The notes beneath the pieces were generated by a model that was not told where the DNA came from, searched no databases, and saw only the letters and a list, made by a program, of their open reading frames with translations. A stretch of DNA of 64,000 nucleotides from Paludibacter sp. (lineage in GTDB: Bacteria; Bacteroidota; Bacteroidia; Bacteroidales; Paludibacteraceae). The DNA is taken from contig JAQVAV010000003.1 of the NCBI GenBank assembly GCA_028690665.1, positions 1-64,000 on the forward strand, written 5' to 3'. A program made the translations under genes and the position numbers. Positions 1-64,000 of the stretch are shown here, in pieces. The stretch's first letter is position 1, and every line of letters starts with the position of its first letter.

Positions 1-194
1 TGAATTTCATTGATTTGAAAATACCGTTGTTCGTATCCTGCAAAAAGATAAATTGTCATTAATTCCTGATCGGTAAACTCCGGTCGGAAATTATTGCTGT
101 TTCTTTGGCAGAGAAAACAAAGTTCTTTATCGTATAAATCACAAATATAAAAGTAAATGGCTATTAATTTTTGCTCTTTCTCGTTGGAGATCAT
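1..194 (-). CDS. Transposase, N-terminal fragment (cut by window edge)
   Basis: An open frame on the minus strand starts at ATG 194-192 and runs off the left edge, giving about 64 residues. The translation begins MISNEKEQKLIAIYFYICDL and contains FTDQELMTIYLF, which by eye matches the N-terminus of Bacteroidetes DDE transposases of the IS4/IS5 type. The catalytic part lies outside the window, so activity and exact family cannot be judged. An imperfect hairpin lies 108 bp upstream at 302-328 and could belong to the element's end. A mobile element here fits the accessory character of the following 20 kb. Confidence 0.6.
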   Translation of the reverse strand, partial: MISNEKEQKLIAIYFYICDLYDKELCFLCQRNSNNFRPEFTDQELMTIYLFAGYEQRYFQINEI

Positions 195-301
195 ACTTGT
201 GAAAAATGTGGTTATTTTTCTTCTAAGTTAATGATTTTTCAACGAATTGAGCAAATTATTTGACAACTAATTTACTCTATATCAACAAAATAAATCAAAT
301 T

Positions 302-328
302 GAATCTAGGAGCCGCTACTCCTGATTC
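302..328. repeat. Imperfect hairpin between transposase and hipBA
   Basis: GAATC and AGGAG (302-312) pair with CTCCT and ATTC (319-328) around a six-base loop, with one bulged base. No clear T-run follows on either strand, so it is a weak terminator candidate. It could instead be part of the end of the neighbouring insertion sequence. The rest of 195-400 holds nothing else I recognise. Confidence 0.35.
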
Positions 329-403
329 GCATAAGTAATAGAAACATATTTCTAAAATTGACAATAAAATCAGATATACAATTAACAAGCATATCTTATT
401 AGA

Positions 404-435
404 TATTTTATGAATGACATATCATTCATAAAATA
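404..435. promoter_or_regulatory. Perfect palindrome, probable HipB operator
   Basis: Fourteen-base arms TATTTTATGAATGA / TCATTCATAAAATA are separated by CATA. Shorter versions of the same motif follow: TATCATTC at 461-468, a TGAATTATCATTCA match at 505-518, and TTATCATA at 551-558, straddling the promoter and start codon. Repeated palindromes around the promoter are typical of HipB autoregulation. Binding by this HipB is inferred. Confidence 0.6.
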
Positions 436-472
436 TTATTTTCCAATTTAATGACTGATTTATCATTCGTAT

Positions 473-503
473 TTTGTGGTTTGGAAATAAATATTTATAT
501 TTG
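473..503 (+). promoter_or_regulatory. Promoter of hipBA module 1
   Basis: TTTG at 473-476 and TATATTTG at 496-503 are 19 bp apart, matching the Bacteroidetes -33/-7 consensus (TTTG, TAnnTTTG). Operator-like repeats lie on both sides. The predicted transcription start is about 30 bases before the hipB ATG. Confidence 0.6.
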
Positions 504-541
504 CATGAATTATCATTCACTAATGCAAATAATTTAGCTTT

Positions 542-865
542 ATGACTGACTTATCATACACAAATTGGGATTCAATGAGCGATAAAGCTTTAGCCGAACA
601 TATTGGGAGTTTTATAAGCCACCATCGCTTGGAACAAAATAAAACACAGGAAATGTTGGCAAGTGCTGCCGGTATAAGCCGCTCTACTTTAAGTTTGTTG
701 GAACGTGGAGGAACTGTAACGTTAGCTACATTAATACAGACACTTCGGGCGTTAGACCAATTACATGTAATGGAGGTGTTTTCAGTAAAACAAACAATAA
801 GTCCATTGGCATTAGCCAAAATGGAAAAGGAGAAAAGACAAAGAGCTCGTGGAAATAAAGAATAA
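542..865 (+). CDS. hipB: HipB-like XRE antitoxin, module 1
   Basis: This 107-aa protein has one helix-turn-helix of the XRE/Cro family at residues about 18-73 (QEMLASAAGISRSTLSLLE is the recognition region). Family knowledge: HipB binds the HipA kinase, neutralises it, and represses its own operon. The gene sits 26 bp upstream of a hipA and behind a promoter dressed with four TATCATTCA-type repeats. The C-terminal tail (KMEKEKRQRARGNKE) is basic and probably disordered, as in other HipB proteins where the tail is the degradation signal. The ATG at 542 is the first start in frame after the promoter. Confidence 0.85.
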   Translation: MTDLSYTNWDSMSDKALAEHIGSFISHHRLEQNKTQEMLASAAGISRSTLSLLERGGTVTLATLIQTLRALDQLHVMEVFSVKQTISPLALAKMEKEKRQRARGNKE

Positions 866-891
866 TTTCAGACAGAAATAAACAATAAATT

Positions 892-2193
892 ATGGATGTA
901 GCTGAAGTAAAAATCTGGGGAAAACTTGTAGGAGCAGTTGCTTGGGATGAAAGTACTGGATTGGCAAGTTTTGAATATGATCCGAATTTCAAAAAACTAA
1001 ATTGGGAGTTGGCTCCATTGAAAATGCCGGTTAATTCCACAAAAAAAATAATGTCGTTTCCGGAACTGAGACGGGATAAAAACGCAGAATTCGATACATT
1101 CAAAGGATTACCTGGTTTGTTAGCTGACATGCTTCCGGATAAATATGGAAATCAACTGATAAATATGTGGCTGGCTCAACAGGGACGCCCACAGGATAGC
1201 ATGAACCCCGTGGAAATGCTTTGTTTTATAGGTACAAGGGGGATGGGAGCACTGGAGATTGAACCGCCTACAATAAAAGAAAGCAAAAGAACATTTTCAA
1301 TTGAAATAAATAGCCTCGTTGAGATAGCGCAAAAAATGTTATCCCAAAGAGAATCATTTACAACTAATCTTCAAAAAGATGAAGAGAAAGCAGTGTTGGA
1401 TATTTTAAAGATCGGAACTTCTGCTGGTGGAGCGCGTCCAAAAGCTGTAATCGCATATAACGAAAAAACAGGAGAAGTCAAATCCGGACAAACAAAAGCT
1501 CCTAGTGGTTTTGAGCATTGGTTGATTAAATTAGATGGAGTAAGTGATGTTCAGGTAGGGGCAAGCAAGGGATATGGGCGTGTGGAAATGGCCTATTACA
1601 ACATGGCTAAGGTTTGTGGCATTGAAATGATGCCATCTCAGCTTTTGGAAGAGAATGGAAGAGCTCATTTTATGACCAAACGCTTTGATAGAGAAGGTGG
1701 AGACATAAAGCATCATATACAAACTTTTTGTGCAATAAAACACTTTGATTTTAATCTGGTAAATAGTTTTAGCTATGAACAGCTATTTCAAACTATGCGT
1801 GAACTTAAATTGGATTATCAGGATACGGAGCAAATGTTTAGACGAATGGTGTTTAATGTCGTTGCGCAGAATTGTGATGATCATACTAAAAACTTCTCGT
1901 TTAGATTGAAAAAAGAAGGTAAATGGGAATTATCACCCGCCTATGATATTTGCTATGCGTACAGTCCCGATAACAGATGGATAAATCAACACGCATTAAG
2001 TATAAATGGAAAACGAAAAGATATTACAAAGGAAGATCTTCTGTCTGTTGAAAAGTCAATTAAAACAAAGAAAGCGTTGGATATTATAGATAAAATAAGT
2101 GAGACGGTTAGCCAATGGAATAAATTTGCGGATGAAGTGACTGTTTTTCCAGAACTTAGGGATAGGATTGACAAAACACTAATCATTTTATGA
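892..2193 (+). CDS. hipA: HipA-family serine/threonine kinase toxin, module 1
   Basis: This 433-aa protein is the full length of the HipA family. HipA kinases phosphorylate an aminoacyl-tRNA synthetase (GltX in E. coli) and induce dormancy. The N-terminal subdomain (residues 1-110) is followed by the ATP-binding segment TSAGGARPKA (about 173-182), the catalytic loop DDHTKNFSF (about 327) and the metal-binding PAYD motif (about 350). All key motifs look intact. It is co-transcribed with hipB. It resembles the HipA at 14809-16062 along its whole length and is more distant from the one at 16603-17865, so modules 1 and 2 are probably paralogues or separate acquisitions of one subfamily. Its cellular target cannot be read from sequence. 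Confidence 0.88.
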   Translation: MDVAEVKIWGKLVGAVAWDESTGLASFEYDPNFKKLNWELAPLKMPVNSTKKIMSFPELRRDKNAEFDTFKGLPGLLADMLPDKYGNQLINMWLAQQGRPQDSMNPVEMLCFIGTRGMGALEIEPPTIKESKRTFSIEINSLVEIAQKMLSQRESFTTNLQKDEEKAVLDILKIGTSAGGARPKAVIAYNEKTGEVKSGQTKAPSGFEHWLIKLDGVSDVQVGASKGYGRVEMAYYNMAKVCGIEMMPSQLLEENGRAHFMTKRFDREGGDIKHHIQTFCAIKHFDFNLVNSFSYEQLFQTMRELKLDYQDTEQMFRRMVFNVVAQNCDDHTKNFSFRLKKEGKWELSPAYDICYAYSPDNRWINQHALSINGKRKDITKEDLLSVEKSIKTKKALDIIDKISETVSQWNKFADEVTVFPELRDRIDKTLIIL

Positions 2194-2309
2194 TTTCTAA
2201 CAAGTCTGTTTGTCTTCGAACTTATGTGTAATTTTTTCTCTCTTTTAATGAAAACCCAGTATAATTAATGAAAGTCTAAATTTAACTAGAATATGCAAAA
2301 TATAATTTG

Positions 2310-3071
2310 ATGAAAGCTGAGAATATAAAACACATAAAGCAACACTCTAAAAAACTCGATAAAGCATTTAAAAGACATTTTGGGTTAAAAGGTTCGGTAG
2401 AGCTCAATAACAAACTTGAAAGTCAATCTAAAAAGAATAAAAAAATTCTGGATAAAGAATTAGAAAACTATTTGGTTTTATTTGATGATGGATTAAATCT
2501 GATTATTCAAATACATGAGGTCTGTAAATCAACTCACCAGGAAAATAAGTCAGGATTATCATTTCTTATATTGTCTTCCAAATTGATTAGTTTGTTGATT
2601 GGAATACGAAAAATGATTTATTCTGGATTATCAGATTGTGTTAAGAACTTACAAAGACCTTTTATTGAAACAATGGATGTTTTTTTTGCATGTATTATCA
2701 ATAAAAATTTGAATGAATCTTTTTCTAATACAAATGAACTATATGACAATAACAACTTCTTTTGGAAGCATTTTTCAAAAGATAAATTACCAAATGAATA
2801 CAAGAAACTATTTGAGAAACTATCCATTACTCCCGACTATATACAATTCTTAATTGATAGAAGAAAAAAACAAAATTATCAATTTTCGATTGATTGTCAT
2901 CCTTATTTCTATCCAAATGACAAGGCATTTAAGAAAAAAGACTTTGGTTCATTGTTGGGAGAAAAAGAATTGAAAACTTGGATTCCAAGACTTGAGAAAC
3001 TAACAAATAACATTGCTGTAATGTATTATTTCCTTGCAGATAAAATTATTGAGCAAAATCAAAAATCATAA
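2310..3071 (+). CDS. Hypothetical protein, DUF5677/HEPN-like pattern
   Basis: A 253-aa mostly helical, lysine-rich protein that I do not firmly recognise. The stretch around residues 85-130 (SSKLISLLIGIRKMIYSGLS, then RPFIETMDVFFACI) resembles the helical core of DUF5677-type HEPN proteins, but I see no clear RX4-6H active site. I prefer ATG 2310 to the TTG one codon earlier. It follows hipA by 116 bp and precedes the broken nuclease-like gene at 3078 by only 6 bp, so those two were probably an operon. HEPN-like and nuclease genes next to toxin-antitoxin genes suggest a defence or stress role, but this is inference. Confidence 0.5.
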   Translation: MKAENIKHIKQHSKKLDKAFKRHFGLKGSVELNNKLESQSKKNKKILDKELENYLVLFDDGLNLIIQIHEVCKSTHQENKSGLSFLILSSKLISLLIGIRKMIYSGLSDCVKNLQRPFIETMDVFFACIINKNLNESFSNTNELYDNNNFFWKHFSKDKLPNEYKKLFEKLSITPDYIQFLIDRRKKQNYQFSIDCHPYFYPNDKAFKKKDFGSLLGEKELKTWIPRLEKLTNNIAVMYYFLADKIIEQNQKS

Positions 3072-3077
3072 ATACAC

Positions 3078-3522
3078 ATGGATAAACATTATTCTTGTTT
3101 GGAATGTAACCAATCAATAACACAAGGAGTTTTTAATTTCTCAGTTCAGCAATTTGGAGTTCCGTTGTGTATTTACCATCAGGATTGGATAAATCAAATG
3201 TCTGAGCAATCTACTATTGAAGCAATATCTTTGTATTTCGAATTAAAGCAAAGAGGTGTTCCTGCTGAACTTGAAAAATTTGATGGATTTAAGCATATAG
3301 ACATTGCAATTCCAGAAGCAAAAATTAATATTGAAGTGGATAGGTCATCACAATTACAGTTACGAACAAGCTATGGCTGATTTGAAGCGAACTTATCATT
3401 CATTCCGAAAAGGATATTATACTGTTAGAATCCCCAATGTATTGATACATGGGCGTATTCAAGAAACTGCAAATTACATAGTTGGAATTTTGAATGAGAG
3501 TTTTAAAAGAAATTATCGATAG
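3078..3522 (+). pseudogene. Frameshifted zinc-ribbon plus PD-(D/E)XK-like nuclease
   Basis: Two overlapping frames make one protein of about 147 aa. The first frame (3078-3380) carries a CLEC...CIYH metal-binding pattern at residues 8-34 and runs to AKINIEVD. The second frame continues HHNYSYEQAMADLKRTYHSF and ends at 3522. One extra A near 3342 explains the break: removing it restores IEVDGHHNYSYEQ, the VE-DG-H pattern of DUF559/Vsr-like PD-(D/E)XK nuclease folds. So this looks like a recently inactivated, or sequencing-error-broken, nuclease gene. It lies 6 bp after the helical protein at 2310-3071. The nuclease assignment rests on this motif only. Confidence 0.55.
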
Positions 3523-4253
3523 TTTTTAGCTATGATATTTCAAATATTACTTTGAGATACCTTGATTTAAGATTCAAACTGCTTTTAGCGATCAGGCTCC
3601 ACCTGATAGATAATTACGGTAACTCCGCATGCTAATCCCCAGCCGCCAGCAATCCCCGCCCCTGTACCTCTGGGCTTGCACAGGCTTTTTGTCGGCCTCC
3701 GCGCAATCCACCCTGCTGTTGTTTTTTTCTGTCACACTTTTTGCAATCCTCGCACAATTTGGCACATTGCTTTTTCTCGTTCCTCAAAAAAATCAATAAG
3801 CCAATCAACCCACAAGCAAAAAAAATCAGGTACTCCAACCGCCACCACCGTGCCTGAAATGTGCCAGAAAAAACAACCCGAAGCTAATATACATAACATG
3901 TAGTTATATTCGATCCCCGCCTAACGGTGAAACAACAGGGATAAATATAACCTAATTATGTATAATATCCGCAAAAGATCAACGTATTAGTCTGCTCCGT
4001 TGCCCGACACAAGAATTCCACTCCTCCCTTTCAATGATTGCAGTATCAAAAAACAAGTCGGGTTTTATTTCCATGTGCTTGCGGTCGGTTCATTTTTTTT
4101 ACTTATTTCCATTTCGCAAGCTCCATTCATTCCGGTTTGCCTTCTCGTCGAGGAGAAGATGTCCGCCAATTGGAAAGCGGATAAGGTTGGAAAAAGGCGG
4201 GGGGTAAGGTCTAAAAATTTCTATTTGAAAATTTGAAAATCAAATTTAAACAG
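3523..4253. other. Gene-poor remnant region
   Basis: About 730 bases with no convincing gene. It contains a small hairpin (ATCAGG/CCTGAT near 3589), a doubtful cysteine-rich ORF on the minus strand (3632-3838) and higher-GC patches unlike the flanks. A frame at 4000-4236 has no recognisable domain and is probably spurious. The patchy composition suggests decayed mobile DNA. Confidence 0.4.
3632..3838 (-). CDS. Doubtful small membrane protein
   Basis: A 68-aa frame begins with one hydrophobic helix (YLIFFACGLIGLLIFL) and then a cysteine cluster (CAKLCEDCKKC). The glycine/arginine-rich tail looks like readthrough into non-coding DNA. A membrane anchor plus a cysteine motif could be real, and such short proteins occur in Bacteroidetes mobile elements. 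No neighbour supports it and I cannot name a family. Confidence 0.25.
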   Translation of the reverse strand: MEYLIFFACGLIGLLIFLRNEKKQCAKLCEDCKKCDRKKQQQGGLRGGRQKACASPEVQGRGLLAAGD

Positions 4254-4438
4254 TGAACTCGTCTTGACTTTTCGTAGTAATTCTTTGTTTCAATAAAGAT
4301 TAGAAAAATAAGACAAAAGATTCCTCGATAGAATCAGAATTACAGAAATCTGTAGAAAATAAAATCTGTATTTTCTGTCTGAAAAGGGAATATAATACTC
4401 GTTAATTCTGCCTTGATTTAAAAGTCAAGATAAGTTCA
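4254..4438 (+). repeat. 185-bp element, copy 1, upstream of GH130 gene
   Basis: This block matches the reverse complement of 58169-58353 at 183 of 185 positions without gaps. The ends are imperfect inverted repeats: TGAACTCGTCTTGACTTTT at the left, and the complement of the right end reads TGAACTTATCTTGACTTTT (two mismatches). Internally there is a GATTC...GAATC dyad and a run of TCTGTA-like repeats. It ends 77 bp before the ATG of the gene at 4516 and has the same orientation relative to that gene as copy 2 has to its gene. It has no coding capacity. It could be a MITE-type element or a duplicated regulatory region; no target-site duplication is obvious. Confidence 0.85.
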
Positions 4439-4515
4439 GTTGAAATTAAAAAACAATTTTTATGGCTTTGTTCCATTTATAGTAACTACCTTTAGCCCAC
4501 ACTAAAAAAACATCT

Positions 4516-5985
4516 ATGTCAATAAATCTGAAGCGCAAAAATATAAAATTCAGTCCTGACCCATCGCACGTTATCGCAAGGTTCTTATTCATAACAGAAG
4601 AAAGGGCTATGAGCACAATCCGATCTGTATTGGGAATGCCGGAAGAGGAAGTTTCGAAGGCATTGAGTCCTGTATTAAGAGATTTTTCACTTCGCCACAG
4701 GAATATTTCCAAAATATTCGAGAAGCATTTTAATAAAATAGCTTATTTGTGTGTTAAATTGAATGTTGATCCTCACTCAATTCATTTTTCTCGAAAGATT
4801 TTAATTGGCTCTTATTTTACGATGGAATATTCTATTGAGTCAGCTGCATTTTTTAATCCTTCTATCGTTGAACATCCGGACCAGTCTGAAGTTTTGCCGG
4901 ACGAAAAAAGGGTTATTCTTAGTTTTAGAGCTACCGGTGAAGGTCACATTTCTTCTATCGTTTTTCGCACAGGTGTAATGGATAAAAATAATCATTTGAT
5001 TATTGAGCCAATTGGTAATATGCTCGAAGAAGCCGAACATATTCGCCGATATATATACGATAAGAAACCGTTTAAGGAGAAATTGGAAGAGATGAATTTC
5101 CATTCTACAATTCCGTCAGAAATAGTTCTCAATAAATTAAATGAAGAATTCACTTATGATGAGTTGAGCAAATGTATTGACGATGCGAAGCAATCACTTC
5201 AGTTAACCTCCGACAAAGAACTGCTTTTTAATCAACTTACATGGTTGGCTTCATCTCATTATGAGCTTGATTTTTCGTTAGATACCAACATTTCTGAACG
5301 AGTTATTTTTCCTGTTTCATCTAATGAAAAAAATGGGATTGAAGATGCTCGTTTTGTAAAATTTATCGATGAAAACAAAGAAGCAACTTATTATGCGACG
5401 TATACTGCTTACGATGGTACAACCATATTGCCTAAAATGCTTGACACCAAAGATTTTTATCATTTCAGAATACTACCGGTTCACGGCGAAATAGCCCAAA
5501 ATAAAGGGATGGCACTTTTCCCACGTAAAGTGAACGGAAAATATACCATGCTCTGTCGTTTGGATGGCTTTAATAATTATATTGCTTTTTCAGAAAATAT
5601 TAATGTTTGGCGTGAGGCAAAGCTACTACAAACTCCAAAATATTCTTGGGAGTTTGTTCAAATAGGTAATTGTGGTTCTCCTATTGAAACCGACGAGGGT
5701 TGGTTGGTAATTACTCATGGAGTTGGTCCAATGCGTGAATACTCATTGGGAGCTATATTGCTGGATTTGAATGATCCAACAAAAGTAATCGGGCGCTTAA
5801 AATCTCCTTTATTGATGCCTAATGAAGAGGAACGTGAAGGCTATGTACCCAATGTTGTTTATTCATGCGGTTCAATGGTTAACAACAACGATCTGATTAT
5901 TCCTTATGCCATGTCAGATTTAGCTTCAACTTATGCTACAGTTGATTTGAAAGAATTGTTGGTAGAATTAAAAAAACAAGTTTAA
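4516..5985 (+). CDS. GH130-like glycosidase/phosphorylase (COG2152 type)
   Basis: A cytosolic 489-aa protein without signal peptide. Residues about 235-480 look like the five-bladed propeller of GH130/DUF377 enzymes: NGIEDARFVKF (about 275), GMALFPRKVNGKY, NCGSPIETDEGWLVITHG and YVPNVVYSCG. GH130 members act on beta-mannosides by phosphorolysis or hydrolysis. The N-terminal 230 residues are extra compared with short GH130 phosphorylases (about 330-390 aa) and are typical of the longer COG2152 group often found near large glycosyltransferases. Such a glycosyltransferase is at 9460-11694. The 185-bp element lies immediately upstream. The substrate is unknown; mannose-containing glycan turnover is the best inference. 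Confidence 0.7.
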   Translation: MSINLKRKNIKFSPDPSHVIARFLFITEERAMSTIRSVLGMPEEEVSKALSPVLRDFSLRHRNISKIFEKHFNKIAYLCVKLNVDPHSIHFSRKILIGSYFTMEYSIESAAFFNPSIVEHPDQSEVLPDEKRVILSFRATGEGHISSIVFRTGVMDKNNHLIIEPIGNMLEEAEHIRRYIYDKKPFKEKLEEMNFHSTIPSEIVLNKLNEEFTYDELSKCIDDAKQSLQLTSDKELLFNQLTWLASSHYELDFSLDTNISERVIFPVSSNEKNGIEDARFVKFIDENKEATYYATYTAYDGTTILPKMLDTKDFYHFRILPVHGEIAQNKGMALFPRKVNGKYTMLCRLDGFNNYIAFSENINVWREAKLLQTPKYSWEFVQIGNCGSPIETDEGWLVITHGVGPMREYSLGAILLDLNDPTKVIGRLKSPLLMPNEEEREGYVPNVVYSCGSMVNNNDLIIPYAMSDLASTYATVDLKELLVELKKQV

Positions 5986-6189
5986 GAGAAATATCAATCA
6001 GTTCCGCTACACTTTTTCCACACCTACATTTTTTAGCAGATTAAATGTGTGAATGATGTAACTTATTCGCATAGTTGTGTAATACTTTCCGAATAGAATA
6101 AGAATACCTTTGTTTGATAGAAATATTACTTGAGAAGTAATCGAAATACAGAATACATCTCATTAACAAAACAGAATAAAACTAAAAAA

Positions 6190-7050
6190 ATGAACTACTT
6201 CTATTTAATTATCATACCAATTGTTCTGTTTTTTCTGGCAGGTATAAGAATTGTAAGACCCACCCACAGAGGACTTATGGAGCGACTTGGTAAGTACAAG
6301 AAAATAGCTAATCCGGGTTTTCATTGGATAATACCTATTATTGACCGTATATTTTTAGTGAATATTACCGAACAAATGATTGATGCTGATCCACAGGAAA
6401 TTATTACTAATGATAACCTGAATGCCAGTGTTGATGCACAGGTTTATTTCAGAGTAAAATCGGATGAGAAAAGTATCAAAGGCTCTACCTACGATGTAAA
6501 TAATTATCAGTGGCAGATTGTTAATTTAGCCAGAACAACTCTTCGCAATATAATAGGAACACTTACGCTGAAATCAGCGAACAGTGAACGAGGAAAAATT
6601 AACGCAGAATTACATGAAACCCTTCATAAAGAGACTCAAAACTGGGGAATAGAAATTATTCGTACCGAATTGAAACAAATTGACCCTCCGACGGATGTAC
6701 AGGAAACGATGAACAAAGTGGTGAAAGCTGAAAACGAAAAAATAGCTGCAATTGATTCCGCAACGGCAGCTGAAACTGTTGCAGATGGTATTAAACGGGC
6801 TAAAATTAAAGAAGCTGAAGGCTATAAACGTGCTAAAATACTACATGCCGAAGGTGAAGCCGAAGCCATTAGACTTGTAAATGAGGCTGCCGATAAATAT
6901 TTTGTAGGGAATGCCCAACTTTTGCGAAAAATAGAAGCTGTTGAAACATCTCTTGAAACGAATGCAAAAATTGTCGTTCCAACAGGAACAGAATTAATCA
7001 ATATTATAGGAGAAATGGCTGGCGTTGTGCCAATAGACCATAAACAATAA
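6190..7050 (+). CDS. SPFH/Band-7 (paraslipin-like) membrane protein
   Basis: A 286-aa protein with one N-terminal membrane helix (residues 1-18, FYLIIIPIVLFFLAGI) followed by an SPFH domain (about 20-190; RPTHRGLMERLGKYK, GFHWIIPIIDRI) and an alanine/glutamate-rich coiled coil (about 195-245). It matches the paraslipin/QmcA type, which forms oligomeric membrane scaffolds and affects membrane-protein quality control. I chose ATG 6190 because the helix then starts the protein; an upstream TTG at 6130 adds 20 polar residues with no support. It lies 204 bp after the GH130 gene and 111 bp before the cold-shock gene. Confidence 0.85.
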   Translation: MNYFYLIIIPIVLFFLAGIRIVRPTHRGLMERLGKYKKIANPGFHWIIPIIDRIFLVNITEQMIDADPQEIITNDNLNASVDAQVYFRVKSDEKSIKGSTYDVNNYQWQIVNLARTTLRNIIGTLTLKSANSERGKINAELHETLHKETQNWGIEIIRTELKQIDPPTDVQETMNKVVKAENEKIAAIDSATAAETVADGIKRAKIKEAEGYKRAKILHAEGEAEAIRLVNEAADKYFVGNAQLLRKIEAVETSLETNAKIVVPTGTELINIIGEMAGVVPIDHKQ

Positions 7051-7161
7051 AAAAACATTTATACACCTTAATACTAAGAAAATTATTAAAATGAGGATAT
7101 CTATTATTAACTGTAATACTCATACAATTTAATCTATTAGCATTAATTTAATTATTAAAAA

Positions 7162-7353
7162 ATGAATAAAGGAAAAGTGAAATTTTACAACGAATTAAAA
7201 GGATTCGGATTTATTAAAGACGAAGAATCAAACAAAGATTATTTTGTCCATTCAACAGGATTAAAAGATAAAATTAAAGATGAGGACGAAGTAACCTTTG
7301 ACCTTCAACAAGGAGAAAAAGGATTAAACGCCATAAATGTGAAACTCGTGTAG
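7162..7353 (+). CDS. cspA: Cold-shock domain protein (CspA family)
   Basis: A 63-aa protein that is a single five-strand OB-fold cold-shock domain. RNP1 reads KGFGFI and RNP2 reads DYFVH. It binds single-stranded RNA or DNA and melts RNA structure at low temperature or under stress. The start codon follows an A-rich leader (ATTAATTTAATTATTAAAAAATG). A rho-independent terminator at 7379-7406 closes the unit and also serves the convergent gene at 7423. The length is slightly shorter than E. coli CspA (70 aa) but normal for Bacteroidetes. Confidence 0.92.
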   Translation: MNKGKVKFYNELKGFGFIKDEESNKDYFVHSTGLKDKIKDEDEVTFDLQQGEKGLNAINVKLV

Positions 7354-7378
7354 TTTGATATAAAAATGTCTTAAACAT

Positions 7379-7406
7379 AAAAATCCGCAAATTGCGGATT
7401 TTTTTA
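7379..7406. terminator. Bidirectional terminator (csp / DUF6320 gene)
   Basis: AAATCCGC and GCGGATTT pair around AAATT, followed by a T-run on + and preceded by A residues that give a short T-run on the minus strand. It lies between convergent genes ending at 7353 and 7423. Confidence 0.85.
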
Positions 7407-7422
7407 TTTCATTTTGTGTATT

Positions 7423-8142
7423 CTAAAGATGAAAAAAGCGTTTTAAGTCAGTTCCTTTTTTTAGACGACGATGTGCATATAATAGAATAATCGAAACAAA
7501 CGCAACAGCAACCATTACAATAATGCTCCATCCTAAACTAAGACGGCTTTCAATGTAGATAGAGATAATTCCGTCGATGCAAACACACAGCAAGCCTAAA
7601 GCAATAATCGAGTAAGCAATAAGATTTAACTCTTTTTGTTTTGCTTTCCTTTCAATCAAAATAAAGGATAAAACGATAATATATGCAGCCAACAACAAGG
7701 GAATTCCAAGTTTCGTATCCCATCCGTTATTTCCTGTATAATTATCAAGGAGCAAAAGAAAAACAGTTGATGCTATAAAACTCAAGAAAAACAATGAAAA
7801 TATTTTTTTATTCAAAAACAAAACAAGAGTAATATTTACGAATAAAATAAATCCGGTAGTTATGATGTATTTTGACCAAGTCATGGAATGGTTTATCACT
7901 AAATTGATAGTTAAAGTAATAAGCATACCTGAGAAAAGAATGATACCGGCAATTTCCCAAAATATCTTTCGTTTTTGCAATTGGTTTAATTTCTGAAAAT
8001 CAGTTAACGCTTTATTTTTTGTTTCACCAAAAGTTAAATGATCTAATTGAGCACTATTTTTATCTAATACCGGCTCACCGCATAGCGAACAATAATTCGC
8101 ATTTTCTTCCAGTTCTACTCCGCAATTTTGACAGCAAATCAT
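7423..8142 (-). CDS. DUF6320-like zinc-ribbon membrane protein
   Basis: A 239-aa protein starting with a zinc ribbon (CQNCGVELEENANYCSLCG, two CxxC pairs within the first 21 residues), then a linker and about six hydrophobic helices between residues 62 and 228. This layout matches DUF6320 proteins, which in many Firmicutes and Bacteroidetes are encoded next to an alcohol-acetyltransferase-like gene. The same pairing occurs here: the acyltransferase ends 11 bp upstream. The function of DUF6320 is not established. A membrane partner of the acyltransferase is the simplest inference. Confidence 0.7.
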   Translation of the reverse strand: MICCQNCGVELEENANYCSLCGEPVLDKNSAQLDHLTFGETKNKALTDFQKLNQLQKRKIFWEIAGIILFSGMLITLTINLVINHSMTWSKYIITTGFILFVNITLVLFLNKKIFSLFFLSFIASTVFLLLLDNYTGNNGWDTKLGIPLLLAAYIIVLSFILIERKAKQKELNLIAYSIIALGLLCVCIDGIISIYIESRLSLGWSIIVMVAVAFVSIILLYAHRRLKKGTDLKRFFHL

Positions 8143-8153
8143 TTTCTAAATTT

Positions 8154-9437
8154 TTAATATATCGTTTCTGTGCTAATGCCTTGATTTTTCAAAAAACAAT
8201 TAAATTTGTTTTCAAATTGTTTCGATTTCGTTATGTTGCTAAAATTCAATACCAGTTTATCTCCATAGCCGATTACCCCACAGTGTATTTTAATCGTTTT
8301 GTCGGGCGGAGGCAGAATAACAATAAAATAATCAATCATATCATTAATTTCGGGCGGCAATTTTACTCTTCCCAAATTGGAAATCACTCCACTATATTGT
8401 GCTGCCCCCAAGGAATTATATTTCATACGCAGGAGAATACTTTTAAGAAAAAGTGGAACAGCCCGAATGTAGATTTTTTTTTCACTACCCACATTTCTTG
8501 CTATATATTTATTAATTAGTTTTTCATCCGTTTCCAATTCCATTTGGTGAAAGACAGATTTAAGTATTTCATCAAAGGTATAATGTCCTAAACGCAAATC
8601 TATTTCGGGCATCACAAACAACGAAAAATTCCGCATAGTTTTCGTCGTAAAAATATTTCGCAAATTGATAGGCACCTCTATTCGTAGTCGTTTGTTTTTT
8701 CTGAATTTATTTGAAAGAGGCAAAGTTTCAAAAATTTCCTGTAATACATACAAGTATACCGATGTCAGGTAAACGGTAATACTTACATTCTTAGCGTTTG
8801 CCACCTGTTTGATTTGGTTAATTGAAATTATACTTGCAGATTGCTCAAATCGTGGTATTGTATTTAGTTGAAATGGAAGATGAAAAGCTTTCGAGCGTTT
8901 TACGGCAGGTGGAATCTCTTCTTTAAAATACCTCTTGTATGCGTCTTCGTATTCTTCTTCTAATACTGGAGAATCCGGTTTTATATAAGCATATTCAACA
9001 GGAATATTTATTCCACAAATTTTCGAATATTCAATCAGAATAGTTTTTAAAAACTCAAAACCACCATTGCCATCAGTTATAGTGTGTGAAAATTCAACAC
9101 TTATACGGTTATCACGCACTAAAATTCGTACAAGGACTTCACCTTTTCGAAACCTTCTGCATAAAAGCGATTTGTCAACATTGATAGGAATATGCTCCGC
9201 CAGATTTTCCAGATAAAACCAAAAAAAGCCCTCTTTAAGTTGGACTTTGTAGTAGGGAAAACGTTTTTCCACTAACAGCACGGTTTTTTGAAATAGTTTA
9301 ATTTTAACAGGCTGTTTTAATACGGCTGTTAACCTAAAAACGGCTGAAACTTCATCAGAAATAATTGCAGGATAAATCTTTGCCGCATTATCTAACGGAA
9401 GCCAAAATCGATTTTTCGAGAGTGACTGTGTTTTCAT
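8154..9437 (-). CDS. HxxxDG acyltransferase (condensation / alcohol acetyltransferase-like)
   Basis: This 427-aa soluble protein carries the CoA-dependent acyltransferase superfamily motif HTITDG (HxxxDG) near residue 138, within EFSHTITDGNGG. The second half has the expected bridging region (IEVPINLRNIF, then SGVISNLGRVKLP). Members move acyl groups to alcohols or sugars, or form amides. No carrier-protein or NRPS gene is nearby, so a stand-alone acyl transfer to a glycan or lipid is more likely than peptide synthesis. It is 22 bp after the glycosyltransferase and 11 bp before the DUF6320 gene, so the three are almost certainly one operon. The acceptor is unknown. Confidence 0.75.
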   Translation of the reverse strand: MKTQSLSKNRFWLPLDNAAKIYPAIISDEVSAVFRLTAVLKQPVKIKLFQKTVLLVEKRFPYYKVQLKEGFFWFYLENLAEHIPINVDKSLLCRRFRKGEVLVRILVRDNRISVEFSHTITDGNGGFEFLKTILIEYSKICGINIPVEYAYIKPDSPVLEEEYEDAYKRYFKEEIPPAVKRSKAFHLPFQLNTIPRFEQSASIISINQIKQVANAKNVSITVYLTSVYLYVLQEIFETLPLSNKFRKNKRLRIEVPINLRNIFTTKTMRNFSLFVMPEIDLRLGHYTFDEILKSVFHQMELETDEKLINKYIARNVGSEKKIYIRAVPLFLKSILLRMKYNSLGAAQYSGVISNLGRVKLPPEINDMIDYFIVILPPPDKTIKIHCGVIGYGDKLVLNFSNITKSKQFENKFNCFLKNQGISTETIY

Positions 9438-9459
9438 CTCATTTATTCCGTTTTAAAAA

Positions 9460-11694
9460 TTATATTACTTTGTGAAAATCATCATAAGCTTGTAATACAG
9501 TCAAATATGAAATTAAATATGCCAGCGAACTCTCGGCTCCCTGATTGCGGTTTACACCATAATTTTCAAATCCGTCGCAACACCCTTGAGTCTCAAAATC
9601 ATAAAGACTCATCCGGAGGTCGTTCTCACCCAAAAACCACAAGAATGAAGTGTACAGTTTGTTTAGATATTCTTTATCTTTTGTGAGATGAAATGCCTGA
9701 TGATACATTAAAATGGATGCCATAGCATCGATAGGCTGTTGTGCAAAAACAGACCGCTCTCCCTCTTTTTTAAACCATTTTTCGTTTCCAATAATCGAAA
9801 GATAATTGTCTTTCAACGTATGTTTAGTCAGAAAATTCATAGATTCAATTGCAACTTTAGTGATTTTGCTGTCATTCAGTATTTGGGCTGAATGTAAAAG
9901 GGCTAAAGGTAATATGCCATTGTCGTATGCCAATAGAGATTCGAACCATTGCCATTCGGAACTTTGATTTTCATTGTAATGTTTAACTAAAATATTTGCC
10001 ATGTTCCGTAGTCTTTCGGTCATTGAGTCGTCTGAAGGATTATTTTTCAGATAGAAACAAATACCAATCATTGTATTTGCAATGCCTCTGATGGATTTTA
10101 ATTTTTCAAAATTTGGTAATGCATTAAAGAAAATTAGTCTTCCTGTTTGATAATATGCATCATTGGGTGCTTTATACAACAAATATCCCAGCGCCCATAT
10201 TGTTCTGCCAAAAGAATCTTCGGAACCTACTTCATCAAGATATTTGCGGCTAAAACTCAAAAAATTACGAAAAGTACCATCAGTATTCTGCAAATAATGA
10301 ATATAACTAAGATAAATTGGCGACAATTCAAGTGCGCGCTTATCTTTCATTTGCTCATAAGCCATCAATACCATAAGTAATGCACGCGAGTTATCGTCGA
10401 GACAATAGCCTTCTTTCAGGTTTGGAATTCCAAATTTTGCATGTTGGATAATGCCAGTATCATCGGTTAACCGGTTGATGTGTGCCAACGAAAAAGGAGG
10501 TAGCGCCAACAAATCTAATTCAACCTCTTTTTTTTCTGATGCAGTTAACTGGGCGGTTAAAACTGTTTGAGCCAGTTCTAAATATCTGTCGCCAATTTTT
10601 GGCCACGTAATATTTTTACCGTAATCAGCAGCTTGCTTTTTAAGGCCAATCATTTTTACCGGATGACCCAACAAATCGTTTATGATAGTGCTTAACTCTT
10701 CATAATCATTAAAATTAAACAATAAACCTCTCCCATCTGCCAGCAATTCTTCAGCATGCCAATAGGGAGTTGAAATTACCGCAGTACCAACACCTACGGC
10801 GTAGGAGAGTGTTCCACTGGTAATTTGAGCTTCGTTAACATAAGGAGTAATGTAAATGTCTGAAGCATATAGGTATTTAAATAAGTCTTGCTCGTCGATA
10901 AATTCGTTGAGAAACACTACATTTTTTTCAAGATGTAAGGAATTTACCAAACGCATAAGATAAATACGGTATTCTTCTCCCGAATGTCTTATCACATTGG
11001 GGTGAGTTTTCCCTAAAACAATATAAACCACGTTGGGATATTTTTCTACAATCTTCGGAAGGGCTTTAATTACTGTTTCAATGCCTTTGTTTCGACCTAC
11101 AAAACCAAAAGTTAAGAGTACTTTTTTGTTTTCAAGTTTGAATTCTTTTTTTGCAGCTTCGGGAGTAAAATGGATATTGGGAACACCGTGTTCGATTAAG
11201 GCTATTTTTTCTATAGGAACCTGATAAACTTCAGTTAAAAATTCAATAGCTTTGTGGCTCATTACTACAATTTTCTGTGCCATTTTACAAATTTCCTGTA
11301 AAACCGCTTTTTCGTTGTAGGAGGGATTTTTAAGAACGGTATGAAGAGTTACAATCAGTGGTATTTCCAAACGATACAATAACGGAAGAATGTACACCCC
11401 GCTTTCTCCGCCAAAAATTCCAAATTCATGTTCCAATATGCAAAGGTCGGCGCCACTAAGATTAATGTATTTAACTGCTTCTATATAATCGCTTTGGTAA
11501 TCTTGTTTGATGGTTAACTTAACCTCTTCGGGGTATTTGTAAGTGAGGTCATTATCGTTTAGAGCAACCACAAAACCTGTATTTATTTTTTTTTTACTTT
11601 CAATATTCTTTAGTACAGAATTATACAAATTGTGCGTAAAAGTACCAATGCCACATTCTCGAGGAACGTATGTACCAATAAAAGCTATTTTCAT
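9460..11694 (-). CDS. Two-domain glycosyltransferase (GT4 plus alpha/alpha-toroid)
   Basis: A 744-aa cytosolic protein. Residues 1-390 are a GT-B fold of the GT4 type: GTYVPRECGIGTFTHNLY at the start, LTFGFVGRNKGIETVIKALP for the donor domain, and EAQITSGTLSYAVGVGTAVI for the sugar-nucleotide E-x7-E-like region. Residues about 400-744 are a separate all-helical domain (GYCLDDNSRALLMVLMAYEQ; GSEDSFGRTIWALGYLL) that looks like an alpha/alpha toroid of glycosidase or epimerase type. This two-domain design is recurrent beside COG2152/GH130 genes, one of which lies at 4516. It begins the GT-acyltransferase-DUF6320 operon. Donor and acceptor are unknown; a mannosyl donor is a guess based on GH130. 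Confidence 0.8.
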   Translation of the reverse strand: MKIAFIGTYVPRECGIGTFTHNLYNSVLKNIESKKKINTGFVVALNDNDLTYKYPEEVKLTIKQDYQSDYIEAVKYINLSGADLCILEHEFGIFGGESGVYILPLLYRLEIPLIVTLHTVLKNPSYNEKAVLQEICKMAQKIVVMSHKAIEFLTEVYQVPIEKIALIEHGVPNIHFTPEAAKKEFKLENKKVLLTFGFVGRNKGIETVIKALPKIVEKYPNVVYIVLGKTHPNVIRHSGEEYRIYLMRLVNSLHLEKNVVFLNEFIDEQDLFKYLYASDIYITPYVNEAQITSGTLSYAVGVGTAVISTPYWHAEELLADGRGLLFNFNDYEELSTIINDLLGHPVKMIGLKKQAADYGKNITWPKIGDRYLELAQTVLTAQLTASEKKEVELDLLALPPFSLAHINRLTDDTGIIQHAKFGIPNLKEGYCLDDNSRALLMVLMAYEQMKDKRALELSPIYLSYIHYLQNTDGTFRNFLSFSRKYLDEVGSEDSFGRTIWALGYLLYKAPNDAYYQTGRLIFFNALPNFEKLKSIRGIANTMIGICFYLKNNPSDDSMTERLRNMANILVKHYNENQSSEWQWFESLLAYDNGILPLALLHSAQILNDSKITKVAIESMNFLTKHTLKDNYLSIIGNEKWFKKEGERSVFAQQPIDAMASILMYHQAFHLTKDKEYLNKLYTSFLWFLGENDLRMSLYDFETQGCCDGFENYGVNRNQGAESSLAYLISYLTVLQAYDDFHKVI

Positions 11695-11812
11695 ATTCTA
11701 ATTTTATTAATTTACATAACGGTACATGAACCCCAAATTACAATCTATAAAAATTAATTTACATTATTACTGTTGGGATTTTTTATGTAAGTGCTAACGT
11801 TTTGAGTGAAAT

Positions 11813-11935
11813 TTATAATTCATTTTTTTTATTTTTCTCAGCCTTTTTTTCTGCTTTTGCTGTTCTTTTTTCTTTTAGACTTTTAACAGCTTCTTTTTTG
11901 TTTCCTTTCGATTTTGCATTTTTATCTTTCGACAT
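11813..11935 (-). CDS. 40-aa lysine-rich basic protein
   Basis: A 40-codon frame from ATG 11935 encodes MSKDKNAKSKGNKKEAVKSL and ends ...KKNEL. Almost half of the residues are lysine or arginine, with alanine and glutamate, so a single charged helix or a disordered nucleic-acid binder is likely. It sits between the cupin gene (33 bp upstream) and the glycosyltransferase (118 bp downstream) on the same strand. The clean codon structure and gene-like spacing favour a real gene. The function is unknown. Confidence 0.6.
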   Translation of the reverse strand: MSKDKNAKSKGNKKEAVKSLKEKRTAKAEKKAEKNKKNEL

Positions 11936-11968
11936 AATATTGATTTATTAGTGTTTAATTACAATATG

Positions 11969-12319
11969 TTAAATTGAAATCTCATCGTATCCGCTTTTAA
12001 TTACGGTCGAAATCATTTTAAATCGTTGATTTGCTTTTATTATATTTGAAATATGGGGAGGAATAATGATACCTTGCCCTGCCTTTAATATATTTGATTT
12101 AGTATCAATAATAACATTAGCTGTCCCATCAAGAATTTGAATAAAAGTTTCAAATGGAGAGATTTTTCCGTATAAAACCTCATCGGCATCAACAGCTATT
12201 ATACAAATGTTACCTGTTGCTTTGCGAATAATAGTTTTACTGACCACAGAATTTGGCGTATATTCAATGATTTCATTGAGGGTGTAGATTCTTGATTTTT
12301 CAATTTCTTGTGTAACCAT
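11969..12319 (-). CDS. Small cupin-domain protein
   Basis: A 116-aa protein with one cupin barrel: ADEVLYGKISPFETFIQILD and ILKAGQGIIIPPHISN follow the order of the two cupin motifs. The usual metal-binding histidines of motif 1 are mostly absent; H in IPPHISN remains, so this may be a ligand-binding rather than catalytic cupin. I choose ATG 12319 because the upstream extension to 12400 is cysteine/phenylalanine-rich, looks non-coding and overlaps the AraC gene. It follows the AraC-type regulator closely and probably belongs to the same transcript. Confidence 0.7.
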   Translation of the reverse strand: MVTQEIEKSRIYTLNEIIEYTPNSVVSKTIIRKATGNICIIAVDADEVLYGKISPFETFIQILDGTANVIIDTKSNILKAGQGIIIPPHISNIIKANQRFKMISTVIKSGYDEISI

Positions 12320-12396
12320 TTGTTTTGAATTGAAAGTAAAGATATTACATTTTAACCCGTAAAATGTTATACAATTGAAAAGATATGTTACATTAT

Positions 12397-12957
12397 TCAC
12401 ACATTTTCAAGAGTGTTTCGGCGTTGGGTTTTGAGCTTTTTGAAGTGGCTTGGAGTTAGCCCTGTAATTTTTTTAAATTGATTTGAAAGATGAGCAACGC
12501 TACTGTAGTGCATTTTATAGGCAATTTCGGTAAGGGTTAATTCATCATAAACAATTAATTCTTTTACTTTCTCGATTTTATGTGTCAGGTAAAATTTTTC
12601 GATGGTTATCCCTTTTACTTCGGAAAAAAGATTGGCTAAATAGGTATAGTCATAGTTTAACTTTTCACTCAAATAATCTGAAAGATTTATTTTAATTTGT
12701 TCATCGGTATAATGAACCAATTCAATAATAGCACTTTTTATTTTTTCAACTAAAATACTTTTTTTATCATCCATCAAAAGAAGTCCTGATTTCTTTAAGG
12801 CTAAATTAAGTTCTTCTAATTGTTCCGGTAAAATGTTTCCAAAAATATTAGCTTCTCCGATTTTGACATAAGTATAATTTAACCCCAACTTTTCCAATTC
12901 AGATTTCACAACCATCTGGCAGCGAATACAAACCATGTTTTTGATATAGATTTTCAA
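12397..12957 (-). CDS. AraC-type regulator with HMA-like N-terminal domain
   Basis: A 186-aa protein. Residues about 85-180 form the two helix-turn-helix units of AraC/XylS regulators (LSEKLNYDYTYLANLFSEVK; LTLTEIAYKMHYSSVAHLSN; FKKITGLTPSHFKK). Residues 1-70 resemble a heavy-metal-associated ferredoxin-like fold, with MVCIRC as a CxxC-like site in the expected loop after strand 1 and a second helix. This short architecture is common in Bacteroidetes. It heads a row of minus-strand genes (cupin, basic protein, glycosyltransferase operon), which it may control. Metal sensing is an inference from the CxxC motif. Confidence 0.8.
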   Translation of the reverse strand: MKIYIKNMVCIRCQMVVKSELEKLGLNYTYVKIGEANIFGNILPEQLEELNLALKKSGLLLMDDKKSILVEKIKSAIIELVHYTDEQIKINLSDYLSEKLNYDYTYLANLFSEVKGITIEKFYLTHKIEKVKELIVYDELTLTEIAYKMHYSSVAHLSNQFKKITGLTPSHFKKLKTQRRNTLENV

Positions 12958-12985
12958 ATCCTTTAAATTTTTAACGGAATAGAGT

Positions 12986-13777
12986 TTATATAAGTTATTT
13001 TGTTATAGATATTTTAGTTTGAAATTAGATAAGGCACAAGCCGGTACCATAACTAAGTCTCGGAAATCATCACCAAATGATCTAATTTTCTCTTTTACAA
13101 TTCGAAGTATTTTGCAGTTGCCAACTGCATGTTCGACTTTGACACGAGTTCTGGAAATTTGTTAATTTGACTTCTTTTCTATTTGAGTCAAATCCTTTCC
13201 CTTTGGTTTATTTTTAGGACGGTTGATTTCAGTATTGAATCCTTCGAAGCCAGAATCAAGCCAAAGTCTAACTTTTTTAGTTTTGAACATCAGGATCGCT
13301 TGGTCAAAGTATAGCTGTTCTGTTCCATCAATAAAAATATCTTGTCCTTCAGCAAGTAATTTGTTTAAAGCATCTACTGTTCTGCATGGAATGCAATTTG
13401 CCTTTTCCAAAGTATTATTCAGTATCTTCTTTAGCAAATAAATCCACAGATTCGCCTGAGGTTGATTCATATTAAATACGGCAGCATGTGCTTGCTGCAA
13501 GGGGTTATTCTTCATGTAGGAAAGAATAAAAATCAACATAGTCTCTATATCTGAGAAAACACCGTCTTTACGTTGCTTTTTTATCCGTCTACGGTAATTA
13601 CCAGAAACAGTATAGACTGAAATATAAGATTCTCAACAAGGTTCAAAGAATTGAACTATTGAACTTTAATGCCCACAACTGATAGAAATTGGGCTTCATT
13701 TAATTTTAAATCGTTGTAATTCTGCATATTGTTTGCAAAGTAACAACTTTTATTTCATATATTTATAACTTATATAA
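12986..13777 (-). mobile_element. Degenerate insertion sequence with 13-bp inverted ends
   Basis: TTATATAAGTTAT at 12986-12998 is the exact reverse complement of 13765-13777. The 792-bp interval encloses one disrupted DDE transposase gene (13003-13727). Size, single gene and short terminal repeats fit a small IS5-superfamily element. I see no clear target-site duplication, so the boundaries may be a few bases off. Confidence 0.6.
13003..13727 (-). pseudogene. IS5-type DDE transposase, inactivated
   Basis: Starting at ATG 13727, the frame reads MQNYNDLKLNEAQFLSVVGI and hits TAG soon after. A second frame resumes with VYTVSGNYRRRIKKQRKDG and then FSDIETMLIFILSYMKNNPL. The main body (13162-13539) contains the first DDE region IFIDGTEQ. 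It stops at TAA after KKSN, yet the same frame continues QISRTRVKVEHAVGNCKILR to 13003, which is the C-terminal E-containing region of DDE_Tnp_4 transposases. At least two nonsense codons and one frameshift therefore make the gene non-functional. Confidence 0.8.
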
Positions 13778-14116
13778 CGACTAATATACAAAGAATTATT
13801 TTCTTTATATTGAGCTTGATAATAGCCACATAAGATCTACTCTCCCGCTCCACTGCCCGAAAACCACAAGAATTTCCCACACCCAAAGCTCCAGCCATTC
13901 CATTTTCCCAAAGCTCTTTTCCTATGCATTTCCAATGGTCTATTTTTCATTCTGCGTCGAGTTCACCCCAAAAGTATTATTACTAATTCTTGCATTATTT
14001 TCAATGATAGTGATAATGCTGCAAAATATTATGATAACAGCTTGCCCTGAACAAGTTGGCTACTGTCTAATATATAACGCTATTTCTGGACTAAACAGGT
14101 ATTCACAACAAAAAGC
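13778..14116. other. Non-coding interval between IS remnant and pseudogene
   Basis: About 340 bases with no gene that I can support. A frame at 13935-14162 on + lacks any recognisable domain and overlaps the terminator of the minus-strand pseudogene. The CT-rich patch at 13840-13930 differs in composition from its flanks, as expected of a scar. Confidence 0.4.
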
Positions 14117-14130
14117 CTCCCTTTCGGGAG
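14109..14130 (-). terminator. Rho-independent terminator of the decayed gene
   Basis: On the minus strand CTCCC-GAAA-GGGAG is followed by GCTTTTTTG. It begins 12 bp after the stop codon of the pseudogene at 14143. Confidence 0.75.
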
Positions 14131-14142
14131 ATTTAGGGGGTC

Positions 14143-14703
14143 TTAAATCACTTCAACAATAGCTAACACGTTATACGAGCTGTTATTCATAGAATAATCA
14201 ACATTGTTCACCACCTGAACAAAATCAGTTGCCAAAAGGATAAAACGGGTTCCTTCAAGCTCGGGAGCTGCTGCTGGCTTTACAGATAAAGCTTGTGTAT
14301 CTGCATTGATGGCCAGTCTTACCGGTTCCGAAACTACAATAGCCGAATCGCCGGTCACAAAATTATAACAACCAATCCACTCTTAAAAATCACGTGAGTG
14401 GCTCCTAACGTCCCTTGCAGGGCTCAATTCTGCTATACTGATTTCACCGGTTTCGGCATCTGCCTGAAACGGTTTATACAATACAGCGCCAAGAACCGCA
14501 TTGATGTTGAAGTTGAAACCCTTCAACAACAATTTTGCTTCGGCTTTCGCCATTTCTTCAGCTGCGCTTCGCTCTCCCCTGGCATTGGCATCGTCCATGT
14601 TTTTGACTTGTGCCATAATTTGGGTCAAACGGGCTGTTACACGTCCATCGGATAACCGGCAAGAGTGAACGGTACGGCAGAATGTTATTATCTCCCTGCT
14701 TCA
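14143..14703 (-). pseudogene. Unknown gene, broken by frameshift and nonsense codon
   Basis: Two apparent frames (14383-14628 and 14143-14358) are in the same reading frame and are separated only by TAA at 14381-14383. Reading through gives ...SHSRDF, stop, EWIGCYNFVTGDSAIVV. Upstream, a plausible start ATG at 14703 (MKQGDNNILPYRSL) is in another frame from DGRVTARLTQIMAQVKNMDD, so at least one frameshift is also present. The restored protein would be about 185 aa. I do not recognise the family; the C-terminal half (VVSEPVRLAINADTQALSV) has a beta-sandwich flavour. The composition is richer in GC than the neighbours, consistent with transfer. Confidence 0.6.
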
Positions 14704-14808
14704 TTACCCCATACTATACTAAAAATTAGCCTGCAATTTGCTTTTACAAATATCATAAGTAATCAAAAATAATGAATGATTACTTATATACTTATGGTTT
14801 ATTTCTAT

Positions 14809-16062
14809 TTAAACTCTTACAAAATCAGATTCAATAGAATTGATTAGTTGTTCATCAATTTTCAATTCCAAAGCAAACTCTCTGAATTTAGCAACTGCAT
14901 TGCTAACCTGTTCAATTAAAGACTTATAATCCTGAATATCATTCCGTTGAGCAACAGCTTCCAAATCCTCGAGGGTTATACCTTCAGTTTTAGTATTAAT
15001 ACTCATTGAATGTTTGTTCATATATGCTGGAGCTGTAAAATCTACCCCATAGGTCAAATCGTAAGCAGGAGACAAACGCCATGTACCGTCAGGTCTCATA
15101 CAAAAACTGAAGTTCTTTGAATGATCATCCACATTACGGGCAAACACATTAAACACCATCCGTAAATATTGTTGCTTACTATCCTCGTATGGTAAATTAA
15201 GCCTGCGTATTACAGCAAACAAATCTTCGTAACTATCACTTCCGGGAGACATAGCAGCTAATGTTTGTGTATGAATCCGATCATTACCGATACGGTCAAA
15301 CCGACGGGTCAGAAAATGGGTAACATTTCCGTAAGAACGTAATTCAGACGGCATCATAGTTATTCCCGCAGCCAAAGCCATCTGATAATAAATATATTCC
15401 AACCTGGCTAATGGATAAGAAGAATTATCATCGTATTTGAGAATGAAATGTTCAAATCCTTCAGGAATATTTCCCTGACCGGATATCACCTCACCGTTTG
15501 CCTTATTTACCGCCACAATTGCTTTCGGTCGTTTTCCACCCGGCGATGAACTGATTTTGATCAAATCCTGCCAAAGAATTGAATTTTCAGCATTAAGAAT
15601 TGTTGTCTCACGTTCATTCAAAACCTGTTTTGCAAACTCATAAAGGTGTTCAATGTCTACTGAAAAAACAGAATCATCACCTAACTTCTGAGCCGGTTCA
15701 TATTCAAGCGCACCCATTGCCCGACTTCCAATAAACGAAAGATGATCAACAGGATTTACTCTCTTTGTCGAAATATGATTATCACGCAGCCATGCATTGA
15801 AAAGAGAATGCCCCCATTTATCGGGAAGTGAATCGGCAATCATAGGGGGAAGACCCAGATACAATTTATCCTTATCACCGGTCCAGGGTATATGCTTCCT
15901 GCTACGTGGTGCATGAATAGACATCGTTAGCGGTGCAATATCCAGGCCTTTGTCTAAAAATTCCGAATCATATTCAAAAACAGCTAAGTCAGCTTTTTTA
16001 TCCCACGAAAGATATCCCACTGGCATTCCCCATAGTTTTACCATTACTGCATTCGTATCCAT
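14809..16062 (-). CDS. hipA: HipA-family kinase toxin, module 2
   Basis: This 417-aa HipA has the ATP-binding segment SSPGGKRPKA (about residue 170), catalytic loop DDHSKNFSF (about 310) and PAYD (about 334), all intact. The N-terminal subdomain begins VMVKLWGMPVGYLSWDKKA and is clearly related to the module 1 protein (VKIWGKLVGAVAWDE). It follows its hipB by 3 bp. As a HipA kinase it should phosphorylate a translation factor or tRNA synthetase and cause growth arrest when free of HipB. No truncation or missing residue is apparent. Confidence 0.9.
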   Translation of the reverse strand: MDTNAVMVKLWGMPVGYLSWDKKADLAVFEYDSEFLDKGLDIAPLTMSIHAPRSRKHIPWTGDKDKLYLGLPPMIADSLPDKWGHSLFNAWLRDNHISTKRVNPVDHLSFIGSRAMGALEYEPAQKLGDDSVFSVDIEHLYEFAKQVLNERETTILNAENSILWQDLIKISSSPGGKRPKAIVAVNKANGEVISGQGNIPEGFEHFILKYDDNSSYPLARLEYIYYQMALAAGITMMPSELRSYGNVTHFLTRRFDRIGNDRIHTQTLAAMSPGSDSYEDLFAVIRRLNLPYEDSKQQYLRMVFNVFARNVDDHSKNFSFCMRPDGTWRLSPAYDLTYGVDFTAPAYMNKHSMSINTKTEGITLEDLEAVAQRNDIQDYKSLIEQVSNAVAKFREFALELKIDEQLINSIESDFVRV

Positions 16063-16065
16063 ACC

Positions 16066-16359
16066 CTATTTCCCTTTCTGTTGTTTCTTAAACAGGTTAC
16101 GAGGACTTTGCGGAAGTTCTGGTAGTAGTTTCTCTATTTCGTCCAGGCTGTCAATGGCTCTAAGTAATTTGATAAGTGAGGCCAACGTTACACCGGTCGA
16201 GTACCCATTTTCAAACGTGCTGATAGTGAACACACTTAACCCTGACTTTTCGGAGACTTCTTTTTGGGAATATCCCATTCGTTTTCGATAGTCACTGTAG
16301 CGTTTTCCTAATTGCCGGATTAGTTCATTACCCGATTGTTCATACAATTCGTTGTACAT
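16066..16359 (-). CDS. hipB: HipB-like XRE antitoxin, module 2
   Basis: A 97-aa protein with a canonical XRE helix-turn-helix (RMGYSQKEVSEKSGLSVFTI, residues about 27-46) and a lysine-rich C-terminus (NLFKKQQKGK) that may be the unstable tail. It directly precedes hipA. Two copies of a palindrome TAGATATATCTA sit in its promoter, one overlapping the -7 box, which fits autorepression by a HipB dimer. Confidence 0.88.
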   Translation of the reverse strand: MYNELYEQSGNELIRQLGKRYSDYRKRMGYSQKEVSEKSGLSVFTISTFENGYSTGVTLASLIKLLRAIDSLDEIEKLLPELPQSPRNLFKKQQKGK

Positions 16360-16375
16360 ACATTTAATTTTTCCA

Positions 16376-16446
16376 CAAATATAGATATATCTATAATTAT
16401 ATACAAATAATATATATTATTTTAGATATATCTATAGTAAATACAA
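16376..16446 (-). promoter_or_regulatory. Promoter and twin operators of hipBA module 2
   Basis: On the minus strand a TTTG -33 box (16404-16407) and a TATATTTG -7 box (16376-16383) are 20 bp apart. The palindrome TATAGATATATCTATA (16380-16395) overlaps the -7 box, and a second copy of TAGATATATCTATA is at 16433-16446. The centres are about 52 bp apart, close to five helical turns, so cooperative binding or bending by HipB is plausible. The rest of 16447-16602 holds nothing else I recognise. Confidence 0.7.
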
Positions 16447-16602
16447 GAAGAATGTCAACTCAATATATGAATTTTAGTTTACAACAATTCGTTATGCTAT
16501 AGTATTAAAAAATAACAAACAAGCTAGATCTGTTTGTAGTTTCTTCACTGATTTTGGGTTGTTCTAATGTTTTTTAGTTTGCAATATGGCAAATACAAAA
16601 TG

Positions 16603-17865
16603 TTATGCCTGAAAAGCTTTTGCTTTCCGCTCTATTTCAGAAGGCGAAATCTTATACTTAGCTGCAACCTGTCTCCAGTTAGAGACTGCTTTGGTCACTT
16701 CCTCTTTTATTTCCTCCGCGCGTTTGTCGGACAACAAATAGTAAGGCGCAGTGCTCATAACCAAATCAATATCCAAAGAGTTGTCTTCTTCATCAATATT
16801 CAATTTTAATCCTGTTCCAGTTTCGTTGGCATTAATATCAAATGCAGGCGATAAAGTCCAGCCTGATTCGATATATAAAAATCCATGGTTGCGTAGATGA
16901 TCGTCTGTATTAGATACGCAAACAGAAAATAATACCCTACGAAAAAGCTCTTCTAAATTTTCAGCAACATCCGTACAATCCGATTTGATAAATGCTACCA
17001 AATCCAGATAGCTGGCTCCACTATCAGCATCGTCTCCATCTGTTTTTTGCAACAATGTCATAGCTGATGCATAATGTATCCTTCTGTTATCTTCGGTTCT
17101 GTCAAATCGCTGAGACAAATAGGTATGATATGATGATCCCAGTTTCTTAACTCCGGCATTGGCAACTGTTATACCAGCTTTTATCGCTAAATCATGTACA
17201 ACCATTTCCCACAAACCAATATCTGTATCATCATTCCGACTTGGGAATTTTGCGATCCATTGTTTTCCGGTAGTATCAACTACATCGGCCTTTGGTCTTG
17301 TTCCTCCCAGGGATGAACCGGGGGCAATCAATTGGTTAATCCATTTCAAAGAAGCCTCATCCAATTCATCTGCATTCTTTTCATACTGCTCAACCGCATA
17401 TTCCAAATCCCGTAAAGATGTCCATGGAGGAGCCGCCAGTCTCGAATAATCACTCATAAATTCACCATCTTCAGTTTCTTTAAAACGCAGACCGCCCATC
17501 CTATGATTATCATGAACCCCTGTAAGAAAATCAATACCAAATAATTGATTTGGAGAACGGTTTTCTTGCCTGGCTAAAAGAATTTCTCTACGTTTCATTA
17601 AGAGCTGCCCCCATCTATCTGGTGATGAATCCTTGAATATTCCAAAGTTTTCATTTCCTCCTGCGTATTGTTTTCCCGTGAATAAAGGCAACTCCGGATC
17701 AATAGTTATTCCTGTTTTTAGCCACTCTTTTTCATATTCAAAAGAATATACAGCCTTACCTCTGATGGTTGAAAACCAAAGTCTCCCTACTAATTTTGGC
17801 TCATCGTACATAAACCAATCAGCATAAACAAGTATCTCTTTTTCCTGATTCTTTCCCATTTTCAT
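16603..17865 (-). CDS. hipA: HipA-family kinase toxin, module 3 (divergent subfamily)
   Basis: A 420-aa HipA kinase with ATP-binding SLGGTRPKA (about residue 186), catalytic DDHLRNHGF (about 321) and PAFD (about 341). It differs from modules 1 and 2 in the catalytic loop (RNHGF instead of KNFSF) and N-terminal subdomain (FMYDEPKLVGRLWFSTIRGK), so it belongs to another HipA subgroup. Its ATG overlaps the hipB stop by one base (TAATG), indicating translational coupling. All motifs look intact. Target specificity is unknown and probably different from the other two. Confidence 0.88.
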   Translation of the reverse strand: MKMGKNQEKEILVYADWFMYDEPKLVGRLWFSTIRGKAVYSFEYEKEWLKTGITIDPELPLFTGKQYAGGNENFGIFKDSSPDRWGQLLMKRREILLARQENRSPNQLFGIDFLTGVHDNHRMGGLRFKETEDGEFMSDYSRLAAPPWTSLRDLEYAVEQYEKNADELDEASLKWINQLIAPGSSLGGTRPKADVVDTTGKQWIAKFPSRNDDTDIGLWEMVVHDLAIKAGITVANAGVKKLGSSYHTYLSQRFDRTEDNRRIHYASAMTLLQKTDGDDADSGASYLDLVAFIKSDCTDVAENLEELFRRVLFSVCVSNTDDHLRNHGFLYIESGWTLSPAFDINANETGTGLKLNIDEEDNSLDIDLVMSTAPYYLLSDKRAEEIKEEVTKAVSNWRQVAAKYKISPSEIERKAKAFQA

Positions 17866-18227
17866 TATTTAAATTCTGGCATTTCAGAATCTCCTTTATC
17901 AATAACATGTTTAATTACAGAAGAAGTTTCCTTCTTTTTTGGAGCTCTCTTTTTCACCACCAGTCCGGCATCCTGAATTTGACGGCCAACCGGATCTTTG
18001 TCTGCAATCAACAGTAAATCATCTTCAAGTTTTAATACTGTCAATACCTGCAAATAGTTACCCAATGAAACAGATGGCGAACCGGCTTCAATGTTAGTCA
18101 TTGTAGAAATAGCAATCCCGGCTCTTTCAGCTAAAGATCGTAAGGAAAGTTTACGCCTTAAACGGGCTAGCTTTATATTCTCCCCGAGCGTATTTAATAT
18201 CTTTTTTTGCTTAATTGTATAATTCAT
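17865..18227 (-). CDS. hipB: HipB-like XRE antitoxin, module 3
   Basis: A 120-aa protein with an XRE helix-turn-helix (residues about 15-72; LRSLAERAGIAISTMTNIEA) and a C-terminal tail rich in lysine and proline (VVKKRAPKKKETSSVIKH). It is coupled to the downstream hipA by a one-base overlap. The promoter has an inverted pair GATATTTCA/TGAAATATC flanking its -7 box. This should be the neutralising partner and autorepressor of module 3. Confidence 0.88.
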   Translation of the reverse strand: MNYTIKQKKILNTLGENIKLARLRRKLSLRSLAERAGIAISTMTNIEAGSPSVSLGNYLQVLTVLKLEDDLLLIADKDPVGRQIQDAGLVVKKRAPKKKETSSVIKHVIDKGDSEMPEFK

Positions 18228-18250
18228 TGTCTTATTATTTCATAAGAACT

Positions 18251-18290
18251 GATATTTCAGTACAAAAGTAAGTATTTATATTGAAATATC
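18251..18290 (-). promoter_or_regulatory. Promoter and operator of hipBA module 3
   Basis: GATATTTCA (18251-18259) and TGAAATATC (18282-18290) form a perfect nine-base inverted repeat. Between them, on the minus strand, is the -7 box TACTTTTG (18263-18270). This places the presumed HipB sites on both sides of the polymerase contact. The operator sequence is unlike those of modules 1 and 2. Confidence 0.65.
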
Positions 18291-18419
18291 ATACGTTATT
18301 ATGAATTTAGTTTTATTATTTACTATTTCAAAAAGCAGTCGGCTTAATGATTGAGATACCAAATAAAATTCGCATCTTTGATGTGTGAGGTTCCTCATTT
18401 TCAGGTTATTTTTCGAGGT

Positions 18420-18508
18420 GGAGAGCCAGGTGGACTGATAGATTTTGCAGATATAACGTATTGAAATTCAAAATATAATTGAGAGAGTACAAGTCCCTCT
18501 CTCCGCCA
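18420..18508 (+). other. tRNA-Ser-like remnant / possible attachment site
   Basis: This 89-base segment starts GGAGAG and ends ACAAGTCCCTCTCTCCGCCA, like a serine tRNA 3' end with encoded CCA, and its two ends can pair. The D-arm and anticodon arm do not fold, and the T-arm has mismatches, so it is not a working tRNA by eye. A strong terminator follows 33 bp later, and a recombinase promoter plus N-terminus lie within 300 bp. The arrangement is that of a decayed integrative element next to its tRNA attachment site. Confidence 0.35.
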
Positions 18509-18541
18509 GTAAGCTAAGACAATTAGCGACAAAAAACGGAT

Positions 18542-18576
18542 AAACCCTACAAATTCAGCGATTTGTAGGGTTTTTT
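18542..18576 (+). terminator. Strong rho-independent terminator
   Basis: CCCTACAAAT and ATTTGTAGGG form a ten-base perfect stem around TCAGCG, followed by TTTTTT. It would end transcription from the tRNA-like segment upstream. Confidence 0.85.
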
Positions 18577-18638
18577 ATTTATCCGGTATTTGGATTAATT
18601 GACAAAAAATGGACTAAATCCTATCAAAAATATTTCCT

Positions 18639-18681
18639 AATTCGTACCCCTTTTGGAAAGAACAAAAAAGGGGTACGAATT
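18639..18681. repeat. 16-bp perfect inverted repeat upstream of recombinase remnant
   Basis: AATTCGTACCCCTTTT (18639-18654) and AAAAGGGGTACGAATT (18666-18681) flank an 11-base spacer. With no T-run and lying about 95 bp before the recombinase start codon, it looks like a recombinase-region attachment core or operator rather than a terminator. Confidence 0.65.
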
Positions 18682-18776
18682 GAACTAAAAAGACACTCTC
18701 CTGTCTGACATTGACAGTCCGCATAACTCTCATCAATAATTTATTAAGTCTAACTTTATAATTACAAATTGAAGTT

Positions 18777-18944
18777 ATGAAAACAACATTCAACGTACTC
18801 TTTTTCCTGAAGAGAGTGTATCGTCCTGAAATTTGTTTACAGTTTTTTGTTTATAATCCTATAATTGCTTTACATTTAATTTCTTTATGCTATCATATTG
18901 AAGCGGAGTTAGGCTCTGCTGAGGAGCAACCTAACAAGGAATAA
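18777..18944 (+). pseudogene. Tyrosine recombinase (integrase) N-terminal remnant
   Basis: The 55-codon frame starts MKTTFNVLFFLKR, which matches the first residues of Bacteroidetes mobile-element integrases (M-x-TF-x-VLF-x-LKR). After residue 13 the similarity ends abruptly (VYRPEICLQFFVYN...), and the frame stops at 18944. Normal integrases are about 400 aa, so an internal deletion removed nearly all of the gene and fused its start to unrelated sequence. An 11-base direct repeat ATTAGCGACAA lies at 18522-18532 and 18950-18960 on either side. A strong terminator follows at 18977-19007. Confidence 0.6.
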
Positions 18945-18976
18945 ATATGATTAGCGACAAGTACGTCAGACAGATG

Positions 18977-19007
18977 GGATAGTTGATTTTCAGCTATCCT
19001 TTTTTTA
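18977..19007 (+). terminator. Rho-independent terminator after integrase remnant
   Basis: GGATAGTTGA and TCAGCTATCC make a ten-base stem (one G-T pair) with a three-base loop and eight T residues. Confidence 0.85.
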
Positions 19008-19057
19008 TGACAACTAAGAGCTATTTATACCTTGAAAACCTAATACGTGACTGCGGT

Positions 19058-19539
19058 TTATTCAGCTTTGTAATACGTTTTCCAATGTTTTTGAATACAC
19101 CTGATTGGCAGTGAGCATATTTCGGTGTTTTCATATCCAAAACTGGCATGAGGTCGACAGCTATTATAAATCTGAACTATTCGTTTCAGTTCTTTTATAG
19201 CATCTTCAATTGAACTTAGTTTCATTTGATTCAGCCACTCGTCTTTTAAAATGCCATTTACACGCTCTGCTATTACATTTTCACGAGGATCTCCATTTTC
19301 AGTCATACTGATTTGAACATGATTCTTATTCAGTACCTTAACATAACCACCAACAATATTGATCTCTCCGAATGGTGAATTAAACCTTCAGCACCTTTGG
19401 AAACTTGCTTTAAAGCCATTCTTAAAGCTTCAATCGTATATTTAGTTGGAATATATTTACACGAAAAAGTAAAATCAAGTAGAATCCTCAACAATGGCAG
19501 AAGGGCTAAAAACTTCTTTAAAAACGGGCTAACTTTCAT
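19058..19539 (-). pseudogene. IS3-family transposase (OrfB), C-terminal remnant
   Basis: The upstream piece (19330-19539) contains IPTKYTIEALRMALKQVSKG followed by GLIHHSERS, the region before the third catalytic motif of IS3/IS150-type OrfB. The downstream piece (19058-19306) reads MTENGDPRENVIAERVNGIL followed by KDEWLNQMKL, carrying the final glutamate region. Between them the normal DRGSQY segment is lost through a frameshift and small deletion. OrfA and the first half of OrfB are missing. It is an inactive relic that adds to the mobile-DNA scars between 13 and 22 kb. Confidence 0.85.
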
Positions 19540-19706
19540 TGCTTCTGTGCTTTTAAATGTTGATTGTCAATCAGATATAAATATCTTTATATTCTTGTCA
19601 TGTACTTAGTTGTTTTTTATAAAAAATAAACACATTTATCCTGATATTTTCGTTAAGATACATAATTTATATTCATTTTGAGATAAAAACACAGACCATT
19701 TTTACA

Positions 19707-19741
19707 TAAAAAACTCCCGCAACCTGATAGTTACGGGAGTT
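19707..19741 (-). terminator. Terminator of thrS
   Basis: AAACTCCCG and CGGGAGTTT pair around an AT-rich loop; the minus strand continues with a T-run. It lies 40 bp past the thrS stop codon. Confidence 0.85.
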
Positions 19742-19780
19742 TGTCGATATAATTCCGATTAAAATCGGAAATTTTTTGCT

Positions 19781-21721
19781 CTAATACTTATTCACCATGG
19801 CATTTACTTCGTCGTTTACGAGTTTGGCAAAGTCTTCCACTTTCATGGTTCCCTTATCGCCTTCGCCCTGACGGCGAACGGCAACTTCATTGTTTTCAGC
19901 TTCTTTTTCACCAACAATCAGCATGTACGGAATACGTTTCAACTCGTTGTCACGAATTTTACGTCCGATTTTCTCGTTCCGGTCGTCCACCTGAACGCGA
20001 ACATCCTGCAAGTTCAGCGTTTTAGCTACTTCGTAAGCATAGTCGTTGAATTTTTCGCTGATAGGCAATACCACCACCTGATCGGGAGTAAGCCACAACG
20101 GGAATTTACCGGCTGTGTGTTCGATAAGTACCGCCACGAAACGTTCCATGGAACCAAACGGTGCACGGTGAATCATTACCGGACGGTGTTTCTGATTGTC
20201 CTCGCCGGTGTATTCCAGTTCAAAACGTTCCGGCAAATTGTAGTCTACCTGAATGGTTCCCAGCTGCCAGCGACGTCCGATAGCATCTTTCACCATAAAG
20301 TCAAGTTTCGGACCGTAGAACGCAGCCTCGCCCAGTTCGACACGGGCTTTCAGACCTTTTTCTTCGCAGGCTTCCACAATGGCGCGTTCGGCTTTTTCCC
20401 AGTTTTCATCCGACCCGATATATTTTTCTTTGTTATTTGGATCGCGCAAAGAAATCTGAGCTTCGAAATTTTCGAAATCCAACGCTTTAAAAATGATGAA
20501 TATAATATCCATTACTTTTAAAAACTCTTCTTTCAACTGATCGGGACGGCAGAAAATATGCGCATCGTCCTGAGTAAAGCTGCGCACACGGGTCAGGCCG
20601 TGTAATTCACCGCTTTGCTCGTACCGGTAAACCGTACCGAACTCAGCCAAACGCAATGGCATATCTTTATACGAACGCGGTTTCACCTTGTAGATTTCGC
20701 AGTGGTGAGGGCAGTTCATCGGTTTCAGCAAATACTCCTCGCCCTCTTCGGGTGTATGAATCGGCTGGAACGAATCTTTTCCGTATTTTGCATAGTGTCC
20801 GGAAGTCACATAAAGTTGTTTATTTCCGATATGCGGAGTCATTACCTGCTGATACTCGAAACGACGCTGAATTTTTTTCAGGAAATCTTCGAGACGAAGG
20901 CGTAAAGCCGTTCCGCGAGGCAACCACAAAGGCAAACCTTTGCCTACCGTATCGGAGAAAGCAAATAATTCAAGTTCCTTACCTATTTTACGGTGGTCGC
21001 GTTTCTTGGCTTCTTCCAAAAGCGCCAGATATTCATCCAGCATTTTCTTTTTCGGGAAAGTGATACCGTAAATACGGGTCAGCATTTTGCGCTTCTCGTC
21101 GCCACGCCAATAAGCTCCGGCCACACTTAACAACTTGATAGCTTTAATATCGCCGGTATTGGGCAAGTGCGGACCACGACAAAGATCGGTAAAATTGCCC
21201 TGCGAATAAAGCGTAATGGTTCCATCCGCCAAATCGGTGATCAGTTCCACTTTGTACTCGTCGCCTTTGTCATTGAATTTTTTCAACGCATCCGCTTTGC
21301 TTATATCACTGCGGACAATAGCTTCCTTGCGTGCAGCAAGTTCCTGCATTTTAGCTTCAATAGCCGGCAGATCGCCTTCTTTGATAACCGCCGTACCCGG
21401 ATCAACATCGTAGTAGAATCCGTTTTCGATAGCCGGCCCGATACCGAATTTTATGCCAGGATACAACTCCTGCAAAGCTTCGGCCATCAGGTGAGCCGAC
21501 GAATGCCAGAAAGCATGTTTGGCTTCTTCGTCTTCCCATTTGTGTAATTTGATGGTCGCATCGGTTTCAATTGGCCGGGTCAGATCCCATATTTGGCCAT
21601 TTACTGTGATAGCAAGCACTTCCTGTGCTAAACGTGAGCTGATACTTTCAGCTACTTGAAGTCCGGTGGTGCCTTTGGCAAACTCTCGCACCGAACCGTC
21701 GGGGAATGTAATTTTAATCAT
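19781..21721 (-). CDS. thrS: Threonine--tRNA ligase
   Basis: This 646-aa protein is the full length for bacterial ThrRS. It charges tRNA-Thr with threonine. The domain order is TGS (residues 1-61), N2 editing domain (about 62-240, with [11 protein letters not shown]), class II catalytic core ([15 protein letters not shown] with a zinc ligand cysteine; [32 protein letters not shown]) and C-terminal anticodon-binding domain (about 540-640). Its promoter is at 21761-21789 and its terminator at 19707-19741, so it is a single-gene unit. In many bacteria thrS directly precedes infC-rpmI-rplT; here those genes are 7 kb away and transcriptionally upstream, so the cluster has been rearranged. Confidence 0.97.
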
Positions 21722-21760
21722 GTTTTTTGAACCTTACAAGTGGTTTTTAAGTTTGAACTG

Positions 21761-21789
21761 CAAAGATAGGACTTTTAATATTAATCAAA
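21761..21789 (-). promoter_or_regulatory. Promoter of thrS
   Basis: On the minus strand TTTG (21786-21789) and TATCTTTG (21761-21768) are 17 bp apart, matching the Bacteroidetes consensus. The leader to the ATG is about 35 bases, too short for a T-box. Confidence 0.65.
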
Positions 21790-21894
21790 CCGAAACACCA
21801 GAATATTTTTACGACACAAATATGTAGTACAACAATTTATGCTGAAAATAATAGACATTTGTACTTATTATATTGTTTATTAATCTAAATAGTC

Positions 21895-22056
21895 ATGAAC
21901 CACTCGGAAAACCAAAAGCTAAGAATCATAGAACAATTAATCATGCTCAATGACGATGTTTTATTTGAACAAATATATGAACTTATTAATAAAGCTTTAA
22001 AAAGGCCCTATCATAAAACCATGTCCGAGAAAGGACTCAAAGCCAGAGCTGAGTAA
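21895..22056 (+). CDS. Small antitoxin-like protein (orphaned ParD/RelB type)
   Basis: A 53-aa acidic-then-basic helical protein ending MSEKGLKARAE, with LIMLNDDVLFEQIYELINKA in the middle. Bacteroidetes ParE/RelE toxins are often preceded by such short antitoxins, whose C-terminus wraps the toxin. A degraded ParE/RelE-like frame follows 75 bp later (22132-22286), supporting the assignment. If the toxin is dead, this gene is an orphan antitoxin under relaxed selection. Confidence 0.5.
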   Translation: MNHSENQKLRIIEQLIMLNDDVLFEQIYELINKALKRPYHKTMSEKGLKARAE

Positions 22057-22131
22057 TCAAATCTGGACATTTCAAATAATCAGATATTAGATCAAAATGG
22101 AATTGAAGATATTTCAAAAGACTGGTAGAAT

Positions 22132-22286
22132 ATGAAAGTTTACTGGACTAAATTAGCATTAAGCACACTAAAGAAATCTATATTCACTACCGAAATAAAA
22201 TGTATAGGAGTAATGATATAACTTTAAACGAACCTGATTCCGGACATTCTAAACAACCTACAACTTTTTATTTATCAACCGATTGA
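22132..22286 (+). pseudogene. ParE/RelE-like toxin remnant
   Basis: ATG 22132 gives MKVYWTKLALSTLKK, the typical first strand and helix of ParE/RelE toxins (K-V-x-W-T-x-x-A). A shift of frame then recovers IYIHYRNKMYRSNDITLNEP, the expected second helix. The frame then runs into a terminator hairpin and stops at 22286. Intact toxins are about 95-100 aa, so both a frameshift and loss of the C-terminal half are present. Confidence 0.55.
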
Positions 22287-22315
22287 GAAAATTTTCAATC
22301 GGTTGTTTGTTTTTT
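22276..22315 (+). terminator. Terminator after the toxin remnant
   Basis: CAACCGATTGA and TCAATCGGTTG form an 11-base perfect stem, followed by TTTGTTTTTT. It separates the toxin-antitoxin remnant from the marR operon. Confidence 0.85.
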
Positions 22316-22355
22316 AATGAAAATATTTTCCAAAAGAAATAGTTCATTTTAAATA

Positions 22356-22394
22356 ATAGTTATACTTTTGTAACCATTTTCAAAATATAACTAT
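22356..22394 (+). promoter_or_regulatory. Promoter and symmetric operator of marR-emrAB-tolC
   Basis: ATAGTTATA (22356-22364) and TATAACTAT (22386-22394) are perfect nine-base inverted repeats, and the -7 box TACTTTTG lies at 22363-22370. The second arm ends one base before the marR ATG. This is a likely MarR autorepression site: MarR binding would block both initiation and early elongation. Confidence 0.6.
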
Positions 22395-22395
22395 C

Positions 22396-22875
22396 ATGAC
22401 TAAATCAAAAGGTGAAAATGTGAACTCAATTGTTGAGAATTTACTTTCTATCCATCCCATGTTATCCAAAAATATCTCCCGGGCCATCAGAAGCAAAACA
22501 AATCTGAATCCGGGTTCTCTTTTCGTCATAGGCATGCTGAAAAAGCATAAATTATTATCCATGACGGAAATCGGCTGTAAACTTTCGATGCCGAAACCAC
22601 ACGTTACGGCACATATCGACAAACTGATTGCGGCAAAATTAGTTGAACGCCTGAATGATCCGAACGACCGGAGAATTATCAATATACAACTCACCGCGAA
22701 AGGTCTTCAGGATTTTGAAGCAATCAAAAAAGATATTACTGAAGAATTAAGAATTCAATTAAACAAATTAGATGAAAACAGATTACAAAATTTACAGGAA
22801 TCGTCCCAAATTGTTCGTGACGTTCTCACGGAAATTGTAATTGACAATGTAGATCAAGGCTGCGCAAAAAAATAA
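22396..22875 (+). CDS. MarR-family transcriptional regulator
   Basis: A 159-aa winged-helix repressor. The recognition region is MTEIGCKLSMPKPHVTAHID and the wing contains NDPNDRRIINIQLT (the DR dyad typical of MarR). It is the first gene of an operon with an EmrA-like adaptor, an EmrB-like transporter and a TolC-like channel, so it should repress drug efflux until a phenolic or lipophilic ligand binds. A symmetric operator overlaps its promoter and abuts the start codon. Related names would be EmrR or MprA, but orthology is not shown. Confidence 0.88.
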   Translation: MTKSKGENVNSIVENLLSIHPMLSKNISRAIRSKTNLNPGSLFVIGMLKKHKLLSMTEIGCKLSMPKPHVTAHIDKLIAAKLVERLNDPNDRRIINIQLTAKGLQDFEAIKKDITEELRIQLNKLDENRLQNLQESSQIVRDVLTEIVIDNVDQGCAKK

Positions 22876-22928
22876 ATCATAGGTAAAAATTAGATAAAAA
22901 GGTAATTAGTTTTTTAAGGTAAAAAAGA

Positions 22929-23924
22929 ATGGCAACAAAAAAAAATTTAAAGATTTATATTCCTCTTGCAATTGTGATATTGCTTGTATTAACCGGGGGA
23001 ATTTACTGGTATATAGATTATATCAGCTATGTTAACACTGACGATGCTTATGTTACTTCGGATGTTGTAACTGTAAGCCCCAAGATTATGGGACGCATCA
23101 GTAAGATATATGCCGAAGAAGGTGACACTGTAAAGGCGGGAGAACTATTGGCCGAATTGGACAGTACTGATCTGTTGGCTCAAAAACAACAAATCATTGC
23201 AGCCAAAGCACAGACAGAAGCCGGAAAAGTGCAAGCTGAGGCAAAATACGATTTCGATGTAAAGAATGCCGAAGTAATGCGTATCGGACTCGAAAAAGCC
23301 AAAGATGATTATGCACGGGCCCAAAAACAATTTGCCGGAGGCGTGCTCACCCAGGAACAATTCGACCACATCCAGAAAGGTTTTGAGACTGCTCAGGCAC
23401 AGTACACTGCCACCAAAACGCAGTTTAAACTCTCACGCTCACAAATTAAAAGTTCAGAAGCCGCCGTTGCAAGCGCCGAGGCTCAGATTCATGTAATTGA
23501 CACGCAACTGAGGAATACCCGGCTTTATGCTCCGGCATCAGGCGTAATTGCCAAACGCTGGCTGCTGGCCGGAGACATTGCAAATCCCGGACAATCCGTT
23601 TTTACGATTAACAATAATTCGAAATTCTGGGTCATGGTGTACCTTGAAGAAACAAAAATGGAAGCTTTGAAAATCGGTCAACCGGCAAAATTCACATTAG
23701 ACACCTACCCCAGCATAACATTTACCGGAAAGATATTCATGTTAGGATCAACCACAGCTTCTCAATTTTCACTCATTCCGCCAAGTAATGCTTCGGGTAA
23801 CTTTACGAAAGTAACTCAGCGTGTTCCGGTCAAAATTTCCATCGACGGGATTGAAGACGGCAGAAAATTACAATCTTATCATTTGATGACAGGCATGTCA
23901 GCTATTGTAAAAATTGTAAAATGA
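22929..23924 (+). CDS. emrA: HlyD/EmrA-family periplasmic adaptor
   Basis: A 331-aa membrane-fusion protein with one N-terminal membrane helix (residues about 8-28, IPLAIVILLVLTGGIYWYI). It is followed by YVNTDDAYVTSDVVTVSPK, the classic EmrA/HlyD lipoyl-half motif, an alpha-helical hairpin (about 85-185) and a beta-barrel (LYAPASGVIAKRWLLAGDIA). It joins the inner-membrane EmrB-type transporter to the outer-membrane TolC channel. The stop codon overlaps the next gene's start (ATGA), so the two are translationally coupled. Confidence 0.92.
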   Translation: MATKKNLKIYIPLAIVILLVLTGGIYWYIDYISYVNTDDAYVTSDVVTVSPKIMGRISKIYAEEGDTVKAGELLAELDSTDLLAQKQQIIAAKAQTEAGKVQAEAKYDFDVKNAEVMRIGLEKAKDDYARAQKQFAGGVLTQEQFDHIQKGFETAQAQYTATKTQFKLSRSQIKSSEAAVASAEAQIHVIDTQLRNTRLYAPASGVIAKRWLLAGDIANPGQSVFTINNNSKFWVMVYLEETKMEALKIGQPAKFTLDTYPSITFTGKIFMLGSTTASQFSLIPPSNASGNFTKVTQRVPVKISIDGIEDGRKLQSYHLMTGMSAIVKIVK

Positions 23925-25537
23925 GAAAGGTAGGCATAACACATAAACTTCGCCGGAAACTCCGTACCCGTAACTCGGCATTCCACCCGCGCAACAAAAA
24001 ATACAAATGGTTTGTGCTGGGAAATATTATGCTGGGAACGTTTATGGCCGTGCTCGACAGTACGATTGTAAATGTAAGTTTACCCAAAATTATGTCGGCA
24101 TTCGGCGTCGGCCTTTCGACCATACAATGGGTAGTTACGGCTTACATGCTTGCCATGGCGGCTATGCTTCCGACTTCGGGATGGCTGGCGGATAAATTCG
24201 GGTACAAGAAAGTTTATTTCTGGGGACTGTTTTTATTCACCTTTGGCTCGTTGCTCTGCGGACTGTCGAATGATGAAACTTCATTGATTCTTTCGCGTAT
24301 TCTTCAAGGATTGGGCGCCGGTATGGTACAACCGCTGGGTATGGCTATCATTACCCGTGAGTTTCCTCCCGAGCAACGCGGTGTGGCTTTAGGTTTCTGG
24401 GGAATTGCAGCAGCAGCTTCGGTTTCGTTCGGCCCTATGCTCGGAGGATACCTGATTGATAATTTCAACTGGCAACTGATTTTTAATGTCAATGTTCCTG
24501 TCGGCATTGTCGGACTAATATTAACTATCGTTATTCAACGGGAATTCATACATCCCAACATCCGGAAGTTTGACTATATCGGATTTATTTCGGTAATTAT
24601 TTTTCTTCCGGTGCTGCTATACGCTCTTTCCGAAGGCAATGCAGCCACCAACTCAGCCGGCTGGTCGGCCACCTATATTTTGGTTTGCTTTGCCATTTCG
24701 GCAATCGCCTTCGTTGTATTTATAACACGTGAATTCACCACCGAATATCCGTTGATTGATCTCCGTTTACTGAAAGACCATAATTTCGGTCTGTCCAATG
24801 CCATTATGCTGGTATTCGGTATGGGTATGTTTGGAAGTACTTTTTTGCTTCCCCTTTATCTTCAGAACTCGATGGGATACACGGCATTACAATCCGGAGC
24901 CGTTTTTCTTCCAGTTGGAATAATTCAAGGCTCTATTTCGCCTTTGGCCGGTATTTTCTCGGACAAGGTAAATCCGAAAATTCCGTTGTTCACAGGAATA
25001 GGTTTATTAGTTACCAGCTTTATACTGAACTCGCATCTGTCTTTTCTGACTGAGAAATCATTTATAATGACATCTCTTTATATCAGAGGATTCGGTATGG
25101 GCATGATTTTTACGCCCCTGAGTTCGCTTTCGCTGACAACCATTCCCAAAGATAAAATGGCCCAGGCATCCGGTATTACCAACACGATACGACAGATAGG
25201 CGGAAGTCTGGGCGTGGCTGTTTTATCCACTTTACTGACAGCCCGTGTAAATTTCCACTCACAAATCTACGGAGGTGCCATTCAGTCCAATTCACAAATA
25301 TTTCATAATACGGCCCAAGGAATTGCAACTTACATTCAGCATAATGCCGGAAGTTCTTATGCAACAGCATTAAAACAAAGCCAAAGTGTTATCATGCAGC
25401 ATATCAGTTCCCAGTCATTTATACAAGGAGTGAATGACGATTTCATTGTCGCGGCAGGTATCACTGCCATCAGTTTCATTCCGATATTTCTGATGCACAG
25501 CAGAAAGAAACAGGCGCAAAAGTTACAAACAAAATAA
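23921..25537 (+). CDS. emrB: EmrB/QacA-type MFS drug:H+ antiporter (DHA2)
   Basis: A 538-aa transporter with about 14 hydrophobic helices, the DHA2 number. Visible signatures are LDSTIVNVSLPKI in helix 1 and the motif A loop GWLADKFGYKKV. It exports hydrophobic drugs or toxins through the tripartite EmrAB-TolC route. The predicted start at 23921 overlaps emrA by four bases and adds a basic 28-residue cytosolic leader (MRKVGITHKLRRKLRTRNSA) before helix 1. The first good in-frame alternative is ATG 24028, which would cut helix 1, so I keep 23921. Confidence 0.92.
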   Translation: MRKVGITHKLRRKLRTRNSAFHPRNKKYKWFVLGNIMLGTFMAVLDSTIVNVSLPKIMSAFGVGLSTIQWVVTAYMLAMAAMLPTSGWLADKFGYKKVYFWGLFLFTFGSLLCGLSNDETSLILSRILQGLGAGMVQPLGMAIITREFPPEQRGVALGFWGIAAAASVSFGPMLGGYLIDNFNWQLIFNVNVPVGIVGLILTIVIQREFIHPNIRKFDYIGFISVIIFLPVLLYALSEGNAATNSAGWSATYILVCFAISAIAFVVFITREFTTEYPLIDLRLLKDHNFGLSNAIMLVFGMGMFGSTFLLPLYLQNSMGYTALQSGAVFLPVGIIQGSISPLAGIFSDKVNPKIPLFTGIGLLVTSFILNSHLSFLTEKSFIMTSLYIRGFGMGMIFTPLSSLSLTTIPKDKMAQASGITNTIRQIGGSLGVAVLSTLLTARVNFHSQIYGGAIQSNSQIFHNTAQGIATYIQHNAGSSYATALKQSQSVIMQHISSQSFIQGVNDDFIVAAGITAISFIPIFLMHSRKKQAQKLQTK

Positions 25538-25549
25538 AGTATCGAAGTC

Positions 25550-26872
25550 ATGACAAAAAATATAAAATATATTCTCCTGTTGATATTATTTCCGGCGATC
25601 ACTCTTACAGCTCAGGAAAACCAACAGGATTCACTCACTTTTACAGATATTATCAGTGAGGTTTTCAATAATTATCCTACATTTAAAAAAGCGGAGAAAG
25701 ACCTTGTAGCGGTCGATGCAAAAATAGGACTGGCGAAAACAGCTTATTTACCGAATGTCGATTTTTCAAGTTCCTATTCGAGAATAGGGCCGACATCCTC
25801 CATCACCATGCCGATCAACGGAGAAAATCACACTTTCAGCTTATATCCCGAAAATGTTTATAATGCAAAAGTGTCAGTCAATGAGGATATTTACGATTTT
25901 GGAAAGACAGCGAAAAATGTAGAATTTGCTCAAAAAAATAAAGATTTGGTCTTACTCACTGTCGAACAAGCCAAACAGCAAATTTCTATGGCTGTGACAG
26001 CCAATTATTACAGCATTAATTTTTTGCAGGAAGCTATCAGTATAAAAAATGAACAGCTTAAAACACTCAACGAACATTTACAATACGTGCAGAAAAAAGC
26101 CAATACCGGTTCGGCAACGAATTATGATATTCTTACAACAAAAGTCCGAATTTCGGAAATTGAAAATCAAATTACTGATTTACAAACGTCTTTAGATGTC
26201 CAGTCGGCCCAGTTGAATTCATTTCTCGGAAAACCGGCGCAAAGTCCGGTATTACTAAAAAAAATTACCTTTTCAAATGCGCTTATAGCTTCGGCAGATT
26301 CGCTTTGCAATACGGCTTACAACAATCGCAGTGAAATGAAATTAGCCATGCAAAAAGAAGAAATTGCCAAATCGAGATTGGCCGTTGTAAAAGCACAAAA
26401 CAATCCATCGCTGAATGTTTTTGCTTCCGGAGGATATAAAAACGGTTATTTTAATGAAAATCTACAAGATGTTGGTAAAATGAATTTTGCAGTAGGAGTT
26501 GGCCTGAAAGTTCCCATTTTTGATGCAAACAGGTCTAAATATTCCAAAATTCAGGCCAATGCAGAATTGGAAGGAAACGAGCAGGAAACCGAATTAGCCC
26601 GCAGGAATATTACCAACGAAGTAATTGAAAACAGAGCCAATGCATTGTCGGCCATAAAAAAAATAAAACGTTCGGAACTTCAGTTACATCAGGCACGACA
26701 GGCCTATGAACTTGCTGAAGTAAATTACAAAGCCGGCGCCATTACGAATCTGGATTTGCTTGACAATTACACCTCGTTGGCTCAAAGCAAATTAATGTTT
26801 TTCAAAGCTAAAATTGACTACGAAGTGAACATGCAAAAACTAAAAATATCGATTGGAGAAAAAATATATTAA
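25550..26872 (+). CDS. tolC: TolC-family outer-membrane efflux channel
   Basis: A 440-aa protein with a signal peptide (ILLLILFPAITLTAQ, residues 7-21) and two OEP repeats that are rich in long helices (about 25-215 and 235-430). It starts 12 bp after emrB and completes a tripartite efflux system (MarR-controlled). The C-terminal repeat has the usual ELAEVNYKAGAITNLDLLDN pattern. It acts as the outer-membrane and periplasmic exit duct. Confidence 0.92.
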   Translation: MTKNIKYILLLILFPAITLTAQENQQDSLTFTDIISEVFNNYPTFKKAEKDLVAVDAKIGLAKTAYLPNVDFSSSYSRIGPTSSITMPINGENHTFSLYPENVYNAKVSVNEDIYDFGKTAKNVEFAQKNKDLVLLTVEQAKQQISMAVTANYYSINFLQEAISIKNEQLKTLNEHLQYVQKKANTGSATNYDILTTKVRISEIENQITDLQTSLDVQSAQLNSFLGKPAQSPVLLKKITFSNALIASADSLCNTAYNNRSEMKLAMQKEEIAKSRLAVVKAQNNPSLNVFASGGYKNGYFNENLQDVGKMNFAVGVGLKVPIFDANRSKYSKIQANAELEGNEQETELARRNITNEVIENRANALSAIKKIKRSELQLHQARQAYELAEVNYKAGAITNLDLLDNYTSLAQSKLMFFKAKIDYEVNMQKLKISIGEKIY

Positions 26873-27037
26873 GTAACTATCTAATTTTATGCTATATACC
26901 GATTAATTCATGCAAACCCGCCTAATTAATATTCTATATAAATTTTTCTTTTTTGGAATAAAATTTGCGGCATACTAGCAATTTTAAATTGGATATCTTT
27001 TTTATCCTCGTTTATTAATTGTATGAAATATAACATT

Positions 27038-28675
27038 ATGAAACAAAAAATTTTCTACCTTCTGTTTTTATGCATGGTTGGTAACACCCTACTGGCCGGC
27101 GATGTAAAACCAACAAAAAATGTAATAATAATGATTCCAGACGGGACATCTCTGAGCGTACTCTCTGCTTCACGTTGGCTTCAAATATATAGAAACGATG
27201 GAACCTCCCTACAAATTGATCCTTATTTATGCGGAACAGTTACTACTTTTTCATCCAATGCCCCTATTGGTGATTCCGCTCCAACCACATCGTGTTATAT
27301 GACCGGGATTGCAGAACAGGCCGGGAATGTATCAATTTATCCCGTAGTCGACCCGGGTAATGACCTGATAAAACTCAATCCCGACAGTGCCTATCAGCCT
27401 TTGGCTACAATTCTTGAAGCTATGAAAATAGAACAAAAAAAGGCAGCAGGTCTTGTTTTCACCTGCATTTTTCCACACGCGACTCCGGCCGATTGTTCAT
27501 CGCACACATACAATAGAAATGATTATAAATCAATTGCACCTCAAATGGCTTACAACAATCTCGACGTTGTTATCGGTGGTGGAAGTGCTTATATTACCGA
27601 CGATATTAAAAAACATTTCACAGATAATGGCACCGCTTATATAAACAACGATAAAACAGCCATGCTAAACTTTTCGGGAAATAAGCTATGGGCTTTATTC
27701 GGAGATCACGATATGCCCTACGATATTGACCGTGACACAGCTATAACACCTTCGCTGGCGCAAATGACCCGAAAGGCGTTGGAACTTTTGCACAAAAACA
27801 AAAAAGGTTTTTTTCTCATGGTTGAAGGAAGTAAAATTGACTGGGCAGCCCATGCAAATGACCCTATTGCAATCATGACTGAATATCTTGCATTTGATAA
27901 AGCCGTAGGAGCTGCTATAGACTTTGCCAAAAAAGACGGAAATACAACAGTGATCATTTTGCCTGATCATGGAAACAGCGGATTTTCCATAGGCAAAAGA
28001 GATATGAAAAAATCATATACCCAAATGACACTTGAAGATTTATTTGGTTCCGTATCAAAATACGAAAGAACGGCCACCGGTCTCGAAAAAATTCTTTTAA
28101 ACACTAAACCAAATGAGATAAAATCTGTCTTCAGGGAGTTTACTGGTCTCGAACTTACAGAAGATGAAGTAAAGCTCTTGCTCAAATCAAAAAATTATAA
28201 AGCCGAAAATTATATGGAGGTAAGTAATAGCGAAAATATGACCCATTATATTACCCAGATATTAAATGATCATAGTACTTTTGGTTTTACAACCGGAGGA
28301 CACACCGGCGAAGAAGTATTTTTGGCAATGTATCACCCTAAAGGGGATATTCTGACAGGGAATATAAGAAATAAAGATATAAATGCTTACCTGTTTCAGG
28401 TTGCTGGTTTAAAAAGATCCCTCAATCAGCTTACTTCTGAAATTTATGCTAAGCATACCGATGTTTTTCGGGGACTCAATTATTCTATCGAAAATCAGAA
28501 ATCAGGAATTCCACAATTGGTTGTAAAAAAGGGAAATAAAACTTTAATCATCCCGGCTTACAGCTCCGTTGTCACTTTGAACGGAACTCCGCTTAATTTA
28601 GGCTCGGTTGCTGTTTATATTGACAAAATTAACACTTTTTATCTTCCGGCACACTTAAATGAAGTAATGCAATAG
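27038..28675 (+). CDS. Alkaline phosphatase
   Basis: A periplasmic enzyme of 545 aa from ATG 27038 (an ATG five codons earlier is less likely). The signal peptide is KIFYLLFLCMVGNTLLAG. The PhoA-type active site is visible: NVIIMIPDGTSLS supplies the first metal aspartate, GDSAPTTSCYMTG the nucleophile segment, VEGSKIDWAAHAND and LPDHGNSGF further metal ligands, and TTGGHTGEE the last histidine. It hydrolyses phosphomonoesters for phosphate supply. It is a single-gene unit with a terminator at 28702-28735. No pho box can be assigned. Confidence 0.92.
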   Translation: MKQKIFYLLFLCMVGNTLLAGDVKPTKNVIIMIPDGTSLSVLSASRWLQIYRNDGTSLQIDPYLCGTVTTFSSNAPIGDSAPTTSCYMTGIAEQAGNVSIYPVVDPGNDLIKLNPDSAYQPLATILEAMKIEQKKAAGLVFTCIFPHATPADCSSHTYNRNDYKSIAPQMAYNNLDVVIGGGSAYITDDIKKHFTDNGTAYINNDKTAMLNFSGNKLWALFGDHDMPYDIDRDTAITPSLAQMTRKALELLHKNKKGFFLMVEGSKIDWAAHANDPIAIMTEYLAFDKAVGAAIDFAKKDGNTTVIILPDHGNSGFSIGKRDMKKSYTQMTLEDLFGSVSKYERTATGLEKILLNTKPNEIKSVFREFTGLELTEDEVKLLLKSKNYKAENYMEVSNSENMTHYITQILNDHSTFGFTTGGHTGEEVFLAMYHPKGDILTGNIRNKDINAYLFQVAGLKRSLNQLTSEIYAKHTDVFRGLNYSIENQKSGIPQLVVKKGNKTLIIPAYSSVVTLNGTPLNLGSVAVYIDKINTFYLPAHLNEVMQ

Positions 28676-28701
28676 CAGACCGATATTATTAAAAATAACA
28701 G

Positions 28702-28735
28702 GAGGGTGTCCCGACAAGAACACCCTCTTATTATT
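28702..28735. terminator. Bidirectional terminator, phosphatase / rplT
   Basis: GAGGGTGT and ACACCCTC pair around a ten-base loop, with T-rich sequence after it on + and on the minus strand. It separates the convergent genes ending at 28675 and 28771. Confidence 0.75.
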
Positions 28736-28770
28736 TATTGTTTTCAAATTATAAACGACACAGAAACGTA

Positions 28771-29121
28771 TTATGCATTTTTAGCCTTCACCACAATAGC
28801 TTTAAAAGCTTCCGGATGGTTCATTGCTAAATCAGCCAATACTTTACGATTCATTTCGATACCTGCTTTATGCAAAGCACCCATTAATTTAGAATATGAC
28901 ATACCTTCGAGACGGGCAGCAGCATTAATACGCTGAATCCACAGTGCACGGAAGTTACGTTTTTTGTTTTTACGGTCACGGTAAGCATACTGCAAACCTT
29001 TTTCCCAAGTATTTTTTGCAACGGTCCAAACATTACGACGACCGCCATAATAGCCTCTTGTAAGACTTAAAATTCTTTTTCTTCTTTTACGTGAAGCAAC
29101 GTGATTTACTGATCTTGGCAT
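28771..29121 (-). CDS. rplT: Large ribosomal subunit protein bL20
   Basis: A 116-aa, very basic protein starting [18 protein letters not shown] and containing [20 protein letters not shown], the conserved L20 body. It binds 23S rRNA early in 50S assembly. It is third in infC-rpmI-rplT. The 105-bp spacer upstream of it could carry a leader RNA, since L20 often controls this operon, but I see no clear mimic of its rRNA site. Confidence 0.98.
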
Positions 29122-29226
29122 AATTAAAAATGATTTGTGAATGTTAGCGTCGTACCAATTACGAACTTTAAGCTAAGCACTCTGATTTTCGATGAAGAAA
29201 ACTGTGATAAAAATAAATTTCTCCGA

Positions 29227-29424
29227 TTATTTCACACAAAGTAAAGCTTTTACGCCCTTCACATCAACTGAGGCAATGATTGCATCGTGTGTAAGATTAC
29301 GTTTTTGTTTTTTGGTTTTTTTTGTCAAAATATGACTTTTAAACGCATGTTTTCTTTTAATCTTTCCTGATCCGGTAAGGGTAAACCTTTTTTTGGCACC
29401 GGAGTTAGTTTTCATTTTTGGCAT
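29227..29424 (-). CDS. rpmI: Large ribosomal subunit protein bL35
   Basis: A 65-aa basic protein with the L35 signature: [20 protein letters not shown] followed by [11 protein letters not shown]. It is a 50S component. It lies 31 bp after infC and is part of the same transcript. Confidence 0.98.
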
Positions 29425-29455
29425 TGTTACTATATTTAAATTTAAATAAAATCCT

Positions 29456-30016
29456 TTATTTAACAGGCTTTTTAGGCGATAACATAATAATCATACGTTT
29501 ACCTTCAAGCACCGGGAGCTGATCGACCTTCGCATAATCTTCCAAATCCTGAGCAAAGCGTGCCAGTAAAACCTCGCCTTGTTCTTTAAAAAGAATCGAA
29601 CGGCCTTTAAAAAACACATAAGCCTTTACTTTACAACCTTCTTTAAGAAACTCCACTGCATGTTTTAGCTTGAAGTTATAATCATGGTCATCGGTCTGTG
29701 GACCGAAACGAATTTCTTTTACCACGACTTTGGCTGTTTTGGCTTTCTGCTCTTTCTCCCGTTTTTTCTGATGATACAAAAACTTTTGATAATCAATAAT
29801 CTTACAAACAGGGGGTGCGGCATTTGGAGAAATTTCAACCAAGTCTAATTCAAGATGATCTGCAATTCTCATGGCTTCATCAAACGAAACGATGCCCTGT
29901 TCTACATTATCTCCTACCAATCTTACTTCTTTTAGACCTCTGATTTTCTCATTTATTCTATGGGGCATTTCTTTCTCTCTGCCTCGTTGAGGTCTGACAT
30001 GTAATTGTTTAGCTAT
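29456..30016 (-). CDS. infC: Translation initiation factor IF-3, probable ATA start
   Basis: IF-3 binds the 30S subunit and checks the start codon. The body is clear: [20 protein letters not shown] in the N-domain and [20 protein letters not shown] in the C-domain. An ATG at 29968 would start inside the conserved HRINE region. In-frame upstream codons give [15 protein letters not shown], which looks coding, back to ATA at 30016, and GGGAGGAAA lies 8-9 bases before this ATA. I therefore propose ATA as start (186 aa). Rare AUN starts in infC allow autoregulation, because IF-3 rejects non-canonical starts. The promoter is at 30079-30086. Confidence 0.9.
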
Positions 30017-30078
30017 TGCTTGTTTCCTCCCTAAATTAAGTTATAAATATTGTTGATTTAGCTTTGCATTTGAGCGCG

Positions 30079-30086
30079 CAAATATA
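30079..30086 (-). promoter_or_regulatory. -7 box of infC-rpmI-rplT
   Basis: TATATTTG on the minus strand, 62 bp upstream of the proposed ATA start. The implied leader of about 55 bases contains the strong Shine-Dalgarno site GGGAGG at about 30025-30030, unusual in this genome. Confidence 0.55.
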
Positions 30087-30171
30087 ATACTTTTTTTTCA
30101 TTTAAGCATACTGTACACCAAATTATTAGAAAAATATTTTGATTAAATAAATTTTTCAGGCAGCACACAAA

Positions 30172-31317
30172 TCAATGTTTATAAATACTTTGCAAATAAT
30201 TCTCTAACCTGTTAAGCCCCTTTCGAATGTTCTCAATTGAATTGGCATAAGAAAAACGAACAAAGCCCTCCCCTCCTGTTCCAAAATCAATTCCCGGTGT
30301 AATACCTACATGAGCATTTTCCAAAACATCAAATGCAAATTTATAAGAATCATCCGTGTACCGGCGCGCATCACAAAAAACATAGAAAGCACCCTGTGGA
30401 ATTGTATGAATAACAAATCCCATTTTTTGTAACCGTTCAATCATATAAATACGTCGTTCATTATAAATTTCGCGCATATTTTCTACATCTGCACCGGCAT
30501 TCAGAAGGGCGGCTATACCAGCCTTCTGAGCTGTACTGGGAGCACAGATAAACAGATTTTGCTGTAGAATCTGCAGAGCCCGCATATATTTTTTCGGAGC
30601 AATCATATAACCCAGTCGCAAACCAGTCATCGCAAACCTTTTCGAAAATCCGCTAATCACGAAAGCATCTTTTGTAAATTCCAGAATAGTCCGGGTATGT
30701 CCTTCATAAGCCAGACCATGATAAATTTCATCGGAAATAACAGGGATTTTCAATTCGGCCAAACCTTTAAAAACAGCATCATCAATTAAAGTTCCGGTCG
30801 GATTCATGGGAGAATTTACAAAAATCGCCTGCGTTTTATCCGTAATTTTTGATTTAATCTCATCTATATTGTACTGAAAACCTTTCTCTGCACAAAGATC
30901 GACGAAAACAGGTTCTGCATGACACGCCAAAGTAAAATTTTTATAACAGGGATATCCAGGATTCGACATAATCACTTCATCTCCTGTTCCGCACAAAATC
31001 ATTAAAGTCATCAGAATTGCCGGAGATGAACCCGAAGTCACCAAAATACATTCCGGGTCAACCTCCACACCATATTCTGTTTTATAAAAATCTGCAATCG
31101 TTTGTCTCAGGACAGGATCACCTAATGAGTGGGTATAATGCGTAATGCCCGATTTCATAGCCGCAACTTCGGCTTCCGCAACTATAGCAGGAATATCAAA
31201 ATCAGGCTCTCCAACTTCCAAATGTACAATATCAATTCCTTCGCTTTGTAATTCATTAGCCCTTTCGAGCACATCCATTACAATAAACGGGGTCATTTTG
31301 TCCACTATTTTATTCAT
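30172..31317 (-). CDS. Class I/II PLP-dependent aminotransferase
   Basis: A 381-aa fold-type I aminotransferase. The PLP lysine is in SGFSKRFAMTGLRLGY, preceded by SPMNPTG (N for PLP O3' side) and SDEIYHGL (aspartate and tyrosine). It resembles aspartate/aromatic or alanine aminotransferases; the substrate cannot be fixed. I choose ATG 31317 (MNKIVDKMTPFIVMDVLERA), since the 20 residues from the upstream ATG 31377 are not family-like. It is downstream of nothing on the same strand and divergent from rplY. Confidence 0.88.
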   Translation of the reverse strand: MNKIVDKMTPFIVMDVLERANELQSEGIDIVHLEVGEPDFDIPAIVAEAEVAAMKSGITHYTHSLGDPVLRQTIADFYKTEYGVEVDPECILVTSGSSPAILMTLMILCGTGDEVIMSNPGYPCYKNFTLACHAEPVFVDLCAEKGFQYNIDEIKSKITDKTQAIFVNSPMNPTGTLIDDAVFKGLAELKIPVISDEIYHGLAYEGHTRTILEFTKDAFVISGFSKRFAMTGLRLGYMIAPKKYMRALQILQQNLFICAPSTAQKAGIAALLNAGADVENMREIYNERRIYMIERLQKMGFVIHTIPQGAFYVFCDARRYTDDSYKFAFDVLENAHVGITPGIDFGTGGEGFVRFSYANSIENIRKGLNRLENYLQSIYKH

Positions 31318-31407
31318 TTTTCTCCGGAATAAAAAATTTTTCACAAAAGTATATAAATTAGAGCAAACAATCAGCATGGATGTATTGTGTATTTCTGAAA
31401 AATAAGC

Positions 31408-31415
31408 TACTTTTG
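31408..31415 (+). promoter_or_regulatory. -7 box of rplY-pth-hslR-DUF4924
   Basis: TACTTTTG lies 102 bp before the rplY start, with TTGTG about 20 bp upstream. The leader of about 95 bases may carry ribosomal-protein control, but no structure is obvious. Confidence 0.5.
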
Positions 31416-31516
31416 TGCCGCTTTTCTGGAAAAGAAAGTGTGATGGGAAATTAAGCGACTAATCACTTAAAAAAGCAACGCTTAAATTTTGAGTAACACA
31501 TTAATTATTAAACAAA

Positions 31517-32092
31517 ATGAAAACATTTGAACTTAAAGGTGAAGTAAGAACTGACCTTGGTAAAAAAGCCTCAAAAGCTGAACGTGTAACAGATAAAGTT
31601 CCTTGCGTACTTTACGGTGGAACATCAAACGTACACTTCACTTGTACTAACGGAGATCTTCGTAAGTTGATTTACTCTCCGGAAGTATTTATCGTAAATC
31701 TGAACGTTACGGGCAAAGCATGTAAAGCTATCATTAAAGCTATCCAGTTTCACCCTGTAACAGATAAAATTTTACATATCGACTTCCTTGAAGTTAGCGA
31801 AAACAAACCTGTAGTTGTTGAAATTCCTGTTAAACTCGGAGGATTGGCAGAAGGTGTAAAAGCCGGTGGTAAACTTGCTCTCGAAATGCGTAAACTTCGC
31901 GTAAAAGGAATTTACACCAATATTCCTGAAACAATTAATATCGATGTTACAAACTTGGGCTTGGGTAAATCCATTCAGGTTGGTAAAGTGTCTGTAGATA
32001 ATCTTGAAATTCTGAATGCTAAAAATGCTGTGGTTGCCCAGGTTAAATTAACAAGAGCTGCTCGTGGAGCTGCTGCCGCTGCTGCAAAATAA
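31517..32092 (+). CDS. rplY: Ribosomal protein bL25/Ctc
   Basis: A 191-aa two-domain L25 (Ctc form). Residues 1-90 are the 5S-rRNA-binding domain (ELKGEVRTDLGKKASKAERV; VPCVLYGG) and residues 95-180 the TL5-type C-terminal domain (VEIPVKLGGLAEGVKAGGKL). The end is an alanine-rich tail (RAARGAAAAAAK). It begins a run with pth, hslR-like and DUF4924 genes, all on + with short gaps. Confidence 0.96.
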   Translation: MKTFELKGEVRTDLGKKASKAERVTDKVPCVLYGGTSNVHFTCTNGDLRKLIYSPEVFIVNLNVTGKACKAIIKAIQFHPVTDKILHIDFLEVSENKPVVVEIPVKLGGLAEGVKAGGKLALEMRKLRVKGIYTNIPETINIDVTNLGLGKSIQVGKVSVDNLEILNAKNAVVAQVKLTRAARGAAAAAAK

Positions 32093-32101
32093 TCAGTATA
32101 G

Positions 32102-32665
32102 ATGAAATATTTAATTGTCGGACTGGGTAATATCGGTTTAGAATACGAAAACACCCGCCACAACATAGGATTTACAATATTGGACGCTTTCGCTAAGGCG
32201 TCCAATGTTTTTTTTAGCGAGAACCGCTACGGCTCAACGTGCGAAGTTAAAATCAAAGGTAAAACATTGGTTATGCTAAAGCCCTCAACGTTTATGAACC
32301 TCAGCGGAAACGCCGTTCGTTACTGGATGCAGAAAGAAAAAATTCTGGTTGAAAATGTATTAATTATTGTTGACGATCTGGCTCTTCCTTTTGGAACTCT
32401 GCGTTTAAAACCCAATGGTTCTGCAGCCGGACACAACGGGCTGAAAAATATAGAAGAAATTCTGGGACATAATAATTACGCCCGACTTCGTTTTGGAATA
32501 GGTAGTAATTTCCCAAAAGGCCGTCAGGTTGAATACGTCTTAGGAAAATGGGATGATGAAGAACTGGCTAAAATACAGGACAGAGCAGAACGTTGTGGCG
32601 AAATAATAAAAAGTTTCTGTCTGGAAGGCACACAGCTTACCATGACACGATTTAACGGGAAATAA
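32102..32665 (+). CDS. pth: Peptidyl-tRNA hydrolase
   Basis: A 187-aa enzyme that frees tRNA from peptidyl-tRNAs dropped by ribosomes. The catalytic histidine is in [16 protein letters not shown], substrate asparagines in FMNLSG and AAGHNGLKN, and the aspartate in VDDLALPFG. The length matches the bacterial family. It starts 9 bp after rplY, a conserved pairing (ctc-pth) in many bacteria. Confidence 0.97.
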
Positions 32666-32814
32666 ATGCCAAGAACAAAGAGCAAAGAATTAAGACAATT
32701 TGCCAATATGATAATACGCCAATATAAAAACAAAAAGCCGATGGTAGCTTGAGGACATTCCGGAAAACATAAAATATCAATTGTCAATTAATTTTAAATC
32801 TCCAATAAAAAATA

Positions 32815-33231
32815 ATGAAAACAGAAGTCAGAATAGATAAATGGTTATGGGCTGTACGTCTGTTTAAAACACGCTCTTTAGCTGCCGAAGCCTGCAAAAA
32901 AGGGAAAGTATCCATTCAGGGCACATCGGTTAAACCTTCCCGAAATATAAAAATCGGAGATGTTATCTGCATACGCCGCAATCCTGTCTTATATTCATTC
33001 AAAGTATTGGCTTTATCCGAAAACCGTATGAATGCTAAATTAGTGCCCGACTTCATGAAAAATGTAACAACACCGGATCAGTTGGAACTGATAGAGCTGG
33101 GGAAAATGGCCGGACATGCAGGCAGAGACAAAGGGACTGGCCGTCCTACCAAAAAAGAACGTCGTGATCTTGATGACTTTTTCGAACCCACGTTCACCGA
33201 CGGCGATGACTGGAATTTCGATGAAGATTAA
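32815..33231 (+). CDS. hslR: S4-domain RNA-binding protein, Hsp15-like
   Basis: A 138-aa protein with an N-terminal S4 RNA-binding domain (VRIDKWLWAVRLFKTRSLAA; CKKGKVSIQG) and a charged tail (GRDKGTGRPTKKERRDLDDF). Hsp15 rescues stalled 50S subunits that carry peptidyl-tRNA. It lies 149 bp after pth, and the two enzymes act on the same problem. Ortholog assignment rests on domain layout and length. Confidence 0.88.
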   Translation: MKTEVRIDKWLWAVRLFKTRSLAAEACKKGKVSIQGTSVKPSRNIKIGDVICIRRNPVLYSFKVLALSENRMNAKLVPDFMKNVTTPDQLELIELGKMAGHAGRDKGTGRPTKKERRDLDDFFEPTFTDGDDWNFDED

Positions 33232-33273
33232 TTATTCTCCATAAATCAAAATTCACCTGAAAATTAAAAATCA

Positions 33274-33822
33274 ATGTTTATAGCCCGCAAACTAAAAAAA
33301 GAAAATATCTGCGAATACCTGTTGTACATGTGGCAGATAGAAGATTTAATCCGGGCTTTCGGATTGAATATAGATCTCATCAACGAAAAGATTATCAAAA
33401 CATATCCCGTTCACTCAGAACAGGAACGTAAAGATTTATATGGCTGGTACGAAAGCCTGATAGAAATGATGCGTCTGGAAAATGTCCAGGAAAACGGACA
33501 CATTCAACTCAACAAAAATATCATCATAGATTTAAATGATTTCCACAATCTCATCATGAAATCCGGAAAAGTTCCGGCATACAACGCTAAATTTTTCTAC
33601 ATATTACCCTTTATTAATCAACTCCGCATGAAAGGAGAAGCTGGCCTGAGCGATATTGAACTTTGCTTCAATTTTATGTACGGAATTATGGTGCTACACA
33701 TAAAAAAGACTGAAATTACACCAGAAACCAAACAGACTCAGGAAGAAATAGGCAAATTCATGGTATTACTTGCCAAAAATTACAAAGTCTATAAAGAAGG
33801 AGGGCTAGATCTGGAAGCATAA
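33274..33822 (+). CDS. DUF4924 family protein
   Basis: A 182-aa soluble, mainly helical protein. The start MFIARKLKKENICEYLLYMW followed by QIEDLIRAFGLNID is characteristic of DUF4924, a family limited to Bacteroidetes and of unknown function. There is no signal peptide or membrane helix. It follows hslR by 42 bp and may share its transcript. The position after translation-quality genes hints at a related housekeeping role, but this is only context. Confidence 0.85.
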   Translation: MFIARKLKKENICEYLLYMWQIEDLIRAFGLNIDLINEKIIKTYPVHSEQERKDLYGWYESLIEMMRLENVQENGHIQLNKNIIIDLNDFHNLIMKSGKVPAYNAKFFYILPFINQLRMKGEAGLSDIELCFNFMYGIMVLHIKKTEITPETKQTQEEIGKFMVLLAKNYKVYKEGGLDLEA

Positions 33823-33872
33823 ATTTAAAACAGGCTTATCAGCATTCACATTCGTCTTTCAAAAAAAAACTG

Positions 33873-33880
33873 TACTTTTG
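33873..33880 (+). promoter_or_regulatory. -7 box of rfbACD
   Basis: TACTTTTG lies 46 bp before the rfbA ATG, making rfbA the first gene of its own unit. Confidence 0.5.
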
Positions 33881-33926
33881 AATCTAAAATTAAAAACCAT
33901 AAAAATTCATCCTAAAAACGAACGAC

Positions 33927-34799
33927 ATGAAAGGTATTGTACTTGCCGGAGGCTCGGGAACGCGACTGTATCCTATTACTAAAAGTATTTCTAAGCAAAT
34001 TATTCCGGTCTATGATAAACCCATGATTTATTACCCTTTATCTGTTTTAATGCTCGCCGGAATCAAAGAAATTCTGATCATTTCCACTCCGCAGGATATA
34101 CATCTCTATCAAAATCTGCTTGGAAACGGAAACGATCTCGGCATAAAACTCGAATATGCGATTCAGCCTTCGCCCGACGGACTCGCTCAGGCCTTTATCA
34201 TTGGAGAAGAATTTATCGGAAACGATAATGTATGTATGATTCTTGGAGACAACATTTTTTATGGATTTGATTTTTCAAGAACATTACGCGAAGCTGCACA
34301 GCTAAAAGATGGAGCTACTGTTTTCGGATATTATGTGAACGACCCTGAACGCTATGGCGTTGCAGAGTTTGACTCCACCGGAAAAGTTTTAAGCCTTGAA
34401 GAAAAACCAACTCAGCCGAAATCGAATTATGCGGTTACCGGATTGTATTTTTATAGCAACGATGTCGTAAAAAAATCAAAAAGTCTGAAACCATCGAAAC
34501 GAGGAGAACTGGAAATTACGGATCTGAACAAACTTTATCTTGAAGAAGGCCGTCTTAGCATGAAAATGATGGGGCGTGGTATGGCATGGTTAGACACCGG
34601 AACTCACGACAGCCTGCTGGAAGCTTCAAACTTTATTGCAACTATCGAAAACCGTCAGGGACTCAAGGTGGCATGTCTCGAAGAAATTGCCTACCGTAAC
34701 GGATACATAGATAAAGAACAACTACTAAAATTGGCTGAACCTTTAAGAAAAAACCATTACGGTGAATATCTGATAAAAATAGCAAACGAAAAATATTAA
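33927..34799 (+). CDS. rfbA: Glucose-1-phosphate thymidylyltransferase
   Basis: A 290-aa enzyme making dTDP-glucose from dTTP and glucose-1-phosphate, the first step of dTDP-L-rhamnose synthesis. The nucleotide-binding signature [17 protein letters not shown] opens the protein, and [10 protein letters not shown] carries the metal aspartate. It is full length and followed by rfbC and rfbD. The second-step gene rfbB (4,6-dehydratase) is not in the window. Confidence 0.96.
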
Positions 34800-34832
34800 A
34801 CTGAAACACCAAAGCTTCGGAGCAACTGAAAC

Positions 34833-35381
34833 ATGGAAATTATTGAAACACCTATCAAAGATCTTATTATTATAAAACCCCGTATATTTAACGATGCACG
34901 CGGTTTCTTTTTTGAATCGTACAACGAAAAAAATTATAACGAAAAAGGCATTAACATTCGTTTTTGTCAGGACAATCAGTCAAAATCTTCATACGGAGTA
35001 GTTCGTGGTCTTCACTACCAGCTCAACCCGCACAGTCAATCTAAATTAGTATCGGTAGTCCGTGGTGCAGTATGGGACGTGGCAGTAGATTTGCGCGCAG
35101 GTTCTTCAACTTACGGACAATGGTACGGCGTGGAACTTACCGAAGAAAATCATTTACAATTCATGATTCCACAAGGATTTGCACACGGATTTTCGGTATT
35201 GAGCGAAACGGCCGTTTTTACGTACAAATGTGATGATTTCTACAATCCAACATTGGAAAGAGGAATTTTGTACAACGATCCGGCATTGAATATCGACTGG
35301 AAAGTTCCATCTGAAAAAGCCATTATTTCGGACAAAGACACAAAACATCCATTATTTAAAGACGCTGAAAAAAATTTTTAA
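34833..35381 (+). CDS. rfbC: dTDP-4-dehydrorhamnose 3,5-epimerase
   Basis: A 182-aa cupin-fold epimerase. The catalytic histidine is in GVVRGLHYQLNPHSQSKLVS, and FMIPQGFAHGFSVLSE is the conserved loop. It epimerises carbons 3 and 5 of dTDP-4-keto-6-deoxyglucose. It lies 33 bp after rfbA and 2 bp before rfbD. Confidence 0.96.
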   Translation: MEIIETPIKDLIIIKPRIFNDARGFFFESYNEKNYNEKGINIRFCQDNQSKSSYGVVRGLHYQLNPHSQSKLVSVVRGAVWDVAVDLRAGSSTYGQWYGVELTEENHLQFMIPQGFAHGFSVLSETAVFTYKCDDFYNPTLERGILYNDPALNIDWKVPSEKAIISDKDTKHPLFKDAEKNF

Positions 35382-35383
35382 TC

Positions 35384-36247
35384 ATGAAAACGATTCTGAT
35401 AACCGGGAGCAACGGTCAATTGGGCAACGAAATGCGTGTAGCCTCAGCCCGTTATCCTGAATTCAAATATATTTACACTGATGTAGCCGAATTGGATATT
35501 TGCAACAAAGCTGCCATTGAGGCATTCATAAAAACCAATCCTGTTGATTTTATCGTCAATTGTGCTGCATACACGGCAGTAGATAAAGCCGAAGACGATA
35601 TCGAACTTTGCTATAAAATCAACAGGGATGCCGTACAAAATCTCGGGGAAGCAGCTTCTGCAAACAACATAAAAATCATCCATGTTTCGACGGATTATGT
35701 TTTCGACGGAACAAATCATATTCCTTATACAGAGGATGAACCCGTCTGCCCGGCAAGTGTTTACGGAAAATCGAAATTAGCCGGTGAAGAAGCTTTAATA
35801 AAAAGTTGTAAAGATGCCGTTATTATCCGGACATCCTGGCTTTATTCTTCTTTCGGAAACAATTTCGTAAAAACCATGTTGAAACTTGGTGCGGAAAAAG
35901 AAAGTTTGAATGTTATTTTTGATCAGATCGGGACTCCGACTTATGCGGCCGATTTGGCCGAAGCCATCTTAAAAATAGTTAGTAGCGAAAAATTCATAAC
36001 AGGTATTTATCATTTTTCAGACGAAGGTGTTTGCAGCTGGTACGATTTCACCAAAACCATTCACAAAATTGCCGGAATCACCACCTGCAACGTGAAACCC
36101 ATAGAATCAAAAGATTACCCCGCAAAAACGCCCCGCCCGCATTACAGTGTTCTGAACAAGGCCAAAATCAAAAACAATTATCAAATTGAAATTCCACATT
36201 GGGAAGAAAGTCTGGAGAAATGCGTGGCTATTCTTTTAAATAAATAA
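35384..36247 (+). CDS. rfbD: dTDP-4-dehydrorhamnose reductase
   Basis: A 287-aa short-chain dehydrogenase that completes dTDP-L-rhamnose. The NAD(P)H motif is ITGSNGQLGNE, followed by STDYVFDG and the catalytic YGKSK (YxxxK). The product feeds surface polysaccharide. A diverged copy of its last approximately 40 bases, its terminator and the start of the neighbouring helicase's 3' end recurs at about 37865-38000, past the SPFH cassette. Confidence 0.96.
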   Translation: MKTILITGSNGQLGNEMRVASARYPEFKYIYTDVAELDICNKAAIEAFIKTNPVDFIVNCAAYTAVDKAEDDIELCYKINRDAVQNLGEAASANNIKIIHVSTDYVFDGTNHIPYTEDEPVCPASVYGKSKLAGEEALIKSCKDAVIIRTSWLYSSFGNNFVKTMLKLGAEKESLNVIFDQIGTPTYAADLAEAILKIVSSEKFITGIYHFSDEGVCSWYDFTKTIHKIAGITTCNVKPIESKDYPAKTPRPHYSVLNKAKIKNNYQIEIPHWEESLEKCVAILLNK

Positions 36248-36345
36248 AACATACAAAGTTATAAAAAAGCAAGGTATTCAGTTGATTCTGAACACCTTGC
36301 ATTTTTTATTATTTTCCACGACTTTCCCGGTTATTGGAATGAAAG
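36226..36345 (+). repeat. Duplicated rfbD-helicase junction, copy 1
   Basis: This segment (end of rfbD, terminator, and a remnant of the helicase 3' end) aligns with 37886-38000 over about 115 bp. The remnant codes on the minus strand for FHSNNRESRGK and a stop, matching the true helicase end FKNSNSRKSRRR and stop. The interval between the two copies holds the SPFH and ribbon-helix-helix genes. Confidence 0.6.
36269..36310 (+). terminator. Terminator of rfbACD
   Basis: GCAAGGTATTCAG and CTGAACACCTTGC form a 13-base stem (one mismatch) with loop TTGATT, then ATTTTTTATT. It is part of the duplicated junction. Confidence 0.85.
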
Positions 36346-36420
36346 TCTCAAAAAATGTCTATTAGAAAAAAAGTGTGTTATTACACAAAACAAATACGAA
36401 TATAATTCCAATAAAAATAT

Positions 36421-36479
36421 CTTCAAATATCTTCAAATATCTTCAAAATATTTGATGTATTATTTTGAAAATCAAAATA
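36421..36479. repeat. Tandem decamers and palindrome upstream of SPFH gene
   Basis: CTTCAAATAT is repeated at 36421-36430 and 36431-36440, with a variant (CTTCAAAATA) at 36441-36450. A palindrome TATTTTGA-AAA-TCAAAATA follows at 36461-36479. The gene starts at 36532. The repeats could be binding sites, possibly for the ribbon-helix-helix protein encoded downstream. Confidence 0.5.
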
Positions 36480-36531
36480 TTTTTATGAACATTTGTGATA
36501 TCAATATAATATTATTTTAAAATTACAAATT

Positions 36532-37500
36532 ATGAAAACTACAGAACAGGATTTTAATGGTGCCAAGCTTCCTGGAATTCCGGCTATTTTGCTAAATATG
36601 GTTATTGAAATTGCATTAATTGGCTGGTTTATATGGACAATTAATGCGGAATTATCCATCGGGCAGACAATAACTTTTATCGTGTTAGCATGTCTTTTAT
36701 TTATTGTCAGTTCAATTTGTTGGGGTGGTTTTATGCAAATAGAACCGAACGAAGCGCGTGTTATGATATTCTTTGGCAAATACGAAGGTACTGTCAAAGA
36801 AAACGGATTTTTCTGGGTAAATCCTTTTTACGCAAAGAAAAAACTTACTTTACGGGCCAGAAACCTTGATGCCGAGCCCATAAAAGTAAACGACAAGACA
36901 GGAAATCCTGTAATGATCGGATTGGTTGTTGTATGGAAAGTGGCGGATACTTACAAGGCTTCGTTCGATGTTGATAATGCGTCCATGTCTGTTACTGCTC
37001 CCGGAGCTTCTAATACAGATAATGTAAATCAAAAAATGAAAGCATACGAAAATTTCGTGAAAATTCAGGCCGATGCAGCTTTGAGGAATGTAGCCGGCAT
37101 GTATTCTTACGATCATAGTGGAATAACCGACGAATCGGAGTTAACATTGCGCTCGGGAGGCCACGAAATAAACGAAATTTTGGAAAAACAAATAAATGAA
37201 CGCCTTGCCATTGCCGGTATTCAGGTGGTAGAAGCCCGTATTAATTATCTGGCGTATGCTCCCGAAATTGCAGCAGTTATGCTTCGCCGCCAGCAGGCCG
37301 ACGCAATTATTTCTGCCCGCGAAAAAATTGTTGATGGTGCAGTGGGAATGGTAAAAATGGCATTGAACAAAATAGCTGATGAAAATATTGTAGAATTGGA
37401 CGAAGATAAAAAAGTAGCCATGATAAGCAACTTATTAGTTGTTTTGTGTGGAGAAGAAAACGCACAACCTATTTTAAATACAGGTACATTGTATCAATAA
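36532..37500 (+). CDS. SPFH-domain membrane protein
   Basis: A 322-aa protein with two N-terminal membrane helices (about residues 17-38 and 44-62: FIVLACLLFIVSSICWGGF) followed by an SPFH domain (EPNEARVMIFFGKYEGTVKE, about 66-270). It resembles the SPFH/Band-7 proteins that Bacteroidetes encode with a small Arc-like DNA-binding protein. It presumably forms a membrane-associated oligomeric ring or scaffold; its clients are unknown. It is distinct from the paraslipin at 6190 (two helices, different tail). The gene pair is flanked by a duplicated chromosomal junction. Confidence 0.85.
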   Translation: MKTTEQDFNGAKLPGIPAILLNMVIEIALIGWFIWTINAELSIGQTITFIVLACLLFIVSSICWGGFMQIEPNEARVMIFFGKYEGTVKENGFFWVNPFYAKKKLTLRARNLDAEPIKVNDKTGNPVMIGLVVVWKVADTYKASFDVDNASMSVTAPGASNTDNVNQKMKAYENFVKIQADAALRNVAGMYSYDHSGITDESELTLRSGGHEINEILEKQINERLAIAGIQVVEARINYLAYAPEIAAVMLRRQQADAIISAREKIVDGAVGMVKMALNKIADENIVELDEDKKVAMISNLLVVLCGEENAQPILNTGTLYQ

Positions 37501-37523
37501 AAACGTCGATTATTCTTACTATT

Positions 37524-37700
37524 TTGGCAGGAGAAAATAAAAATAAAAATTTTGTATTACGCATTGATTCAGAACTGATGAATGCGATTGAGAAATGGGC
37601 TGCGGATGAGTTTCGCAGCACTAACGGACAAATTTTATATATTCTTGATCAGGCACTTCGCAAGAATGGCCGTTTGCCCAAAAACAAGAAAAGCACATAA
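37524..37700 (+). CDS. Small Arc-like ribbon-helix-helix protein
   Basis: The conserved part NKNFVLRIDSELMNAIEKWA followed by ADEFRSTNGQILYILDQAL is a ribbon-helix-helix (Arc type) domain of about 45 residues with a basic tail. The frame is open back to 37446, inside the SPFH gene, but there is no ATG at a sensible place. TTG 37524 gives a 58-aa protein (LAGENKNKNFVLRID); ATT 37521 is an alternative. It immediately follows the SPFH gene (23 bp) and probably regulates that unit. Confidence 0.75.
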   Translation: MAGENKNKNFVLRIDSELMNAIEKWAADEFRSTNGQILYILDQALRKNGRLPKNKKST

Positions 37701-37885
37701 AACTTTCGTCCGGTAAAATATATTCTTAGATAACGAGCAAAAGATGGAGTTTTCATGGTTTGGATTACAATTTTTCGCTAAAGCTCAAGACCGTTGATTT
37801 ACTTCAAACATCTGCGAAGTTTTGAGCACTTAAAAATTATATCCAAATAAATTTAACACTACTGAGGGAGTTTAGAGAAATATGT

Positions 37886-38000
37886 AGCCATTCTTTCAAA
37901 CAAGTAAAATATACGATATTATAGAAAGCAAAGGTGTTCAGTTAATTCTGAACACCTTTGCTTTTATTATCTTCTACGGCTTTTCCGACTATTTGAATTC
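37886..38000 (-). repeat. Duplicated rfbD-helicase junction, copy 2
   Basis: GCCATTCTTTCAAACAAGTAAA (shown here only as a pattern of the rfbD tail) degenerates from the rfbD end, followed by a perfect terminator and the real 3' end of the helicase gene. Copy 1 is at 36226-36345. The rfbD-derived part has no open frame and is a relic. Confidence 0.6.
37925..37966. terminator. Bidirectional terminator at the helicase 3' end
   Basis: AAAGCAAAGGTGTTCAG and CTGAACACCTTTGCTTT make a 17-base perfect stem with loop TTAATT. It serves the helicase gene on the minus strand and the SPFH unit on +. Confidence 0.85.
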
Positions 38001-39769
38001 TTGAAGTTGTCGTTTCGATCTCTGTTCCGCCATGGCTTCTCGGAATTGCTTCCGCCTCTGTCGGATTGACGTCCGCTCTTTTTAGAAAAGCGACTTTCAT
38101 CTTTTCGATAATCTTCGCTTCTCTTTTTACCATAATCCCCTCTCCTGCTACCACCATCATAGGATTTACTTCCTTTGGCTTCGGTAACACTCATGTCCGA
38201 TTCGTTGGAGAATGCACTTACAACTTTATCAAGCTGATCTTCAAAAACATCGAAAAAAGTAAATTTATTGGTAATTTCAATCGAACCTATATTGATTGAT
38301 TTATCTCCGACAACATCGTTTATAATTCCGAGAAAACGTTTCGGATTCATACCTTCGCGTTCACCAAGATTTATTTTCAGACGAACTTTTCGCCCTGATT
38401 TTGAGCCACGTTCTTCCCTATCGCCCCGTTCAGACCTGGACTTTTCCTGATAATTCAAATCTTCGGCATCTTGATAATATTCAAGAAAACGATTAAATTC
38501 CAATGACACAAAACGTTTCAGAAGTTCTTCTTTGGTAAGGTAATCAAGTTGTTTGTTGATTTGTTCCACATAAGGTGCAATCTGTTCCTCGTTCACTTCC
38601 ACATTTTGCATCTTGTCAATCATATAGAAAAGCTGCTTTTTACAAACTTCCAAACCATTAGGAATCTGCTGTTGCTCAAACGATTTGCGCAACATGCGTT
38701 CTATTTCCCTGATTTTATGCTTTTCTTTCGAATGAATAATAGAGACGGAAACACCTTTTTTATTGGCACGTCCGGTACGTCCGCTCCGATGTGTATAAAT
38801 TTCCACATCATCGGGCAAATTGTAGTTGATAACATGAGTCAGGTCGCTTACGTCAAGACCGCGGGCCGCCACATCTGTCGCAACCAGTAATTGCAGATTC
38901 CGGATTCGGAATTTTTGCATCACAGTATCCCGCTGGGCTTGCGACAAATCGCCATGCAAAGCATCGGCATTATAGCCATCCTGCATCAGATGTTCGGCAA
39001 CTTCTTTGGTTTCCTGACGGGTACGGCAAAAAACTATTCCATAAATGTCCGGATTCAAATCGACAATACGTTTCAACACCAAATAACGATGTTTAGCCTG
39101 AGCTACATAATAAATATGCTCAACGTTTTCCGAACCGGAATTCCGATGCCCGATCGTAATTTCCTGATAATCCTTCATGTATTTTTTAGCAATACTCGCA
39201 ATTTCGCGCGGCATCGTAGCCGAAAACAACATGGTACGACGAGTGTCGGGCGTTTTGGACAGAATAGTTTCCAAGTCGTCTTTGAAGCCCATATTCAACA
39301 TTTCATCAGCTTCGTCAAGAACAAGATAATCAACAGCCTCAAGTTTTACTTTTCCACGTTCCAGCAAATCAATTAAACGTCCGGGCGTAGCAACAATAAT
39401 TTGCGGTGTATTGTCCAACTGTTTCAACTGTTTGCGAATATCCTCACCACCGTAAACAGCAACAATGCGAATTCCTTTCAGGTATTTGGCGTAGTTTGTC
39501 AGATCGTTAGCAATCTGAATACAAAGTTCACGGGTCGGAGACAGAATCAGAGACTGCACCTGTTTTCGTTCCGGTTCAATCATATTTAAAACAGGAAGAC
39601 CAAAACCAGCCGTTTTTCCGGTTCCTGTTTGAGCAAGTGCCACCAAATCAGCACTTTGTTCAAGCATAAACGGAATGGTTTTTTCCTGTACAGGCATAGG
39701 CTGCACATAGCCAAGTTCCTCAATAGCTGATAAAATTTCAGCTTTGAGATTCAATTCTTTAAATGTCAT
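37967..39769 (-). CDS. DEAD-box RNA helicase with DbpA-like RNA-binding domain
   Basis: A 600-aa helicase, DeaD/CshA type. Core motifs in order: Q-motif near GYVQPMPVQEKTIPF, Walker A AQTGTGKTAGFG, LSPTRELCIQ, VLDEADEML (DEAD box), SATMPR and HRSGRTGR. Residues about 480-550 form a DbpA-type RNA-binding domain (MNPKRFLGIINDVVGDKSIN), and the last 45 residues are an arginine/serine/glycine-rich tail. It unwinds RNA in ribosome assembly, decay or cold stress. The promoter at 39923-39930 implies a leader of about 150 bases, as is common for cold-inducible helicases. Confidence 0.95.
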   Translation of the reverse strand: MTFKELNLKAEILSAIEELGYVQPMPVQEKTIPFMLEQSADLVALAQTGTGKTAGFGLPVLNMIEPERKQVQSLILSPTRELCIQIANDLTNYAKYLKGIRIVAVYGGEDIRKQLKQLDNTPQIIVATPGRLIDLLERGKVKLEAVDYLVLDEADEMLNMGFKDDLETILSKTPDTRRTMLFSATMPREIASIAKKYMKDYQEITIGHRNSGSENVEHIYYVAQAKHRYLVLKRIVDLNPDIYGIVFCRTRQETKEVAEHLMQDGYNADALHGDLSQAQRDTVMQKFRIRNLQLLVATDVAARGLDVSDLTHVINYNLPDDVEIYTHRSGRTGRANKKGVSVSIIHSKEKHKIREIERMLRKSFEQQQIPNGLEVCKKQLFYMIDKMQNVEVNEEQIAPYVEQINKQLDYLTKEELLKRFVSLEFNRFLEYYQDAEDLNYQEKSRSERGDREERGSKSGRKVRLKINLGEREGMNPKRFLGIINDVVGDKSINIGSIEITNKFTFFDVFEDQLDKVVSAFSNESDMSVTEAKGSKSYDGGSRRGDYGKKRSEDYRKDESRFSKKSGRQSDRGGSNSEKPWRNRDRNDNFKNSNSRKSRRR

Positions 39770-40186
39770 GTATGAAGTTTTAAGTACACGTTTTGAGTAA
39801 TTTATCCGGTGATTATTTCATTTGTTTTATCAAACGTGTACCCTCAGATAAGCAGACTGCGATATTAAAGCAGTGATTTTCGGACATTTACCCTGAAACG
39901 CATGGTTATTTTTAATCGGGTGCAAAGATAATCATTTTTTTATTCCTGACAATCAAGATTTTATATATTCATTATAGAAAAAAATCCGAAAGACAGCATT
40001 TATCTTAGAGAATACAGACAAACCTGCACGAAATAGCTTTTGAAACTTTGATTAAAAATCATAGAATTTTCGCAATATCCAAAGCCATAAGTGTCTTGCA
40101 AAATCGTTTTTTTTTATTAAATTTGCGTACATTTTTTAAAAGAACCATGCATTTGATTATCAAACTATTATAAAAATAAAACAAAC
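39770..40186. promoter_or_regulatory. Divergent regulatory interval, helicase / PPi-PFK
   Basis: About 417 bases between divergent starts, without a gene. It holds the helicase -7 box TATCTTTG (minus, 39923-39930) and the PPi-PFK promoter (40096-40125). The helicase leader is about 150 bases long with no hairpin I can be sure of. Confidence 0.5.
40096..40125 (+). promoter_or_regulatory. Promoter of PPi-PFK gene
   Basis: TTG (40096-40098) and the -7 box TAAATTTG (40118-40125) are 19 bp apart. The leader to the ATG is about 55 bases. Confidence 0.6.
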
Positions 40187-41839
40187 ATGAAATCAATGAC
40201 AAAAAGTCCATTGCAAATTGCACGTGCGACTTATCAACCCAAGTTGCCCAACGCACTGAAAGGCAATGTAGTCCTAAAAGAAGGCGCAGCCACTGAGTCT
40301 GTAGCTGACCAGGCAGATATTAAAAATCTTTTTCCAAACACTTACGGCATGCCCCTCATTACATTTGAACCGGGTGCTGCTACAACTCATCCTGTAGTAA
40401 ATGTCGGTGTTATTCTTTCCGGTGGTCAGGCTCCTGGCGGACACAATGTTATTTGTGGTTTGTTTGATGGCTTAAAGACTCTGAATCCTCAAAATAAATT
40501 ATATGGATTTCTTGGAGGTCCCAGCGGACTTGTTGATCACCAATATATCGAACTCACCAAAGAAATTGTTGATGAGTATCGTAACACTGGTGGTTTTGAC
40601 ATTATCGGTTCCGGTCGTACAAAACTCGAAGAAACCGAGCAGTACGAAAAAGGCGCTGTAATTTGTAAAGAACTCGGGATCAATGCCATTGTAATTATCG
40701 GTGGAGACGATTCAAATACAAATGCCTGCGTATTAGCCGAATATTATGCTCAAAACAAAAAAGGTATTCAGGTAATTGGTTGTCCGAAAACAATAGACGG
40801 AGACCTGAAAAACGAAATGATTGAAACTTCATTTGGCTTCGACACTGCTTGTAAAGTTTATTCTGAATTAATTGGTAATATCCAACGCGATGCTAACTCT
40901 GCAAAAAAATACTGGCACTTTATCCGCCTTATGGGGCGTTCTGCTTCACACATTGCGCTTGAATGTGCTTTGCAAAGTCAACCTAATATTTGTATTATTT
41001 CAGAAGAAGTTGAGTCTAAAAACATGACTCTGAATGAAATCGTTGACGATATTGTAAAAGTAATTGTAAACAGAGCAGAACATGGCCTGAACTTCGGAAC
41101 AGTTCTTATTCCCGAAGGTTTGATTGAATTTATTCCGGCTATGAAGAAACTTATTTCAGAATTAAATGACCTGCTCGCTCATAATGAAGACTTTAATGCT
41201 CTGGAAACAGATGACGAAAAACGTCAATATGTAAAAGGCATGTTGTCTCACGAAAGTAGTCAGGTTTACCGTGATCTTCCAAAAGGAATTGCCCGTCAGC
41301 TGACACTCGACCGCGACCCACACGGAAATGTACAGGTTTCATTAATTGAAACAGAGAAACTGTTGATCGAAATGGTTGCAAAACGTTTAGCTCAGTTAAA
41401 AGCTGAAGGCAAATACAAAGGCAAATTCTCAGCCATCAACCACTTCTTCGGTTACGAAGGTCGTTGTGCTATTCCTTCAAATTTTGATGCCGATTATACT
41501 TACTCATTAGGATATACTGCATCGCTGCTTATTTCCGCAGGAAGAACAGGATACATGTCATCTGTACGTAACCTGACTACTTCTGCTACAGAATGGATTG
41601 TAGGTGGTGTGCCTATCACCATGATGATGAACATGGAAAAACGTCATGGAAAAATGAAACCGGTTATTCAAAAGGCACTTGTTGAACTGGATGGAGCTCC
41701 GTTTAAATACTTTGAAGCTCACCGCGAAAGTTGGGCTGACGAAAAACAAAGCTACATTTATCCGGGTCCTATCCAATATTACGGACCATCCGAAGTTTGC
41801 GACCTACCGACAAAAACATTGATGCTTGAAAAAGAATAA
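40187..41839 (+). CDS. pfp: Diphosphate--fructose-6-phosphate 1-phosphotransferase
   Basis: A 550-aa long-form PPi-dependent phosphofructokinase, which interconverts fructose 6-phosphate and fructose 1,6-bisphosphate in glycolysis. The PPi type is shown by GGDDSNTNA, where an aspartate replaces the ATP-enzyme glycine, and by [10 protein letters not shown] (catalytic TIDGD). [11 protein letters not shown] contributes to sugar binding. The length fits the plant-beta/Bacteroidetes/spirochaete clade. It is a single-gene unit with its own promoter and terminator. Confidence 0.95.
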
Positions 41840-41872
41840 CTTATAAGTTAGGTATTAAACATAAAAAATGAA

Positions 41873-41908
41873 AACTGGATCGGAATAATTCTGATCCGGT
41901 TTTTTTAT
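41873..41908 (+). terminator. Terminator of PPi-PFK gene
   Basis: AACTGGATCGGAAT and ATTCTGATCCGGTT pair with G-T wobbles, followed by TTTTTTT. Confidence 0.85.
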
Positions 41909-41990
41909 TTTTGAAAGTATTGTCAGTTATTTTAAATTGATTAATTTTGTTCAAATTATAACAATTGACAAATCCAATAATTTAAACAAA

Positions 41991-42602
41991 ATGAAAGCTA
42001 CAAAAAAAATCATTGTGCTGATTGCAATAGTTGTAATCGGCATTCAGGCATCATTCGGCCAGACTCAGGGAAAAATACGGGTTGGTTTTGATCTTGGACT
42101 TGCACTGCCCCATGCAGGTGCCGGAATTACAGGAGACCTTGATGCCCGATACAACATTACAGATAATATCAATGCCGGTATTCTATTGAGTTCAGCCGCA
42201 CTACTCAAAGATATTTCTGCAAGTAGTACGACAGGAACATTAGTTGTAGGAGCAAACAGCGCGTTTTTAGTACATGGCGACTACTACTTCGGCAAAGGTC
42301 TAAGCTTGTTTTCCCCATTTTTAGGAGCAGGATTAGGGAAATATAGTGTAAGCAATATCCAAATAACTTCCGATGACACTTCAGCGGATGCCAATTCCAT
42401 ATCTGTTCCAAGCGAATCCAAATTCGGTGGTCTGATCAGAGGTGGATTTGAACTGGGGCATTTCCGCATGGCTTTGTCATACAATATGATACCTGCGTCT
42501 TCAGTATATGATTTAAGCAGTAATTATGTTGGCACCACCGGAAATAATTTTGTAAATCTTTCATTAGGTTTTTATTTCGGAGGAGGTCATTGGAAAAAAT
42601 AA
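41991..42602 (+). CDS. Outer-membrane beta-barrel protein
   Basis: A 203-aa protein from ATG 41991 with a signal peptide (KKIIVLIAIVVIGIQASFGQ). The mature part alternates glycine and aromatic residues in strand-like stretches (GKIRVGFDLGLALPHAG; SPFLGAGLGKY; NFVNLSLGFYFGGGHW), ending in an aromatic-rich strand. This is an eight-stranded OmpA/OmpW-like porin fold by appearance; a specific function is not visible. A 54-base longer start at 41937 would put charged residues before the signal and is unlikely. The gene has its own terminator. Confidence 0.8.
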   Translation: MKATKKIIVLIAIVVIGIQASFGQTQGKIRVGFDLGLALPHAGAGITGDLDARYNITDNINAGILLSSAALLKDISASSTTGTLVVGANSAFLVHGDYYFGKGLSLFSPFLGAGLGKYSVSNIQITSDDTSADANSISVPSESKFGGLIRGGFELGHFRMALSYNMIPASSVYDLSSNYVGTTGNNFVNLSLGFYFGGGHWKK

Positions 42603-42620
42603 CATCTACCCAACAAACAA

Positions 42621-42658
42621 AAAGCCCGAAACATCGTTTAAACAATGTTTCGGGCTTT
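42621..42658 (+). terminator. Terminator after barrel gene
   Basis: AAAGCCCGAAACAT and ATGTTTCGGGCTTT form a 14-base perfect stem around a ten-base loop, followed by T residues. Confidence 0.9.
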
Positions 42659-42689
42659 TATTATATTTGGTACATTAATTCTAAAAACA

Positions 42690-43460
42690 ATGCTCATAAT
42701 ACTATCTCCTACAAAGATTCAAAATTTTAAAGACAAATCCGTCACAGCACAACACAGTCTGCCCGAAAATATCCATGAATCCCAAAAACTGGTCAAATTA
42801 ATACGAAAACTCTCGCCGGCAGAACTTGGAAAACTATTAGACATTAACAATCAACTAACTCAACTTAATTTCGACAGATTTTTCAACTGGCATTTTCCAT
42901 TCACTCTACAAAATGCCAAACAGGCCGTATTGGTATTCGATGGTGAAGTTTTCAGGGGGTTGAATGCCAAATCTTTTTCGGAAGAAGATTTTGAATATGC
43001 CCAGCAGCATTTACGTATACTATCAGGACTATATGGTATATTAAAACCACTTGACCTGATACAGCCATATCGATTGGAAGTAAGCTCAAAATTGGTCAAT
43101 GACAAAGGCAAGGATCTGTATGCTTTCTGGGAAAATAGTATTACGAAAAGTATTGATAAAGCGATAAAAGCATCCGGAGAACCTCAAGTTTTAATCAATC
43201 TGGCTTCCGACGAATATTTTAAATCCATAAACTCAAAATTACTAAAACATAAAAAAATTATCCATATTGAGTTTTGGCAATACAAAGATGATAAATATAA
43301 ACAAATAGTTATCTACACCAAAAAAGCCCGCGGGCTAATGGCTTCCTTCATTATAAAAAACAAAATTGAAGATGTGGAGATGTTGAAAGGTTTTGCAGAA
43401 GACAGATATTGGTACAGCCCCCAAATGAGTACGGAAAAAAAATTAGTATTTATTCGCTAA
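42690..43460 (+). CDS. yaaA: YaaA/DUF328 peroxide stress protein
   Basis: A 256-aa protein starting MLIILSPTKIQNF, the characteristic YaaA opening (ILSPAK-like). SGLYGILKPLDLIQPYRLE and VLINLASDEYFKSI are further conserved blocks. YaaA binds DNA and lowers free iron and oxidative DNA damage during peroxide stress. I choose ATG 42690; the upstream start at 42645 lies inside the terminator of the previous gene. It is convergent with the next gene, which ends 8 bp away. Confidence 0.93.
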   Translation: MLIILSPTKIQNFKDKSVTAQHSLPENIHESQKLVKLIRKLSPAELGKLLDINNQLTQLNFDRFFNWHFPFTLQNAKQAVLVFDGEVFRGLNAKSFSEEDFEYAQQHLRILSGLYGILKPLDLIQPYRLEVSSKLVNDKGKDLYAFWENSITKSIDKAIKASGEPQVLINLASDEYFKSINSKLLKHKKIIHIEFWQYKDDKYKQIVIYTKKARGLMASFIIKNKIEDVEMLKGFAEDRYWYSPQMSTEKKLVFIR

Positions 43461-43468
43461 GACTATAA

Positions 43469-43777
43469 TTATTTTCGAAATGTTGTTTTAGCCAAATGTT
43501 TCAGAAAATCCCCGGGGTAATAAAATAGCATTCTTGGGCCTGAATAACTCATAACAATTTTAATTTGTTTGCGCATTTCCGGTCTGTAACAATGTACCTT
43601 GCACACTTTACAGGCAGGCTTATTTTCACCGAAAGAACATTTAGACAAACGGTTCAAGGCATAATCTTCCAGATCCAGGCAAGATTCACAAAGTCCTTTT
43701 TGTGTTCGATGCTTGTGCCGGCAATAAATAAGTATCATCTTAGAGACTATATCTTTCTCATATTCAATATCTCCCAT
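43469..43777 (-). CDS. YgbA_NO (nitrous-oxide-stimulated promoter) family protein
   Basis: A 102-aa cysteine/histidine-rich protein. Visible ligands include CRHKH, CESCLDL, CKVCKVHCYRP, and FYYPGDFLKHL near the end. This matches the YgbA_NO family, whose E. coli member is induced by nitric oxide and helps recovery from nitrosative stress. The cysteine pattern suggests metal or Fe-S binding. It stands alone on the minus strand with no terminator before yaaA's end. Confidence 0.85.
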   Translation of the reverse strand: MGDIEYEKDIVSKMILIYCRHKHRTQKGLCESCLDLEDYALNRLSKCSFGENKPACKVCKVHCYRPEMRKQIKIVMSYSGPRMLFYYPGDFLKHLAKTTFRK

Positions 43778-43869
43778 AAAATTTTCAATCGGAAGCCGCC
43801 TTATAATTACAGCAATATAAATTCAATATCATAAAACACACTCAACCAGACAATTAAAAATCATATTCA

Positions 43870-43906
43870 AAAGCCCCTTCGATATATTTTTCGAAAGGGC
43901 TTTTGC
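43870..43906. terminator. Terminator downstream of purine permease gene
   Basis: AAAGCCC-TTCGA and TCGAA-GGGCTTT pair around an AT-rich loop; both strands continue with T-rich sequence. It lies 67 bp past the permease stop on the minus strand. Confidence 0.75.
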
Positions 43907-43972
43907 TGTAATCAAATCTGGATTATTCCTTATTCTTATTTTCTGTATTACATAATAATACTACGATTATAA

Positions 43973-45262
43973 TTATATAAAAATATATTTCAGCATAAAG
44001 AGTACAGCCAAAATATACATAGGAATAGTCAATTTCTTAAAATTTCCAGCAAACATATTAATCAATACATAACTAAGTACCCCCAATGTAATACCTTCTG
44101 CAATACTATATGCCAAAGGCATGGCAATAATACAAATAAATGCAGGGATTGATTCCGAGAAATCGGTCAGATCAAGTTCCTTAATGGGCGACAACATAAA
44201 CAGCCCTACCAAAATAAGTGCAGGTGCAGTAGCAGCTCCAGGAACAGCTAAAAATACAGGAGCGAAAAACAAAGCCGCAGCAAAACATAAAGCTGTAACC
44301 AATGAAGTAAGTCCTGTACGTCCTCCTTCCGAAACTCCGGCAGCGCTTTCAACATAAGTTGTAACCGTACTTGTTCCGAGCATAGAACCAATTGTAGTTC
44401 CGACAGCATCGGCCATGAAGGCTTTTTTTACATTAGGAATCTTCCCATCTTTATCCAACATACCAGCTTTGCTTGAAACCCCAACCAAAGTGCCTAAAGT
44501 ATCAAAAATATCAACAAACAAGAAGGTAAATACAACGACCAACATATCTAAACTAAATACATTACTGAAATCAAATTTAAAGAAAATCGGTTCAATTGAA
44601 GGAGGCGTATCAATTACACCTGTAAAATGTGTAATTCCCATAGGAATTCCGATGATCGTTGTTACAATAATACCAATAAGTAAATCTCCCTTTACCTTTT
44701 TAATAATTAATACAGAAGTAATCAACAATCCTATAAATGCAAGTAATGCAGGTCCGGAAGTAATAGAGCCTAAATGAACGAGAGTAGCATCACTGTTTAC
44801 AATAATCCCGGCATTTTGTAAGCCGATAAATGCAATAAAAAGCCCGATACCTGCACTAATAGCTGTTTTAATAGAATTTGGAATCGCATCAACAATAGCC
44901 TCACGTACATTGAACAGCGTAAGCAAAATAAAAATAATACCTTCAATCAAAACCGCCGTAAGAGCAAATTGCCAGGAATAGCCCATGCCCAAAACTACCG
45001 AAAAAGCAAAGAATGCATTTAATCCCATACCCGGAGCCAAAGCAAAAGGCAACTTTGCCCATAACGCCATAACAAGGGTACCTATAATGGCAGCTACAGC
45101 CGTAGTCGTAAACAGCGAATTGGGGTTCATACCTGTTGCAGATAAAATACTCGGGTTTACAGCCAGAATATAAGCCATTGTAAGAAATGTAGTTATACCG
45201 GCAATAACTTCTGTACGTACAGAAGTTCCGTTTTCGCTGAGTTTAAAATATTTTTCGAACAT
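43973..45262 (-). CDS. NCS2/AzgA-type purine permease
   Basis: A 429-aa transporter with about 12-14 hydrophobic helices. The opening GTSVRTEVIAGITTFLTMAY followed by ILAVNPSIL is the hallmark of the AzgA-like (PbuG/PbuO, hypoxanthine/guanine) branch. It imports purine bases by proton symport. It follows the DUF5020 gene by 19 bp on the same strand, and the two probably share the promoter at 46197-46204. Confidence 0.92.
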   Translation of the reverse strand: MFEKYFKLSENGTSVRTEVIAGITTFLTMAYILAVNPSILSATGMNPNSLFTTTAVAAIIGTLVMALWAKLPFALAPGMGLNAFFAFSVVLGMGYSWQFALTAVLIEGIIFILLTLFNVREAIVDAIPNSIKTAISAGIGLFIAFIGLQNAGIIVNSDATLVHLGSITSGPALLAFIGLLITSVLIIKKVKGDLLIGIIVTTIIGIPMGITHFTGVIDTPPSIEPIFFKFDFSNVFSLDMLVVVFTFLFVDIFDTLGTLVGVSSKAGMLDKDGKIPNVKKAFMADAVGTTIGSMLGTSTVTTYVESAAGVSEGGRTGLTSLVTALCFAAALFFAPVFLAVPGAATAPALILVGLFMLSPIKELDLTDFSESIPAFICIIAMPLAYSIAEGITLGVLSYVLINMFAGNFKKLTIPMYILAVLFMLKYIFI

Positions 45263-45281
45263 ATTTAGCTAATTTTATTGA

Positions 45282-45986
45282 TTAAAAATTCCATTTTACC
45301 GCAAGTGTCGGACAAACTTTAAAACCTTTCACTGCAGAAAAATTACTTGCAACCTCTACTTCTCCTCCAAGCGATAAATGTTCCGTCGCATTATACCAAA
45401 ACTGAGGTTCGCTAATGAATACAAATTTTGTATCAACAGGAGTTATACCATTGCCATGAGCATCATAATAATTTGTATTATCTTCCCGCCAAAAATCAGC
45501 AAAACCCGAGGCCGTAAATTTTTTATTGAAAAAGTTCAGTGTCCAGACACCAGTAAGTTGAAATGAAGCATCATTTTTGCCCTGAATATATTTATAAAGC
45601 ACTTTAAAATTCAAAAATTTAGTAAAGCTGTTATCATGCCAACCATAATCAACGCCACCAAGCCAGGCATTATTAATAGGATAGTAATTTGAATTGGACT
45701 GAAACATTCCACCATTGTATTCCACATGAGCACTAAACGGGCCATTCCAGAATTTCAAACAACGAGCAATTTCCATATATGCCAAAGAAGGATGATTACC
45801 ATCGGGGCTATTATAGTCAATATCCACGAAAAAGAAAGTGTTTCCCCAATCATCGGGCTTGAACATTTCCAAAGTTGAAGTGAAATACTTACGTCCCTGA
45901 CCGAAATCATAATGTAACTGAAGGTTTGTTTGCGCGTAAGCTGAAATTCCCAACAGCAAAGCGAATGCGAAAATTACTTTTCTCAT
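45282..45986 (-). CDS. DUF5020 outer-membrane protein
   Basis: A 234-aa protein with signal peptide (KVIFAFALLLGISAYAQ) and a barrel-like mature part rich in aromatic strands: LQLHYDFGQGRKYFTSTLEM, then GNTFFFVDIDYN. It ends in VKWNF, a typical barrel C-terminus. DUF5020 resembles nucleoside-specific channel (Tsx-like) barrels. Its coupling with a purine permease supports a role in nucleoside or purine entry across the outer membrane; this is inference from context. Confidence 0.82.
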   Translation of the reverse strand: MRKVIFAFALLLGISAYAQTNLQLHYDFGQGRKYFTSTLEMFKPDDWGNTFFFVDIDYNSPDGNHPSLAYMEIARCLKFWNGPFSAHVEYNGGMFQSNSNYYPINNAWLGGVDYGWHDNSFTKFLNFKVLYKYIQGKNDASFQLTGVWTLNFFNKKFTASGFADFWREDNTNYYDAHGNGITPVDTKFVFISEPQFWYNATEHLSLGGEVEVASNFSAVKGFKVCPTLAVKWNF

Positions 45987-46196
45987 AAAAATTGTGTTTT
46001 AAAATTTATTAATCAATGGTTTTTTAGAAACTATATTTGTTTATTCTATTTTATACACTGCAATGAATAAGCAAAGGGTAGGTCAGTGAAAATTTTACCA
46101 TATTTCACATATTTTTTTGAATACCTGCGAGTAAAAACATGTAAATAACTGTATATATGCAGATTAAGTCTACGTTGTAATAAAAATAACAAGTCG
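45987..46196 (-). promoter_or_regulatory. Long 5' leader of the DUF5020-permease unit
   Basis: About 200 bases lie between the -7 box and the DUF5020 ATG. On the minus strand it contains a hairpin GTGAAA...TTTCAC around TATGGTAAAAT, and GGTA/TACC segments that could close an outer stem (about 46078-46130). The order of motifs is vaguely like a purine aptamer but the consensus core is not there. It may be a structured leader. Confidence 0.3.
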
Positions 46197-46204
46197 CAAA
46201 TATA
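46197..46204 (-). promoter_or_regulatory. -7 box of DUF5020-permease unit
   Basis: TATATTTG on the minus strand. No clear -33 TTTG at the best spacing. The rest of 46205-46378 is AT-rich and holds nothing else I recognise. Confidence 0.4.
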
Positions 46205-46378
46205 ATACTTTAAATGCTAAATTTATAATCATTTTTTCAGTATATTTTATATACAGACTATACCAAAATTCATTATAAATTTCTTTTCAAAAGTATATTA
46301 ACAATAAACTTTATACGATTATTCTTTGTTCATATAGAATTTAACAAAGCAACCTGTTATTCTAATCCAGGAAAAGTA

Positions 46379-46386
46379 TACTTTTG
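46379..46386 (+). promoter_or_regulatory. -7 box of EamA exporter gene
   Basis: TACTTTTG lies 28 bp before the ATG at 46415. Confidence 0.5.
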
Positions 46387-46414
46387 CAGCCGGATTTTTA
46401 ATTAAATAGAATTC

Positions 46415-47272
46415 ATGTATAAAGAACGTCCCTGGTTACACTATGTACTTCTTTTTTTCGGTGTATTTTGCATATCATGGTCTGCCATTCTCGTAAAAAT
46501 AGCCAATATCAGTGGATTTGGATCCGGATTTTACCGATTATTGTTTGGAACGATAGGCATTCTTCCTATATGGTTGTATTTCAAAAAACCAATAACAGAC
46601 ATGCACGGAGTCAGGATAGCAATTATATGCGGAATTCTTTTTGCCTGCGACATTGCCCTATGGAATTCATCTATTATGCTTTCAAAGGCATCGATCTCAA
46701 CTTTGTTAGCAAATCTTTCACCCGTATGGGTCGGACTTGGAACCATGTTATTTATGAAAGAAAAACCTAAAAAAATTTTCTGGATCGGCACAATTATTTC
46801 AATTGCCGGAGTAACAATAATTATCGGACTAAGCGAAATTTTAGGAACCGGACTCAATAAAGGCAGTTGGTTAGCCATTGGAGCAAGCATATTTTATGGT
46901 GCATATTTACTTACAGTAAAAAAAGGACGCAGCAAATTAGATACTTTTTCTTTTACAACTATATCAATGATTTCCAGTACATTTGTACTCGGCATTATTT
47001 GTTTTGCGACAGGGACTCAGTTAACAGGATTCAACACAACAACCTGGGGATCCTTGGTTTTATTGGGATTAGTGCCACAAGTACTGGGCTGGCTGTCAAT
47101 CAATCAAGCTTTAGGACATATTCACCCGACAGTTGCATCAGTCAGTCTATTAAGTCAGACTATTTTTACAGCAATATTTTCGTTACCGGTACTTGGAGAG
47201 ATATTAAATATAAATGAAATTGCTGGCGCAGGTATTGTTCTTACAGGTATTTACCTCGTAAACAAAAAGTAA
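46415..47272 (+). CDS. EamA/DMT-superfamily transporter
   Basis: A 285-aa membrane protein with about ten hydrophobic helices in two EamA repeats (residues about 8-140 and 150-285). SWSAILVKIANISGFGSGFY and LANLSPVWVGLGTMLFMKEK are typical. Members export metabolites such as amino acids; the substrate is not evident. It is followed after 49 bp by a radical SAM gene on the same strand. Confidence 0.88.
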   Translation: MYKERPWLHYVLLFFGVFCISWSAILVKIANISGFGSGFYRLLFGTIGILPIWLYFKKPITDMHGVRIAIICGILFACDIALWNSSIMLSKASISTLLANLSPVWVGLGTMLFMKEKPKKIFWIGTIISIAGVTIIIGLSEILGTGLNKGSWLAIGASIFYGAYLLTVKKGRSKLDTFSFTTISMISSTFVLGIICFATGTQLTGFNTTTWGSLVLLGLVPQVLGWLSINQALGHIHPTVASVSLLSQTIFTAIFSLPVLGEILNINEIAGAGIVLTGIYLVNKK

Positions 47273-47321
47273 ATTTCAACGTTTAAAATCTTTAAAGGGA
47301 CAAACTCTACAAATTAGCAGC

Positions 47322-48263
47322 ATGTATTTTATAGACAACAACAGCAACAGGTATCTAAATTACAACAACATATTAAAGTCGGAATTCAGCGAACGCGTAC
47401 AAAAGATTTCCATTAATGCCGGTTTTACATGCCCCAACCGGGATGGAAGTAAAGGTGTCGGAGGTTGCACCTATTGCAATAATCAAACTTTCAGCCCACA
47501 ATACTGCAAACCGACTAAAACCATTACACAGCAAATAGAAGAAGGTATCGATTTTTTCAAACACAAATATGATGGTCAGGTGTATTTAGCTTATTTTCAG
47601 TCGTACACCAACACTTATGACAAGTTAGATAAATTGAAAAAAGTTTACGAAGAAGCCCTCAATCATCCCAAAGTAGTTGGTTTGGTCATCGGCACACGAC
47701 CCGACTGCGTGAATGACGAATTGCTTGATTATTTTGCCGAATTGTCGAAAAAATGGTACGTTATGGTTGAATATGGTATTGAATCAACCGATGATCGTAC
47801 CCTGGAATTTATCAACCGGGGACACGACTATGCATGTGCCGAAAAAGCTATTCGTAACACAGCAGCACGGGGCATCCGAACCGGAGCACATCTTATCTTA
47901 GGCCTGCCACGTGAGTCGCGCAATAAAATATTGAACCACGCCATCAAAATTTCAAAACTGCCGCTTACTGCGATTAAGCTACATCAACTTCAATTAATAA
48001 AGGGAACCCAAATGGCCAGACAATATGCAGAACATCCCAATTGGTTCAAGCTTTACACTGCCGAAGAATATATTGACCTCGTAATTGATTTCATTGAACT
48101 ACTAAACCCCAAAATAGCGATAGAAAGAATGATCTCGCAATCCCCTCCGGGTTTTGTAATTGCTCCGGAATGGGGACTGAAAAATTTTGAGTTTATCGTA
48201 AAAGTTGAAAGACAAATGAATTTACGCAACGCACGGCAGGGAAGACTTTCTAATGGTTTATAA
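47322..48263 (+). CDS. TIGR01212-type radical SAM protein (YhcC)
   Basis: A 313-aa radical SAM enzyme. The Fe-S cysteines lie in CPNRDGSKGVGGCTYC, the unusual spacing of the YhcC/TIGR01212 family, followed by NNQTFSPQYC. GTRPDCVND and RTGAHLILGLPRE belong to the barrel. YhcC-like proteins are widely conserved and their substrate is not settled. No partner is obvious besides the EamA gene upstream. Confidence 0.9.
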   Translation: MYFIDNNSNRYLNYNNILKSEFSERVQKISINAGFTCPNRDGSKGVGGCTYCNNQTFSPQYCKPTKTITQQIEEGIDFFKHKYDGQVYLAYFQSYTNTYDKLDKLKKVYEEALNHPKVVGLVIGTRPDCVNDELLDYFAELSKKWYVMVEYGIESTDDRTLEFINRGHDYACAEKAIRNTAARGIRTGAHLILGLPRESRNKILNHAIKISKLPLTAIKLHQLQLIKGTQMARQYAEHPNWFKLYTAEEYIDLVIDFIELLNPKIAIERMISQSPPGFVIAPEWGLKNFEFIVKVERQMNLRNARQGRLSNGL

Positions 48264-48548
48264 TCTGTGTAGTGATTAGTCTATAGTAAATATAGAAATA
48301 CACGGGCGGCTGACATAGGCCAGCGATAATTTATTGGCAAAAACACCATTGACGGGGATTTAGAGTCAAAAAAACTCGTTCTCCCTCGCGGATATTGTTT
48401 TGGATCAGATATTCTGAGGGTGTCCAATAAGTAATTTATCCACGAGTTACCCTTAGTTTGCAGTATGGAAATTTATGTTCAGAATAGGCAGTTATTGGGC
48501 ACCTCCTTATATATAAATAGTAATCAACTCTTTGCTACAACTTTTTTC
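48264..48548. other. Intergenic interval before RluA-type gene end
   Basis: About 285 bases without a gene. It has a lone GAGGGTGTCC motif at 48416-48425, similar to the left arm of terminators at 28702 and 59750 but without its pairing arm nearby. No strong terminator is seen for either convergent gene. Confidence 0.35.
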
Positions 48549-49451
48549 TCAATGAAAAACATTCAAAAAGCTCCGTGGAACAGGAGTTCCAAATTTCACC
48601 TCCTTTTTGGTAGCCGGATGAATGAAAGTCAGTTCCCGGGCATGAAGGCCGAGCCGGCCAATCGGGGAAAGCGTTGAACCATATTTTTTATCTCCGGCAA
48701 TAGGATGCCCGATTCCCTGTAAATGAACACGAATCTGGTTTTTTCGTCCAGTTTCAAGTTGAATTTCCAATAAAGAAAATTGGTCGTTATATTTTACCCG
48801 ACGAAAATGGGTCACTGCCTCCTGACCTCCGTTATCCACCGGACTTGAATGAATTTTAAGTGATTTCGGGTTTTCGGTAAGCCATGTACGAATCGTTCCT
48901 TTTTCCTGTTCTACAGTGCCTTCGACAAGCGCCACATAAACACGACGTGTTACAATGCGATGCCAGTTCTCCTGCAAAGCAAGCTGCACATCCCGGCTTT
49001 TGGCAAACATAATAACACCGGAAGTCTCTCTGTCAAGACGATGAACTACAAAAATACGATTCCGCGGAGAACTTTTCTTTACGTAATTCTTCAGGATAGA
49101 AAAAGCAGTTACCTCGTCGCCTTTTCCTGTGCTCACTGTCAGCAGTCCTTCTTTTTTTTCCACTACAATAATGTCTTCATCTTCATACATTATTTTCAGT
49201 TTCGGATGTATTAACTCCACATTGCCACGCGAGCTGCTCACTACGACAATGTCATTAGGTTTCAAAGGAGCATTGAACTGGGTAGTAATTGTCCCGTTCA
49301 CCATCACCTGCCGGTGACTAAGAAGCGATTTTACGGAATTGCGGCTCATTCCGCCCATTTTGGCCAAAAGAAAAGCCATTAGATCAACCGGTTCGGAAAC
49401 CGTCAGTTTTGTACCTTTATCAGCAGGTTTGCTGGGTTTATTTGTTTTCAT
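48549..49451 (-). CDS. RluA-family pseudouridine synthase
   Basis: A 300-aa RNA pseudouridine synthase. An S4-like N-terminal segment (FLLAKMGGMSRNSVKSLLSH, residues about 27-46) precedes the catalytic domain with HRLDRETSGVIMFAKS, where the aspartate is the nucleophile. IRVHLQGIGHPIAGDKKYG is the second conserved block. The target uridine in rRNA or tRNA cannot be told from sequence. It follows the FAD oxidoreductase gene by 33 bp. Confidence 0.93.
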   Translation of the reverse strand: MKTNKPSKPADKGTKLTVSEPVDLMAFLLAKMGGMSRNSVKSLLSHRQVMVNGTITTQFNAPLKPNDIVVVSSSRGNVELIHPKLKIMYEDEDIIVVEKKEGLLTVSTGKGDEVTAFSILKNYVKKSSPRNRIFVVHRLDRETSGVIMFAKSRDVQLALQENWHRIVTRRVYVALVEGTVEQEKGTIRTWLTENPKSLKIHSSPVDNGGQEAVTHFRRVKYNDQFSLLEIQLETGRKNQIRVHLQGIGHPIAGDKKYGSTLSPIGRLGLHARELTFIHPATKKEVKFGTPVPRSFLNVFH

Positions 49452-49484
49452 TCAATTTATTTTGACTGAATTTTACTCAGTAAT

Positions 49485-51062
49485 TTATTCGGGAACAACT
49501 ATTCCCATTCCTTTTGCCACTGCAATGGCAGCATTTTCTCCATCGATGGCCGACGATGTAATTCCGCCGGAATATCCGGAACCTTCTCCTGCCGGAAACA
49601 ATCCTTTTACATCGGGGTGCTGTCCTGTCTCGGGATCGCGGGGAATACGAACAGCCGAAGATGAGCGGGTTTCAACCCCGACAACAACTGCTTCGTTAGT
49701 AAGATAACCGTGCATTTTCCGGTCGAACATTTTAAAGGCATCCCTCAAACGGCTTGAGATATGCTCGGGTAACCAAAAATGCATAGGAGAAGCAATTAAA
49801 CCGGGCATATAAGAACAATCCGGAAGATCGGCAGAAACTTTACCCCGGACAAAATCCAACAAACGCTGAGCCGGAGCTGTCTGTCCCAAGCCGCCGTTAT
49901 TTTTATAGGCAAGATTTTCAAGATACTGCTGAAACCTCAATCCGGCCAAAGCTCCATACTGTTGGAATTCTTCGGGAATATCCTGAGGCTGAATTTCAAC
50001 AACAATTCCGGAATTAGCATAAGGAGAATTACGACGCGATGCAGACATGCCGTTTACCACAATTTCCGAATCGGAAGTTCCGGCAGGGACAATACGACCT
50101 CCCGGGCACATACAAAACGAATAAACGCCACGTTCGTTCACCTGCTCCACCAAGCTGTAACTTGCAGCCGGAAGATATTCGCCACGCTCTTTACAATGAT
50201 ACTGGATGCTGTCGATCAGCGTTTGAGGATGCTCTACCCTCACTCCCATGGCAAATCCTTTCGGTTCGAGACGAATATGTTGGGTATCGAGCATTTCGAA
50301 AATATCGTGAGCCGAATGCCCGGTAGCAAGTATCATTGCATCTGCCTGATACGTATTTCCAAGATTGGTTTTACAACCCTTCAACGCACCATTCTCAATG
50401 ATTATTTCGGTCAGCTTCTCTTCAAAATGAATTTCTCCACCACAATCTGTAATGGTTTTACTCATATTGGCAACTACAAGCGGCAATTTATCGGAACCGA
50501 TATGCGGATGAGCGTCGTACAGGATTTCTTCGGCAGCTCCATGATGATGAAAAATTTCATAGATACGGTGTACATTTCCCTTTTTCTTGGAACGGGAATA
50601 AAGTTTACCATCCGAAAAAGTTCCGGCTCCTCCTTCACCAAAACAGTAATTTGATTCCGGGTTAAATCCTTTTTTCAAATTAAGCTGGGCAATATCCGAT
50701 TTCCGGTTTTGGGCATTTTTACCTCGTTCGAGGATAATTGGTTTTAATCCAAGTTCGATCAATTTCAACGCGGCAAAAAGTCCGGCAGGACCGGCACCTA
50801 TAACTAAAACAGGTTTTTTATCACCAACCTGTTCATAATTAAAAACCTCGTAAGTTGTTGCAGACGGCTGTTCATCGACAAAGACATCAATACTCAGATT
50901 GATTCTAGGTTGAAATGAACGTGCATCAATAGATTTCCGGACAATGCGCATTGCAGTAATACTGTCCGGTCGAATCTTTAATTTTGTCGAAACAATTTTT
51001 TTAATTTGCTCTATTTTCTCCGCCTGTTCAGGAGATATAATTATTTGTACTCGGGTATTCAT
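49485..51062 (-). CDS. FAD-dependent oxidoreductase (COG2509 type)
   Basis: A 525-aa flavoprotein. The FAD/NAD Rossmann motif is VLVIGAGPAGLFAALKLIEL (about residue 80), and GRKVR-like binding residues recur. It ends ...GLFPAGEGSGYSGGITSSAI, the FAD-contact motif of this class. The first 75 residues form a small ferredoxin-like domain before the FAD fold, typical of the uncharacterised COG2509 dehydrogenases. The redox substrate is unknown. It is cotranscribed with the downstream RluA-type gene. Confidence 0.88.
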   Translation of the reverse strand: MNTRVQIIISPEQAEKIEQIKKIVSTKLKIRPDSITAMRIVRKSIDARSFQPRINLSIDVFVDEQPSATTYEVFNYEQVGDKKPVLVIGAGPAGLFAALKLIELGLKPIILERGKNAQNRKSDIAQLNLKKGFNPESNYCFGEGGAGTFSDGKLYSRSKKKGNVHRIYEIFHHHGAAEEILYDAHPHIGSDKLPLVVANMSKTITDCGGEIHFEEKLTEIIIENGALKGCKTNLGNTYQADAMILATGHSAHDIFEMLDTQHIRLEPKGFAMGVRVEHPQTLIDSIQYHCKERGEYLPAASYSLVEQVNERGVYSFCMCPGGRIVPAGTSDSEIVVNGMSASRRNSPYANSGIVVEIQPQDIPEEFQQYGALAGLRFQQYLENLAYKNNGGLGQTAPAQRLLDFVRGKVSADLPDCSYMPGLIASPMHFWLPEHISSRLRDAFKMFDRKMHGYLTNEAVVVGVETRSSSAVRIPRDPETGQHPDVKGLFPAGEGSGYSGGITSSAIDGENAAIAVAKGMGIVVPE

Positions 51063-51082
51063 ATTTTTTGAAAAAATGTTTG

Positions 51083-51090
51083 CAAAGATA
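51083..51090 (-). promoter_or_regulatory. -7 box of the FAD oxidoreductase gene
   Basis: TATCTTTG on the minus strand, 20 bp before the ATG, giving a very short leader. Confidence 0.45.
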
Positions 51091-51105
51091 CATAAAAACT
51101 AATGA

Positions 51106-52317
51106 CTAATTAATTCTCACTGTGAGTTTCACAGTCCTGTCGGTTTTCGACCAGACAGGGGACTTTTTTATCAAACGCAAAAACTCCTCTTCAAGTTCTT
51201 CACAATTGCATTTTATTATCTGAACATCGACAGGTTTGCCTGATTCATCAATACGAAATTTCACTTTTAATGTTGATTTTTCGCCATCACACAAATATTT
51301 TAAACGATGCTCGTTGAAATATTTTTTAAATTCTTTTTCGCCAAACTTATAGCTACCGGCAGCTACTCCGGCAACATTACCAGTAAGTGCCGAATCAATA
51401 TTCCCGGGACTAACCTTCTTATTCACAATTATAACTTCATTTAAAGCGAGATTATCGGGCTTTAACCTGAATATAGCACTGTCTCCGGGCAAAGAAATTT
51501 CTTCTTTCTGATAACCAATATAAGAAGCCCATAATTTATCGTCTTTGTTTTTAGAAACAGGCAAAACAAACCGTCCGTTCAAATCGGTAACCACTCCGTC
51601 ATAGGCGCTGGTATATTTCACTCTAGCACCTATCATAGGTTCTCCATGTTCATTCAACACACGTCCGTAGATAATTTTATTCTGTTTATTTACAGATTTT
51701 AGCGAACTTGTTCCACGAATCCTTATTACCGGATTGGATTTTGCTTCCGATTTATCGGTGTCAGTCCTATCCGAAGCGGCAACTGTCAGCAAAGACTTTA
51801 CTGAAACAGCTTCATCGTTACCATCAGTCTCTTCAACAACATTATCTTCTTTATCTTCAACAGAAACTGCTGCTATTCTCTTATTTTCAGCAACAATTAA
51901 TTTCTTAGGTTTTTTCTTAGGTTCTGTTTTTACAACCTCTTTATTTTCCTGTAATTCAGGATATTCATCCGACTTTGCAACCGGCAATTCTTTCTGTTTG
52001 GCTTCCGGAACAATATCTTTCACAGCCAACGGTTCAGGAGAGTTTTCCGACTGTCTGAATAACACTGAAATCCCGATTAAAAGTGTCAATGCGGCAGCAA
52101 CGGACAAAATCCACATACGTAAATGAACTGGGCTTTTCTTATTTGATTTCTTGTCAATTTCTTTTTCAAGCTCCCCGATTACAGACAAATGATCGGCCTG
52201 AATACCATCGAAACCATCGATAGCATCTTCAAAGAAGGGATCATTCAAAGCTTGTTGCTCTAATTTATTGGCTTCACGCCCCATCCTTTTTCCCTGTATG
52301 TAATCTTTAAAAGTCAT
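51106..52317 (-). CDS. Anti-sigma-like membrane protein with CarboxypepD_reg and TonB-like ends
   Basis: A 403-aa single-pass membrane protein. The cytosolic part (residues 1-66) is followed by one helix (LRMWILSVAAALTLLIGISV, about 67-86). Then come an acidic/lysine-rich stalk (about 90-180), a carboxypeptidase-regulatory-like domain (IIYGRVLNEHGEPMIGARVK to about 290) and a C-terminal TonB-like region (about 320-403; LKVKFRIDESGKPVDVQIIK). Its ATG overlaps the sigma factor stop by four bases, so it is most likely that sigma factor's membrane regulator. This design is recurrent in Bacteroidetes sigma/VWA loci. Confidence 0.8.
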   Translation of the reverse strand: MTFKDYIQGKRMGREANKLEQQALNDPFFEDAIDGFDGIQADHLSVIGELEKEIDKKSNKKSPVHLRMWILSVAAALTLLIGISVLFRQSENSPEPLAVKDIVPEAKQKELPVAKSDEYPELQENKEVVKTEPKKKPKKLIVAENKRIAAVSVEDKEDNVVEETDGNDEAVSVKSLLTVAASDRTDTDKSEAKSNPVIRIRGTSSLKSVNKQNKIIYGRVLNEHGEPMIGARVKYTSAYDGVVTDLNGRFVLPVSKNKDDKLWASYIGYQKEEISLPGDSAIFRLKPDNLALNEVIIVNKKVSPGNIDSALTGNVAGVAAGSYKFGEKEFKKYFNEHRLKYLCDGEKSTLKVKFRIDESGKPVDVQIIKCNCEELEEEFLRLIKKSPVWSKTDRTVKLTVRIN

Positions 52318-52901
52318 TTAGTTATTTTTTCCTTTCCGCTCAGGACTTTCAGAATGCAATTTTTCAGATTCCGTTTTCCATTTTGTATATAACTTTTTAC
52401 CTTACTCAAAGCATAACCGGTAATTTCAACTATATCGGCGTATGATTGTTCCTCTATGTAAAACAGCTGAATGCTCCGGTGCTGTTCTTCCGGCAAAGTC
52501 CCCATGCAATAGTCCAACGCAGCGACTTCTTCCGCTGTTTGCGGTTTATCTGTTAGAGTAAATAATGCTTGATTTTCCACAAAAGCATCTTCAATATTAA
52601 TATATTTCACACGATTTTCCTTTCTTAAAACATGCAAACAATGATTCTTAACCACTGAATAAAGCCATGTATTGAAATTTGATATTTCGTATTGTAACAC
52701 TTTCTCTGTAAGAGTTTGAAAAATATCCATAACGGCATCTTTTGCAGCCTCCTGTTCGCCCAGATATTTAAGACATGTACCGTAAATTTTCGGAATATAA
52801 CGCTTGTACAATTCACCAAAGTATGATACATCTTTACTTTCGGCATACAGCCTTAGCAATTCTGCATCATCCATATTGTTTATTTCTTTATTGTTTTTCA
52901 A
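52314..52901 (-). CDS. ECF-type RNA polymerase sigma factor
   Basis: A 195-aa sigma-70 family protein with region 2 (FGELYKRYIPKIYGTCLKYL, then AAKDAVMDIFQTL and NTWLYSVVKNHCL) and region 4 (LPEEQHRSIQLFYIEEQSYA, then DIVEITGYALSKVKSYIQNG). It is translationally coupled to the membrane regulator downstream. The divergent VWA surface protein at 53130 is a likely target. ECF systems of this form usually sense envelope stress. Confidence 0.92.
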   Translation of the reverse strand: MKNNKEINNMDDAELLRLYAESKDVSYFGELYKRYIPKIYGTCLKYLGEQEAAKDAVMDIFQTLTEKVLQYEISNFNTWLYSVVKNHCLHVLRKENRVKYINIEDAFVENQALFTLTDKPQTAEEVAALDYCMGTLPEEQHRSIQLFYIEEQSYADIVEITGYALSKVKSYIQNGKRNLKNCILKVLSGKEKITK

Positions 52902-52932
52902 GCAGTTATATTTTATTGCATTATTTTTTTAC

Positions 52933-52940
52933 AAAAATAG
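52933..52940 (-). promoter_or_regulatory. -7 box of the ECF sigma gene
   Basis: TATTTTTG on the minus strand, 31 bp before the ATG. A promoter for the divergent VWA gene is not clear; it may use the ECF sigma factor itself. Confidence 0.4.
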
Positions 52941-53129
52941 AAAAATTTTTCTGTCCAATTTATGGAATCCGGGAGCAAAATGGATCTAATAGACAGAAAC
53001 AGGATATTAAAGTCTGGACATTGGAACAAAGAACAAAGAATAATGTACCAATGAGACAATTAGCCAATGTGCTTCATGAACTCTATAAACTACTAAAAAA
53101 CAAAAATACTAATATAAAAAACAAACATC

Positions 53130-54998
53130 ATGAAACAATTTAAAATTATGCTGACAATAAGCTTATTATTCATAGCTCTGTCATCAATGCAAGCGCAAAA
53201 TCTTACTGTAAACGGAAAAGTAACAGACTCACAACAAAATCCAATTCAAGGAGCAGTTGTAACAGAAAAAGGGACTACCAACGGAACGGTAACAGGTTTG
53301 AACGGAGAATTCAGTCTTAAGACTTCAAAGGGTAAAACATTAGTCATAAAAATGATTGGTTATAAAACAGCTGAAATCGTTGTTAATAAAACATCTTTAC
53401 ATATTATTCTAAAAGAAGATCCGAATACATTAAACGAATTTGTAATTTGCAACGACAATGTGTCAACCGCCTTGCAGGGACAGGTATCAGGAATATCTAC
53501 AAAAAATAAAACAATAAGGATCCGGGGTGTCGGTTTTACAGGAAATACTCCCCGGATAAACCCGATATACGGTTATACAGAAGGCAACACCGAAGAATAT
53601 CAATCCTTTAAAGAAAACCTGTTTATTCCAGTTAGTTCCGAAGCGCTTTCTACATTTTCGCTGGATGTTGATGCAGCATCTTATAGCAATGTCCGTCGCA
53701 TGATTAATCAGGGACAATTGCCGGACAAAAATGCTGTACGTGTGGAAGAAATGATAAATTATTTCAACTACGACTATCCTCAACCCAAAGGAAAAGACCC
53801 GGTCAGCATCACTACCGAAACAGCCGATTGCCCGTGGAATCCCGAATACAAATTAGTCCGTATCGGTGTAAAAGCCCGCGAAATTTCTTCGGAAAATCTA
53901 CCGGCATCCAACTTTGTATTTCTGATTGATGTCTCCGGGTCCATGCAAAGTCCCAACAAATTAGAACTTATAAAATCGTCTCTCAAACTACTTATCAATA
54001 ATTTACGGAACAAAGACCGGGTAGCTATCGTCACCTATGCCGGAGCCGCCGGAGAAGCCCTGCCATCGACTTCGGGAAGCGACAAACAAAAAATCAAAGA
54101 CGCGCTTGAACAACTTACCGCAGGCGGTTCGACAGCCGGTGGAGCAGGAATAGAGTTAGCCTACAAAATAGCGGAAAAGAATTTTATCAAGAGCGGAAAC
54201 AATCGTATCATCCTCTGTACCGACGGTGACTTTAATGTAGGGATTTCGTCCAACGAAGAACTTGAAAATATGATTGAAACCAAGCGTAAAACAGGCATAT
54301 ATCTTACTGTTCTCGGTTACGGCATGGGTAACTACAAGGATAGCAAATTACAAACTTTGGCCGAAAAAGGAAACGGGAATCATGCTTATATCGACAATAT
54401 TCAGGAAGCAAACAAAGTGTTGGTCAGTGAATTTGGCAGTACCATGTACACTGTAGCCAAAGACGTAAAAATTCAGGTAGAATTCAATCCAGCTCAAGTA
54501 AGCGCCTACCGTCTGGTAGGTTACGAAAGTCGTCTGCTCAACAAAGAAGATTTCAACGATGACACCAAAGATGCCGGTGAACTTGGTGCCGGGCATACAG
54601 TAACAGCACTTTACGAAGTTATTCCTGCCGGGGTAAAAAATAAATATGGCGGCGTAGATGATCTCAAATATCAGGAAACGAAACAAAAATCGACTAAAGG
54701 AGCATTCTCCGACGAATTAATGACCGTAAAACTGCGTTATAAACTTCCGGACAGCGATACTAGTTCCAAAATGGAAATTCCGGTGTTAGTCAATAGCAAT
54801 CAAAAAATGTCAGAAGATTTCAGCTTTGCAGCCGCAGTTGCCATGTTTGGACAGTTGCTTCGCGATTCTGATTTCAAAGGTGAAGGCACCTACCGGAAAG
54901 TTATTGAACTTGCCCGACAGGGATTGGATAAAGACGAAAACGGTTATCGTAGGGAGTTTATCCGGTTGGTGGAATCCGTGGAAGGAATGGCAAAATAA
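53130..54998 (+). CDS. VWA-domain surface protein with CarboxypepD_reg (YfbK-like)
   Basis: A 622-aa exported protein. A signal peptide (IMLTISLLFIALSSMQAQ) is followed by a carboxypeptidase-regulatory-like domain (about 25-105; TVNGKVTDSQQNPIQGAVVT) and a short segment resembling a TonB-plug piece (ALQGQVSG, then TIRIRGVG). A von Willebrand A domain at about 265-440 has the MIDAS FLIDVSGSMQSPNK, and the C-terminal region is of the YfbK type. It may bind a metal-dependent ligand at the cell surface. It is divergent from the ECF sigma/anti-sigma pair, and the anti-sigma protein contains the same CarboxypepD_reg and IRIRG elements, supporting a joint system. Confidence 0.88.
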   Translation: MKQFKIMLTISLLFIALSSMQAQNLTVNGKVTDSQQNPIQGAVVTEKGTTNGTVTGLNGEFSLKTSKGKTLVIKMIGYKTAEIVVNKTSLHIILKEDPNTLNEFVICNDNVSTALQGQVSGISTKNKTIRIRGVGFTGNTPRINPIYGYTEGNTEEYQSFKENLFIPVSSEALSTFSLDVDAASYSNVRRMINQGQLPDKNAVRVEEMINYFNYDYPQPKGKDPVSITTETADCPWNPEYKLVRIGVKAREISSENLPASNFVFLIDVSGSMQSPNKLELIKSSLKLLINNLRNKDRVAIVTYAGAAGEALPSTSGSDKQKIKDALEQLTAGGSTAGGAGIELAYKIAEKNFIKSGNNRIILCTDGDFNVGISSNEELENMIETKRKTGIYLTVLGYGMGNYKDSKLQTLAEKGNGNHAYIDNIQEANKVLVSEFGSTMYTVAKDVKIQVEFNPAQVSAYRLVGYESRLLNKEDFNDDTKDAGELGAGHTVTALYEVIPAGVKNKYGGVDDLKYQETKQKSTKGAFSDELMTVKLRYKLPDSDTSSKMEIPVLVNSNQKMSEDFSFAAAVAMFGQLLRDSDFKGEGTYRKVIELARQGLDKDENGYRREFIRLVESVEGMAK

Positions 54999-55017
54999 AA
55001 AATTCTATAAAAATTAT

Positions 55018-55052
55018 CCAACAGGATTCAGAAATCAAATCTGAATCCTGTT
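55018..55052 (+). terminator. Terminator of the VWA gene
   Basis: AACAGGATTCAGA and TCTGAATCCTGTT make a 13-base perfect stem with a seven-base loop, followed by ATTTTAT. Confidence 0.85.
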
Positions 55053-55090
55053 ATTTTATATTCACCAAGGTTGTGTATAATTTTAAATAG

Positions 55091-55909
55091 CTATTGCTTT
55101 GGCCTGACTTTATCTATGCCTTCAACCGGCGTAGTATATTTGATTCTGACCTGTTCCGGATTTAAAAGATTCTTTTTTAATGGCTTGATGTTTAGTTCTT
55201 CAATCCCTTCTACAGCCAGCTTGGCCATTTCCATGGCACCGGCATCCTGAAAATGAGTATCATCCTGTCTTCCGGCAGGTAATGACTTCCATTTACCGGG
55301 TTCGACATTCATATATAAATGTTTGGATCCTTCAATACCATATTTTTTAAGAACTTCCGTACTTTTAGCCTTCATATCTATCAATGGAACGTTCATGTCT
55401 TTAGCAACTTTTTTCATTATTTCCGGATAAACTGGATGCGTATCGACAGGATTTCCTACGGAGTCGAATTTACGGCGGGCTACAGATGTGCACAATATCG
55501 GATGAGCTCCCTTATCTAAAACATCTCTGACCATCCTGCGTAAATTAGCTTCATATTGATCCTGTGGTGTATATGATTTTTTTGTTTCCACTTCATCATT
55601 GTGGCCAAACTGAATAAAAACATAGTCTCCTTTTCCCATCCGGCCAAGTGCAAAATTCCAACGGCCTTCTGCTATAAACGTTTTTGTACTTCTACCGTTC
55701 CTTGCATGATTTTCAACAACTACATTATCGTTAAAAAACGAAGGAAAAACCATCCCCCAGCCTCTTTCAGGATTTCCGGCAATATCCGGTTTATCAGCCA
55801 TGGTTGAATCGCCAATCATAAAAACCTTTACTGGTCTGTTTTTCATCGAGCATAAAGCCGCAAATGCTAAAAATGGCATCATAAAAAATATAATCTTTTT
55901 CATTTCCAA
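55091..55909 (-). CDS. Rhamnogalacturonan acetylesterase (SGNH, CE12-like)
   Basis: A 272-aa secreted esterase with signal peptide (KIIFFMMPFLAFAALC). SGNH blocks are MIGDSTMADKP (nucleophile Ser), NHARNGRSTKTF, FIQFGHNDEVE (block III GxND) and DDTHFQDAGA (Asp-His). It removes acetyl groups from rhamnogalacturonan I so that lyases and hydrolases can act. It is last of three minus-strand pectin genes (GH105, CE8, CE12), spaced about 22 bp apart, clearly one operon. Confidence 0.93.
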   Translation of the reverse strand: MEMKKIIFFMMPFLAFAALCSMKNRPVKVFMIGDSTMADKPDIAGNPERGWGMVFPSFFNDNVVVENHARNGRSTKTFIAEGRWNFALGRMGKGDYVFIQFGHNDEVETKKSYTPQDQYEANLRRMVRDVLDKGAHPILCTSVARRKFDSVGNPVDTHPVYPEIMKKVAKDMNVPLIDMKAKSTEVLKKYGIEGSKHLYMNVEPGKWKSLPAGRQDDTHFQDAGAMEMAKLAVEGIEELNIKPLKKNLLNPEQVRIKYTTPVEGIDKVRPKQ

Positions 55910-55931
55910 TATCTATCTAAGCTAATTAATC

Positions 55932-56954
55932 TTATTTCAGTACACTGTTTTGAGGATTCCAATTATCATTCCCTTTCAAAACATTTTCGACAGTCCACTC
56001 AGCAGCCTGCTTTTTATTAAGTAAATACGACCATTTTACCCGCTTGCTAACATCCGCTCCCGGGCCAGCATTTCTATATTCTGCATAAAATGTTGTTTTC
56101 TCAGCCTGAGGCTTTTTCCAGTTGTGCCATCCTTCCGGACGAATATGAGCACCCATTTCGCATTCTCGAAATACTACTTTTGCATAATCTCTCCAGGGCC
56201 GGCCTAAATAGACTTTATGCACATCTGACTCTGCAGTAAGCCTGCATTTATAAAATAAATATCCGAATTTTGTCGACTCATGCGTTGCGGCAGCCGTTAT
56301 GTACGACTCCCGTAAACTATGGATTTCACAATCATCAAAAACAGCAGTCGCCTTTCCAAAAATAAAATCGGTAGATCCTTCTATATAGCAATTTTTATAA
56401 TACTGGCGACTATTTTCTGCATAAGTATAAAGAGTATCCTGAAAACCTAAGAAACGACAATTATTGAAGACGCAACGGTCAGCTCCGACTAATACTGCTA
56501 CTGCTTGTCCTATCGGGCCTGCGGTATTTTGGAAAGTTATATTTTCCGCACAAAAATCATGTCCAAAAACAAAACATGTAGAAGATCCCGAAGTCCCAGT
56601 ATTTTCGCCTAAATTAGTTTGCTTTTGAGCCCAGTCTCCATTGGTAATGACTGTTTTCCGAACATTTTCTCCTCTAAATGTGACCAGTTCTTTCGAGGCA
56701 GGTAAAGTTAGCTTTTCTTTATAAATTCCGTTTTTTATATAAATAATTGTTCGTACTTTTCTGTAATCAGGAATAGCATTAACAGCAGCCTGTATGGAAG
56801 CGAAGTCTCCGGCCCCGTCCTGAGAAACAATATAAGTTACGACTGTATCGGGATTTTCTATCTGTTGATTATTAGAATATACATTTACGCAACTAAACAA
56901 CAATATCGCTAATACTAAAACAGTTGTGGAAACATTTATTTTCAAAAAACACAT
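55932..56954 (-). CDS. Pectin methylesterase (CE8)
   Basis: A 340-aa exported right-handed beta-helix. The signal region is LVLAILLFSCVNVYS, with a cysteine that may make it a lipoprotein. Conserved elements: YIVSQDGAGDFASIQAAVNA, IYIKNGIYKEKL, GFQDTLYTYAENSRQYYKNC, GSTDFIFGKATAVFDDC (catalytic Asp) and YLGRPWRDYAKVVF (Arg/Trp of the active site). It de-esterifies homogalacturonan. It is the middle gene of the pectin operon. Confidence 0.94.
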   Translation of the reverse strand: MCFLKINVSTTVLVLAILLFSCVNVYSNNQQIENPDTVVTYIVSQDGAGDFASIQAAVNAIPDYRKVRTIIYIKNGIYKEKLTLPASKELVTFRGENVRKTVITNGDWAQKQTNLGENTGTSGSSTCFVFGHDFCAENITFQNTAGPIGQAVAVLVGADRCVFNNCRFLGFQDTLYTYAENSRQYYKNCYIEGSTDFIFGKATAVFDDCEIHSLRESYITAAATHESTKFGYLFYKCRLTAESDVHKVYLGRPWRDYAKVVFRECEMGAHIRPEGWHNWKKPQAEKTTFYAEYRNAGPGADVSKRVKWSYLLNKKQAAEWTVENVLKGNDNWNPQNSVLK

Positions 56955-56975
56955 AATGAATAAAGTTTCTATGAT

Positions 56976-58154
56976 TTATTTTTTAGACAATTCAAGAGCA
57001 GCCAAAATGAACGGTCCGACAACTTTAGGATCATCACTGCGAACGGGCTCGCTTATATAATACTGATAGGATCCATCTCGATATGGATTTCCTCCCAAAC
57101 CGGCAACCGAACAAGCTTTTGTTATCGAAACCGTACTATCTGCATTTTGTATTGTACTGAATTTTACAAGTCCCTGAAATGCTTTTTCTGCTTTTTTCAT
57201 AAATTTCTCAGGCAAATAGCCCTTATGAACTCCCTTGGCCATCGCATACGAAAACATAGCCGTACCGGAAGACTCAAGATAATTTCCGGTCTTTTTAGGC
57301 ATATTAGTCACCTGATACCACATACCTGTTTTTTTATCCTGATATTTAAGGAGAACTGTACACTCCCGGTTTAGTATTTTAATCAAAAAAGCTCTGTCCT
57401 GATGATTCACTGGAAGGTAATCCAGAACATCTACTATTGCCATAACATACCAACCAATACTGCGACTCCAAAAATTGGGAGACTGGCCTGTCATCGGATT
57501 AGCCCATTTTTGAGTATGGCTTTCGTCCCAGCCATGATAGTTCAACCCAGTTTTAGGATCTTTTGTATATTTATCGCAAACATAAAACTGATTGGTTACA
57601 TCATTAAAAATCTGGGGCTGATCAAAAATGGCTCCATACCTTGTATAAAAAGGAGTTCCCATATACAACCCATCCAACCAGACCTGATGCTCATACCTTT
57701 TTTTATGCCAGAACGCCCCTTCTTTCACACGTGGATGCGTATAAAGTTGCTCACGAAGAGTCTGAATTGCTTTTAAATACTTTTTATCCTTTGTTGCAGT
57801 ATATAAATCAAAAAGAAAATTACCCCCGTTCAACTTATCAATATTATAATCGGACATTTTATAGGTAAGTATCTCACCATCATCGTTGATAAAATAATCC
57901 GCAAAAGTTTTTACATAATCGAAATATTTTTTATCGCCAGTGGTAAGATACATTTGCATCATTGCTTTGGCAATAAGACCCTGAGTATAATCCCATTTTG
58001 GAGTTGATAAAAAATCAACGGTCCAAAGCTCAGGATTGTGTTTCATTTCTGAATCAGCCACTTTTACCGACCATTCGGCATAATTAAACGGCTCTTTTGC
58101 ACTAAGATTAAACACAAACACATATAATAAAACTACAAAAAAAAGTTTCTTCAT
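56976..58154 (-). CDS. GH105 unsaturated uronyl hydrolase
   Basis: A 392-aa secreted alpha/alpha-barrel enzyme with signal peptide (KLFFVVLLYVFVFNLSA). The family motif HQVWLDGLYMGTPFYTRYG carries the catalytic aspartate, and GWDESHTQKWANPMTG and WSRSIGWYVMAIVDVLDY line the active site. GH105 enzymes hydrate the unsaturated galacturonyl end left by pectate or rhamnogalacturonan lyases. It is first in the pectin operon. The second 185-bp element ends 14 bp before its start codon. Confidence 0.94.
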   Translation of the reverse strand: MKKLFFVVLLYVFVFNLSAKEPFNYAEWSVKVADSEMKHNPELWTVDFLSTPKWDYTQGLIAKAMMQMYLTTGDKKYFDYVKTFADYFINDDGEILTYKMSDYNIDKLNGGNFLFDLYTATKDKKYLKAIQTLREQLYTHPRVKEGAFWHKKRYEHQVWLDGLYMGTPFYTRYGAIFDQPQIFNDVTNQFYVCDKYTKDPKTGLNYHGWDESHTQKWANPMTGQSPNFWSRSIGWYVMAIVDVLDYLPVNHQDRAFLIKILNRECTVLLKYQDKKTGMWYQVTNMPKKTGNYLESSGTAMFSYAMAKGVHKGYLPEKFMKKAEKAFQGLVKFSTIQNADSTVSITKACSVAGLGGNPYRDGSYQYYISEPVRSDDPKVVGPFILAALELSKK

Positions 58155-58168
58155 GATAAAATATTATT

Positions 58169-58353
58169 TGAACTTATCTTGACTTTTAAATCAAGGCAGA
58201 ATTAACGAGTATTATATTCCCTTTTCAGACAGAAAATACAGATTTTATTCTCTACAGATTTCTGTAATCCTGATTCTATCGAGGAATCTTTTGTCTTATT
58301 TTTCTAATCTTTATTGAAACAAAGAATTACTACGAAAAGTCAAGACGAGTTCA
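58169..58353 (-). repeat. 185-bp element, copy 2, upstream of GH105 gene
   Basis: Read on the minus strand it matches 4254-4438 at 183 of 185 positions; the two differences lie in the central part (ATCAGGATTA for ATCAGAATTA, and GTAGAGAATA for GTAGAAAATA). It fills nearly the whole region upstream of the pectin operon, 14 bp from the ATG, so it probably includes or supplies the promoter. I see no canonical TAnnTTTG inside it. The interval 58354-58640 beyond it holds nothing else recognisable. Confidence 0.85.
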
Positions 58354-58646
58354 TTTTATAAATCATTATACTGCTACAAATTTCGCTTATTTTATTCGAT
58401 TTCTTTGTGTACATTTTGTTTAAAAGAGTAAATTATTTGATAATTTCAGTACTAAAAACAGAATCATAAAGCCGTTTATCATACATTCATATAATCGTAA
58501 CATTTTGTCATAAAAATGCACCAAACAACTACACATATCAGACAATAATGAGCAAAATGTTATTTTTCAAAATAAATAAATAGAACTTTTCTTTAGTTTC
58601 AAAGAAATTGAAGTATAGAAATGAAGCATAAAAATTAAAAAAACAC

Positions 58647-58654
58647 TACTTTTG
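58647..58654 (+). promoter_or_regulatory. -7 box of the GlsB-like gene
   Basis: TACTTTTG lies 34 bp before the ATG at 58689. Confidence 0.5.
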
Positions 58655-58688
58655 TTGATAGAAAATTAGTATGAATATCCATTAATAA

Positions 58689-59744
58689 ATGAAGCCAATA
58701 ATTTCACCAATTGATAGGGATTTGCTAAAAACAGAATTATCTGAGGATAAATTCTTGCGCCCAACCAATAAAGCACACAATAAAATTTACATTATAGATG
58801 CCCATAACGCACCTAATGTAATGCTCGAGATAGGTCGACTCAGAGAACTGTCGTTCCGAACAGGAGGTGGAGGTACTGGAGAAGAAATTGATACGGATAA
58901 GTATGATTATATGGATAAACCCTACAAACAACTTATTGTATGGGATCCTGAAGCTGAAGAAATTATCGGTGGTTACAGATATTTGCCCGGAGCCGATGTA
59001 GAAATTGATGAAAATGGTCAACCTCAATTTGTAATGGGGCATCTATTTAGTTTTAGTGATAAATTTGTCAAAGATTATCTTCCTTATACAATTGAGTTAG
59101 GGCGAGCCTTTGTACAACCCGATTACCAAACTTCTAAAATGGGAACGAAAAGTCTGTTTGCACTTGACAATTTGTGGGATGGACTTGGTGCATTAATACA
59201 CTCTATTAAAAATGCCAGGTATTTTATCGGAAAAGTTACCATGTATGAAAGCTATCCAACTGTTGCCCGTGAATTGATTTATGAGTATATGTTCAGATAC
59301 TTTCCTGATCCGGCTGGACTAATTAAGCCGAAAAAAGTTGTTGAAGTAAGTGATACCACCCGGAATTTAGCTGCTGAAATTTTCGAAGGGAATAATTCTT
59401 CAGGCGATTACAAAGCTCTACAAAAAACCATAAGACATTATGGAGCTACAATTCCTCCTCTTTTTAATGCTTATATAGGACTTACCGAGACAATGAAAAT
59501 GTTTGGCAGTATTCAGGATCCTGATTTTGGTTCGGTCTACGAAACAGGCATTATGGTCACAATGGCCGACTTACTCGAAACCAAGCGAAAAAGGTACATA
59601 GAACCCTATATCGAATATCTGAAAATTGTCTTGGAAGAACGCAAAGCAGCTCTGAAAAAAGCACGTGCAGCTAAACGAAAAGAAAGAGCAGCAAAAAAAG
59701 AGCTGAAAGCAAAAGAAAAAGAAAAACAAAAGAGTAAAAAATAG
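58689..59744 (+). CDS. GlsB-like lipid N-acyltransferase (OlsB/hemolysin-related GNAT)
   Basis: A 351-aa cytosolic protein with an acetyltransferase-like core (NVMLEIGRLRELSFRTGGGG; IVWDPEAEEIIGGYRYLPGA; TIELGRAFVQPDYQ). This matches the OlsB/hemolysin-type group that includes Bacteroides GlsB, the enzyme that transfers a hydroxy-fatty acid to glycine for glycine lipids. The last 40 residues are an alternating lysine/alanine/glutamate helix (KKARAAKRKERAAKKELKAK) that may bind the membrane surface. The O-acyltransferase partner GlsA is not in the window. It is unrelated to the flanking pectin genes and has its own promoter. Confidence 0.75.
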   Translation: MKPIISPIDRDLLKTELSEDKFLRPTNKAHNKIYIIDAHNAPNVMLEIGRLRELSFRTGGGGTGEEIDTDKYDYMDKPYKQLIVWDPEAEEIIGGYRYLPGADVEIDENGQPQFVMGHLFSFSDKFVKDYLPYTIELGRAFVQPDYQTSKMGTKSLFALDNLWDGLGALIHSIKNARYFIGKVTMYESYPTVARELIYEYMFRYFPDPAGLIKPKKVVEVSDTTRNLAAEIFEGNNSSGDYKALQKTIRHYGATIPPLFNAYIGLTETMKMFGSIQDPDFGSVYETGIMVTMADLLETKRKRYIEPYIEYLKIVLEERKAALKKARAAKRKERAAKKELKAKEKEKQKSKK

Positions 59745-59749
59745 TAACT

Positions 59750-59919
59750 AAAAGAGGGTGTCCAAAAAGAGAATCTTGAACGCAAATTCCGCAAATTTTC
59801 ACAAATAAAACAGATTAATAAATTTAATATATTATTGAAATAGAAATAATTATGATTTGTAAAAATTTGCGTTTATTTGCGAAATTTGTGTTCTCCTTTC
59901 TTTTGAGACACCCTCTTTT
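59750..59919. repeat. 170-bp inverted-repeat element / terminator
   Basis: AAAAGAGGGTGTC (59750-59762) and GACACCCTCTTTT (59907-59919) are perfect complements. Inside, further segments also pair imperfectly: AACGCAAATTCCGCAAAT-like on the left, and its complement with GTTTATTTGCGAAATTTGTG on the right. The whole can fold into a long interrupted hairpin ending in T residues. It begins 5 bp after the GlsB-like stop and may terminate it, but the length suggests a dispersed palindromic repeat. The remainder to 60113 has no gene. Confidence 0.6.
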
Positions 59920-60113
59920 TATATGACAATACTAAAGCAATTAGTCTGAACATCAAAAAAGCAATAATTTTATCATGAAGTTGAAGTAAACATTAGTGTT
60001 TATAATTCTGAGTTCAATTTACTTTTTTGTAGGCCTGCTTCTGGATTAAATAACGAATGTTCCCAAAAAACATCTCTATTGATTTGGAAAACAAATTGTA
60101 AATTTATCAAAAC

Positions 60114-62675
60114 TTATAATGGAATTAAAGTATAATTTTTCCCTTTTTGTGTCTCAAAATCAATAATAAATTCTTTTTGGGGAGACAAATCCGGTAAAGG
60201 CTGCTTATTATGTTGTACAACCGAAGCTTTGGAACTCAGCTGATAAAAAGAATTTTTATTGGGTCCTTGACTTCGTATGGAACTCACTTCTACAACTTTC
60301 ATCGGTACGAATGTTTTGATACGGCAATAGTCACCAAATTCAGAAAAAACAATTGCCTTCGATAATACTCCATTTTTCCATTTTATATTTATCCTGAATC
60401 CACCCCGGGCTTTAATTCCTGTTATTTCTCCATTTTTCCAGGCATCGGGTAAAGCCGGCAATAAACTTATTAACCCATCGTGGCTCTGCAAAAGCATTTC
60501 GGTCATGCCCGCAGTTGCTCCAAAGTTACCATCAATCTGAAATGGAGGGTATGCACTAAGTAGATTTGGGTAAGTACCGCTTCCTTTTATCGAATCATTT
60601 CTAGGAGTAATATATCTTAATTCTTCTTTTAAATTGACGAGAGCATGGTTTCCATCTTCGAGCCTTGCCCAACAACAAACCTTCCAAGCTTCGGACCAAC
60701 CCGGGCCTACATCACCACGATGTAAAAGTACTTGCTTTGCAGCTGCCGCAAGCTCAGGGGTTCGGTGCAAACTAATCTGAGTGCCCGGATAAAGACCAAA
60801 AAGTTGTGAGATATGCCGATGTTTATCTTCGGGGTTATCCCAATCGAGAAACCATTCTTGGAGTTGACCGTATCGTCCTATTTGGTACGGATAAAGTCGC
60901 TTCAATGCAGATTGGAGTTTGAGCCTAAATTCCGGTTCCATATCTAAAATTTCGAGCGTACGGATAGTGTTTGAGAACAAGTCACGTGTTATAGCCATAT
61001 CCATAGTAGAGGCCATACTTATTTCCAATTTTTCACCATTCAATAAAAAAATATTTTCAGGAGAAGTAGACGGATTTGTGACTAAATAACCGTTCTTGTC
61101 TTCAACCAGCCATCCTAAAAGAAATTGTGCTGCACCTTTCATCAATGGCAGAGCTTTCTCACGTAAAAACTGTAAATCTCCGGTATACTCATAATGTCTG
61201 TATAAATCCTGACATAACCATGCCCCCGCCATAACCCAACATGACCATCTCACACTACTTTTTGAGTCCCAGTTTTCTCCCCCTGCCGGACTTGTTTTAG
61301 CCCAAATATCAGAATTATGATGTGCACACCAACCCTCAAGGTTATAATTTATTTTGGCTGTTTTAGCTCCATTTTGTGCTAAATCATCTAAAAACGATAA
61401 AAGAGGCGCATGACATTCAGACAGATTGGTATTTTCAGCCAACCAATAATTCATTTCAGTATTAATGTTTGTGGTATAGTTACATCCCCATGCCGGAATT
61501 AGCTCATTGTTCCATAACCCTTGTAGGTTTGCAGGCATTTTTTGATTACGCGAACTCGAAATAAGTAAATAACGACCAAATTGATAATACAATGCTTGAA
61601 GCTGATTATCTGTTTTTCCTTCACTTAATCGCATTAAACGTTTTTCTATTGGGAGATGCACAACATCCTTATCAATATCTAAATTAAAAGAAACCCTATT
61701 AAACAGTTTTTGATAATCGGTTAAATGAGCAATTTTTAACTCTTCGAATGTCTTTTTATAGGCATTTTCAATGTTTATTGAAGCTTCAACATGAGGATCC
61801 TTGCCCTGAGCACTCGGTGACTTATCAAATCCATTGTAACTTGTAGCATCCGAGATATAAAGAGTTACTCTGTCGGCATTAGCTACGATAATTTTATTGT
61901 CGGTTGTCGTTACCGTTCCTCCGACTGTTTTTATCTTTAAATGAATTTCAAAGTTAGTTCCTTCCCCATCAATATCATCATAACCAATCTGAACTGGTTC
62001 GTAGGTTCGAGCAGCAACATGATTTGGAGCTTTTCCACGCAGAATAATATAATTATTTGATTGTGGAATGATTTGATATCTTAATTTACTTGACAGCCAA
62101 GCTTCAAATGAAATCGATTTTTTCTTATTTCCGAAAAGTTGAATAACCATTATCTTATCAGGAAAACTAATAAAAGACTCTCTTTTAAATTTCCCTTCAT
62201 TTGTTTCATATCTAACATTTGCTATGGAATTTTGAATATTCAAATCCCGATAGTAATTTTCTACCAGACTGTCTTTTATATTCATTTTTATAAATAAATC
62301 TCCCATTGGAAGGTAACGTGCTGAATAGGGTCCGTGAATTTGTCTCCAGATTTTACCAGCCTTTTCATAATCGCCTTCATTAACAGCTTCTCGTGTTTGT
62401 TTCAAGATTTCAGGACCTCTAACATTGTTGCCTGCATTGGGAGCTCCAGACCATAAAGTAAGATCATTCAACTGATATCTTTCAGTATAAATTCCACCAA
62501 AAACCATAGCTCCGATTTTGCCATTTCCCAAAGGCAAAGCTTCTTCCCAAATTGTTGCAGGTTGGTCATACCAAAGTTTTAGATTTTTATCTTCTGCTTT
62601 TATAGATGAAGTTCGTACACCTAGGAGAATTAATAAAATTGAAAATAGGAATGTAATAATTAATGTTTTTCTCAT
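60114..62675 (-). CDS. GH95 alpha-L-fucosidase / alpha-L-galactosidase
   Basis: An 853-aa secreted glycosidase with signal peptide (TLIITFLFSILLILLGV). The N-terminal beta-domain has LWYDQPATIWEEALPLGNGK and the (alpha/alpha)6 barrel has NINTEMNYWLAENTNLSECH, whose asparagines activate water, followed by QIDGNFGATAGMTEMLLQSH. GH95 enzymes remove terminal alpha-1,2-linked L-fucose or L-galactose from xyloglucan, rhamnogalacturonan or host glycans. Next to pectin esterases and GH105, a plant-pectin side chain is the likelier target. There is a 356-bp gap to the GH2 gene upstream, so cotranscription is uncertain. Confidence 0.93.
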   Translation of the reverse strand: MRKTLIITFLFSILLILLGVRTSSIKAEDKNLKLWYDQPATIWEEALPLGNGKIGAMVFGGIYTERYQLNDLTLWSGAPNAGNNVRGPEILKQTREAVNEGDYEKAGKIWRQIHGPYSARYLPMGDLFIKMNIKDSLVENYYRDLNIQNSIANVRYETNEGKFKRESFISFPDKIMVIQLFGNKKKSISFEAWLSSKLRYQIIPQSNNYIILRGKAPNHVAARTYEPVQIGYDDIDGEGTNFEIHLKIKTVGGTVTTTDNKIIVANADRVTLYISDATSYNGFDKSPSAQGKDPHVEASINIENAYKKTFEELKIAHLTDYQKLFNRVSFNLDIDKDVVHLPIEKRLMRLSEGKTDNQLQALYYQFGRYLLISSSRNQKMPANLQGLWNNELIPAWGCNYTTNINTEMNYWLAENTNLSECHAPLLSFLDDLAQNGAKTAKINYNLEGWCAHHNSDIWAKTSPAGGENWDSKSSVRWSCWVMAGAWLCQDLYRHYEYTGDLQFLREKALPLMKGAAQFLLGWLVEDKNGYLVTNPSTSPENIFLLNGEKLEISMASTMDMAITRDLFSNTIRTLEILDMEPEFRLKLQSALKRLYPYQIGRYGQLQEWFLDWDNPEDKHRHISQLFGLYPGTQISLHRTPELAAAAKQVLLHRGDVGPGWSEAWKVCCWARLEDGNHALVNLKEELRYITPRNDSIKGSGTYPNLLSAYPPFQIDGNFGATAGMTEMLLQSHDGLISLLPALPDAWKNGEITGIKARGGFRINIKWKNGVLSKAIVFSEFGDYCRIKTFVPMKVVEVSSIRSQGPNKNSFYQLSSKASVVQHNKQPLPDLSPQKEFIIDFETQKGKNYTLIPL

Positions 62676-63031
62676 AAACGAACGTTGAGTTTTTTAGATT
62701 GTGGTATATTTCAAAAGACCAATCAAGTTGATTTGTTCTTTATTTTAATTTTTAGTCAGTGTAGCCTTTAACATAAAAATAGTTCCGGCTTTTTTATTGA
62801 TCATAACCTTGCTTCGAACGAGAGTTCTGAATGACATGTAAAGTATATAATAACGAATGACTTACAAGGAACAATATTAAAAAATATTAGAACGTCCCTT
62901 AATCTATATATAACCTTTATCTCTCAATTATGACTTAAAACAATATTTTTTTCAAAGGGACTCAAATTTATAATAATTTCTTTCTGAACTTTAAATTATA
63001 TATTTCTCTCTTAAATTGAATAGCTGAAATA
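62676..63031. other. Intergenic gap between GH2 and GH95 genes
   Basis: About 356 AT-rich bases with no open frame that I can support, no clear terminator and no consensus promoter. It may hold the GH95 promoter. Confidence 0.4.
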
Positions 63032-64000
63032 TTACAGTTGTAAAAAAACTGTTTCCATATTAGCAGACTTAACTCCGGCAACACTTTTCCCTTTATTAAG
63101 TTTTATATTTATAGTAGCCATACCATTACATACCTGTACTTTTCTTGAGCCACCTACTGTTCCCTGGTTATCGACCAATTTACCATCACCCTCAAGTAAA
63201 AATTCCACCTGATTGACGGCATCGAGACATTGCACACCTTTTTCATCTACAAGTTGAACCTGAATAGTTGCGATATCATCAACCTGCTTTAATTTTTTAA
63301 GGATTAATTTAGCCGGGACTCCCCACTTTTCTGTTTGGTAATATTGATTTATCTCATCAGTTACTGTTATTTTCCCTTTATGGGCAACAACCTTAAGGTT
63401 ATTTATCCCTGATTTAAAAATAACATTCCATCGCAAACCTGCAGCCGGAAAATCCTGGCTATTACGTTTTCTAACCCCAACACTTTTCCCGTTTAAAAAT
63501 AATTCAGCCTTCTCGCAATTAGAATAAACCTTAACCATTTTTTGTTCATTAATCTCCCCCCAGCGAGTCGGCCAAGTATGACCGTAAATATGTACCATAG
63601 GCTTTTCTGTCCAATAAGATTGGAAGACATAATAAGATTCTTTTTTAGTAAAATCACGCTGAACAACTCCTTTTTGATTCACATAAGGAATAGGATTATC
63701 AGGCCTTATCGGAGTCGAAAAATCTTTAAATACCCAAAAAGCCGAACCGGTCAGCTTTGGCATAGTTTCCTGCTCTTTAAGATGCCATTCAAACAAATTG
63801 CAAATATAGGATTCGCTCCAGTCACCATCTTTCGATACTCTTGCCGAGCCACCGACCAATGAAGCATCACCAAGTCGTTCATCAACTCCACCGCCTTTCT
63901 GTATATTTTTAAGCACTTTATCCGGATTTTCTGAATGTCGACCGGCATGACTGTCGCCACCCCACTCTGCATGAAAAAAACGAGAAACTTTCTGAATTTC
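63032..64000 (-). CDS. GH2 glycoside hydrolase, C-terminal part (cut by window edge)
   Basis: The frame is open on the minus strand from the window edge to 63032 (323 codons, no start seen). Near the edge it reads VSRFFHAEWGGDSHAGRH, where the glutamate before WGGD is the likely nucleophile of a GH2 beta-galactosidase/glucuronidase barrel. FWVFKDFSTPIRPDNPIP closes the barrel, and the rest (about residues 130-323) forms the Ig-like C-terminal domains (NGKSVGVRKRNSQDFPA; VQVQLVDEKGVQCLD pattern). It belongs to the plant polysaccharide cluster. Exact specificity needs the missing N-terminus. Confidence 0.85.
   Translation of the reverse strand, partial: EIQKVSRFFHAEWGGDSHAGRHSENPDKVLKNIQKGGGVDERLGDASLVGGSARVSKDGDWSESYICNLFEWHLKEQETMPKLTGSAFWVFKDFSTPIRPDNPIPYVNQKGVVQRDFTKKESYYVFQSYWTEKPMVHIYGHTWPTRWGEINEQKMVKVYSNCEKAELFLNGKSVGVRKRNSQDFPAAGLRWNVIFKSGINNLKVVAHKGKITVTDEINQYYQTEKWGVPAKLILKKLKQVDDIATIQVQLVDEKGVQCLDAVNQVEFLLEGDGKLVDNQGTVGGSRKVQVCNGMATINIKLNKGKSVAGVKSANMETVFLQL

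Follow-up and report, generated by a model that had tools for sequence, protein, structure and literature searches.

The window, by which we mean the whole stretch of 64,000 nucleotides that was analysed, contains two copies of a short element, each placed in front of a gene for a carbohydrate-active enzyme. Copy 1 consists of a 183-bp core (positions 4255..4437, forward strand) and lies 77 bp before the start of a GH130 gene (4516..5985, forward strand; PF04041, 118.9 bits). Copy 2, with a core of the same length (58170..58352, reverse strand), lies 14 bp before the start of a GH88/GH105 gene (56976..58154, reverse strand; PF07470, 387.3 bits). PF07470 is the GH88 family of Pfam, which we take to cover GH105-like proteins. 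Both genes are neighbours outside the element, and the orientation of element to gene is equal in the two cases, so that the distances, enzyme types and like orientation given by an earlier, sequence-only reading of this DNA were confirmed.

That reading had described twin near-identical elements of 185 bp, 54 kb apart and with imperfect inverted repeats at their ends. Both were located where it had placed them, and their cores agree at 181 of 183 bases without a gap, leaving two differences. The match does extend over 185 bp; the true element, however, measures 183 bp, since the longer figure takes in one flanking base at either end. The ends are 18-bp terminal inverted repeats (TIRs), GAACTCGTCTTGACTTTT and GAACTTATCTTGACTTTT, identical at 16 of 18 positions. 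In copy 1, a TIR scan placed the left repeat, GAACTCGTCTTGACTTTT, at 4255..4272 on the forward strand and the right repeat, GAACTTATCTTGACTTTT as read on the reverse strand, at 4420..4437. In copy 2, the left repeat in element orientation occupies 58335..58352 (reverse strand) and the right one 58170..58187 (forward strand). The longest stop-free stretch in either copy is 44 aa.

The triplets that flank copy 1 form an exact duplication, with AGT at both 4252..4254 and 4438..4440. Those that flank copy 2, TTT at 58167..58169 and ATT at 58353..58355, differ by one mismatch and form an imperfect target duplication.

Copies of the element across the genome

A search of the own genome (4.05 Mb on 29 contigs) with the element found at least 25 full-length copies, spread over 15 contigs, plus partial ones. 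This count is a lower bound, with 40 of 85 candidates scored. At least 23 full-length copies thus exist beyond the pair in the window, which excludes a chance match between the twin elements. A scan of the genome for the TIR yielded 84 matches at up to two mismatches versus 6 for a reversed control.

When the element is taken as GAA...TTC, the flanking triplets are exactly duplicated over 3 bp in 21 of the 25 copies, where base composition leads one to expect 2.6% (binomial p of about 6e-30). The four copies without an exact duplication are copy 2 of the window and three others, among them the copy at C19:1598, which is flanked by ATT and GTT.

Alignment of the 25 cores, all of which have their ends and parts of their interior in common, separated three subfamilies and two diverged copies outside them. 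Subfamily A, to which both window copies belong, comprises 13 young copies that are 96-100% identical (gap columns left out) and occurs in a shorter form and in a form that is 9 bp longer. Subfamily B has 3 copies (98-99% identical) and subfamily C has 7 (92-100%), some of which contain a highly stable internal hairpin. In four young copies of subfamily A, the 9-bp insertion stands beside a near-copy of itself, and both length forms have multiplied.

None of the copies lies inside a called ORF of at least 80 aa, even though coding sequence makes up about 83% of the fetched DNA. In two cases a copy overlaps the end of an ORF, one of these being a doubtful ORF of 108 aa; gene calls throughout this work are mechanical ORFs. 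The intergenic siting of the copies probably reflects that such places are AT-rich and harmless. At two loci, copies were seen in pairs, about 450 and 630 bp apart (G000:C18:115482-116508 and G000:C1:70815-71655, respectively).

A candidate IS5-family partner and the probable mode of movement

Two of the TIR pairs in the genome enclose considerably longer DNA, of 928 and 929 bp. The 929-bp element, at G000:C28:110541-111469, is an IS that is flanked by AAA on both sides and encodes an intact transposase of 278 aa. This protein matches the IS5-family transposase model NF033580 of NCBIfam with 118.3 bits (cutoff 110). Among Pfam families, DUF4096, DDE_Tnp_4, and DDE_Tnp_1 score above their cutoffs, with DDE_Tnp_1_2 falling just below. 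The second IS, on contig C27, has an ORF interrupted by stops and is flanked by ATA and AAT. The same IS, with the same ends and 83-88% DNA identity, is carried by three other species of the genus. Where both flanks of an IS copy could be read, an exact 3-bp duplication was found in 2 of 4 copies (AAA for L065 and ATA for L079); the triplets are unequal for L064 and L081, and L080 ends at a contig edge.

The nearest named IS that we found among plasmids is ISBf6, an IS5-like element of Bacteroides, the transposase of which is 58% identical over 99% of the query. Its ends begin with GAAGT and have 12 and 13 of 18 positions in common with those of the IS found here, differing in the TIR interior.

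Beyond the 18-bp TIR, the MITE copies and the IS have little in common, and even the end sequence is GAACT in most young MITEs versus GAAGT in the IS. A lenient comparison returned an additional 56-bp stretch for subfamily A (66% identity, E of 0.003), which scores like the TIR itself and which we take as weak. The same holds for subfamily B, where the match at one end extends to 41 columns at 76%. An origin of the MITE by simple internal deletion of the IS was considered, and is not supported by so little shared sequence. A true internal-deletion remnant of the IS does exist elsewhere in the genome: at L068:1192-1376 (contig C9 of G000), IS positions 587-727 are joined to 887-929.

The element is a MITE family with IS5-family ends. 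The many copies, the TIRs, the 3-bp duplications, and the IS with the same TIRs in the same genome together indicate that this family is probably mobilised in trans. In such a mechanism, the terminal repeats would be recognised by an IS5-family DDE transposase acting in trans, and each insertion would duplicate 3 bp of the target. As mobiliser, the intact 278-aa transposase encoded by the 929-bp IS, between nearly the same ends, is the strongest candidate. We infer that this IS on contig C28, or a close relative that has since been lost, is probably the mobiliser and that the movement was probably recent. With high confidence, we read the window pair as members of a MITE family that an IS5-family transposase probably moves in trans with a 3-bp duplication, their siting in the window being most likely due to chance.

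This kind of element is already familiar, and the family presented here is a new example of it. In the open-licence literature, no description of this particular element was found. Its closest precedents are the MITEs of Porphyromonas gingivalis (MITE239, MITE464/PgRS, MITE700, and BrickBuilt), which are likewise short repeats with IS5-family ends in a Bacteroidales host (PMC4596501). They are present in some 10-20 copies each, and their TIRs match those of the full-length IS5-family elements ISPg1, ISPg3, ISPg4, and ISPg9; the TIR sequences, however, are different from those found here. BrickBuilt, which the same source describes as always intergenic and as free of any transposase remnant inside, additionally differs in containing a minisatellite and in its irregular target duplications, as opposed to the regular 3 bp seen here (PMC4596501).

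The ATR repeats of Neisseria meningitidis are similarly presented there as MITEs assigned by their TIRs to an IS5-family parent, ISNme1, although the host is unrelated (PMC4596501). A lineage-specific MITE of Cardinium is alike in that its upkeep is attributed to parental IS copies that are still intact, but it derives from the IS982 family (PMC9769881).

Gene context and alternative readings

Two alternatives to chance siting assign the elements a role in carbohydrate metabolism. According to the first, a MITE with a hairpin or promoter would alter polysaccharide-enzyme genes in a like manner when landing before them, and some of these landings would have been selected; we consider this very unlikely. 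According to the second, raised by the sequence-only reading, the element would be a mobile cis-regulatory module carrying a promoter or operator, which recruited genes into one sugar regulon. This, too, we judge to be very unlikely, for all that both window copies stand before carbohydrate enzymes in the same orientation.

Counts of neighbouring genes lend the module some support. Seventeen of the 25 copies adjoin a facing gene of 200 aa or more; of the other 8, five have short ORFs and three lie in convergent gaps. When the nearer of such genes was counted, glycoside hydrolases made up 5 of 17, versus 3 of 40 in a random gene sample (p = 0.043). With every adjacent facing gene of this size included, they made up 7 of 22 versus the same 3 of 40 (p = 0.018). 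The random sample consisted of 40 annotated ORFs out of 66 (at least 200 aa) and includes stretches that adjoin known copies (L139, L153, L155, and L156) and were left in as drawn. The five glycoside hydrolases among the nearer genes are GH130, GH88/105, GH43, an arabinofuranosidase, and a match to GH99 that lies below Pfam's cutoff.

This excess depends on how the genes are counted, however. After removal of the window copies that had prompted the analysis, 3 of 15 nearer genes (p = 0.20) and 5 of 19 facing genes (p = 0.06) remained; removal of the weak GH99 match as well left 2 of 15 (p = 0.42) and 4 of 19 (p = 0.14). If only the GH99 match is omitted and the window copies are kept, p becomes 0.11 for the nearer gene and 0.044 for all facing genes. 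The inclusion of a protein with a pullulanase-type X25 domain among the glycoside hydrolases of the random sample raises p higher still. The excess of carbohydrate genes is weak and leans on the prompting copies, with p ranging from 0.018 to 0.11 with them and from 0.06 to 0.42 without them, by way of counting; in the latter case it does not reach significance at the 0.05 level. The neighbouring genes also include those for HSP90, DnaJ, an aminotransferase, SAM synthetase, and AraC.

The placement of the copies relative to genes also speaks against a regulatory module. Tandem, divergent, and convergent arrangements occur 13, 8, and 3 times among the 24 copies for which both neighbours were called, versus 13.2, 7.8, and 3.0 expected from the intergenic background, for which length-weighted intergenic gaps were taken from 266 kb of stretches around copies plus the window. 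Three copies thus sit between convergent genes, and in the 13 tandem gaps element and genes run the same way in 8 cases and opposite ways in 5 (p = 0.29).

The -7 motif of Bacteroidetes promoters is TAnnTTTG. In a scan of the 13 young copies, it was found within a single one, where a private base change had created it. A consensus scan, which a promoter may escape, found no such motif in either window copy, nor was a sigma-70-type match found around copy 1. With an arrangement equal to background, an 8:5 orientation, and no shared promoter motif found, the idea of a mobile sugar-regulon module receives little support apart from a modest excess of glycoside hydrolases. Of the interpretation offered by the sequence-only reading, the non-autonomous, MITE-like insertion is well supported, whereas most tests gave no support to a promoter carrier or regulon module. 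Most likely, the window copies came to lie before carbohydrate genes by chance.

Another possibility is that the copies are structured RNAs or mobile hairpins, acting like a UTR or terminator, whose positions are held by selection. The full-length strand of window copy 1 does fold well (-42.8 kcal/mol, z of -4.1), and a subfamily C copy even more so at full length (-63 kcal/mol, z of -7.1), both better than all of 200 shuffles. The inverted ends, together with an imperfect palindrome, can explain such a fold, however, as the TIRs alone favour it, and three sub-stretches that lack both ends reach z values of only -0.4 to -1.3. In addition, Rfam gave no match in the window at gathering scores, no terminator-like site was found around copy 1, and the copy positions track the background of intergenic DNA. 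Altogether, we hold a selected RNA structure to be extremely improbable. A transcribed copy would nonetheless form a long imperfect hairpin, and single copies may therefore affect the expression of a neighbour; there is no indication of a regulatory role shared across copies. Finally, a promoter region might have been copied by segmental duplication or by gene conversion. This would suit a lone pair lying 54 kb apart and differing at two positions, but with at least 25 copies, shared ends, and 3-bp duplications that are mostly exact, it has next to no probability compared with transposition.

Relatives and a second MITE family in the genus

A search of 60 genomes with the element sequence found matches in 3, namely the own genome, G027, and, weakly, G030. 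The match in G030 (E of 8e-4) has no TIR-like end and was set aside as chance, while the related element in G027 has no exact 3-bp duplication by the ends chosen here. A pattern search of contigs returned two records, of which one is a Paludibacter MAG and the other a Cytophagales record (L076) that has one lone TIR-like end, for which an exact search of 8 kb found no partner.

Absence of the element could be examined at an orthologous locus. The neighbours of the copy at C1:33420, encoding an aminotransferase and a DUF4395 protein, could both be matched to a single contig in 15 of 47 other genomes. With all 25 elements as queries, no match in the gap between them exceeded 27 bp at an E of 0.01 in any of these 15 relatives, and none had a TIR there within 3 mismatches; the positive control, the own locus, was found. 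The flanking genes at this locus and at that of the DnaJ/TPR copy are about 70-79% identical in the relatives. As intergenic DNA aligns poorly between species, and with one genome per species, the comparison established absence at one locus in 15 of 15 relatives, but no exact empty site was obtained. Along with the many copies, TIRs, duplications, and the IS with the same TIRs, this absence lends good support to the proposal of a recent non-autonomous, MITE-like insertion.

The TIR itself is found more widely than the element. At up to one mismatch, it occurs in 22 of 48 genomes of the genus (own genome included), against 7 matches in all for a reversed control, and match counts are high in G018 and G023. 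Paired TIRs were found in at least 6 related species. From 16 fetched stretches, 15 elements were analysed (L172 was left out), and 13 of these 15 have an exact 3-bp duplication. In length, 13 fall between 149 and 227 bp, one measures 359 bp, and one 1064 bp. A single family, present in G061, G017, G013, G062, and G012, accounts for 13 of the 15.

This second family aligns with the MITE family of the window only at the ends, over 17-43 bp. By these alignments, one TIR is common to unrelated interiors across the genus. A striking repeat is explained here as an ordinary mobile element and tied to a putative mobiliser that the same genome encodes. Moreover, the genus provides a small natural series, in which one set of IS-like ends is combined, in different species, with at least two MITE interiors unrelated to each other, and which allows one to ask where MITE interiors that are not deletions of a parent IS originate.

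Two further observations were made on these elements. In the second MITE family (L157-L166, L168, and L170; 149-227 bp), the interior matches itself in both orientations. The 1064-bp element of G013 (L167:305-1368, G013:C73:12704-13767) is bounded by the same TIRs, with ATT duplicated on either side, and contains no ORF longer than 85 aa. Over its right 180 bp, identity with a MITE of G013 is about 89%, and it may be a MITE that captured some 880 bp.
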